Source: Saccoglossus kowalevskii (lineage: Eukaryota > Hemichordata > Enteropneusta > Harrimaniidae). From it: 53,523 bases of DNA. The notes under the pieces were generated by a model. It ran no database searches, had not been told where the DNA came from, and saw nothing but the letters and a program-made list of their open reading frames with translations. Shown in pieces: positions 1 to 53,523 of the stretch. Made by a program: the position numbers and the translations under genes. The DNA lies in NCBI RefSeq assembly GCF_000003605.2, contig NW_003125899.1, positions 43,522 to 97,044 of the forward strand. The letters run 5' to 3'. Position 1 is the stretch's first letter. Every line of letters begins with the position of its first letter.

Positions 1-925
1 AAAGTTACAACTCGCCGTGGGACATAGGCCTCAATGACGCCTACACACAGAGTACCCTTAGGTGGCCCTCACTCAAGTACCACGTCGTCCTTGCCATGAT
101 GTTGGTCAAAGGCGACCAATATCATGGAATAGACGGCTAAGACGCTTGTACGCTGAGGCTCTCGATCCCCCTACTTTTTCTCGCATATCAATCTCTTGTG
201 TCATTTCTAGTGCATTAATGTGACTATTACAAAACATTTGTAATTGTATGTTAACGCACTGAAATGTGCACTCTTTGTCTCCCACTCCATTGACCTTTAT
301 CAGTCAGCTAGCTCACTTCCACCCTTGATTATGTAACTCGTATTTACTTTATAGATCATTCCCCAGTTTGTGCTATTTTAGTTAGTATCCCATGAACCAT
401 CATGTGTTTACATTTTGCCATCTTAGCCAATCACGTTAGTGCATCCACGGCGTCCCTTAGTCTTGGCTACTCTCATCTCATCATTCAGTTCCTGCTTTCA
501 TACAGTGAGCATCGTTCAAGTTACCTCCCACCCTCCCATCATTACAGTCTGCTTCTTTATTTTGTTTTTTTTCCTCTGTACTTTTTTCATGTTTTGGTTA
601 TTTATCAATAAATACAGCTAGGGGGGGGTGGATTGTCACACAGGGAATCCATACTCTGTTTGGGCAACACGTCGCACTTGCCCCGAGATGAGTTGAAAGT
701 TACAACTCGCCGCGGGACATAGGCCTCAATGACGCCTACACACAGAGTACCCTTAGGTGGCGCCCTCACTCAAGTACCACGTCGTCCTTGCCATGATGTT
801 GGTCAAAGGCGACCAATATCATGGAATAGACGGCTAAGACGCTTGTACGCTGAGGCTCTCGATCCCCCTACTTTTTCTCGCATATCAGTCTCTTGTGTCA
901 TTTCTAGTGCGTTAATTACAGAATA
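1..925 (+). mobile_element. LTR-element remnant: two LTR copies around a short interior
   Basis: Bases 1-230 and about 695-920 are near-identical; they share the run from 'AAAGTTACAACTCGCCG' to 'CTCTTGTGTCATTTCTAG', offset by about 693 bases, and both end near TTACA. The right copy begins at about 635 with TGTCACACAGG directly after a polypurine-type tract (AGCTAGGGGGGGGTGGAT). This fits a 3' LTR of about 286 bp. The left copy is the tail of a 5' LTR cut by the window edge. The interior (about 231-634) has no coding sequence, so it is either a deleted or a non-autonomous (TRIM-like) element. A 5' LTR start, primer-binding site and target duplication cannot be seen. Confidence 0.6.
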
Positions 926-1021
926 AATGGCGTTATAAAATTATTTTTGATTGTTTTCTTACAGACACAACCGCCCATGTTTACATTGATTATTGTTACA
1001 TGTCTGTCCTTTTTACAATGT

Positions 1022-1352
1022 TAACAAGCAGCCTATCGGCTGAGATAGCCCCGCTGTTAGCAATGCACATTTCAATTAAAGAACTGAAGACATCATTAGA
1101 AAATGAACAATATGTATAGTATCAAAGCAAACAGACTTACAGTTTTTAACAAGAAGTCGAAAATATCACTTTCTACCAAAAATGACAAAAATATTCACCA
1201 AAATTAGAGAATTGAAGATATCATCACGAAATGAACAAATCTGAGAAAGGTCTACATGTAGTATCTATATATGTAATAGCAAAGCAATTGAATTTTTGGT
1301 TTTTAACAAGAAGTCGAAAATATCACTTTTTACCAAAAATTTCAATGTTTCC
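1022..1352 (+). repeat. Dispersed repeat, family A, copy 1
   Basis: It matches the copy at 7012-7374: AACAAGCAGCCTATCGGCT, GAGATAGCCCCGCTGTTAGC, then CAATTAAAGAACTGAAGA and AACAAGAAGTCGAAAATA. This copy has an internal duplication of the last part (1150 and 1310). No coding capacity. Confidence 0.65.
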
Positions 1353-1421
1353 CTGGCTCAAGAAATTCGCAAACACTAGTTTTAACATTAAAAAGACTTA
1401 CTTGTTTTAGTGAATATTTAC

Positions 1422-1552
1422 CTCAAAATATAGGTCCTTTTCTTTAGTCAGACCATTTGGATCACTGGATATGAGTGTAACTTGAAAGATGTGACCATAA
1501 GAATCGGATTCGTAATTCAACTTTTCAGGACCAAGTTGAATTCGCAAATTAT
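1422..1552 (-). CDS. Exon 14: cadherin repeat 5, second half (last exon seen)
   Basis: Residues 1066-1109, 131 nt, phase 1 in and phase 0 out, acceptor TCTAG, donor GTAAAT. It encodes NLRIQLGPEKLNYESDSYG, then FQVTLISSDPNGLTKEKDL. LNYE is the cadherin Ca-binding motif. I find no further exon between here and base 1, so the gene continues off the left edge. Confidence 0.88.
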
Positions 1553-4500
1553 CTAGATGGGAGAGAATATAGGATTATTAAAGCGCTAAAGTCAGGTTAT
1601 TTTGTTCTAAATTTCAAATCATTTATAATTAACTTGCTTCTATCAGTTGAAACAACCTTGGTAGCAGAGTGATTGCGCAACTACAAGAAAATCCCAAACC
1701 ATAGTCACTGTGCTTACCATACCCACAATGGTATAATCAACCATACTCTCTATACCAACCTGGCATACCCACAATACCTACCAGTTAGCATAAATTTTCC
1801 ACTGCTGTCTATCATAGTGATGGACAAAGTATCCCCATCAGGGTCGCTAGCGGCAACCAATGCTACAAGGTCATTTGGAGCTGTTGTTTCAGGAATACAG
1901 GCATCAATGATAACACCATTTGGACCAACATGACCTGTAATATGTATTTGGAAAACAAAATCTCATCATCTTATCATTCCATCATTCAAACCACATAGTC
2001 CTGAGCATCAAAATGTTAGTCTTTGAAATTCTATTTTATTTCATATTTTATTTTAAATAGTAAATTCTCAAAATTAGTTTGACCAAAGAAAGTTTAACGC
2101 TGAAAGATGCCATATTTTTGCCTGCCATTATTTTAGTGCCACATTTTATCTATTTTTATATATTTTATGATTTTTTTGGGTTATTTTGGACCAAATACAT
2201 CATTCTCTATTGGCAATAGGTCTTGATGAAAACTTTGGAGCAATTAAACAAAATTATTATGTGCGATTTATTTTGTGAATGTGATGGAATGCAATGAAGA
2301 TTCCAATATTGATTACAAGAATAGATAGAAGTATATTTTTAGAAATACTAAAAGTAATCAAGTGAATTATTGTTCATGTCAGGTTGTGTCTGTTGCATGA
2401 TATTTGCTTCTTGAATCCAGCAACAACTCGCTCATTCTAGTTTCTCAACAATGTATGTGAACTCAGAAGCAACTGTGTAAGCCATTGCTGAAAGTTTCAT
2501 GAACTCATTGACGATTTCAGTTTTTCAAATAACCAGACAAATTTTCTAAATGATGAAGATACACTCATAGGGACTTTGCTAGTGAATTCGATAGAATTAC
2601 ATGATTGATTTTGATGTAGAAAAGTTACCTTAACAGATTGTTTTGAATTTTTATCAATTTGGTGAGAATTAAAAACAGCATATCATAACTTTTCTTTTTT
2701 TTATGATTTTTGAAGCAAGGATTCAAAATGGCTGCTCCCAAAATGTATCTATTGTAAAATTCATTGCATGTATTGTATTACCATGTATGTCAGCTGACTA
2801 CATAAACACAGAGTTGTACATACCAAAACTACACGGTTTATTGATCACCACACTGATATCATTTGGTTCTTCATTTTCATTTCCCAGAAATACCATCATT
2901 GACACAGTGATAGAGTTACTGTCACTGTCGATACAACGAACCTCAAACCCAACACCAGTTGGAAAAGTTTCGTAATTCAGATCGGCAGCAACTTTAACTG
3001 TATGACCTGTAAGTAATATGTAAGGAATTGTTAGCTGTTTTGGGAATAAAATATACTGTAAACTACTTAAATTTAACAAAAAAATTGTTTTTGTGAACTT
3101 CGAGGAAAAATCACTCAATTTTGTAGCTGTATATACAGCGTACATATGGACTGCTAAAGAAAAAATTGCCAGTATGAAAAATATCTAACAATAACAAATG
3201 CAAAAAACAGCAGCGTTAAAAAAATTGAGAATTAGCGCGCATAATTTAGAAATAGAGAAAGGACGATACACAAAAATTCCTTGCAGTGGTAGAAAGTGAA
3301 GATTGAAGACGAAATACATTTCTTACTTGAATGCAAGCCAATAAATAAAAAACCAATAAATTGATTACAATGCTAAAAAGCAATAACAGCCAAAAAATAA
3401 CAAAACTAGCAAGCTACATCTATAATTGTTTTAGTGCCAGAGAAAATCATTTCAAAAAATTACCAGCTGCCCCTAAATAAATAAACTATTTCTTTTCTTT
3501 TTTTTATTATTCTTTTCAATTTTAGCGCTTCCATTTTGTTACTTTCTCAGTTTTTCATCTTTATTGTAATTTCCTTTTTCTGAATCAATATCCAAATAAG
3601 GATATGATTATGCAATAAAGATTATTATTATTATTATTATTATTATTACTAACTACTGGGGTCATTAACATTTTATTGCTGTTCAACCAATGGAAATTAT
3701 TTCTTAGGATGCAATAAATTCATTATTATTATTATATTAAAACAGTGGTTTTGTCAACAATTTAGAATTAAAAATACAATGGTTCTCAGGACAATTATAT
3801 TTTAATTAACCAGTATACATGCAATAAATGCATTTGGGATAGAGCAAATATGGTATGTTTTGGTATACCTACCCTCAATGGCAAATAAACCATTGCTGTT
3901 GAGGAGTGTAAATATATGTGTATCAGCAGTATCTTCATCTAAAGCTGTCAGCGTACCCACTACTGTGTTCAGAGGTACGTGCTCCATTATCGTATTTGTC
4001 GATAGTGTCACACCTGTTGGCGGCTCATTTACATCAATGATACCAATCCTTATGGTGGTTCTAACACTCAAGCCACCAGAGTCTGACGCTTGTACGGAGA
4101 GTAAATAAAAGGGATGAGTTTCATAATTGAAACAATCCACATTGCCAACAAGTAAATCAGACCCCTGTATATCGAAACAAGCGTTTAGTGTGTCTAAAGA
4201 GTATGTGTGCGTATCCCCCTGGTCTGGATCTTCAGTTTCAAACCGACCAATCACTTTACCGGTCACAGTGTCGCCACCAGCTGTAAATTCAGGAACATCG
4301 CTTCCTATGAAGTTTATTTTCAGAGGCGGTTCATTCTCGTCAATGATGTCAAGTTCAAAGACTGCGCTGTTTGTTTGGATGGGCATTCCATTATCACGTA
4401 CTTGTATGTGTATTTGGTGATGTCTGTTTGTTTCGTAATCAAGCGGTCTGTTGACAACCAAGGCATTATTGACCATGGAGAATTTCCCGTTGGAGTTGGT

Positions 4501-7500
4501 GATCAAAGTGAAGTTTAACTGCTGCCCTTCATCGGGATCTAGTGCATTCAACAACGTCACTACGTCACCAACATTTGCATTTTCACTGATCGTTGTTTGC
4601 TGCCACATGGGCTGACCCGGTGGTTCATTGACGTTGATCACGTAAACTATGAGGCTAGAAATCAGCGACTCTGGTGGGATACCGTCATCAGTCGCCAGAA
4701 TTGAAACAGTGTACTGGGTCATGGTCTCAAAGTCTAGCATCCCACGTGTCCTGAGCGTGTCATGGCTTCCGATATAGAACGGGTCAGCATCATCACGCAG
4801 AAAATAAGTAAATGTCTGCATTGGGTCTGAGTCGATGCTGCGCAAATAACCAACAATATCACCATTATCAGCATCTTCAGGAATTACGTTAGACGTCAGG
4901 TATGTGGCAATTGGTGGATCATTTTCAGTTTTGCCGCTTATACCGATGCACTCAGCCGTCAGTATGCTCCACTCGCTGTTAGATAGACATGTGATGGAAT
5001 TAGAGCCAACCAAAGTGCCTAAATTAAAAATAAAGTAAAAAGTATGAAATATCATAAGTTAAAATTTTTATACATCTAATCAATTTCCAAATAACTCCCA
5101 GCATCTGGAGACAAAAATTATTTCAAATTTCTAACGTTGTGTGATTCCGTTCAAAATTAAACTAACACCAAAATTAAAATATGTACTGAGTCCTCTGAAA
5201 GAGGATGCTTTGCAGCACCTGGTTAACAAGATATAATGCATTCTACAGAGCTGTGTGATCAAGTTTATTATTTTGTAATTTTTCTTTCATATTCCTTTCT
5301 TTCATCAGCCACATCAGCAAGTTTTTCAAAGAAAACACAGTGTTACTATCAAGCCTGGAAATCAACCAGCCAAGAAATTAAAATGGGTATTTTGATATTA
5401 AACAATACTAGAAATTTCACTCATTGAAACTTACCTAGATCACAATCAATATCACACCTACTGAGATACAAGTGAGATGTTTCTTGGCACGTTATTGTGA
5501 ATCCTGGCCTGGGTGGTGGGGGTTGACATGTTGTAGGACGACAGCTTTTCCCATCAGCATTCAGTATACTACCAACCGTACAGGAACACACATAGGAACC
5601 TTCAAACGATAATTTAAAGTCATTTTGTGAAGACTGAACTCTCCATAGGATTCCAGTGAAAGTCGCTGTGAATCTCTAGGAACCCAGTGAAAGTCATTCT
5701 GACTCTCTAGGACCCCATTGAAAATCATTGTGACTCCCTAGGACCCCAGTGAAAGAGACTGTGACTCCCTAGGATTCCAGTGAAAGTCAATGTGACTCCC
5801 TAGGATCCCAGTGAAAGTCACTGTGACTCCCTAGGACCTAAGTGAAAGTCAATGTGACTCCCTAGGACACCAGTGAAAGAGACTGTGACTCCATAGGATC
5901 CCAGTGAAAGTCACTGTGACTCTATAGGACTCCAGTGAAATTGAAATATTTAGTTGTTGATGAATCCTTGACTGATCTATGAACGCCACCAAAAAATGTC
6001 ATTGAGTTAGTTGGTTACTATCAGCAATATTTATGGAATAAACACCAGACAAGTTTTCAAATATTATTTGTTGCCATGAGAATGAATGCTGGTGCATTTT
6101 CAGTACACTCATAGTCAATGCAAAGCTACATACAAGACTGTGTCTGATTGGCTACTCAACCTTAACTACTAACAGTCGGACCAACCAATGTTGTCCTACC
6201 TGTGCCATAAACCTCACAAAAATTCCTAGCAGTGAAAATTTGTGTTTTAATAAAGATGGCAATACTGATCAACTCCCTCATATACAGTGAATCTCTCCCT
6301 CCATTAAAATTACTTTCAAAGATCTTGTGCAGAAAAATTAAATCTGAAATATTCAGTATAAATAAGAAGTTGTGAGATGTGATTACCTAGTATGTTTGTA
6401 CATTGCTGCTGACAATCATTTGCTACATTACATTCATTGATATCAATGCAGGTACTACCATCTTCTTGTAATGTATATCCAATGTTACATTCACATCTGA
6501 AATTAAACAAGAGTATGTTAACAACGACAACAACAACAACTACGACAGACATAGTAACTGCTATACAGTATAATCTGAGCATAACTTAACATTAAGCTGG
6601 CTTAAAACAAGGTTAGCATGTTTTTAAATTTTCCACATATCTAAATTGTGTAATCTACATAAATATGTCTCATATGAATAACACGGATAATACCACAAAG
6701 AATATGTTGAATTTATGACGACAATAATACTCACTTTAAAATTTATAAAAAAGCCAAATCCAGCTGACAGCCAGCTTGAAAGTTAAGTTACCCCAAAACT
6801 GTTGTGTACCTCACCACTATATTTTCATTATGGGCAATGTAAAACTGAATAATAATGATTATGTTGCAAAGACAATAACATACTATATTTATTTGCTCTA
6901 TTTTGTAGCATATGCACTTACATATGGTATGCTCTATGGTCAAAATAATAAGTTATATTTTAATAATCATCCATACACAAAAAGCCTTTTTTTGCTATTT
7001 ATGTGTGCAACTATTAGAGATGCATTTCTAATAAAAACAAGCAGTCTGTCGGCTGAGATAGTTCCGCTGTTAGCTATGCACATTACAATTAAAGAACTGA
7101 AGATATCCATGGAAAATGTAGCATCAAAGCAATCAAATTTGCTGTTTTCAACAAGAATTTGAAAATACGCTTTTTCCAAAAAAGACAAAAATATTTATTA
7201 AAATTAGAGAATTGAAGATATCAAGGTACATATACCCCCGGTACACCAAGTATCAAAGCATTCAGGCTTGTAGTTTTCAAGAAGAAGTCGAAAAAGTAAA
7301 AAGTTGACATGGACGACGACGATGGACAATCACTCATATGATAAGCTCTGCTCAACAGAGTCGACAGCAGAGCTAAAAATATGGTAAATACGCAATTTGT
7401 TGTAAACCGTTATTTTCTGCTATCAATTTACGGATAACTTGAGGGAATTTATGAGATTTTATTTTTGTACTCACTGTCTCACTGTGAATTTTAGCTTGTG

Positions 7501-10500
7501 AAATAAAAGTGCTTGACAGTGAGTAAATTAATTTGCATTTGATTGTAATAAAATTGGTACAAGTTATAGGAAACATTTTGATAATGTTACCTACCTGAAC
7601 GAACCACCGGTGTTGACACATCGCTGAGAACACATATTATTGGCACTTGTACATTCGTTTGTATCCTCACACTGCCTAGTGACTTTATTGAAATGAAACC
7701 CGCTCCCACAAATGCACTGATATGATCCAGGCACATTCTGGCAGAGAGCGTTTGATGGGCATGGATTACTTCCTGTTACGCATTCATCTATGTCATGACA
7801 TGTGATTTTATTGCTTTCCAAAGTGTACCCGGACGGGCAGGAACAGTAATACGACGAGTCGGTGTTATGACAACTAAATTGGCAACCACCGTTACTGATG
7901 TGACATTCATTGGTATCTGAAAAACACAAATTCATTTAGCAATATTTTTGATATTCCATATCTGTTTGTCTTACTGGTTTCCATTTTCGCAGTTCCTCTT
8001 GCTCTAATTGGCTAATCAATGAAGACATTAATTACTAGCAATTTACACAACTGAGATAAGTACAAGGCAGACACCAAAAATATCAATAGTGAATCCTCTT
8101 AATTGCAAACAATTCCCTCAACCCCCAAGTGATTCCATTGAATCCCAATCAAATCCCTCAAACTCCAAGTGATTCCATTGAATCCAAATCGAATCACTCG
8201 TACTCCAAGTGAATCTCAAGCAAACCTCCCAATTGATAAGTTAATTCCTGGTAAATCCATTGCAACTCAAATTCTAAGTCCCAATTACATCCCAAGTGTA
8301 TCTCTCAATTTCCAAGTGAATCTAAATCAAATTCCACATATCACAAAATATACTTTGAATCCCTGAAATTCCAAATCAAGACTGTACAAATGCTGTGAAA
8401 GCTGAGACTTGTGACACTATTTGCGACACCAGGAATGATTGTCATCAGTATGGTGTTCAGTGTGTGTAGACGGTAACTCAGCTTTCACCAAAAAAACAAA
8501 AAATGACTGTATGCCAGTCTGAGTCAATCAATTAAATTCCTAAAATTCTAAGTAAATCCATTGAATCCCTTAAATTTCAAGTGAATCCCAATATTCTGAA
8601 TCTGAAAGTACTCACCTCTACATGTTCTTTGATCTGCTTGTAATGTATACCCATTAATACAAGTACAGAAGAAACTACTCTCTATGTTCAGACAGTGATG
8701 ACTACATCCGCCATTGTTAATACTGCATTCATTCGTATCTGACAAATAAAATACACAATGGTAATATTAAAGATGAGCTTCTGTCAATTTCACCAGTCAC
8801 TAATGGTAAATTATGCAAATTTGGCACCATTATTACATTTCTCATCATGATATATATTGTGATCTATGATAGACATGTTTCTACACTACATACACTAGGT
8901 ATACTTACCGTCACATGTGTGTTCATCTGTCTGTAGATGATATCCTTGTCTACAAGCACACATATACGAACCGTACAAATCAATACATATATGATCACAT
9001 TCACCACGGCCATCATTATGCTGACAGGAATCAATTTCTGAAAAAACAAGCCATGCATGGCATAGTTCCTGTTAGTTATCAAATTTAAGATATATAGTTT
9101 GATGATTTTTTAACATTAAAATGATTGACATCTTGTATCTTATCGTCAAACGAGTACTTGTCCATATTGAGGGATATTGCTCTGGAACAGCATTAATTAA
9201 AACAAAATGGCCACCGGTCAGCCAATTTGAATACATCTATATATCTATAACATTATGTATAATGAATATATAAAAAAATTATGATTTTTTAGCACAAAAA
9301 TGGTCGCCAATTGGCCATTTTGAATTAGATAGTCAAACCAATATATCTATGTCATGATGTATAATGAATATATCAAATTTGAACATAATCAATCAAAGCA
9401 TGTCAGAGATATGGCCCAAGAAGTGCAATCATTAAAACAAAATGGCCACCAGTCAGCCATTTTGAATCCGATCTGAAATGACGGCCATCAAAGTCTCATA
9501 ATGTTCAACGTATGTACCAAGTTTGAACAAAATCTATCCATAAATGCTTGATTTTGATGATTTTTTGCACAAAAATGGCCACCATTCAGCCATCTTGAAT
9601 CTGATCGTGAAACAATATGTATGTACATGTATGATGTATATGTGAGGTTTGAATGTATTCGACCCAGGCATGTCTAAGATATAGGTTTGGATGCACTGAC
9701 GCACAGAAGTCAATCCATAAGTCCATGTATTCGGACTGCGTAAGAATGGGGACTAAAAACAGAGTGAGTGTCTAATAAACCTAGTGAATAATTAGTGTGT
9801 TTACAGTAGTTTCTCATAGAATTTCTGGTTTTAGAAGCTCCATCAAGACAGCATTCAAATTATTAATTCTGAATTATGGTCACTTGATCGTCTTATTCTT
9901 ATATATGTACAACAGTCAGGTAAGGCATGTTTATGACAATTTATAAACCCAACTTTTTTCATTTTAAATAAGTCTCATTCAAATCCAAATGAAACAATTA
10001 GATTGGATAGGAAGTGCCTCTCTCATGTGTTGTATTGGAACAACCTACATCACTGCATGAGCTCAAACCAGTTTATAAGGTACCTGCCTCTCCCGACTTT
10101 GGTGTATACAACGTACAGAAAGCCATACTTGTTAGATATGTGTGCCATGTATGCCATGTACAAAATGCATATTTCATTTACACACACAAAAAAATACACA
10201 CTGTGCAATGACAGGTTGTTTAACATGCAATGCAACAAAACTGCTCACCTGTTCCGAGTTGTCTGTCAGGGTGTACCACGTGTATAGCCGTCGGATAGCT
10301 AAAATAACCTGTAATGATCACCTTATCATTCTTATCATGTTTATTCAAATTCACGATATGGTGTAGTTGTTGATCTGTCCAGTAGATGCGATCGTCATAC
10401 TGCGTCAATCCATAAGGATGAAAGGTACTCGGATTATCTACCAACACCTGTCTAGCATTGCCGTTCAAATCACAACTCTCCACTTTGTCGGTCGTCGCAT

Positions 10501-13500
10501 CTGCCCAATATATCATCTGAAAAGACAAAATTAAAACTCATCACAGAACTGTAGAATATACCCGTAAAAAAAGTTTCAGATTATTATAACAAAATTACCT
10601 ACTAAGTATAATTAAATACATGTATACTTATTTTTTGCCAGAAGAATATTTATTTTGTTTGAGAAGTATATGAAATAAAATGCTTGAAGTATAGGTACTG
10701 TGATGTCATTTGTTTAAATTTTTGTCATTCAACATGCGAATGCCTGTTAACAAATATCACCCACTGATCAACAAAAGTCTCAATCTGTTCTGCCAAAGTT
10801 GTTTTAATTTCGTAACAGGAACACACACATATTCAATAAAAATAGTGGACAACATCTTTCAGTTTTCACCAACCAGTCACTACATACATGTAAAATATTT
10901 GCTATTACAATGCCCTATTGTTAATTGAAAATAAGTCTATTTCCACATAAATACAGGGCAAGGGTAAAATTCAACATTGCCCTCTTTCATAATTAGATAA
11001 GAAATGGTCAAGTGCAATTCAATATATCACTCAGTTTATGCAAATCACAACGACACTCCATTCAAATGAGGTCAGCAGATAAACAACATAAATTTAACAA
11101 ACGCTTAGCTCTGCACAGCTGGGTTTAGCTAATTTAAACATATTCCTTACCCTATCAATGTAATCCACCGTGATAGCATTGGGTTTTGCTAATTTAAACA
11201 CTGAAATGCAATTATATTCCTTACCCTATCAATGTAATCCAACGTGATAGCATTGGGTTTTGCTAATTTAAACACTGAAATGCAATTATATTCCTTACCC
11301 TGTCAATGTAATCCACCGTGATAGCATTGGGTTTTGCTAATCCAGTACTGATTATGGTCGTCTGCTGAGAACCATCAGACATTCTTGCTTTCTGAATAGT
11401 TGGTTGTGCGTCATATACATCAGTGAAATAAAACCAGTCACTGTGGGGGTCCAAAGCAATTCCCCTAGGTTCATAGATATTGGTTGTAATTAAAACAATC
11501 CGATTGGTGCCATCCAATCCAATCTTTTCTATAACAGATCTTACTGGAAATCAGAGAGAAATATTTATATACTAGTAACAGGGTATATAGCGCCCTCATA
11601 CTAAAAAATTAAAACTTTTGTTTTTATTGATCAACTACTGTAAAAGGGGTAATTATTCACTGTGTTTTAATTTAGCTTATTTCGCTGACTGGAAAAATGC
11701 GCTAAATTAAAACACAGTGAATATGTAAAATTTAGCATAGAACACATTATCTAAATAACGAAACCGTGAATTTAAAACCCACTGAATATGCCTGAAATGG
11801 TAAATCAGTGAAATTTAAACCCAGTGAAAATTAGTCATTTTACACTATTAAGTCATAATTTCATAATATAAGTCATACAATAGACAACTTACTGCGATCA
11901 GTAAAAAATAATTTTCTATTTTTCCAATCAACTGCTATTCCATCAGGTACTTCTATATCATCTACTACAAAATCCTCAACAGTATTTTGTGCATTGTCAA
12001 TTTCAGCTCTGAAAATAAAAATGTTATAAGTAATTATCATCAAGAGGCATAGCGATATTCTAAGCAGTTTGATTTACCAAAGACGAAAAAACATTTTTCA
12101 TGGAATGCTGTGAAATTTTGTTGCAGTGAATTTCATCAGAATCTTACAGTGAGTCATAGTGTTGGGTGAAGAGGGAGGCAAGAGTATTTTTTGTAACCCC
12201 TCTCCTTCTAACTCTAATTCTAACCCAATTCACTTGTGTACTAGTATGCCTCCTCTAGATAACTACAGTTTTCCCTAGGAGGGTCATGTACAATTAAATT
12301 GGGGAGCGCTATAGGGTAGGGGTAGGGTTAGTGTTACGGGTGGGGGGGTATAAAAAGAGCTCCAAGAGGGACAGACAGCTCATGGTTTGAAAATTATCCA
12401 ATTCCGAACCACAATAGAAATATCACCCACTAAGTACTCAGTAAGATAAGATCAGTAACATTAATCTATGCTATATAGATATAGTCATAGCATCAAGTTG
12501 TGTTCGATCTTAGTTCTGTGCAATTAACGTAAAAGACATTGTTTGTTTACACAATATATAAATACATAAAATCACATCAACTTTGTTTAACATTCATTCA
12601 CACTTCACCTCTGTATTTTCCTTGTCAAGTGATCACTCCAATATATATACCCAGATGCATAATCATAATCCAATGCCACCACATTCAGTAAGCCTTCAAC
12701 AAGTCTTCTATAATTGGTGCCATCAAAATTCAACTTCCTGATATCAAAACTATTTGCAAATATTAGATATGGTTCAGGTTGGAATTGCTGCTGAGCTTGA
12801 ACTGAAACAAGGAGAAGATAAATTGTCTTAGATTCCGGTGGAATAAAATATGTTATGTAAATCTCAAATACTGGGTACTAACCTCGTAATTCGGCTTAAT
12901 TATCGTTTGGCAACAATTACTGATTTTTAAGTATTGGAATGTAAGAAACATCAATGTTATGAACTAACACAGTTTAGTTTATTTTCTGAAAAATTGTTTT
13001 ATGTTGATGTGGAATTAAACTATGTCATGTAAATCCTAACTACCAGGTATTAATCCTGTAATCCTGCTTAGGTATAGCGAGGCAACAATTATTGATTATT
13101 AAGTATTGGAATGTCACAAACTTCAATGTTACAAAAAAAAAGTTTGGTTTATTTTCATAAATTCTTTATGTTGATGAGTTAGATATACTATTTATACTTA
13201 AACCTATGTTAATAGAAACACAATTTTTCCCCTTTTTTTGCTCTTTTTGCCCATGTGTTCCTACCTGATTTTGTAATTAATTACACATGAACATTACACA
13301 AATCATAGATTTTCCATAACAAAACTGTACTGCACATATGCTTTCTCCGGGAAGCATATATTGTTGAAATTTTTTTTTTTACAACTACTTGAGCGTTTTT
13401 GCACAGTGGTAAATTTATGCTCCAGGTATATATTGAATAAATTACTTTTATTATATGACTTAACAAGTCTATAAAAAATACATCATGCACTTATGCTCAA

Positions 13501-16500
13501 AAAACTGACAAAGATTGAATGCAGTTCTCTCTGGGGGATAAACACATTTTTTTCTCAGCACAGTCAACGCTCACACCACAGATGACTAAAATTCTCAGGA
13601 ATTTGGACATCGTCTTTAATCTTAAGATATTCGGTTGATTATTGTTACATTAGTGGATAAGCAAATACTGTAATATAGTGTCCTTGTACTGATTGGATGT
13701 TCAGTGGGTGAAATAAATGATTCATGCACGAGCAGACCAGCTCATGAGACTGCAATGGTACGTACAGAGTAATAAAGAAATATTTGTCAACATTCATTTA
13801 ACAATTACTTTCAAAGTTGTCTTTTCTTTGTGAAGTTATAAACATATAAATGAGATTTTCCATCCTGTTTTTTCAGCACATCGGGTAACAATTGAAGTTT
13901 CAGCACAATACGCAAAAGACCCTGACCCAGAAAAGACTGAATTATTGTTTGTGATATAGTTGTATTGACAACAAACAATTTTGTTTGTGAATATGTTTAT
14001 TCTCATTATTTATTGATTCAAATTTGAATCAAATATCTATAAAATCTGAGCTACGGTAATGACACTTTTATAATGCTCAACACATTCTACAATGAATGAC
14101 TCATCATGTTTGTAGCAACCCAATCATAATATCAAACCCTTTGTTAACAGTCACACAATAAACTTTTATACCATTTATGTAAAAAGTCACAGAAATGTGT
14201 GATAAATGTTATACATTTCCTGTGATCACATTGGTGTTTTAATTAGTACTACAGTTTATTGCGCCCTTGGCTCAACTACCAGGTGTCTATGACATATTGT
14301 ACTAATTCTTTACAGTCACGATTTCATTTCAACCAAAAACCCATTCATGCTGTCAGTAAAGTTGTCACAAGGCAGAATTATTCAAGACCATTTCCTGCTT
14401 GAATATTAAAAAGGATGTTATATATTTTTCACAAAGGACACAAAGTTTGACTCTTTGGTGCAATATTTTACTTATTTTTTTTTATATTTTCCTATAATTT
14501 CTTTCTTAATTTAGGACCAAATGGACATAATCTTGCATTGGCTACAGATATTCAATTTTTGTTCTTCACAAAATAAATCCATATATTTTTATTAAAATCA
14601 GCAGCCAATGGGAAAGTATGTGCAGTTGATCTAAAAACAACAGAGATATTATAGAAAAATACATAAAAATCTATCAAACTTACATGCTACATTGAAATAA
14701 TCAATATCTCAATAATAATAATTTAAGGTAATTTATAAAACAATTATAATAACATCAGATTGGATTTATGAAAAATATAAAAATATTTTGTAATTTTAAA
14801 AATTCCTGGTTAATTGTTATTAAATATGTAAAAGTTTTTATTAATTCCTGGTATCATGTTTTTGGCTGTATTGTCAATACAATACTTTGCTGATACTGTA
14901 CTTTCTTTCAGCTGAAATTAATTTTCACTGAAAAGACATTTTTGGGTGTTTTGTACAGAATTTATTTTCACTGATTTTTGATGAGTTGATGTAAAATATA
15001 GGAAAAAAGAAATATTTGTTGGATTTGATTTTCAATAAATCACCCCTTCAGCAAAAATAGTGAAAATAAAGTCTTTTCCAGTATTGCATTATATTGACAA
15101 TACATTATCTATGGTAGTATTGCTATTATAGTGAGTCCATTACTCTTTGATTTTTAATTTCTTATTCCATTATATCTTTTATAAAGTTTTGTCATCATCT
15201 TATACAAATTCTTATTGTCCAATACACTTCTAATTTTACTCACCAATTTATCACCCTACTTCCCTGTGATAATAATAGAATAGACCTATCTATTTTTGTG
15301 TCTATTCAGTTCAAGTGTGTTTCCCAGGGCACATTGAGTATATTAACAATGCCTGGCTAAAGAAATAAACTACAATGTCAGTGAGCTTCTATTGTACTTT
15401 CCTCAAGGTACAAGTGCTAAATTTGGACGATTTACCTATACTGTGTTTGCTGTAATAGTAACGCATGCACTTGTGTAAATGACATAGCCTATAGCTACCT
15501 TGTATGAAATATCATATTTCAATGAATACATTAATGCAATATTTGCTTATATGTGCCTCTGATAGCGATTGGCTTCTAGTAAAGCAAATATGTTTAACAA
15601 AAACAGTAAATGCATAATTTATTCACTTGATTTTAATATCACTAAATTAATTCTATATGACCATGTAAAATTACTGTAGAACTCATTTTTTTTTGCTGAA
15701 AACCCATGAATTTGGAAACCTAGTAAATATGATACAATATCAATATAGTTCAATACTAGTGAAAATAAATGCTTTTACAATATTTTCACAGCATAGAGTC
15801 AAGTGACCCCCCTCCCCAACAAATCTACAACAAACAAGCAATGCAATAATAGGGAAAATAAATATATTTTAAATATATACATAGGTTTTACAAAGCAAGC
15901 ATCGATCACCCCCAGGAAATTTGTTAGTGTTAGCAGAAGAATAAATTTGTCAGTATGTCCTTAAAAGTTGGTGGTCATCATGAAAGCTGGTGCAGGATCA
16001 TTATGACACACATATGCGAGATTTGTGCAGATAAACAGTGATATTTTCCACAATGCAATTCACTCCCTCAGCGGCTAGCATGAATGAGATGTGTACTAAC
16101 TCATTAGAGACCATTGATGCGTTACAACCACTGAGTAAACCTTGATAGCATGTTGATCTGCGAAACAATCAAAGTCTCTTTTTTTTATTAATCTGAGACC
16201 CATATGCGCAGCGCACTGATTCTGGTTTATATATATTCCTCTGATTTGACTACGGTTAAATGAATTTGCCACAAGTTCAGTGTGGGAGTTCTTCTAAAAA
16301 TAGATCTGATGCAATCAGAATGCTGTTCAATACATGCAGACGTAGATATTGTTTGAGAACCGACTGTTACTTCTTTGTAACTTCAGTGATTTGTTGCATG
16401 CAAATCCCAAGGAAGTTCATTATCTGAACAAAGACCTTACTAATTATTTCACTGCCATGGCAGTTATAAATATATGTCCGTTACTATTCTATTTTTTTAC

Positions 16501-19500
16501 ATAAGTGTTTGTCTGAATTGAACAACTTCATGAATAAAGTAATAATCACATCTCACAATGCTTAGTGACACATGAATGAATGAATGAATAAATGAATGAA
16601 TGAATGAATGAATGAATGAATGAATGTCCATGTGTATATATCTAGTGAGTGACAATTCAACAGGTGGCTGTAGTGAGATATAATAGTTTGTGTTATTATA
16701 GAGACCCATCACAATGCATCAATATTCCTAAAAGTGAAAGGGGATGGGCTTATTTAGATTCATGTGTCAAGTACAGATTTGATTCAAATTGTGAAGAGAA
16801 GTGCAATGGTCAAACAACAACTACCTAGTCCTAACACGGCTGCTGAGCTTGGATGAAAACACTGACAGAACACCCCTTTTGAATTTAATTGAAAACACAG
16901 ACAAAGAAATTGGGCGTAAAAAAAGGACCCACCCAAATCAAGAGGGCAACTGTATGATGATGTCACTGTCACAACTTGCAAGCGTTGTAAACAAAATTAC
17001 AAATTAGAGCATTCATGATTATGGTTATAGCAAAAAATACTACCGGTAACCAAGAATAAACGACCATGCATTCAGACCAGAGAAACCATTTCTAGTAAGT
17101 GAAGCAATAGTTTACAGAAGTTACAAATTTGTTCAGTATAGAGTAAAATTGGTAAAGGCATGAACTTTTTTAATGGGATATGCTTTCATTTACTACTACA
17201 GATATGCATGCAAAATATTACATACACGTTGTAGGCATCAACTAAGTCTTTGTGATTGGTTAATTAGTTTTCAACTAAGGCTTTGTGATTGGTTAATTAG
17301 TTTTCAACCATCATATGAAATTTGAAAAAACATTTATAAATATTTTATTAAATAAAACAAAGGAATATCAGAATGATGTAATTATTTAATGAAATGAAAC
17401 AACCGATTTATGAATTTTATTTCGATTTAATTTTAACTTATTTTACTTGTCTTATTGGTGAATATAGCAAATAATGAATGTATGAATACAAGGTGTACAA
17501 AATTTAATCAATTTAACACCCACATGTAGTAGCAGGGGGATTTATTTATAATGGTACACAATACAACAATCATGTCCAGCAACAACTGTATTCTTTACAT
17601 GGACATGATTTGAGTCACACATGGGTTGCGCAAGACTAGAAAACACACCACAGCATATTGTGTACACCTTTAGCAGTTCAAATCTTCGTGGTTAATCCCA
17701 CTGTGGCTCAGTGATCCGTGCCACCCCCGCACTTCACAATGGTTGCTTTCAGTGGCAACTCCACGCAAAACCTGAGAGAAAATGCTCACCTGGATAATTT
17801 GCATTATGAGTCGTTCAATAGAGAAAAAACATAGCTATTTGTCACGGAAAATCACATGATGATGAGGAATATCAAAGTGAATAAGTTATCCAGGATAGGG
17901 AATCATCAATATTGTCAATGCTGATTCATTCTTAAATTGCTCAATCTCATTCTAAATGCATTACCATGAAAACAATAAAAAACTAAACATTCATATTTTC
18001 TGTTGTAGATCTGTCTTTCAATTACTTGATAATCAATAATCCATTTGTTTACACATACTCATTCGGAAAGAACTATTGTCAGAATAAATTAGAGACAAAG
18101 TGTCAAGGCAGCAAAGACTAATATGTCATACACACAAAGTTTTTCACAAAGAAAACGGCGTCACCGATAATACCAAGGTGACCACTTTTATCTGCCGCCC
18201 ACAAAAACAACAAGTGCCGATATATGCAGAGAGAATCTAAATAACATGCCAATACCAATACAACGGCTTTCCTTGGATCACATTGTGAAAAAAACAGACG
18301 TCACATGTTGTTGACATGCACCCCTTGAATCAGCAATAATGGTGGCTCAGTGATCCGTAGTGCCCAGACTCAGGCACATGCAGCAACAACTCTCGTCAGT
18401 GACCAAGAAAATACACTATTATGTAACTGATAAAACAGAGCCAATGCAATTTACTTAAGGAACAATAAAGGCATGAAGCGAATAATTACTGATTATTTTT
18501 GTATGCAGATCACACACTAATCCTCAACTTATTTAACTTTAATAATCCTTTGATTGCCAAAGTAAACTTTTGTCACCATCAGAAATTTAAACCTACATAA
18601 TTTTTTTTCATATTTTTTCTGAAATTTTGATCAAGACTTGTAGCCAGTTGGAAATCATTCCATTTGGTTCAAAATTATCAAAAAAATATCAAAAAATACC
18701 AAAAAAATACCAAAAAAAATACCAAAAAATATCAAAAAAATACCAAAAAAATACCAAAAAATACCACGAAAAATACCAAAAAAAAACAAAAAATACCAAA
18801 AAAATACCAAAAAATACAAAAAAATACTAAAAAATACTAAAAAAAATACAAAAAAATACAAAAAAAATACTAAAATATACAAACATATACCAAAAAAATA
18901 CCAAAAAATCATCAAAATGTTGAACCAAAATTTAGGCAGGAATAATGATGGAATTCATAGGTTTAACAAGAAAATGTTTAAACATGATACTGCAACATTC
19001 AAAAGATATATAGATTTGTACTTGTCATCAATTAATATTTGTCTAATTTGCTAATAACATACATTTAAATCAATAATACATTTATTTTTTAAACTGCCAA
19101 GTATTAATACCAGCACTTGATAAATAATTCATAAAATTATATGAAAGTGAGCCAAGCTCCATCACCAATTGAATAATCAATTCTGCTAAAACTATATTTG
19201 CAGAAAAGCAAATAACGTGCATTTAGCAGTTTACGCACGCACATGACGATATATCAAAAACTCTCCTTCAAACCTGGTACACAGTGTCATTTGTCATTCA
19301 ATGGTAAACACTACAGTGCAGGCATACAGATGAATTGTCTGCGGCATGGAACTTCCATGCTCCAACTCTTCATCAGAGGTCATGGGGTCACACTACTGAA
19401 TGAGAAGGTTAGCAGCCTCGAAGACAGTATCCCACAGTGTTTTATTTATAAGGTTCTCTGTGCCTGTCATCAATAGACAATAACCATGTGTTTACAACAT

Positions 19501-22500
19501 AAAACCTATACATACATCTCATAATTTTTAATGAAGAAGACAAACATATATTTCAGTCAAAAGAATTTATTCAGTGGAACTCAATAACCATCAAAGCAAC
19601 ATTACAACAATATAGTTGCTTTGTAATGAAAATAACAGTTTTAAACTAGACATTCTGTCAATTTTTAAAGCGTGACAAGACTCAGACATTGTTGACTTGG
19701 ACAACAAATTATATGTATCATTTCCAGTTATTGTGTGAAGTAATTTTAAAGAATCTCACTTCATTTTATACCAATGCAAATTTGAAATTCTATCAAGTAA
19801 ATGTAGATAGAAACAAAAAAGTGTTGAAGCTATTTACACTGATAATTCCTATCTGTGCTACATTATTTGTATATATATTTACAATGACTACTATGAGGCA
19901 ATTATTATTGACTGGGTATTCAACACCAAGATTACTCATTTTCGTATTAGGATACACATTTTAAAACTTATTGAGTCATTATCACTGATGTACATGTTAT
20001 ACGAGTGATGTTACACAGCAATTAACACGCATTAGTATGTATGTGGTAAAGAAAGTGCTCAACTTTAAATGCATCTTGTGAAAATGCACATTTATATTAT
20101 ATTTTGACCAAAAACTAATTTATAACTTGTATATTTTAGCCTTGGTGAAACTGAAAGTAAAGCTACTGTAATTGCTGGAAACAACACACATTAAATATGC
20201 TGGCATTTATAGAGTTAATAATATGTACATAGTTAAGGTCACTGAACAAAGGAAATCAAGTGTACTATACTGCACCATGCTGTGGTTTCCATGGCAACAG
20301 AGCATATAATGGGCACAGATGTTACAATCATTCTAATATAGACACATACACCTATGTGCTATCCACTCCACTGTACAAGGTGAAAGTATGCAACTACCCT
20401 GGTGTAAAACCTCCACTGCACCCTGGTGAAACCGTGCATCCTCTGCACCCTGGTGATACCATGCATCCTCTGCACCCTGGTAAAACCATGCATCATCTGC
20501 ACCCTGGTGAAACCATGCATCCTCTGCACCCTGGTGAAACCATGCATCATCTGCACCCTTGTGAAACCATGCATAATCTGCACCCTGGTGAAACCATGCA
20601 TCATCTGCACCCTAGTGAAACCATGCATCCTCTGCACCCTGGTGAAACCATGCATCATCTGCACCCTGCTGAAACCATGCATCATCTGCACCCTAGTGAA
20701 ACCTTGCATCCTCTGCACCCTGGTGAAACCGTGCACCCTCTGCATGCTGGTAAAACCGTGCATCCTCTGCACCCTGGTAAAACCATACATCCTTCTTATC
20801 CTTGCGAAACCATGCATCCTCTGTACCCTGGTAAAACATGCATCCTCTGTACCCTGGTGAACCCATGCACCCTCTGCGCCCTAGTGAAACCATGCAACCT
20901 CTGCACCCTGGTGAAAGCTAGCATCCTTTGTATCCTGGTGAAACCATGCATCCTCTGCACCCTGGTGAAACCATGCATCCTCTGCACCCTGGGGAAACCT
21001 TGCATCCTCTGTACCCTAGTGAAACCATACATCCTCTGCACCCTGGTTAAACCATGTATCCTTTGTATCCTGGCGAAACCGTGCATCTACTGCACACTGG
21101 TGAAACCATGCATCCTTTGTATCCTGGTGAAACCATACATCCTATGTACCCTGGTGAAACCATGCATCCTTTGTATCCTGGTAAAACCATACATCCTCTG
21201 CACCCTGGTAAAACCATGCATCCTTTGTATCCTGGTTAAACCATGTATCCTTTGTATCCTGGCGAAACCGTGCATCTACTGCACACTGATGAAACCATGC
21301 ATCCTTTGTATCCTAGTGAAACCATGCATCATATGTACCCTGTTGAAACCATGCATCCTCTGAGCCCTGGTAAACCCATGCATCCTCTGCACCCTGGTGA
21401 AACCTTGCACCTCTGCACCCTGGTGAAATCATGCTTCCACTGCACCCTGGTGAAACCTTGCATCCTCTGCACCCTGGTGAAACCTTGCATCCTCTGCACC
21501 CTGGTGAAACCATGCATCCTCTGCACCCTGGGGAAACCTTGCATCCTCTGTACCCTAGTGAAACCATACATCCTCTGCACCCTGGTAAAACCATGCATCC
21601 TTTGTATCCTGGTTAAACCATGTATCCTTTGTATCCTGGCGAAACCGTGCATCTACTGCACCCTGGGGAAACCTTGCATCCTCTGTACCCTAGTGAAACC
21701 ATACATCCTCTGCACACTGGTGAAACCATGCATCCTTTGTATCCTGGTGAAACCATGCATCCTATGTACCCTGTTGAAACCATGCATCCTCTGAGNNNNN
21801 NNNNNNNNNNNNNNNNNNNNNNNNNNNNNNNNNNNNNNNNNNNNNNNNNNNNNNNNNNNNNNNNNNNNNNNNNNNNNNNNNNNNNNNNNNNNNNNNNNNN
21901 NNNNNNNNNNNNNNNNNNNNNNNNNNNNNNNNNNNNNNNNNNNNNNNNNNNNNNNNNNNNNNNNNNNNNNNNNNNNNNNNNNNNNNNNNNNNNNNNNNNN
22001 NNNNNNNNNNNNNNNNNNNNNNNNNNNNNNNNNNNNNNNNNNNNNNNNNNNNNNNNNNNNNNNNNNNNNNNNNNNNNNNNNNNNNNNNNNNNNNNNNNNN
22101 NNNNNNNNNNNNNNNNGCACCCTGGTGAAATCATGCATCCTCTGCACCCTGAAGAAACCTTGCACCTCTGCACCCTGGTGAAATCATGCATCCTCTGCAC
22201 CCTGGTAACTTGCATCCTCTCCACACAGGTGAAACCATGCATCCTCTGCACCCTGGAGAAACCTTGCACCTCTGCACCCTAGTGAAATCATGCATCCTCT
22301 GCACCCTAGAGAAACCTTGCCCCTCTGCACCCTGGTGAAACCATGCATACTATACACCCTGGAGAAACCTAGCACCTATTCATCCTGGTAAACCCATGCA
22401 TCCTCTGCACACTGGTGAAACCTTGCATCCTCTGCACGCTGGTGAAATCATGCATCCTCTGCACCCTGGGAAACCTTGCACCTCTGAACCCTGGTGAAAT

Positions 22501-24628
22501 CATGCATCCTCTGCACCCTAGAGAAACCTTGTACCCTATGCACCCTGAAGAAACCTTGCACTTCTGTACCCTAGTGAAACCATGCATCCTCTGCACCCTA
22601 GAGAAACATTGCACCTCTGCACCCTGGTAAAACCTTGCATCCTTTGTATCCTGGTGAAACCATGTAACCTCTGCACCCTGGTAAAACTTTGTATCCTGGT
22701 GAAACAATGCATCCTCTGCACCCTAGAGAAACCTTGCACCTCTGCACCCTGGTAAAACCTTGCATCCTTTGTATCCTGGTGAAATCATGCAACCTCTGCA
22801 CCCTGGTGAAAGCTTGCATCTTTTGTATCCCAGTGAAATCTTGCATCCTCTGCACCCTGGTGAAACCTTGCATCCTCTGCATCCTGGTGAAATCATGCAT
22901 CCTCTGCACCCTGGGAAACCTTGCACCTCTGTACCCTGGTGAAACCATGCATCCTCTGCACCCTAGAGAAACCTTGCCCCTCTGTACCCTGGTGAAACCA
23001 TTTATCCTATACACCCTGGAGAAACCTAGGACCTCTTCACCCTGGTAAACCCATGCATCCTCTGCACACTGCTGAAACCTTGCATCCTCTGCACGCTGGT
23101 GAAACCATGCATCCTCTGCACCCTGGGAAACCTTGCACCTCTGAACCCTGGTGAAATCATGCATCCTCTGCACCCTGGGGAAACCTTGCACCTCTGAACC
23201 CTAGAGAAACCTTGTATCCTATGCACCCTGAAGAAACCTTGCACTTCTGTACCCTGGTGAAACAATGCATCCTCTGCACCCTAGAGAAACATTGCACCTT
23301 TGCACCCTGGTAAAACCTTGCCTCCTTTGTATCCTGGTGAAACCATGTAACCTCTGCGCCCTGGTAAAACTCTGTATCCTGGTGAAACAATGCATCCTCT
23401 GCACCCTAGAGAAACCTTGCACCTCTGCACCCTGGTAAAACCTTGCATCCTTTGTATCCTGGTGAAATCATGCAACCTCTGCACCCTGGTGAAAGCTTGC
23501 ATCCTTTTTATCCCAGTGAAACCTTGCATCCTCTGCACCCTGGTGAAACCATGCATACTCTGCACCCTGGTGAAACCATGCATCCTCTGCACTCTAACAC
23601 ATCAGTGTGTGACTTTTTTTGCCGAACAGTGAAAACATGAGTGAGAGACAAGACAATGTACTGTAGTGACTATAAATAGAAGCTGGGCGTAACGCAGAAT
23701 GAAAGAATATGTTGAATACAATTCACAAAGGGAAAATGACCTTTAGCAATATCAACAATTGTTTGACACTGAACATAGACAGTATGCAAATGGTGCCCAC
23801 AATGACCACCAGAAGCTGTTATCCACAAGTTAATGAAAGGATACATAATACGTATAATTCATAATTGTCGTTTTTATAAAACAATGAAAAAATGAAGCAC
23901 AGAATAATACAAGTATTAAAAATATCAAAACAGCAGAATTATAAAAGACTGGTAGTCATTATTGATGTCCTGGCATCAGTTCAATTATAGGATTAATCAC
24001 TTTCACCTGAAATTCAAAATCAATGGTAATCAACTGATTATTCGTTTTTTTAAGTATAATACAAACTTGATTTGATAAGGAAATAGAATGACACCTGTTG
24101 GACTGGTAATTATATCAAACTAGAAATCATACTGTATTTGTTCTATTAGAAGCGCATCTCTAATAGAAGTGCATATAAACCAAAAAGTGCATGTATTGTA
24201 TATTGATTGACAAGCTGTTAGCAATCCACTGACTTGAAATAAACAATGGACACAATACAAGACAAACATGAAGAGTGAAATACAATTTGACTTATAATCT
24301 ACAGTACTGTACTGTAAATGTATTAATTATTCACTGGGTTTTAATTTTGGCACATTTTGCTGTGAGTGAAATCTGCTGAAATTGAATTCATTTAAAAGTA
24401 AAAATGACCACAGAACTCATAGTTTTACTAATAAATACAGCAAATATGCTCTCAAAATGTCAAAATGCAATGCTATTTTAAAAGTGTAATTTGATTTTTT
24501 ATGGAAATTTACCTGCAATGGGGAGGGGATGTTTAAAAAATAATAATTTAATAATTGACAAATTCATCAATGCAATCAATGCAATAATTTAATCAATACA
24601 AGAATTTGAACCAAAACAGAGACGTGAA

Positions 24629-24717
<89 letters not shown>

Positions 24718-25572
24718 CAGACAGACACACAGTTCCATCCTGTATTGTATTCATCTCTGTTTATAGCACAACTTGAACCAAGTGAAAGCATGGAGGTTCC
24801 TCCATGATTAAAAGTAGGGAAGGGAGCATCAACTAACTACTAGTACCAGTAAGTTGCAATTCGAAATTTAAACACCCTCTAAAAATAACAAACACATGTG
24901 TGAATAGCACTTTATCTTTGAATTCATTGTGAGAGTTTACTCCTTTATTCAACTTCAATGCTGAATACAAACGTTCTCTTGACCATGGAGCTAAACAGTT
25001 TTGTTACGCATCTAGCAAGGATACCCCGACTTTCTGCGTTTCCAATGTCACTCCGCAATGTAAGATGTACGTGAAAGTACGGTTCAAGTTCGAGCGGTAG
25101 ATTGGTTGGTAATTTAACGATCTAATTTACAGGCCTTTTGTTTTCGAAATTTATGCATTATAAGCAGTGTATTAAGTCCCGCTATAAAGTGTTTCTATAC
25201 GTAAAGCGTCGATCCGTGTCTCTATTGTCTAAGAGCGATGAATGTAGCAGACGGTCTAATGTCGTGCTTTGCGGTACCACAGCTTTCAGACAATGGAAAT
25301 ACAGGTCGCTGAACGACAGTGTAAATACGTTGTTTTGCACCAGCCTTTTGTTCGTTCGCCAATGCCTATGCATCAAAACAAGTCGATGACGGCGACACGA
25401 TCCAAGCCGGCTAGATCCAAGTTTGAATGGCAACGCCGAGGTGCGCGTCCCGTCTCACGCTACCTTAGCTAAAATCGATGTGTGAATGAATCAATCATAT
25501 GGAAAACCTAGTTCAATTTCAGAACTTACCTGTGACTAAGAGTATTCCAATCAAAAAGGTGTTTTGGGCCAT
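1422..25572 (-). CDS. Mosaic extracellular protein: signal peptide, YWTD propeller, EGF, sushi, cadherin repeats (3' partial)
   Basis: The minus-strand coding sequence was assembled by hand as the join, in coding order, of 25530-25572, 12609-12801, 11893-12008, 11299-11543, 10249-10516, 8909-9037, 8616-8738, 7595-7916, 6387-6496, 5435-5599, 3873-5018, 2824-3006, 1782-1934 and 1422-1552. This gives 3327 nt, or 1109 codons, with no stop. All junctions are GT/AG and keep frame. Modules in order are: signal peptide 1-17; six-bladed LDLR class B propeller about 22-288; EGF 289-331; five cbEGF modules about 332-536; sushi/CCP-like module 541-595; cadherin repeats 604-705, 706-803, 804-905, 906-1001 and 1002 onward. 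No transmembrane segment is in the window, so membrane anchorage is unknown. From the families I infer a secreted or cell-surface, Ca-dependent adhesion or receptor role. I do not recognise a named orthologue, so the symbol is left empty. The 3' end lies beyond base 1. Confidence 0.88.
1782..1934 (-). CDS. Exon 13: cadherin repeat 5, first half
   Basis: Residues 1015-1066, 153 nt, phase 1-1. It encodes ACIPETTAPNDLVALVAA followed by SDPDGDTLSITMID and GKFMLTG. The 'E..A..LVA.V.A.DPDGD.L' arrangement is a cadherin repeat start. The donor is GTAGGT. Confidence 0.88.
1935..2823 (-). other. Intron 12
   Basis: 889 bases of AT-rich sequence. I see no exon, RNA gene or clear repeat. Confidence 0.8.
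2824..3006 (-). CDS. Exon 12: cadherin repeat 4 end, repeat 5 start
   Basis: Residues 954-1015, a phase 1-1 exon of 183 nt, acceptor TTACAG and donor GTATGT. It contains DLNYETFPTGVGFEVRC (LNYE = cadherin LDYE), IDSDSNSITVS, then the linker GNENEEP and the opening of the next repeat, ISVVINKPCSFG. Confidence 0.9.
3007..3872 (-). other. Intron 11
   Basis: 866 bases of AT-rich sequence. It contains two AATAAA-(ATT)n tails (about 3615-3650 and 3708-3740) that look like retrotransposon 3' ends. Confidence 0.75.
3873..5018 (-). CDS. Exon 11: sushi end plus three and a half cadherin repeats
   Basis: Residues 572-954, a single 1146-nt exon, far longer than the others. After the sushi end (C595) come cadherin-type repeats ending in NVNEPP, DENEPP and DVNEPP, with ALDPDEG, EDPDQGDTHTYSL, PLDYET, ASDSGGLSV and PPTGVTLS motifs. 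LDYE and DPD acids are the Ca ligands. The wording is close to the 'VNEPP..DPD.GDTHTYSL..SGGLSV' cadherin subtype that is also common in giant bacterial adhesins, rather than to the DxNDN linker of classical cadherins. Donor is GTAGGT, phase 1 to phase 1. The upstream in-frame ATG near 5055 lies in the intron and is not a start. Confidence 0.93.
5019..5434 (-). other. Intron 10
   Basis: 416 AT-rich bases with nothing recognisable. Confidence 0.8.
5435..5599 (-). CDS. Exon 10: end of EGF 6 and first half of sushi/CCP-like module
   Basis: Residues 517-572. It begins SYVCSCTVGSILNADGKSC, closing EGF 6. A new module follows with TTCQPPPPRPGFTITC, then LYLSRCDIDCDL. With exon 11 (VGSNSITCLSNSEWSILTAEC) this gives the C..P / ITC / W..C pattern of a sushi (CCP) domain, although the extra cysteines RCDIDC make it divergent. 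Acceptor is the unusual AAG; donor is GTAAGT. Phase 1-1. Confidence 0.85.
5600..6386 (-). other. Intron 9
   Basis: 787 bases, holding a 31-bp minisatellite (5645-5940) and a copy of a dispersed repeat (about 6118-6200). Confidence 0.8.
5645..5940. repeat. 31-bp minisatellite in intron 9
   Basis: About nine units, each with a CCAGTGAAAGTCACTGTGAC core followed by TCCCTAGGA. Variation between units is mostly single bases (e.g. GTCAATGTG, GAGACTGTG). AGTCACTGTGACT within the unit is a short palindrome. Confidence 0.85.
6387..6496 (-). CDS. Exon 9: end of cbEGF 5, start of cbEGF 6
   Basis: Residues 480-517. It completes the previous module with CECNIGYTLQEDGSTC and opens the next with DINECNVANDCQQQC and TNILG. 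Acceptor TTTCAG and donor GTAATC; phase 2 in, phase 1 out. Confidence 0.92.
6497..7594 (-). other. Intron 8
   Basis: 1098 bases, with a (GTT)n-like microsatellite near the exon 9 acceptor (6516-6540) and a dispersed repeat at 7012-7374. Confidence 0.8.
7012..7374 (+). repeat. Dispersed repeat, family A, copy 2
   Basis: It shares GGCTGAGATAG..CCGCTGTTAGC, CAATTAAAGAACTGAAGATA and AACAAGAAGTCGAAAA with copy 1, and ends with CTCTGCTCAACAGAGTCGAC near 7350. Overlapping ORFs on both strands here are repeat shadows. Confidence 0.65.
7595..7916 (-). CDS. Exon 8: two and a half calcium-binding EGF modules
   Basis: Residues 373-480, 322 nt. Three successive cbEGF starts are visible (DTNECHISNGGC, DIDECVTGSNPC, DTNECTSANNMC) with hydroxylation-type motifs CHNTDSSYYCSC, CQNVPGSYQCIC and CVNTGGSFR. 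The third module continues in exon 9. Acceptor is CAG and the donor is GTAGGT. Phase 1 in, phase 2 out, so modules 3 and 4 have fused into one exon and the fifth module is split inside. Confidence 0.94.
7917..8615 (-). repeat. Intron 7 with degenerate short tandem repeats
   Basis: Around 8100-8350, and again at 8530-8600, phrases such as CCAAGTGATTCCATTGAATCC and close variants recur at about 35-40-base spacing. This is a decayed minisatellite. The ORF across it is a by-product. Confidence 0.5.
8616..8738 (-). CDS. Exon 7: calcium-binding EGF module
   Basis: Residues 332-372, a phase 1-1 exon of 123 nt encoding exactly one module. It starts DTNECSINNGGCSHHC and contains CLNIESSFFCTC and GYTLQADQRTC. 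The D-x-[ND]-E-C start plus the Asn in C-x-N mark a Ca-binding EGF. One module per symmetric exon is the standard exon-shuffling unit. Confidence 0.94.
8909..9037 (-). CDS. Exon 6: propeller-closing EGF module
   Basis: Residues 289-331, a phase 1-1 exon of 129 nt. It shows six cysteines in EGF spacing, beginning EIDSCQHNDGRGECDHIC and followed by GSYMCACRQGYHLQ and a final HTC. The sequence CIDLYGSYMC fits the Asp/Asn beta-hydroxylation consensus C-x-[DN]-x4-[FY]-x-C-x-C. An EGF module here packs against the propeller in LDLR and LRP families. Confidence 0.93.
9038..10248 (-). other. Intron 5
   Basis: 1211 bases. The block 9195-9640 is a set of diverged hairpin-forming repeats. The remainder, to 10248, shows nothing recognisable. 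Confidence 0.8.
9195..9640. repeat. Hairpin-bearing tandem repeats in intron 5
   Basis: Four to five diverged copies of a unit containing AAAATGGCCACC..CAGCCATTTTGAAT occur at about 9205, 9298, 9437 and 9575. The arms AAAATGGC and GCCATTTT can pair in each. A related piece lies near 46475. Confidence 0.6.
10249..10516 (-). CDS. Exon 5: last propeller blades (IYWAD, IYWTD)
   Basis: Residues 200-288, acceptor TTTTCAG and donor GTGAGC, phase 0 in and phase 1 out. It carries MIYWADATTDKVESCDLNG, then HPYGLTQYDDRIYWTD, and ends in YPTAIHVVHPDRQ. The last motif corresponds to the 'HP.RQ' signature that closes LRP-type propellers directly before the EGF module. Together with exons 2-4 this gives IYWSD, LFFTD, FYFTD, IYWAD and IYWTD plus the N-terminal strand, a complete six-blade set. 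Confidence 0.93.
10517..11298 (-). other. Intron 4 with duplicated exon end
   Basis: 782 bases. The part nearest exon 4 consists of 74-bp tandem copies of the exon 4 end and donor site. The rest is AT-rich without visible features. Confidence 0.8.
11120..11345 (-). repeat. 74-bp tandem triplication covering the exon 4 donor
   Basis: The phrase TATTCCTTACCCT starts at 11141, 11215 and 11289, an exact 74-base period. Each copy contains the last coding bases of exon 4 (to D-Y-I-D-R) and the donor GTAAGG. The two outer copies have CTATCAATG where exon 4 has CTGTCAATG. A further partial copy precedes 11141. Confidence 0.9.
11299..11543 (-). CDS. Exon 4: propeller blades with FYFTD motif
   Basis: Residues 118-199. 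It contains IEKIGLDGTNR, IYEPRGIALDP, the YWTD variant FYFTD, and ITVDYIDR at the 3' end, which pairs with MIYWAD at the start of exon 5. Acceptor TTTCCAG, donor GTAAGG, phase 0 at the end. The last part of this exon together with its donor is copied two more times in tandem just downstream (11141-11288). Reading past this donor reaches a stop after 11 codons, so the downstream donor copies would give a truncated product. Confidence 0.92.
11544..11892 (-). other. Intron 3, mostly one MITE
   Basis: 349 bases, of which about 210 (11636-11845) are the palindromic MITE-like element annotated separately. Confidence 0.8.
11636..11845. mobile_element. MITE-like palindromic element (TTTAATTT type)
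   Basis: The left end TACTGTAAAAGG..ATTCACTGTGTTTTAATTT is roughly the reverse complement of the right end AAATTTAAACCCAGTGAAAA..CATTTTACA. Length is about 210 with no coding capacity. Related copies lie near 24310 and 28062. Confidence 0.6.
11893..12008 (-). CDS. Exon 3: propeller, second YWTD-type blade
   Basis: Residues 79-118, with acceptor TTTTCAG and donor GTAAGT. It contains the characteristic VPDGIAVDW segment (usually 'GLAVDW' in LDLR class B repeats) followed by KLFFTDR, an LFFTD version of YWTD. Phase 2 in and phase 1 out; the split codon makes Ile with exon 4, restoring the typical 'TD-x-x-x-x-x-I' continuation. Confidence 0.9.
12009..12608 (-). other. Intron 2
   Basis: 600 bases without recognisable coding or repeat structure beyond a G-rich stretch near 12300-12350. 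Confidence 0.8.
12609..12801 (-). CDS. Exon 2: first part of YWTD propeller
   Basis: The exon is bounded by TTTCAG at the acceptor and GTGAAG at the donor. It encodes residues 15-79: the mature N-terminus with a Gln-rich QAQQQF stretch, a first strand LIFANSFDIRKLN, then the diagnostic IYWSD motif followed by HLTRKIQR. The order of an 'LIFAN..IR' strand before the first YWTD is what LRP, LDLR and EGF-precursor propellers show at their start. Entry is phase 1 and exit is phase 2. Confidence 0.9.
14894..15085 (+). mobile_element. MITE-like element, family B copy 1
   Basis: TACTGTACTTTC..CAGCTGAAATTAATTTTCACTG at the left, ATTTATTTTCACTGATTTTTG inside, and CTTCAGCAAAAATAGTGAAAATAAAG at the right. 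It matches 41546-41732 (inverted) and 43984-44194. Confidence 0.65.
15672..15783. mobile_element. MITE-like element, short family B relative
   Basis: It starts TACTGTAGAACTCATTTTTT with GCTGAAAA and ends CAGTGAAAATAAATGCTTTT-like (GTGAAAATAAATGCTTTTACAATA). Shorter than the other copies. Confidence 0.4.
16567..16626. repeat. (AATG)n microsatellite
   Basis: About 15 copies of a tetranucleotide (GAAT/TGAA) with one AAAT variant. A short ORF reading HSFIHSFIHSF is caused by it. Confidence 0.97.
17245..17312. repeat. 34-bp direct duplication with CCAAT and homeodomain-like motifs
   Basis: TTTGTGATTGGTTAATTAG followed by TTTTCAACTAA occurs twice in direct succession. ATTGG is an inverted CCAAT box and TTAATTAG is a homeodomain-type core. 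Confidence 0.85.
18665..18912. repeat. A-rich (AAAAATACC)n low-complexity tract
   Basis: About 250 bases of imperfect CAAAAAATAC/CAAAAATAT units, all without T-rich interruption. It drives two false ORFs. Confidence 0.95.
20398..23600. repeat. 27-bp minisatellite with higher-order structure (gap inside)
   Basis: About 118 units' worth of sequence at a 27-base period, including the N gap. Each unit starts at ATGCAT and carries CTCTGCACCCTGGTGAAACC. The first kilobase keeps a strict 27-base rhythm. From about 22120 on, shortened variant units (e.g. TTGCACCTCTGCACCC) are interleaved. Larger blocks recur: the section around 22384-22720 returns at 23041-23420 (offset 657, then 683), and GGCGAAACCGTGCATCTACTGCA recurs near 21071, 21260 and 21637. 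Because 27 is a multiple of three and stops are absent, five of six frames stay open. Confidence 0.97.
21796..22116. other. Assembly gap in minisatellite
   Basis: A run of 321 N inside the 27-bp array; the real array length is unknown. Confidence 0.99.
24310..24490. mobile_element. MITE-like element, TTTAATTT type, diverged
   Basis: It begins TACTGTAAATG..ATTCACTGGGTTTTAATTTTGG like the element at 11636. The right end is decayed. Confidence 0.4.
24629..24717. repeat. (GATT)n microsatellite
   Basis: Some 22 perfect copies of a TTGA/ATTG tetranucleotide. Confidence 0.98.
25530..25572 (-). CDS. Exon 1: start codon and signal peptide
   Basis: Exon 1 encodes MAQNTFLIGILLVT plus the first base of a split Val. 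It is followed by the donor GTAAGT (phase 1). The ATG has G at -3 and G at +4, a strong Kozak context. The hydrophobic run FLIGILLVTV followed by QA (completed by exon 2) gives a short secretory signal peptide with a plausible V-Q-A cleavage site at about residue 17. A 12.7-kb intron follows, so the N-terminus would be missed by simple ORF calling. The join to exon 2 is supported by phase and by the signal-peptide sense. It is not proven by a transcript. Confidence 0.75.
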
Positions 25573-25599
25573 GACGTATTTTAAATCTTCGATCAGATG

Positions 25600-25660
25600 T
25601 CGATATACAAATGAATGGTGACTGCCACGGTGCTCAGATTATAGAGTTGGATTTCCCGCG
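25600..25660 (-). promoter_or_regulatory. Possible core promoter of the mosaic gene
   Basis: Reading minus strand, a CTATAATC TATA-like element (about 25639-25646) is followed some 20 bases later by GGCAGTCACC, an Inr-like sequence, and the ATG lies about 50 bases further on. TATA-to-Inr spacing is shorter than the usual 28-32, so this is weak. CpG-containing, non-repetitive DNA surrounds it. Confidence 0.25.
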
Positions 25661-28061
25661 TTATTTTTCTGTAATCATTACTTGTTGGAGTGCTGTCCTG
25701 TCCCAAAAATGCATCCAGCGACGAGAGCCAAGGTGTCAGTTGTGAACGTCGCTAAGAATATGCTGATACATCACCAACGTGCACCTCTTTTGAGGCCCAA
25801 ATCGTCCGGTAGCTTTATTATTGTTTGTGTACCCACGGAATCGGACATGGACGGCAACATTAATAATGGTATTAATTAGCTAGATTGTTCAGAGGGACTC
25901 ATGTTGTCAATATCTCTAAATTTGTCTTACACATTCACTTGTAAAGCTTGCTATTTCAATATCGCATATTCGTTAATAGTTTTTCACTTAATTTTGCTTG
26001 CGCTGTTATTCCCCAGTGCTGTTAATAATGACCATGTAATACTTACAACCCCTCTTGAATGGCTGTCCACCCCTACATAAAAGTGTAACAGCCCAAAAGC
26101 GAAACTAAGAAACGCCCTCACAGGACAGTCTTCGGCATAGAGCGGGACACCATATAATAAACAAATGTAATAGTATACACATTTTAATGAGTCCATACAA
26201 ATAGCCCGGTCCATCTATAAGAAGGGGTAACTTTTCTGTAATAGCATTTTTTTAATAGTTACACATAATGATTGTTTGTTTCTTTACCATACAGTATTCT
26301 CAGTTGGCACTTGCAGCTGAGAGTAACAGTGATACAGTTGTATTCAGTGTAACTATTTTGTGGTAAGATTTGTATGTAATGGGTTTGACATTGATGCACA
26401 GATTTCAACCGCATAAAACATAAGAATGCAACGATCCGTGTGTGTGTGGTGAAACATTGTTTTCGGCCGGTGCCATCGGAAAACGTAAGAAAGTATTTCC
26501 GGTGACTTGTTCCAAACCAATGGAGAGCAGTACTCTGTTCAAGCTATTACATACCGAATAACAATCGTATGTTCGGCAACTTCAATAAAAACGCGGACAA
26601 TGTCCTGCAGTACTATTCCGATGTGTGCTTCTAAACTTTTTATGAGACTGCTAGCCGCCTTACGGTAAAGGCCCAGTTAACCGACAAAGCAGTATGGGTA
26701 CTTAACTTAACATGTCGCTGACATGTCAACACGCTTAATATTTGAAAAAAACGGCAAAGAAATATTTACACTTGAAAGTTAGTTTTATGAAATTCTAGTA
26801 AGTATATAGACTCATTGACCCGTCAAGTTGAGGTTTTACAATCGCAGATTAGTGTCTTCATAAATACCCCTCCCTCGCTACCGTGATGTGTCGTGATCAC
26901 GTGTCCCACCTTTCAAAATGTTATTGTAATCGGGTCTAGGTTTTAACGTACTAGTATTTTGAACACAAACTGAGAAATTGAGAAATTCGGGGTGGTAGAA
27001 AAACATGCGGCAGCTAATTTGTTTTCCCACTAAGTTTAGCTCAGTGTTTCTGTTCTATACTCAGTAAGGGAAGGACCATTGCAGTGGGAATACAATGGCA
27101 AATTTGAAAAAAAAACAGGTCGAAATATTACAGCGAATTCTCCATTGAAAAAATAGCACAAAACTAAGTGAAGGAAAATTATATTATTACTGTATCCCCC
27201 CCCCCCGCTTAATAAGGGTTTTATTAAATTTATTTCCCTCACTTTTCCTGTAACAAACTTGTTTCACTGTTCTCTTCACTTGTAGTTTTTTTCCCACAAA
27301 AATCACTTGATACACTCGCTTGCCGTCTCACCCCCACCGAGATCAACAAATGGCCAATCGAATAAACGGGTTCATCTATGGTGTGAAAAATCGCCCGACT
27401 GGAGACAGTCTGGTGTAGCGTAACACATTCGTCAATAGATGAATGAACGGATCGGAAATACCGATTCAGTCCGCGACGCGTTCACCTTTGAGCCCAGGAA
27501 GGGAAAGCGGTGTACTCATGCTGACTGAAGCGAGATTCGATACCACTTGCCACTTTCTCTGTACTTCGTTGTTCACCCCGTGATGTTGACAGGCAATAAA
27601 ATGCATCCTAATAATAAATTGGGATCGGAAGGTGTAAAAAAATACTAGTAACACACTGGCACACAACAAACAAACAACCCAAAATTTATATTTTAGCCAA
27701 AGTGAAGAAAAAAATAATGCGAACAGTTTTGTATACCATCTCCCCAGATTTTCTAATGAAAATTAAACATGACACATGAAAATGAAAATATATAAAAAAA
27801 AAAAAATACCACGCTATATATACCAAGGTATATTCAATGCATATACTAAGTAAAAAACATTGTTTGTTTACATGAGACTCGAGCGCGCGCTTCACATCGA
27901 CTTGGAGCTACAATCGTGAACAAAGTTTCAAGACACTGAAAGAACACAAAGCCACATCTGCAAGAATCATATACATTTTAAAACAAAACTATAGTCAATG
28001 ATACAATTACCCATTTTAACCTGTATTGAAGAAATTTAGAAAATATTCACACAATAGAAAG
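25661..28061. other. CpG-containing upstream DNA, no gene seen
   Basis: From here the CpG content rises sharply compared with intron 1. No convincing exon, RNA gene or long ORF. A short homopolymer C run is at 27196-27206. Confidence 0.6.
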
Positions 28062-28197
28062 GTGCGTTTTAATTTAGCTGTTTTTTGCTGAAGTCGATGT
28101 CAAAATGTACAACTACAATAGATTAATTATTTCACAGAAAAATCCGTGAATTAAAACCCGGTGAATTTGATACCTAAATTACAGTGAAATTAAAGCG
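28062..28197. mobile_element. MITE-like element, TTTAATTT type, diverged
   Basis: GTGCGTTTTAATTTAGCTG at the left and CAGTGAAATTAAAGCGC at the right form inverted ends. The same vocabulary occurs as at 11636-11845. Confidence 0.45.
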
Positions 28198-31060
28198 CGG
28201 GGGTCGTCACCTGCGCACGCGCGGGAATTGAGCCCCAAGCGACGATAACAACGCAAAGGCTCATGGGTAGACGCTTGTTTGTAAACAATGACATGCTATC
28301 GCTTTAAATACCAGTGACAATTAGTTGGTTTACCAGGGATCTGTAATTACTTAGCTGTTTACTAAACATGGGTGAAAAGTCATATACAGTTCAGTAGAAG
28401 TTTATTGAATCCGTATTCTTACGATTAAAATTATTTATTCTTTTAGCATATACCTTAATAAGAAACTTATATTATAACTCATACGAATGCCCAATCTGAG
28501 GTCATAGTAACCTTCATTTTTGTTTAGTGCGTTATATTGTTTGCTTGAATCTAACCATTGCGGTGTTACTTCGACCAAAGAGTGTCTTTGCTTCGACGAG
28601 TAATGACGTAATGACCTCATTATTACGACGTCACTTCCTTCATGCTCAATTCCCAGTGCGAAATTGTCTGTATTGTCATCGACCCCACAATAGGGCATAT
28701 GGTTCTGAACAATAAAGTAGTTGTTGGCTTATATTCTATTGCATGCTGAATAGAAGTATGTGTTATGCTGTGTAGAATAAGACGTTATGTTGTTATGCTG
28801 CTTATTTGTGCTAAGACTAGAAGTTTCTTGTTCCATGACCTAGTTGTGACGTTAGTTTATTTCACAATGTCCGTAACAATAGCATGCAGACAGGAAGACT
28901 TATTCTTATAAGCAGTCCATGTACAAGGCTGCACAGAAAGGATCATATTTTATTGTATTGTACGCGTTTGTAGTCTCTGTTATTGTCTGAAATGGACTAT
29001 AAGCTGCAGAAATGTAAACAAAAAGCAACAGCGAAATGTGAAATATGATGAAATCCATTTACTATTCTGTCTGAGTGACATGACGTATTTCACGGTCTGT
29101 GACTTCGACAAAAAATCATTAGTCATTTCTATAAATGCCTGATTTTGCAATTTCTCACCACCGCTCGACTATTTTCGCTGACTTTTCATGTGTATCAAAA
29201 TGTATGGTTATTTCAAACGATTTAAAACGATTTTTCCTCATTATTTTACCGGGTATTCATATTATATACTAGTATACTCACACTAAATAATATGAAACAT
29301 AGCTAGGCATAATAGTGAGTAAATTTATTATATATAAATTTGGCAACAAATATTCTATATTTGTCTTTGCCTTAATTGATCATTTTAAGACATGTTTACA
29401 CATTTTTACCTGTAAGTCTGAGTGAAGTAAATTCAAAACCTGACAGCTCTGACTTACCAGTACACTAGCAAGTTGTTATTATATGGCGTGTGTTAGTGAG
29501 AGTACCCTTGTCTCGATTCCTATAAAATTACCTTTAATTACTAGAGAATGAGTACGCAGCTTTGAAAGAAAATCGAGTAATTGGCGATCAAGTTAAGGAT
29601 TTGTTTACAGGTATCTTGAACTCATTTTACAAGGGACAATGAATGGTAATTGAAGCTCACATTGTACGTGAAACAATATGCGTATAAGAATTAACCAAAT
29701 CGTAATCCAACTTGAACCAGGGGTATTTCAGTTACTCGGGTTTGTTGGGCAATTGTCAGGCGAATAAACAGTTTTCGGAAGCAGAAACTTTAAATATGAA
29801 TTTCGTCAGATAAGTTCTACAGATCTGGAGTCAATGCGAAGCTACTATATACAAGATTGTGCCTGATTGGCTACCCAAACCTAAAATCAAACAACCAGAC
29901 CAATCAGAAAGCAGATTGCATGTTGACAGGTTCTCCAACGTTTATAATTCTTCTCTGTATATATGCTTGGACTCAACTGCAGATCTGCACCAAACTTTAT
30001 ATGTTTAGGACAACGACTACTAAATATTGCGTCATATACATCACGCTGAATCATGTCTCCCCGGGTGTTTGTTGTCGAGTTTTCTCGAGTGTCCGTCTTC
30101 ACGTACAGTGGCGTTAAACGGAAATGACTTTTTTTGAATTGTCCAACAATACAATTATCGGGAGTTGCTGACTCCAACCAAGACCAGTAAATTTAAGTGT
30201 GAAAATATTTTGTTTGTTAACAGGAAAGTTGCATTCATAAAATCAACTTATTGCATGCAACGAGAACTCACAACAAAAGGAGCCACCCATTACAAATGTC
30301 CCGCGTCCTTGACAATCGTTGTCGAGTTTATCGCTCTCGTTTTCCGAGCGGAAAAAAATCAAAGTGACTTATTTTCACCCGAACGTCTATGAATTATAGC
30401 TAGAACATTAGTTATTTCAGCAGATAGTTTGTTTTATTCACCAGAAATGTTTGCTCGGGAAACATATATCGGATACAAAAAGGCATCGTGATAAGTTATG
30501 CGTATTCCTTCACACGATCGTTTGTTTGAGAGAAAAGTTACTTTATAAAATCATAGACCTGAACTTTAGCATAATAAAATGATGTCTTACATCGTGCTAT
30601 GACGTCACGTTGGTGTACGGTCACCGTGGCTGCTGCAGTGTAAAACCATTAAGGCTGAGAGAAAAAATATCTCTGTTTCTCGTTTCCGCGCGCATCATTT
30701 TGAACTATGCGCTTCGGACGTTTTTTTGTTTCTTCTAAAGCATTCAAAAATGTGCTTGTACTCGCATTTGTCTCAAATTTCCCTCATTTTAGCTCAGTAT
30801 TAAAAAAAAGAAAACAAATCGCCTCCAAAATTTTAAAATTTCCATGAAACGAAAAACAGACTGGAGAATTTTTTTTCCTGGCCTATTTAATTTCATTATT
30901 TTTATATTTTATTTTGGGCATATTCGAGGGTTAAAGTTTACAAATTTAACGGAGAAATAGATATTTCTTATTGCTATTTTACATGTTCACGTGGATTTAA
31001 TTCACCGGATTTTGCTGTATGACTGACTTATCAGCGAAAATAGTACAAATAGTAGTTAAG
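28198..31060. other. Intergenic, no gene seen
   Basis: CpG-rich single-copy-looking sequence with a dispersed repeat at about 29828-29950. ORFs here are short and overlap on both strands. Confidence 0.55.
29828..29950 (+). repeat. Dispersed repeat, family C
   Basis: ACAAGATTGTGCCTGATTGGC, then AGACCAATCAGAAAGCAG and TGTTGACAGGTT. It matches about 6118-6200 (ACAAGACTGTGTCTGATTGGC) and 51228-51345 (ACAAGATTGTGGTTGATTGGC). GATTGGCT and GACCAATC are short inverted arms. Confidence 0.6.
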
Positions 31061-31078
31061 TACGAACACGATACCGCA

Positions 31079-31200
31079 ATGGCGGCCCTTGTGTCGCTCA
31101 CGTGACGTTACTGACATCCTCGTTTGTTATGAGGTGATTGGCTCCTTTCTCCCATGTCATTATATGTTGCACCGGGTAACGAATGTATATAATGGGCGCC
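31079..31200. promoter_or_regulatory. Promoter-like motif cluster
   Basis: Within about 120 bases: ATGGCGGC (YY1-like, 31079-31086), TCACGTGAC (palindromic E-box, 31098-31106), an inverted CCAAT box (31137-31141), GTTGCACCGGGTAAC (X-box/RFX-like, 31166-31180) and TATATAA (31186-31192). No obvious exon follows on either strand. The set is what a bidirectional or ciliary-gene promoter could show. Only motif matches support it. Confidence 0.3.
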
Positions 31201-31435
31201 TTTGGGAGTAACTTCCAATTTTGAGGTGATTTATCTAGATATTTATACTATCTAAAGTTCTTCTAAATTCTACAACCATTATCGAATGAGTGGTTGCCAT
31301 GTTGTTAGGCACAACGCGGTGATTCTCCATATAAATCATTATCTGACGACCCGTGCTTTTCATCCCATCCCGTGTGGAAAAGGTTAGAAAGAAATGTAAA
31401 ACTGTATTTATTAACCTTAACAATGTAAGTCAATT

Positions 31436-31985
31436 TATGACGCGAAGCGACTTCCGTCAGACGAACAGTTACGATTTTGTTTGTCGGAGGTTATTGGCCA
31501 TGACATACATTACATACATTCTGTACTAGTATATTGTGTGTTCGTCTAAACAGTGAGTCTTAGAGTTGGCGCAGCGTGTGATGTCATCAAAACATCGTTT
31601 ATCAAGAGTAACCCGTTCTTGCAGCGCAGAACCATTTCGGGTAAACATATATCCAATTTTACTGGCGTTGTATACGTCGCATAGGTCCCATATGGAATAC
31701 GATTTCTATAAATGTCTAGAAATTGTCATTCGCTCCCATGGAGTTGAGGACAAATTTAAAAAATATAATTGCACATTTGTTCAAATTTCAACTATATATA
31801 GCATTTCAATGTGTATGGTGAACCACTGAGTTGAATAGGAACGTTGCGATGCATAGTGTTCTCATGGTCTCACAATACTCCGTTCGTATAATTCGCGCCC
31901 TCTAGCGACGAAAAGTTCTGTGACGTGATGGGTATTAGGGATGACGTTCATAGCGCCAATATTGCCTTGATCTGTTAATAAAAAA
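31436..31985 (+). repeat. Diverged duplicated block, copy 1
   Basis: It shares with 33500-33900, in the same order, TACGATTTTGTTT, GTTATTGGCCATGACATAC, TATTGTGTGTTCGT, GTGAGTC, TGGTGAACCACTGA, CGTTCGT and AAAAGTTCTGTG/AGAGTTCTGTG. Divergence is substantial. Confidence 0.7.
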
Positions 31986-32237
31986 AAGTTCCACGTTTGA
32001 ACGACATTTCTTACATCCATCGAGTAATGATGATGTCAAAAAGTTGCTTAGTCGCCTGAGGGCGCAATATATAGTAACAATGTGCTGGTCGCGGCTGTGT
32101 TGCGGTTCAGAGCACTAAAAGAATAGTTGAACTTGTGGTTGGCATTTTGACGATGACGATGTGTGTATTTTTGTGAATAATGTGTAATGTAAGTATACGG
32201 CTTACTCAACATCAAGACAACTAGTATTAGTTTGCAA

Positions 32238-32466
32238 CAATCTGATTAAAATAAGATCCTGGTTGGCCACCGGATGGCTTTCACGACAAAACCATTCTTG
32301 CAGCAAAATAATTGTAACGTCAAAAAATAATTAAAATAAATAATAATTATAGTAAATAATTAAAATAAATAATAACTATAGTAAATAATTAAAATAAATA
32401 ATAATTATAGTAATTATATAAAAAATTAAAAAATAAGCCAACCAGGATCTTATTTTAATCAGATTG
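32238..32466. mobile_element. MITE with perfect 30-bp TIRs and 8-bp TSD
   Basis: The left end 32238-32267 (CAATCTGATTAAAATAAG, then ATCCTGGTTGGC) is the exact reverse complement of the right end 32437-32466. Flanks read AGTTTGCA on both sides (left copy followed by one extra A), an 8-base target duplication as made by hAT-type transposases. The interior holds about three 31-base AT-rich tandem units (32322-32415). A diverged copy of one terminus lies at about 37566-37592. Confidence 0.85.
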
Positions 32467-33499
32467 AGTTTGCAGTGAACTTTTATCCAACCATGACATT
32501 ATGGAAATATGAGACCAAATAAACATACAATAGAACATTTCATTGTTCAAGAGGCCGCATTGACCAAGGCGGTTTGTGTAATTTTTGAAATGAGACCACC
32601 CCGTAGCACGTGAAATGCACTGAAAATTATTTTGTTTGAAATCATACAATTGTGACTCCTACTGTATATGAAGGTCGCACACTACAATTGAACTCCCTAT
32701 AGATGGCACGTAACTATTTGAAAAGCTAGTCTATTTTACCATAGACATGTAAACAGTTGTATGGTCTACACATAAAGCAAATAAGTCAAGAACCCGTGTA
32801 CAATTTTAAAAGAATGAAAGGCGAGATATGTCTAGTTTTGATAAAATCAAATAGTAAACGTCATCATTACAGGTGTTGAAATTCCCAATAGTAAAGCACA
32901 GTATTGGAAATGCTGACCTAACCGAGTACTCGCGCTAAATGTATCAGTCCACCATTTCATAACCAGTTGATAAAATTCAACTCACAAATCTAAGGCTTTC
33001 TTATTCTGGTATCACATTAAATGGAATCGTTTGCACTAGAAAAATAAAATACAGCGCGCACATATATTTTCGCTTTACGCTCAGATTGAGTCATAGTCAC
33101 TCCAGCATCGCCAGAGCACAACACGCGCTGTATTGGATAAAGTCATGCTTATGAATAAGAGAATCTTGTCTGCCCCAGTGTGTCGTTCATCTCGCGGTCA
33201 CTGACACCATCATTCTTTCACCACAACTCGCAACTGATTTCTACAAGAGAACGTACTCCTTTCTTTCATGTCGGCTTATGTTGATCCAACAAACGAATAA
33301 AAAGAAACAGATGCTTTTTTAGTGTTTTCCATTTTTGCAGTGGCTACAGCGATGAACTCAGTCTACAGCCATTAGTGATTCTCCGTAATTAGCCATGGGT
33401 AACAGATCAGGTGATGTATGTTTTGCGTCCCATGTTAAAACGGGTAGAACGGGCTATGAAACTTTATTGACCAAATCTTACTGATTCAGAAGTAAGTAC
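32467..33499. other. Intergenic, no gene seen
   Basis: No supported feature apart from a CTCF-like motif at 32696-32709. Confidence 0.5.
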
Positions 33500-33900
33500 A
33501 TTTATGACGTCATTATGATTTCCGTGAGTTGAATCTTTACGATTTTGTTTTTCTATGGTTATTGGCCATGACATACTTTATTTACATTTCAAACATTTAT
33601 ATTGTGTGTTCGTTAAGGTGTATGGTTCGTTGAAACGGTGAGTCCATAAGTTGGGCCGGTGTGAGGCGTCATCAACGCATCCATTATTCAAAATTAACCG
33701 TGTCACTAATAACATTTCAATCCGAGTTTAATTCCGTGCATCCGGTATGTTGTGTGTCTATGTTATATCACGGTGAACCACTGATACCATCATACGCCGT
33801 TCGTGTAATTAGCACCATCAGGTGGCGAAGAGTTCTGTGGCGCTAAAAATTGTATAAGAACGACGTTCACATCGCTAGTATTGCTTTGATTGCTTTGTTA
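33500..33900 (+). repeat. Diverged duplicated block, copy 2
   Basis: Second copy of the block at 31436. It keeps TTATTGGCCATGACATAC, ATTGTGTGTTCGT and GGTGAACCACTGA, and the AGTTCTGTGGCGC neighbourhood. It lacks long coding frames. Confidence 0.7.
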
Positions 33901-36080
33901 CTTCGATTTATTGCTGGTTGCTTTTGGACGTCGGAAATTATCTTAAAACATACTTATTATAAATATATATTTTTTTAATTTGCACGTCCAATTGAGTCAG
34001 TATCGAATTCAACGTCTGAACTATTACTAAAACATACGTTTCTTTAAATAAATATTTTTGGCTCAAAAAGTCAACAATTTAACCAAAAATAAATTAAAAT
34101 AGTTTCATGAAGGTTTTATGTAAATATTGCCAAGAATGTTTGAATATTGAGTTTTGTATAATCAGTCATTTATTAACATGTATTTTCTTTTCTGAACCAA
34201 GATGACATTTTCTGGATTTATTTTAAGTCTGTTTTGGGGTCATTCTGTTCAGTTTAGAAGAATAACAAATGATTGTGAATGTGAATTGAAATCGTTTTAT
34301 AAATAGGCCATCTAGCGACCACATGCTTCTAAAATGATGATATACATGTAGATAGGTTTAAGGTAATATCCGTCAAATGGGCAACGTTGAGTGATCGTAG
34401 CAATTTTCTAAAGTACATCATTTTACTGACACTGAAAATGGCGTCCCTCATATTCATGCGCTTGTCGCAAAAGGGTACAATTATACGAATGGGGTACATG
34501 AAATAGATGCATGAAATATTTTTTTTCATGAAAAACATTTGTTGACAATATTATAAACCCGTTATGGGGCGGCGTGGCGACTATTGATTCATTCGATGTA
34601 CCCAATGATATGTTACATTATACAAAACAAAACAGATATTCAATTGGTCAGATCAAATATGAGTTAAAGGGGAAGTTCCCAAACTGTGTAGAAGACTGAA
34701 ATTTAAATTTTGCATATCACTTTTCATTCTCTAGATATTCAACTTTTTATCGGTATTATGTAGACCACCATCTTGATTCCCCGGCAAATATAATTAAATA
34801 TATGTTTGCTAATTCGGGGGACACGATTTAGGATATGGTGTTGTTTTTTTATTGTGCAGTAAATTGTCAATTATTTGAAACACATATTTCGATCACTTGC
34901 GTTGTCATCAATAAAACCCGCAAAATAACATTTTTTTATTGTTATCATCATAATTGGAAACCATATTTATATCCTATCCCGATACAAGAATCACTTGTTT
35001 GGCATCTCGTCCTTGAACTGATCCATGTTGATGTTGTTCAACCTTCTGTAACAAGTTTCAGTTTTAAGTACCCGAGATTTATTTAAATTCGAATGATCCG
35101 CATGATCCGAAATGATTATTCCAACTGTATAGGAATATTACTCGAATCTTTGTTTTTATGCGACATGAGAATAACCAAATTTAGTATATGTCCTAACTGT
35201 TTTAATCCTACGTCATTTCGTAACACGCAGAAACGTCTATCATCAGAACTGTTAACATCACCAACGTTCGAGTAGAGAAAAGATCAACCGTACTTGCCAT
35301 GTATTACTGAACATATCGAACAGGACGCGACACGAGGATTTCCGCCTTTCAATTAAAAAACATGACGGTTAATACTAGTAAATGTAGCGCCACAGGTATT
35401 AGTACGCCATTTACAGATTCTTTCGTTTTTATTTATTGCGCTGAAGTATCGCCTTACCAGCAATTCGCACAATTCATTTATGCTCATTGAATATACGTCG
35501 ACACGCACCATTTTTTCGAGTTACTATTTGTTTAGATGCTTAAATTTAAGAGGATAAAATAAGATTTAAATTATACGATCACACCAAAACAGCTTAAACA
35601 TGAGAATCTGAAATATATCGTGTTTCTCAATACTTAAATCGGCGGTTTTGACAAATACTTCTTTGTTTCACCTGGATGTAATATAACACAAAAATGTGTA
35701 AGTATGTCCAACAAATACTCAAACGTATCCGAAGTGCGTCTATAAAAAATAATTTTTCGCTGATAATTCCATGCCATATACTGTGTTTCAGTTCTTCATC
35801 ATGGATTTCAAGGTTACTTTCAATACTTGACCATCTATATTTTTTGGTTTTCTCTCTCTCAAGTTACTGAATTACGAAATACAACTTTATTTATTCAAAT
35901 CTGTGTGTATTTTTCCAAACGAAATATTGTGACACGTGCAGCATTGTTTATAACCATTTCTCATACTCTTCACTATTGTGAAAGTCAAATTTCCTGGAGT
36001 TCAAGGTTAATTGTAACAATTTAAAATATTGTTCGACATTTAACACTGCAAATTATAGGCATAGCATAGCATGGCTCTTT
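33901..36080. other. Intergenic, no gene seen
   Basis: Mixed AT-rich and CpG-containing sequence with short two-strand ORFs only. A CTCF-like motif is at 34306-34320. Confidence 0.5.
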
Positions 36081-36084
36081 ATTA

Positions 36085-36302
36085 AATTGTCTAGGGCAGT
36101 GGCGGCGGCACAGGGGGCAGAAGGGGCGGTCGCCTCCTATATGTTGCGGGCGTCGCCCCTTCAAAATCAAGCTGAAACCTATTGTGTCAGCAAAACATGC
36201 CCCTCAAAATGCAGAAAATGGCGTTTCAGAGAGTCTATATTTCAAAATGTTTAAGGGGGAGAAGATCTCGCCCCCATACAACATTTTGAGCCGCCGCTTC
36301 TG
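36085..36302. repeat. Dispersed repeat with GGCGG/CCGCC-type ends
   Basis: It opens CAGTGGCGGCGGCACAGG and closes TTTTGAGCCGCCGCTTCTG, with internal ATGCCCCTCAAAATGCAG and GGCGTTTCAGAGAG. The ends can pair (GCGGCGGC / GCCGCCGC). It looks like a non-coding dispersed element of a kind widespread in marine invertebrates. Confidence 0.55.
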
Positions 36303-36839
36303 TAGGGAAATTGTGAACATGCACTATTAACCATGTATTCATCGATGATAATAATATTACACCCAAACACATGTTTAGTTTTACTAAATATATATAGTAC
36401 TACATGTACCACAAACATGTACCACCAACCTTGGAACTCACTGTAACACATGCTAAATTCCACCAAAGTATGGTCGACCTTTTGTAATTGATTGTTGAGA
36501 CGGAACAGTCAGAGAACGGACAATGTGTTTTTCATATGAAAGGCCCTGGAAGTCTTTAGTTAGTTGAGAACTGATTTGGATACGCACGATACCTCGAACT
36601 GCGATCCTATTAGGCGTATCTCAGGACGTTTACCATCCAGGAGTTAGGGCATTGACTGTTGTGGCTCGTCTGATGTGTATTATGATACAATTTGATCTAC
36701 TTGTACAATACATGTACTTCTATCCCTAAACAGTGTTTGTACCTTCACACACCTGGCAACGAACTCAGTGCATATACCCATTCCAAAGAAACCTCCTGAC
36801 TTCCACGTTCCCCGAAAACAACGATAAACAGTAAGTAAC

Positions 36840-36841
<2 letters not shown>

Positions 36842-36911
<70 letters not shown>
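36842..36911. repeat. (TA)n microsatellite
   Basis: An uninterrupted run of about 35 TA units. The ORF with YIYIYIYI is an artefact. Confidence 0.99.
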
Positions 36912-36913
<2 letters not shown>

Positions 36914-37565
36914 TGTGACGTCAACAAAGCAACCGACTACTTATTGGTGAACCATGGAGATAGTAAGAGGGTCTATGTTTACAACAACTAAATACTAGTA
37001 TTCGTTTGATGCAAAACAATGGGCTTCTCAAATATACGTATGCTCTGTATGTTTTGGTACCGTGACGTACAACACCGGAAAGCTATGACAAACCAGTAAA
37101 TAGTCAGCCTTTTTCTTCCATTTACTCATCGAATTTTTACCAATACCAGGTGCCAGGTTACCAGTATAAAGTATTCAAATGCAACAATACAGAGTAATTT
37201 GCAGCTTGTGTACATTAAATAAAAGGGAAAAAAACATCAAAACTCTTTTTTGGGGTAAAGAGGTGTTAGACCATCAGGCTTAGTCTAGTCTAGTCTAGTT
37301 CCCTTTTTTAAATATCCATGAATCTATCCCTTTGCTTATAGAAATGCGATTTTTTGTGTTGGTTCAAAAAGTAAGCTGGTATAAGTTAAAGTTAAAGGGA
37401 TAAAGTGACTTGACAATACTCTCTGCCTGCTGCCGAGTTTCAAATGATGACATCCGCATATGTTTTATCGGTACTTTCTCCCTTTAAATTCTTAGCAAAT
37501 GTTTGTTTCTAAGTATGGTTTCCTTGTAAAATCTATAATCTATAATTTAGTACACCTAGACCAAA

Positions 37566-37752
37566 CCTGATTAAAATAAAATCATGGTTTGGGTGTGTTT
37601 TTATATAAATATGTATTTAATTATTTTTACATACTTCATTTTGTTTTGGCTTATTTAATTTTAATTTATTATTTATTTGTTTTTATTTGTTACATTTTTG
37701 GTAATCGCAAAAACCCGCAAGGCTCCGCAAGGGCTTTTGAGATTACCAAAAC
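37566..37752. repeat. MITE-terminus relic and stem-loop
   Basis: CCTGATTAAAATAAAATCATGG at the left recalls the end of the element at 32238. At 37696-37751, TTTTGGTAATC pairs with GATTACCAAAA around a GC-rich loop (AACCCGCAAGGCTCCGCAAGG). Confidence 0.5.
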
Positions 37753-40147
37753 TCCAAAAAATGACAACTAACTTGAGAATAAATTGATGATAAGGTTCGT
37801 TTGTTCGTTATAGCGCCACCAAGGATTAAACAAATCTTCATATATTTATGTTTCTAATATGTAAGACCACAACCACACTGTCAATCTGCATAAACTGAGA
37901 AATACAGTCAACGTGGTTATCAAAAGCTTTCTCTGTATCGGGTACTATCTCGTTGGACTAGGAGATACATTCATATTTGAGAGGGCGTGGAGTAAAGAGT
38001 GACACAACAAACGGGCCGTTATTTTCGTGTTGGTCACGAGAGGTCGCTTTCACTTTCAAAATACATAAGCGATTATGACTTCGCAGCTATGAGGTACGTT
38101 TTACAAATTGTCTCTGTTTTCAAAACGACCGGGTAGTTCTCCGGGTAGATATTTTACATTTACACAATGTGTGAATACTCCGGGCGAGAAATGTAGAATC
38201 TCCCTCATTTTATATCAGTCTAGGCAGTGCCAACTTGTCACTCGATCTTGTCAGCGAGTCTTGTTTGTGTCTTGTACACAGTCGTACCATAGTCATATCC
38301 ATAGACCGGTTTATGTACGAAATGTGAACATCAAAGATGTTATACCGGTACTTTCGTTTAAGAATAACTTTACTAGGTCTTGGTAATACCGGTAATAACA
38401 GCTCTCACCTGTAAATTTACGTACTTTCTGGCTATGTACCGTGAATGTCGTTGTGACACGTGCCCGTCATGGCAACGAAGCGATGGGCGATTCTTATTGC
38501 CGACTTGTGCGGCGCGGCGTGCATGTAATCAAGTCCGTGCAACAAATTTGAACCATGCTTGATTCTGGAATTCTGTGACTATGTAATATGTGTAAATACA
38601 ATTACCAAAATGTGGATTACCCCAGTGCCTTTTTTTTTCGTCACCTTCCTCTCTCTTCGAAACATTACTTTCGTTGTTTCTTCTCGTCATCTTTAAAGGG
38701 GAAACTTCCAATCCCTGGGATAGCCATGAGTACAGTACTGTAGGTTGGCCTTCTTCTGCTGATCATTCGGCGCCCACAGTCCTGAGAAGTCTTATAGACC
38801 GGCGATTCGACAACGCCTACAAACTTATGGTGGAGAGCCTTTCTGCAGTTTTCATGATTGTAATCAGCCAAAACGTCTATCAACAAATCTAGTGATCATA
38901 AATACCTTTCTTGTGGCAGAAAAATGAACCTACAGCATTGGAACGTCGGCGAACGCTAGTTTTACGCACCAAAAACGACGTTTTGTTTATAAATACGTCA
39001 AGAACAAGATGGCGGCATATATTTTCTGTTGATGTTGGAAAATGTTGATTTTATCAACCCTAGTGGGAAATCTTCTGTATTTTTGCTTCCAGTTAAAATA
39101 TTTGGGATAATTCGACCTGCTTATTTTTTAGCTGGAAAGCAGAATGCCTCTTAACTAGCCCGCTGCAGCCCTTCACATGGTGTCGAATCGCCCGTCTATA
39201 CGACTTCTCTGGACTGTGAGGGCCGAATGATCAGTGAAAGTAACCTACAGGACTGTAATCAGGGCTATCCTGGGGATTGCACCAACCAATCATGTTGTTT
39301 ACACAGTTAATCTATCTTTTGTTATCCATTGTCATTTTAATCCAAAAAGTAAATTTGTTGTGAGATTAGGCTTAACTGGAAGTGCCCTTTAAACCTATAT
39401 TGTTTTGAAATAACAACTTTATTACATTCAGAGTGTCTTTCCCAGTGCACTCAAGAAGGTCTGGTGAATCGCTACGAAAATACGTAGACGAGCCAGAATT
39501 CTATGTCATCATTGATTGGCTGTCTCTATGACGTCAGTACATTACCGGGGAATATTCATGCGGAGACTAACCCATACATGAGGTTCGCCCACAGCCCAGA
39601 CTGATTCACTTGTCTCAAATAATAGATGGCATCTACTGGTAGTCTAGTGATATCATGATTCACCCAAATTATATAAAATATATAATATACGATTGATGAA
39701 ATAAGGGTTATGCAATATAGAGTTGTATTGTTAGCAAAACTTAGTTGGAAATCCTTTTTAGTTTGAGTGCCAAAAATCAAAACTTAAAGTTACCACATAT
39801 GTGGTGAATAAATAACAAAAAAATATGTCTTATTCTTTCTACCCCCCCGACTCTTGTAACAGAGTCCCTTGTTGCTATGTAACTAATGCTCAGCAGTTTT
39901 ATATGATGTTTACGTTAGAGATTTTGAACTCCAGACTTGCTGCAAATTTTATCAAAATACAATGGCTAAAAGTTTAAAGCACAACAAAAACTAAAAACCT
40001 TCACTAAAAATAATCCCATCATGCATTGCAGTTTGAATTTTGCTTTGGGTGCAAGATTATCGCAAATATAACCTAGGAAGTATGTAATGTTTATTGTCAA
40101 AGATGTCATACAAAATTTTGTCATCAATACTACTTTAAAACTGAATT
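37753..40147. other. CpG-rich intergenic DNA up to gap
   Basis: No supported exon. It holds an AAGATGGCGGC YY1-type motif at 39009-39019 and several TGGCGC-type motifs. Overlapping short ORFs occur at 38.1-38.9 kb on both strands. Confidence 0.5.
39009..39019 (+). promoter_or_regulatory. YY1-type AAGATGGCGGC motif
   Basis: An exact AAGATGGCGGC, the site form that often lies at transcription starts of housekeeping genes. The ATG inside is followed by a stop after seven codons, so it is not itself a start of a long ORF. Confidence 0.35.
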
Positions 40148-40724
40148 NNNNNNNNNNNNNNNNNNNNNNNNNNNNNNNNNNNNNNNNNNNNNNNNNNNNN
40201 NNNNNNNNNNNNNNNNNNNNNNNNNNNNNNNNNNNNNNNNNNNNNNNNNNNNNNNNNNNNNNNNNNNNNNNNNNNNNNNNNNNNNNNNNNNNNNNNNNNN
40301 NNNNNNNNNNNNNNNNNNNNNNNNNNNNNNNNNNNNNNNNNNNNNNNNNNNNNNNNNNNNNNNNNNNNNNNNNNNNNNNNNNNNNNNNNNNNNNNNNNNN
40401 NNNNNNNNNNNNNNNNNNNNNNNNNNNNNNNNNNNNNNNNNNNNNNNNNNNNNNNNNNNNNNNNNNNNNNNNNNNNNNNNNNNNNNNNNNNNNNNNNNNN
40501 NNNNNNNNNNNNNNNNNNNNNNNNNNNNNNNNNNNNNNNNNNNNNNNNNNNNNNNNNNNNNNNNNNNNNNNNNNNNNNNNNNNNNNNNNNNNNNNNNNNN
40601 NNNNNNNNNNNNNNNNNNNNNNNNNNNNNNNNNNNNNNNNNNNNNNNNNNNNNNNNNNNNNNNNNNNNNNNNNNNNNNNNNNNNNNNNNNNNNNNNNNNN
40701 NNNNNNNNNNNNNNNNNNNNNNNN
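40148..40724. other. Assembly gap
   Basis: 577 N. ORFs crossing it are meaningless. Confidence 0.99.
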
Positions 40725-43700
40725 TGTGCTTTTAATTGAACAAATGTGGTGCATCATGAATATATGATACGGATATCTTCATCAATATTTATTAAAAAAG
40801 CCCTCCACGTCAAATTTAGGTGAGATTTTGTTCACTTTTCAGTTTATGAATATTGCATCTTTTTTTTCCTTTTTTCTTTTTTTTTTTGAGTTTCCTTGAT
40901 TGCTCTTTATTTTCCGTATATAGAATAGAAACCTTGGAAGTGTTAATTTGTTTCAATATTACAGTTTCTATTCATTGTGATCATATTGTTTTTCCTACTT
41001 GTATGAAGTCTAAAGTTTGAGGATGTAACGGTATATTGTGTTTGCATCTGTTTTTGTGTTCCTTTAAGCCAGCATAATTTACTGCTTAAATTTGCAGCTT
41101 GGTTCTAACAAGTTTATATGTATATTATGACATTTGATATGCCCATGATTGTCATCTATTATTGCTGCATTGAAAAAATTTGCAAACAACGGAAATATAT
41201 GGTCAACCACAGTCTCTGTATCACATGACTACGAGTCAATGGAAACATTACCTCGCTGTTTATCCAATGGTCATCATATTCGTAAATAAACACTTGAGTG
41301 AACACAAGATTATAGATCCTATCTTTTTGATTACCAGACACAAATTACTCAATTGGTATAACTTCTTCTATTTCTATAATAGAAAGTGCTGACAAAGTGG
41401 TTTGGAGAACAGCTGTCAAGTATGGAGGTTATGACCTTTCAACTTTTGGCATTAAGAACGTTTGATACAGTTTCACTTCAACATAGGCTCCTATGTATGG
41501 CAGCTTAATGTTAATTCAGAGAAACAGTGTTTTATATTTTAAACATACTGTAGAATAATTTATTTTCGCTAAAGGAATGATTCAGTGAAAATAAAATCCA
41601 GCAAATATACCTTTTTCCCTATATTTTACATTCAACTCGTCAAAAATCAGTGAAAATAAATTCCGTACAAAATACGCAAAAAAGTCTTTTCAGCGAAAAT
41701 TAATTCCAGCTAAAATAAAGTATTTTACAGTATTTTATTTAATGGGATTTATTTTTTCCTCATATTTATCGAGTATATCTGCATGAGTTTTTCTACAATA
41801 CGATAGAAAGTTTGAATGTTTTCTGGAAACGTTCAAATATACTTGACTAGTGTCGTTATAGTTTATAGGTCATGAACTTTTGAAAGTGGTCATAGAACTT
41901 GGGTAAACATTCTTTCACACATAGTGTGGTACAACCAACACTTGAAAACCATTTTAAAAAGGTCAATGAACCATTATTTTTAGTAATAGAAATCTTCTCT
42001 ACAAACCCTGTCATTATCCAGAGTTTTAAAAAAAAATGTTTTTGCTCTTTGCAAAGACTATGTATCAAATAAATATGATTCTCTCAAAAACTAGATCAGT
42101 GAACCTTGTTTTTTTTTTTATTTGTGCTTACAGGACAATTTAATCTCTGTCAGCAGACTTCAATCTGAGGTTTTCATATTACCGGTAGTTACTGTGGGTG
42201 AAACTGATATATTCTGAGTTTTAATATTTCTGTCATCAGCAATTGTGATAATTAATTAAGAGTAATTAGTTTTATATCATACAGATGTTAATTATCCAAT
42301 TATCTCTCTTAAATTGACCATGTGCTTAATGGTATTTATAATAATAATTCATTATCTATATTCACACTATTGAACTCTCAACCCTAACAACAGTGGTTGC
42401 TATAAGAACACTTGCTGTTGAAATTCAACATGTTGCAATGTGCATTCCATTGCACACAGTGTGATTCCATAAACCACATGTTATAATCTGACTGAGTTTA
42501 AATTGATATTGACAGCATTGGAATTGTTCACATGCATCTGTCTTCATACATTAAATACCCAGTAGTTAGCATGGGAGCTTAAATCTGTAATAAACCATAA
42601 AGCCATCACAAATCTGTTTTATTTATTTAATATGTTTAAATACTGATTGAGCTATTATTGTTTTTGTTTTTTTACTGTGACCTGAACATTTTCAGGATTA
42701 GCGAGACAATTAAAGTTAAAAGTTGTGTAGTGAAACTATGCCAAGACCACCCACAGTCTTGTGATTGTCAATGTAATTATATTGTGTCCTAGATCTCTTG
42801 TCTTATGGTTGGTGTAGATTCCTGAAAACCAGGATGTGAATCATTTTATGCAGGATGTGGTGTCCTGTAGATTGGGTAAGCCATATCAGTTTACATGAGG
42901 AAAATTGAACATGATTTATCTTTATGCTAGACATAAAACGCTGTATTTTTACTTCATGCCAACCCTGTGTGTGTTTTCTAATATGTCACCAATCCCTATA
43001 TGTATATTTCCAGGAATTCAGTTTTTAATTAATACATTTATTATCATTCCTGTTCAATCTAATAATATGCTGTCAGAGAGCAATATTTCTGCAGTGAAAA
43101 ATTAAAAGCTGAAATGCAGTTTTCCTCAGCATTGAATCTTCCATGTGTTCAATAACGCAGTCAGACATGTACCTTGCTGATCCTCTATGGGTAGTCTTAA
43201 AGCAATATACATGTAAAATAATCTGTAAATTTGATTTAAAGGCAGTCTGTCTAATATGATCAGTGACTGCCCCTTTTGGCAATGGTTTGAAATGAAGCTG
43301 TCAATAAAGTTCAAAATGCTAGAAGCAGGTTGCACGTTTAGTGTTTTACGCTGGTCTTCACACTGGCACTTTTAATTAATTTAATTTAATGAATTTCAAC
43401 TCAATAATTTTTAATTATTACCTATCTTCAAATAATGTGATAAATTACCCATAAACTTTCTAAAAACCACATATCTATAAATGATTTGTTTAACTACCTT
43501 GGGTGGTCACTTTACGCAAGTTCGACAATTTGTTTGGAATCTTAATTATTTTAATCAGATGGAAAATTAAAATTAATTCTATTCAAAATTACAAAAAACA
43601 TCTCATTTTCACATTAAATAAAGTAAAATTTATGACATTGTGACCTGCTTTGATTTGAGCAAAGCATTTAATTGGTTATTGATGTTGAAAATCATTATAT

Positions 43701-43983
43701 TGCCATAGTAACTTAGAAAATTAGGAAGATGTTGCTTTTGTCATGAAGGAAATCAATGTGATTAAAATCTGATGTAAGAGGATCTGGTTTGAAATATGGT
43801 GCACAATGTAATCATATCTAATGCAGGTTGTTATGAAAGCTTCACACATCCAATATACTTTAATTTATTGGTTTCCAAATATTAAAACCGATTTCTGTTT
43901 TTTCATATAACTTTGATAAGACGCAAAATAATTACTGGTGTATATTGAAATAAAACTGCATCAAAATTAAGGTAGTTTTCAAC
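40725..43983. other. AT-rich DNA, no gene seen
   Basis: CpG-poor compared with 25-40 kb. Besides the MITE at 41546 I see no supported feature. Confidence 0.5.
41546..41732 (-). mobile_element. MITE-like element, family B copy 2
   Basis: Left end TACTGTAGAATAATTTATTT and right end AAATAAAGTATTTTACAGTA are near-perfect inverted repeats of about 20 bases. The interior shares TCAGTGAAAATAAATTCCGT and CAGCGAAAATTAATTCCAGC with the other copies, in opposite orientation. Confidence 0.75.
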
Positions 43984-44194
43984 TACTGTAAAGTACTTTA
44001 TTTTAGCTGGAATTATTTTTTACTGAAAAGACTTTTTGAGTGTTTTGTATGGAATTTATTATCACGGATTTTTAACGAATTGAATGTAAAATAGAGGAAA
44101 AATAGTATATTTGCTGGATTTGATTTTCACTGAAACATTCCTTCAGCGAAAATTGGAATTTTGTTCCAAGCGAAAATAAAGTATTTCACAATAT
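43984..44194 (+). mobile_element. MITE-like element, family B copy 3
   Basis: TACTGTAAAGTACTTTATTT at the left and GCGAAAATAAAGTATTTCAC at the right are inverted. The interior GTGTTTTGTATGGAATTTAT matches copy 1. Confidence 0.75.
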
Positions 44195-47100
44195 ACAGTT
44201 CAAAGTGATAATTTCCGTCTTCCGTGTTTTATTGACCCAGATAATAGTAATACCTAACTACTTTTTGTCTGAAAAAATAAATGGGTCAAACATCTGGACA
44301 TCATTACTTGTGGTGAATTGCTGAATAGGTTAAATACCCTGAATGAATTTTCAGTATGCCATAAATATTACTTCACATTGCTACATTTGTTTTCCTAAAA
44401 AAGGAAAGTTATGAATATTCACGGGGCTTTATTTACATATTGAATGCTAATTAGGTTTTTGGTACGTGCATTTGATATGTATTATCGTGTTATAGTTTAT
44501 TCTGTCGATTCACTAGCAACTAAAGCCAACTTGGTGTCTACTGTTAATATAACACTCTCTACCCACATGCAGTTATGAGTAATTTTACTATAAATACTAT
44601 ATTTACAACATTTTCCATTTATAGCAGTATCAGCTGTAGTTTTGTAATTTTCACTGGTATCAGTTTAGGCCACCTTAATTTCTATTAAAAGAAGAAATTT
44701 ATTTCCTGTTAGTAATTCAATTACCTGACAGGAAGTGACTATATTAGCGTCATACTGTCAATCCATATGAATATTTTGTGTTATTGATGAAAAATAGTAA
44801 CCCTTTTGAGAATTTTTTTTTTCTGTTCTCATTTTTCACAATTTTGAAATTACCCGGTAGCTCCATTGATGTCTTGAATTCTTCAATCTTGTTGACCTTT
44901 TTTTGCCACTAGTTCCCTCTTTTATCACAAACTCACAATTGAAAATGGTCTTGTTTAAAGTCTCCACTTTCCTTCTTTTGTCTGTTGGCTCCAAAATTAG
45001 GGTTCATTTCCAGAATTATTGAAGAATATAAACAAAAAAGTGTGGAATAATTTTGGGGATTAAGTTTGGTAGTGAAAAGATTAAGGTTTGTCGCTGTATG
45101 GTTTTTTTTTTTTTTTATTGTTCTAGTATTATGAGTTTAATCTTTCTCTCAAAAGCAGATAAAAACAAAAGTTGCATTGTATGTGTGCCAACTAACAGGA
45201 CATGATTTTGTTGAGTCAAAATGGAATCCCAAATATGAAATTTGGCCCACCTGACTGCTGGAGAAAAAGTTATGGTATTGTTATTGTGTCACAACTAATC
45301 TTTGTGCAGTAGTGATCTGTTATTACATTGGCTTTGAGGTTACACTGATGTTTTTATAAACTTTTTTTATCTACGGTACCATGAAAACTCTACTAATTCA
45401 CAGTTACCGATACTATTAATTTGAGCAAAAAAATAATTATTAAATTTATCTTATTGTTTCCTTTCAATTCCTGTTAAAAATTATTGTGCAAAACATAGTA
45501 CAGAAGACATTATTATCAAGTGAATTAAAAAAAAGTGTTGCAAAATCCTGATATCCCTCAATGTACTGTACAGTCATGTCAGATTACTTCTCTTGTGATA
45601 CTAGCTAATCCAAGATGGCAACACATCGTACCAATGAACAAAACATGAACTTCAATTTTCTACAGGCATGTGGTAAGCAAAAAAAAGCATATTGATTGTA
45701 AGTCAATGTGGACAGAATTGGAAGGCTTCTCTCTCAGATTGAATAACTGCGGTGCCATGTTGTTGAAAGGTTGAAAGTTCATTGCTACCATATATGGATG
45801 CCACAAGCGACCTGATGCGAGCTCTCCAGATTAAAGAAACTCTTAATTTTGAATTTCTGATTGAATAAAGTTAACACTGTAGTTGCATTATATATTTGGG
45901 GAGTGGGGCAAGAGTATTTACGGTAGTTTGTTAAATGTTCATCTTTGCCATAATCTGGTTGCAGACTGTCATTGTGTTCATGAATTTTTTCACTAAATCT
46001 GCTGAACCTAGATCATATCATGGCAATGTTACGTCTGGCTGTCTGTTTTCTTTTGAAAAAAGCAAATTACTATTTTCTTTATTTGAGCAAAAATCAGTCT
46101 GTCTAATTTTACGCCCAGGAATTTTTTTTTATTTCTTTCCTATTAATTCATGCTCTCGAAGAAACAATTATTTTACTATCGTGAAATCAGATAAAATTGG
46201 GCAATGAGATATCCATAGTACTAGCTAGCTCCGCCATCTTGTTAATTTTTCACTTGATTGGCTTGTTGATTTGTGCTGGCAACAATTGACTATAGTTGGA
46301 AATATAGACAAACCTATTTATAATGTATCAAATAAAACATATGTTTTGACTAAAATACAAACAGGCTGTGCATGCCATTAAAATCAAGTTGAATTCTTCA
46401 AAGTGAAACCAGCTGAAACTAAATTTGAAAGAAAATCGCCAAAGCATGCATGAAAAACGGTTAGTGCATAACAAAATGGCTGCCAGGTGGCCGTCTTTGA
46501 TCAGATCTTCACTCTAATGTCTGTACCATTGAATTTAGTTGTTGCAAATTAATTTAAATGTGTATGTGATACGTGAGTGTTGCAAAGAAATGGGAATCCC
46601 ATTATTGCTGTTTGCTGAAGTTAAAATCAAAAACATCTTTTTTGCGTTTTACGAATTTACTATAATACGAAAATCAAACTCATGTAACTGGTCTTGTAGA
46701 CTTGCATTCAATAGATCGTACAGTAAAGCCAAATGATTCATGCCAAAGTCGTCTGTAATACTGAATAGAAAAACTCAAGTTTTGTACCAACATGCTTGCA
46801 ACTTCCAAATTTAGATGAATAAAAAATCATGACATAATTTTCTCTTTCAGCCACTATGATTGTAAACTACCGGTATTGCTTTAAAATCCACTCGCAGAAG
46901 TCTCAACTTTCTTTTCACTTGTGCTGCTGTTCTCTCCATTTCAATATATCCAAACCAGGCTCTTTCTTTGTTATTTAACAAACAAATATTTTGGGCAGGC
47001 TTTAGGCACGCTACATGTAAATTTGAAACAGGTTATAATTGTCTGTAAAACTAGTTCATCCTAAACTAGTTTATCCATTTTGCCGTTAACAGTTAACAGA

Positions 47101-50100
47101 AGGCATTAAAAGGATTTAATCGGATGACCTCTCCAATCTCAATATTTGCAAACTACTTGTATCCATGTAAATATTGTTTTCTGTAAAACTAGTTTATCCT
47201 AAACTAGTTTATCCTTATTGTGCTAGAGTTCATGATTGAAATGTTCTGCAGCTACAGATAGGGTTGATAATGGTCATATCTTATAACTGTTATAACTCAG
47301 TGATGAATTGAGTTTAACTCAGCTTGAATCTTGTGACAGTTCACACAGGATTCAAAGTGTGCGTTATTGCAATGCATTATGGGAGATAACTTCCCATTGC
47401 ATATACCGGTAATGGAAACTATTATCATCATGGAAACTCGCTAAATTGAACATCATCATTTTTTTGTAATGTTTTCACATTATTAGGATTCCTATCTACC
47501 GGTAATTATAGCGTATGACTTTTTCATCCCATACCGCCGTGAGATATTTCAAAATTTTTATTTTCATATCCTAATGGCATAAAACCATAATAATAAACAC
47601 CATGTCTGCTGACGCATTCAACACAGCGATCTGTGGTGGCTTTCAGCAGGCTATGTCATTAAATGTCATTTAATCGTTAATTAGGTCTGAACTCTTTAAA
47701 CCCCTTTGAATACCAAAATCAGCTTTGTCTCCATAGTTTTTTCCCCGCATGTTTTTCAAAAATATTATTTGATAAATGCATGTAGCCATTGGAAAATTCT
47801 GTCCATTCGGTTCAACATTAACAAAGAAATTATAAAAAAAAATATACTAAATGTTGTATTCAGATTTTGAGGAGAAAATAAATTATTATTATTAAAGATT
47901 ATTGCGCAACACGTGTGTATTAAAGCATGTTGTGTATCAAATGCAGTATGATGACGACCACCCTTCAATAAATAATTGTGATCAAATGTTATCTCATCTG
48001 AATTCTATACTATATACAAATGTATGTCTTTGAAGTCACACAAGATTAGCATGTGAAATAAATCGTATTCCTACGAATGATGAATACCGTTATATGTAGC
48101 AAACTGAATGTAGGCATTGAAGAAAGCTGGAAACTTCTTTTGACATCATTAGTGATACAACATAGAATTGTAATTGTATATGAATTATAACTCTGCATGT
48201 GCAGAGCTGGGAAACTCGCTGTGGCTTGTTGCGGATGTCTTTTTTAGGTATGTATGGCTTGTTTGAATAAAAGGGGATACTTTGTTAACTAAGGCCTTCG
48301 TTGTATGTCATCATGTATGATGCTTGTTCAGTTCTTGTATCCATGGCTTCTATAGTTTTCTTTCAAATCAACTTTATCCAGTGTGCTTCTTGCATACAGC
48401 CTCATACCAGGTACTTTATTCTTACCAATCTTTATTTCATTAATTCTTTATTTCACTGTTTCACTTCACTTCTTGAATCTGATTGTTTGAACTTTCCAGT
48501 TTGTTGTGTGAAATACTGGTTGGATATTTACTAGTGCAATCGCACACGGCTGATAATACTGTGTGAAATGTACTACCCAGCAAGGAAATTTCATGACTAA
48601 CATTTGCACACTAAAAGATAGTGAGGGAATAGAGTATAATATCATGGGTACAATGTAACATTTGTGGAACATGACTGGTAGACCTAATGGCGGGCAGTTA
48701 TAGCCAGAAAAAAAAAGTGCCTGTGTAAAAACTATATTAAAATGTGAAATAATAGTTACTGTTCTGTAGCCACAGACTTGTAGTCTATTTTTGTGTAAAA
48801 CAAATGAAAATTGTCAATCAAAAGTTGACACCCTTGAAAAACTTTAGCTTATGAAATCTAATATTGTTCTACTTCCAGTCTGAAATGTGAAGTGGCAGTC
48901 TAAAAGACAGGTAGACTGGTTGATGGCTAGGTACATGTCTGACTAGGAAACCTCATGATTGCGATGGGCACAGCTGTTGTTAGTGGACATATGACTTTTC
49001 TTATGATAATATTGACACTTTGTCTAATGTATCAAGTGGAATACTGGTACTGACACTTAAATTAACCCTGTGAAGTAGATGGGGGGGGGTCATCTATTTA
49101 TCGTTATTTAGTTGTGATTAGATTAGGGTTACATTTATTTTAACTTTAGCTACATGCACATTTGGTATTTGCAGTTTGATAACTGATAACCTTAAAGTGG
49201 AATAATACTTGTGAGTTTATTGACGTCACATGCACATACATATACATATAGCATGGACAATATTTTATCTATAATTATTCATTTTAATATTAGTCAGCAA
49301 TATGTAGATTTTGTCAATCTGTTATTTTTAGCGATATTCTTCTCGTAGTACACACCACAGCCACTTTTACAATCAAGTAAGCACAACGGCAGGTAGGTAG
49401 GTAACCAGACAGATGCATGCTTTAAATGCTGTTTCTGATATTTGCTTTAGGGTTTAAGGGAAATTAAATCTGAAGATGTAATTTCATTTCAGGATATTGC
49501 ATTATTTGGTAATGTAATATAATGCTTTATTTTCATTCATTTGTCCATGTGTGTGTGGGTGTACCAATATTGCATGGATTATCAAGTGACTTTTATTATT
49601 CCCACCTGTGACGAAACATAATGCAAAATACACATTTGAGTACATTCTATCATATTTGCTGTTAGTTGCGAATATGATCATGTAAATGGTGGAGTTGTCA
49701 ATAGTTAAAAGAGTTTTATTATAATCCTCTATACATAAATATATTTTTTTTGTGGGCTTCTATTGGTGATTTGCGTCAAATAGAGCAAATATGGTGTATA
49801 TTAAGGGACATAATATAACTGTTTTTATTTAAATATTTGTTGTGTTTATGTGAAATTATTAATTATGATAAATCATCTATTAAATTCTCGCGTAAAAGAG
49901 CCATAAGCTGCATTTTCCGGAAATTTGTTGATATATTTATTCCATATACCGGTACTCACCTTTGAGAAAACGAGGGTATGTCGGGTCATAGGTATAGTTT
50001 GCAAATACAAATGTAGATTGAAACTATTGCTTAATCTTTTACGGTAATCACAATTATTTGGTCAGTATAAATCTTTGATCATGATTAGCATATTCATGAG

Positions 50101-51227
50101 TTAATGCATTAAGAATTACAAGGTGAGATTGAGGATTATTCATTTATTTTGGGAAAATTTAAAAGGTTATCCAGAGTGGAATAATTTTTCCATTGGCATC
50201 ATTGAAATACACCTGTTTTGAGTGCTCTGGTTGCTACAAAACAGAGTGCATGTTTGTGTCAAATCCACTTGAGGGAAGGGGTGGGGTATTTCATAGTCAG
50301 TTGCAAGTTTGCTGCAGTTTTTCACAAGAGAAATACAATACAGCTACAGGTTATTAAACAGTCATGGAAATGAGATACAGCAGATGATATGTGAAATCTC
50401 AGCCCCTGGGTACATGTACTACGTCTCTGAGGAAACTCTTAGTTCATAGTTCTACAGAAGATTTATTTTAATCCAGAATTACAAAGTGAAGAACACTGCC
50501 ATATATAGACATTAAATACAGTTTATTGGACTTGCTGGAGATATATTACTTCTTACTTCATGAATAAAAACACTGTTCACATTACCTGTTATATAGCCAT
50601 GAATAATTTCTATTGTTCAGAGATAATCCTTTATTTGGTTCAGATCAGAATTTTAGTTTGGGCGATCTAAATTGAATTTGACAGTATGCTGACAATACTG
50701 TGGTCATGTAATATCAGTTAATCAAGTAGTGTGTACACTTATTAGCTAATATCATTTGTAAAATTTTCTTCTTGTGTCATCAAAACAAATCAAAATGTTC
50801 ATTATAGATTTCAGGTGCAATGTGAAGTGTCACAATAATGAACTGACATTAATTAATTAGGGGTAATTTAGTGCATGTAATGTTTAATTAGTTCATTTCT
50901 TTGCTTTACAAGGTGGGTATGAGACATAAATCAGGGTCCATATTTATTAGCAAAAAGTCTTTATTATTATGGTTATTATTTCATTTGAGAAAGTCCTGTT
51001 TTCTCCAGGGAACTACCTCAGAACTTTGATGAGCATTGTTGATGATGTTGGCCTGAATTAAGGGTAAAAATGTCTTGGGGGGGGGGGATGCAAGAAAGTT
51101 TGGGAAAAGATCTGGAAAAGTCTTAGAAATCATTTGGCTTTTGGTGCTATAGACCCTGCAAATGTCCACACAACAGAGAATGTATGTTGGTATGTACAAG
51201 TGTTATTAGGGTGACTACTGGAGTCGA
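44195..51227. other. AT-rich DNA, no gene seen
   Basis: No convincing exon. It contains a duplicated ACTAGTTTATCC segment (47041 and 47171), an AATAAA-(ATT)n tail near 47875, and G runs at 49081 and 51078. Confidence 0.5.
47034..47215. repeat. Duplicated ACTAGTTTATCC segment
   Basis: CTGTAAAACTAGTT(C/T)ATCC followed by TAAACTAGTTTATCC occurs at about 47042 and 47172. Each copy itself repeats ACTAGTTTATCC. Confidence 0.7.
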
Positions 51228-51345
51228 TTCAAATCTACTTACATTGTACAAGATTGTGGTTGATTGGCTGCCCAATCCAGTCAGACCAATCAAAGACCAG
51301 CTTGTTTGTTGACTGGTTTTTTCAACCTATCAAATTCTGCCAACT
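51228..51345 (+). repeat. Dispersed repeat, family C
   Basis: Third copy of the repeat seen at 6118 and 29828 (ACAAGATTGTGGTTGATTGGC, AGACCAATCAAAGACCAG, TTGTTGACTGGTT). Confidence 0.55.
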
Positions 51346-53058
51346 GCACTGGATTGATCGTTACAGTTTCCTTTCGGTTTTTGCCCAGTTATTAAATGTT
51401 GATGGAGCATTTTTATTATGCCAAATTTTAGATTGTAAAAACAGACGAAAATCTTGTTCTTGCAATGGTAGGACAATTCATCATCTTCAATTTTGGACAT
51501 CCAAGTGACATTTTGATGCGACTTCCATGTACTTTTCGAGATGCAACTGAAAATAGGCCATCAACTCTTCCACAAGCTGGTAACCATGTCAACCAGAGGA
51601 TTCGTCTCTTTTTGGGGAGCAGTCGGCGAATGACTGTTAATTTGAATGCACATGCATGCCATTTCCATAAACTAGATTCACATGGTAGAATGCTCAAATA
51701 ATTACCATATCAATGAATCATAATATGATATGATGAGGAATTCTAATATGATACAGTATATAGTTGCAACCTGTAGACTCGAAAAGTAGTCCCAAGTGAC
51801 ATGTTAGTGAAATATAATCAAAATATGTTATCTTTTATATACGCCTTGGTCATTCCTCTGTGAATAACGTGGTCATTATAGAATGATGTATAGTTCCATT
51901 ACGTTGTGTTATAAATCAAGAATACTGAATAAATAAATTTAATGGAAATAAACCACAGAATAATATTTTTTTTTTAAATCCTAACCTTTATCGCCGTCGT
52001 CAAGTTATATTAAAAAAAAAAAAAAAACTTGTCTGGTAAGATAGTGAATTCATTGAAGATCCATCAGTTTTATGAATGTCAGTTTTTTCAGACATCAGCG
52101 ATAAGTTCTTATGTTTTCAAATAAAAGTACTGAATCAGTGAATCACCTGAAAAGGGTTTTCATGTTCAGTCACTTATTAGCAACTGATGTGCTTTTGTTT
52201 GTTTACCTAGTTTCAACTAATTATTTTTATAAATTATAATAATAACTTTATTTCACAACTGCACCCTCGGTGGGTTCTGTATAGTAAGGATACATAATGA
52301 TGAACAATATCATGAAAATGCTACTCTTGTAATTTTTGAGCAAATCTTTAACACATGTGATTAGCATGGCATAAAATTAATGAGAGCTACCTGAAAGATT
52401 ATTAATTTTGTATCTTACTTGTGAATACACACTATTTAAAAAGTAGGTAGCTATATAATTTGGCATTAAATATCTTTAATGGGACAGGTGGGTTCTGCTG
52501 ACATCTTTTAAACTCTGACATAGAAAATTATTTTTCTTACTGTATTCTTTAGAATAAGAAATGCTCATGTAGGATTAAATTCATTGAGTATTTATTATTA
52601 ATTTTGTCCATATGAGCAAATTACATACTTTTTAGCTGACTATAATGATGATTAATTTATAGATGTATAATACATTTTTATTTTGGGAAATTTAATATTA
52701 AATGAGTATGAAATGTTTGTAAAATGTTGCGACAATTGCAGGGTCATGCTGAGGACATGAAGCTTTGTCACAAGGCACAAGTTATGACTTTCTTCCTTCC
52801 TTGCCAACCAGGAAATGAGTAATGTATGTATGTGCAAAGACTGTAAGACAACTAAAATCCGGCCATTCATTGTGGATACATTACCTGCTGGTAATCTATA
52901 GATAAAATACGAGTAAGGTGTACATGTATAAGGGTTTATGAAATAGTTATAGATAAATAGATAGATCTATAATCCTATTACATGTAACTGGCAAGATCTT
53001 TCATGCCTGTGCTGTGCCATTGTGCTACAATATACATTTATTAGTGTGCTATTTATTA
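51346..53058. other. AT-rich DNA, two overlapping ORFs of unclear status
   Basis: Open frames of 78-89 residues run on both strands at 51428-51701 in a slightly less AT-rich patch; neither shows a domain I recognise. A LINE-like 3' end in minus orientation (AATAAAG plus TTATTATTATAA) sits at about 52225-52295. Confidence 0.35.
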
Positions 53059-53523
53059 GGGACAACGTCAAAAGATGGATGTCGGATAAAAAATGTATTT
53101 CCTTTAGTTTGGGGGTGGGGGGTTTTGATCTCAAAAAATTTCCATCCTACAAAAACGATTTTATTTTTTAATGAAGTCAAAAAAATCTTAGAGTATTTGT
53201 AGTTCGTTTTTTTTTTTCTATCCAATCATGGACAGAAATAACCGAAAAGGAAAAAAACACACATCCAAGACGAGAAAATGGTTTGGTTCGAGTGTAAATC
53301 TGTGCGTCAAATGAGGTGCATTTGTAAAATCTTTTTACACCCACCCGACAACGAACTGCTACGCAATACTACTGTCCGATTATCAATTTGTATTTAATGG
53401 TGAATGTAGTCTGACGCCATGACCAATATTTATCAATTAAGTTTCAGTGGGGGGTAGGGGGGGTTGGAAAAAAACTAAAGGAATTAAGTTTTTTATCCGA
53501 CATCGATCTTTTGATGTCGTCCC
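53059..53523. mobile_element. Large palindromic non-autonomous DNA element
   Basis: The left end GGGACAACGTCAAAAGATGG, then ATGTCGGATAAAAAA, is the near-perfect inverse of the right end TTTTTTATCCGACATCGATC, then TTTTGATGTCGTCCC, which is the last base of the window. The similarity extends inward (ATTTCCTTTAGTTT and AAACTAAAGGAAT). About 465 bases, no transposase ORF. The right flank is outside the window, so the target duplication cannot be read. Confidence 0.85.

Follow-up and report, generated by a model that had tools for sequence, protein, structure and literature searches.

An acorn-worm exon chain predicted to join an LRP-type propeller, EGF, sushi and cadherin modules, with candidate transmembrane and tail exons downstream

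A minus-strand chain of exons in the Saccoglossus kowalevskii genome (572 Mb) can be read as a single protein that comprises an LDL receptor/LRP-type YWTD propeller with its adjoining EGF, five further calcium-binding EGFs (cbEGFs), a putative sushi module and five cadherin repeats with conserved calcium-ligand positions. The DNA analysed, hereafter the window, is a stretch of 53,523 nucleotides (C1850:43522-97044). Together with three exons found beyond the window, we consider it probable that the chain forms one gene for a large type I receptor, LRP-like and endocytic, that carries a rod of cadherin repeats. The initial annotation had proposed 14 minus-strand exons and 1,109 residues between positions 1422 and 25572; this count and these coordinates were confirmed, with the signal-peptide exon staying a prediction.

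Each of the 13 exons A to M (1422-12801, minus strand) is bounded in the window sequence by an AG acceptor and a GT donor. Spliced together, they encode 1,094 residues with no frame break, and the phases match at all 12 in-frame GT-AG junctions, while the two alternative frames of the spliced sequence contain 69 and 136 stops. The GC content is 0.413 in coding and 0.322 in intron sequence. No N occurs within 1-12801, the two N runs of the window being localized at 21796-22116 and 40148-40724. Exon M ends at a phase-0 donor, the chain is open at its 3' end and the gene runs past the window. Exons with phase 1 on both sides, here E and F, are the expectation under exon shuffling. Two tandem repeats lie among these exons. 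A 74-bp unit that takes in the last part of exon C together with the GTAAGG donor (2.7 copies, 97% matches, 11140-11341) extends into the C-D intron and creates duplicate donor-like sites, and a 31-bp minisatellite (5641-5940, 9.7 copies) stops some 40 bases short of exon I and its weak acceptor.

Table 1. Exons of the predicted propeller-cadherin gene and candidate downstream exons. Positions are those of the window, except for X1 to X3, which are given on C1850.
Feature	Position	Strand	Evidence
Signal-peptide exon MAQNTFLIGILLVT(V), phase-1 donor GTAAGT	25530-25572	-	Predicted; rank 1 of 16 candidates
Exon A, propeller start	12609-12801	-	GT-AG, in frame; Pfam and PDB matches to LRP propellers
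Exon B, propeller	11893-12008	-	Frame, Pfam, PDB alignment
Exon C, propeller; 3' end and donor tandemly copied in next intron	11299-11543	-	Frame, Pfam
Exon D, final propeller blades	10249-10516	-	Frame, Pfam, PDB alignment
Exon E, EGF 1, class 1-1, adjoins propeller as in LRPs	8909-9037	-	Frame, Pfam, PDB
Exon F, cbEGF 2, class 1-1	8616-8738	-	Frame, Pfam, own-repeat model
Exon G, cbEGFs 3 and 4, first part of 5	7595-7916	-	Frame, Pfam, own-repeat model
Exon H, end of cbEGF 5, start of cbEGF 6	6387-6496	-	Frame, Pfam, own-repeat model
Exon I, end of cbEGF 6, first half of sushi	5435-5599	-	Frame, Pfam, PDB
Exon J, second half of sushi, cadherin repeats 1, 2, 3 and first half of 4, one open frame	3873-5018	-	Frame, Pfam, PDB; single 100% genome locus
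Exon K, second half of cadherin repeat 4	2824-3006	-	Frame, repeat alignment, own-repeat model (circular)
Exon L, first half of cadherin repeat 5	1782-1934	-	Frame, repeat alignment, own-repeat model (circular)
Exon M, second half of cadherin repeat 5; phase-0 donor	1422-1552	-	Frame, repeat alignment, own-repeat model (circular)
Exon X1	C1850:26146-26250	-	GT-AG, in frame
Exon X2	C1850:24889-25105	-	GT-AG, in frame
Exon X3	C1850:23599-24289	-	GT-AG, in frame, ends at TGA

The signal exon adds 15 residues to the 1,094 over a phase-1 intron, with a valine codon split as G and TT, which gives the total of 1,109. It ranks first among the 16 phase-1 candidates upstream of exon A, with a hydrophobicity of 3.38 and a donor score of 12.9 as defined by a rough matrix built for this analysis. 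A plus-strand control also yielded 16 candidates, with a top hydrophobicity of 1.75 among the best 6 of the 16. The predicted exon is the weakest link of the chain: it lies 12.7 kb upstream, across an intron with a 321-base N run inside a minisatellite. The minisatellite has a 27-bp unit, occupies 20412-21793 (about 51 copies) and 22117-23592 (about 56 copies) on the two sides of the N run, and gives rise to long open frames, for example 20233-21363 on the plus strand.

We searched the 1,109 residues against Pfam, considering matches up to E = 1. Of the modules proposed in the initial annotation, propeller, EGF and cadherin were found above the cut-offs and Sushi below. Ldl_recept_b scored 94.8 bits (cut-off 21) over four stretches and EGF_CA 132.5 bits (cut-off 27), with three EGF models (FXa_inhibition, cEGF and EGF_CA) matching six stretches each. 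A search of the PDB with the propeller and EGF returned 77 sequences at E of 0.001 or below. Among the best 60 of these, the first 35 are chains of LRP2, LRP4, LRP6, LRP8, VLDLR and LDLR, followed by nidogen (row 36), designed or bacterial propellers and C1r. Propeller 1 of LRP4 aligns end to end with the acorn-worm propeller (172.8 bits). The YWTD propeller with an adjoining EGF, a feature of the LDL receptor/LRP family, is thus present according to both Pfam and the PDB.

Cadherin scored 102.2 bits (cut-off 28.8) over four stretches in Pfam, that is, at least two tandem repeats. The cadherin part also matched 77 PDB sequences, and among the best 60 of them CELSR1 and protocadherins stand on top, with cadherin-23 and others after. 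An alignment of the five repeats reveals five invariant columns: the E of PE, both D of DxD, the core F and the E of DxE (LDYE). The invariant E and D positions are presumably calcium ligands. The D of the DxE motif is kept in repeats 1 and 2 and is replaced by N in repeats 3 to 5. The linkers read NVNEPP, DENEPP and DVNEPP after repeats 1 to 3 and NENEEP after repeat 4, that of repeat 5 lying beyond the end of the read sequence; the canonical form is DxNDNxP. The strength of adhesion is thus doubtful, given NxNEPP or DxNEPP linkers instead of DxNDNxP and N for D in the DxE of repeats 3 to 5.

The putative sushi module is the weakest of the four module calls and draws on a full-length Pfam alignment and six cysteines rather than on a strong score. 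Sushi reached 17.7 bits, below its cut-off of 20.7, yet all profile positions (1-56 of 56) are covered. The sushi piece alone matched 33 distinct PDB sequences at E of 1 or below, of which 23 are complement regulators or receptors by our own count; the best whole-sequence E was 8.6e-5 and the best single-stretch i-Evalue only 0.84. Profile models built from the gene's own repeats recover their own exons by construction, so that only the absence of other matches is informative; over the whole window, the only other matches of these models below E 0.05 were to the 74-bp copies of the exon C end. NCBIfam, searched with exon J and the candidate tail, gave nothing above the cut-offs, and Rfam gave no match in the window at gathering thresholds.

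Extending the search leftward for the 3' end, past 16.5 kb of N (C1850 positions 27025-43521; positions 1-13555 also read N), revealed same-strand EGF, transmembrane and tail exons and a stop, X1 to X3, which we infer to be linked to exon M. Joined, they encode the last part of one EGF and the whole of another, of Notch type, followed by a transmembrane helix and a tail that runs to a TGA stop. The Notch-type EGF, in X1 and X2, barely exceeds its Pfam cut-off (22.1 versus 21.5 bits). The tail comprises 249 residues from WTKRRR and holds ENPTF, YQNPSY and NNPVY. In 200,000 shuffles of the tail, the proportion with three NPx[YF] motifs was 2e-5; in 100,000 shuffles, the proportion with [FY]xNPxY was 7.5e-4. 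Only YQNPSY fits [FY]xNPxY, the aromatic residue of NNPVY being one place off FxNPxY. Against the PDB, the transmembrane and tail part gave EGF matches and a few weak others. The transmembrane and juxtamembrane part (C1850:24889-25105) has a sub-threshold Pfam match to TMEM154 (25.1 versus 30.3 bits, E 1.8e-5), which is not accounted for by the LRP-like receptor reading. Further downstream, at C1850:13830-17567 on the minus strand, long open frames follow one another and may belong to a mobile element or to another gene.

We are fairly confident that X1 to X3 form the 3' end of the propeller-cadherin gene. Exon M and X1 are 18.7 kb apart, 16.5 kb of which reads N. The phase-0 end of M does not fit the phase-1 start of X1, which excludes a direct splice between them and requires one or more additional exons within the 16.5 kb of N, where more of the ectodomain would be encoded. 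The N stretch, the phases that do not fit directly and the Notch type of the EGF in X1 and X2 would also be consistent with X1 to X3 ending another gene. The chain from propeller to cadherin would then be the same, and the mosaic would be secreted or otherwise anchored, as a calcium-stiffened matrix linker. We regard this as unlikely, if a serious alternative: X1 to X3 lie on the same strand as A to M, the 0.8 kb and 1.4 kb flanking the N stretch contain no match to an EGF or cadherin model below E 0.02, and members of the LRP family likewise combine such a head with an NPxY tail. Notch-type EGFs are common in many receptors.

The claim of the initial annotation that the modules belong to one chain in this order is supported by the in-frame exons and by exons common to adjacent modules. 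The EGF and sushi modules share exon I and the sushi and cadherin modules share exon J, which rules out two adjacent genes for the EGF-sushi-cadherin part, and this predicted fusion has more behind it than splicing guesses. Cadherin repeat 4 is complete only as J plus K, and repeat 5 only as L plus M. For the step from propeller to EGF (D to E), the evidence is splicing over 1.2 kb, in a chain known from genomic DNA, and a short propeller-EGF gene (exons A-D or A-H) might therefore stand next to an EGF-sushi-cadherin gene. Such a split is very unlikely, given that the phases fit at 12 of 12 junctions, that exons I and J hold parts of EGF, sushi and cadherin, and that most LRP rows among the best 60 of the 77 PDB matches run through propeller and EGF in the same order (e.g. 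query 7-315 in 3v65). A chimeric scaffold or a spurious exon chain is scarcely credible even in an assembly of 4830 contigs with N runs, as 1-12801 is free of N, coding and intron GC differ, and domains split by introns are completed across them, which is not expected of a random join.

The suggestion that the architecture is possibly undescribed was not contradicted by comparison with the literature, Pfam and the PDB. Among the literature matches listed, with the scope set to papers other than subscription ones, no title or opening of an abstract described a propeller-EGF-sushi-cadherin architecture, and the one paper with both Ldl_recept_b and cadherin concerns helminth genome content (PMC4413821). 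The architecture is a new order and combination of known modules, for which a gene model may well already be in public annotation. In the genome itself, the propeller and EGF query gave at least 58 matches, of which five come from the locus itself (82-96%, not exact towards the exon ends) and the other 53 reach at most 48% (propeller) or 56% (short EGF matches). Exon J gave at least 52 matches; one is at 100% and the 51 others do not exceed 43%. In these lower-bound lists, C1850 is the only contig common to propeller and cadherin. A Pfam family search of the genome gave 45 matches and missed this propeller, and an exon-by-exon search misses copies split by introns; a divergent second copy may exist elsewhere in the genome.

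The initial annotation had compared the chain with named vertebrate proteins, which is the wrong comparator: the mitochondrial code excludes a vertebrate. On the mitochondrial contig (C4830, 17,037 bases), COX1 is a minus-strand gene in which TGA encodes Trp; five of the six tRNAs found there are on the plus strand. Nine of the 10 ATA codons of COX1 could be aligned with the best PDB chain (7o37_a), where they face Ile (5), Val (2), Leu (1) and Met (1); ATA thus most likely encodes Ile. Some non-bilaterian mitochondrial codes also read ATA as Ile. Lys stands opposite the single AAA, and the 529 codons include neither AGA nor AGG. Passages of two papers give ATA as Ile in echinoderms and hemichordates and Met in chordates, and AAA as Asn in echinoderms but Lys in Saccoglossus kowalevskii; they also report that COX1 is inverted in Saccoglossus (PMC3121625, PMC2697986). 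By its code and its COX1 strand, C4830 very likely comes from this acorn worm or a close relative.

We scanned prokaryote genomes with 788 of the 1,109 residues, and one relative was confirmed among 66, in a Flavobacteriales MAG. The MAG protein (L001 6001-9327) is 29% identical to query residues 564-788 only, that is, the end of the sushi module and cadherin repeats 1 and 2. A scan of viral contigs with 200 of the 1,109 residues (cadherin repeats 1 and 2) confirmed no relative among nine candidate stretches. The acorn-worm gene has introns and animal relatives, in contrast to what a bacterial or viral origin of the cadherin part would suggest.

Taken as one gene with X1 to X3, the predicted receptor would begin with a signal peptide, the YWTD propeller and EGF, five more cbEGFs and the sushi module. 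Five or more cadherin repeats and a further ectodomain segment within the N stretch would follow, and then the Notch-type EGF, a single transmembrane helix and a cytoplasmic tail in which NPx[YF] occurs three times. The N-terminal propeller may bind a secreted or matrix ligand, held off the membrane by calcium-stiffened cbEGFs and cadherin repeats; this rod may also engage a partner on an adjacent cell. The NPxY motifs could recruit PTB-domain adaptors and clathrin, so that the ligand or the adhesion complex would be internalised. The initial proposal of a surface protein that couples ligand uptake with calcium-dependent adhesion thus appears reasonable, strengthened by the downstream transmembrane and NPxY exons. 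We also suggest, tentatively and with a little less than even confidence, a hemichordate branch of LRP-like endocytic receptors in which a calcium-stiffened rod of cadherin repeats and a sushi module take the place of the LDLa clusters, so that one molecule both adheres and removes its ligand or its own adhesion complex via NPxY. LRPs serve uptake and Wnt/agrin-type signalling, and cadherins adhesion. If the transmembrane helix and NPxY tail belong to the gene, it would be a natural fusion of these two usually separate superfamilies, in which exon shuffling gave an adhesion receptor of an invertebrate deuterostome its own endocytic head and tail. Otherwise, it would be one more of the many lineage-specific extracellular mosaics held by invertebrate genomes.

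Comparison with known families separates the familiar from the unusual parts of the chain. The cbEGF arrays had been likened to fibrillin and LTBP; the cbEGFs stand, and a fibrillin/LTBP source is not needed. The matches are to FXa_inhibition, cEGF and EGF_CA, and no TB (8-Cys) domain was found by Pfam at E of 1 or below in the 1,109 residues, which rejects membership of the fibrillin/LTBP family. These EGF types also accompany propellers in LRPs. The true mosaic, as predicted, is the LRP-like part plus sushi and cadherin. Nidogen and the EGF precursor likewise contain a YWTD propeller with EGFs; the acorn-worm chain differs by its cadherin repeats and by the absence of NIDO and G2F domains from the 1,109 residues, which rejects membership of the nidogens. 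In Polydom/SVEP1 and polydom-like proteins, EGF also adjoins sushi in the passages available (PMC12549020), whereas the chain described here has a propeller and cadherin repeats and, within the 1,109 residues, no vWA, HYR or pentraxin in Pfam, which sets it outside this family. Mega-thrombospondins, large mosaics with central cadherin domains that are reported to be absent from vertebrates, carry N-terminal LRRs and a TSP C-terminal region unlike the acorn-worm chain, and neither propeller nor YWTD is mentioned in the main text of the paper on them (PMC6526912). Membership of these was rejected: no LRR is present in the N-terminal 1,109 residues, and the readable C-terminus, if part of the gene, is a transmembrane helix and tail.

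CELSR/Flamingo, FAT and Dachsous share with the acorn-worm protein tandem cadherin repeats with conserved calcium-ligand positions and, if X1 to X3 belong to it, EGF near the membrane. This protein differs from them by its LRP propeller head, its NEPP linkers and its candidate NPxY-type tail, with no laminin G found by Pfam in the readable parts (16.5 kb reads N). Compared with the LDL receptor family, it has a single propeller right after the predicted signal peptide, followed by sushi and cadherin repeats in the places that LDLa clusters or additional propellers occupy in LRPs. No LDLa was among the Pfam matches at E of 1 or below in the 1,109 residues, and a narrow LDLa regular expression found none in the window or readable flank, a weak result as its companion EGF expression missed the known flank EGF. 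LRP4, LRP5-LRP6, LRP1-LRP2 and LDLR are nonetheless alike in the YWTD propeller followed by an EGF, and the candidate transmembrane helix and NPxY tail would extend this likeness to the C-terminus.
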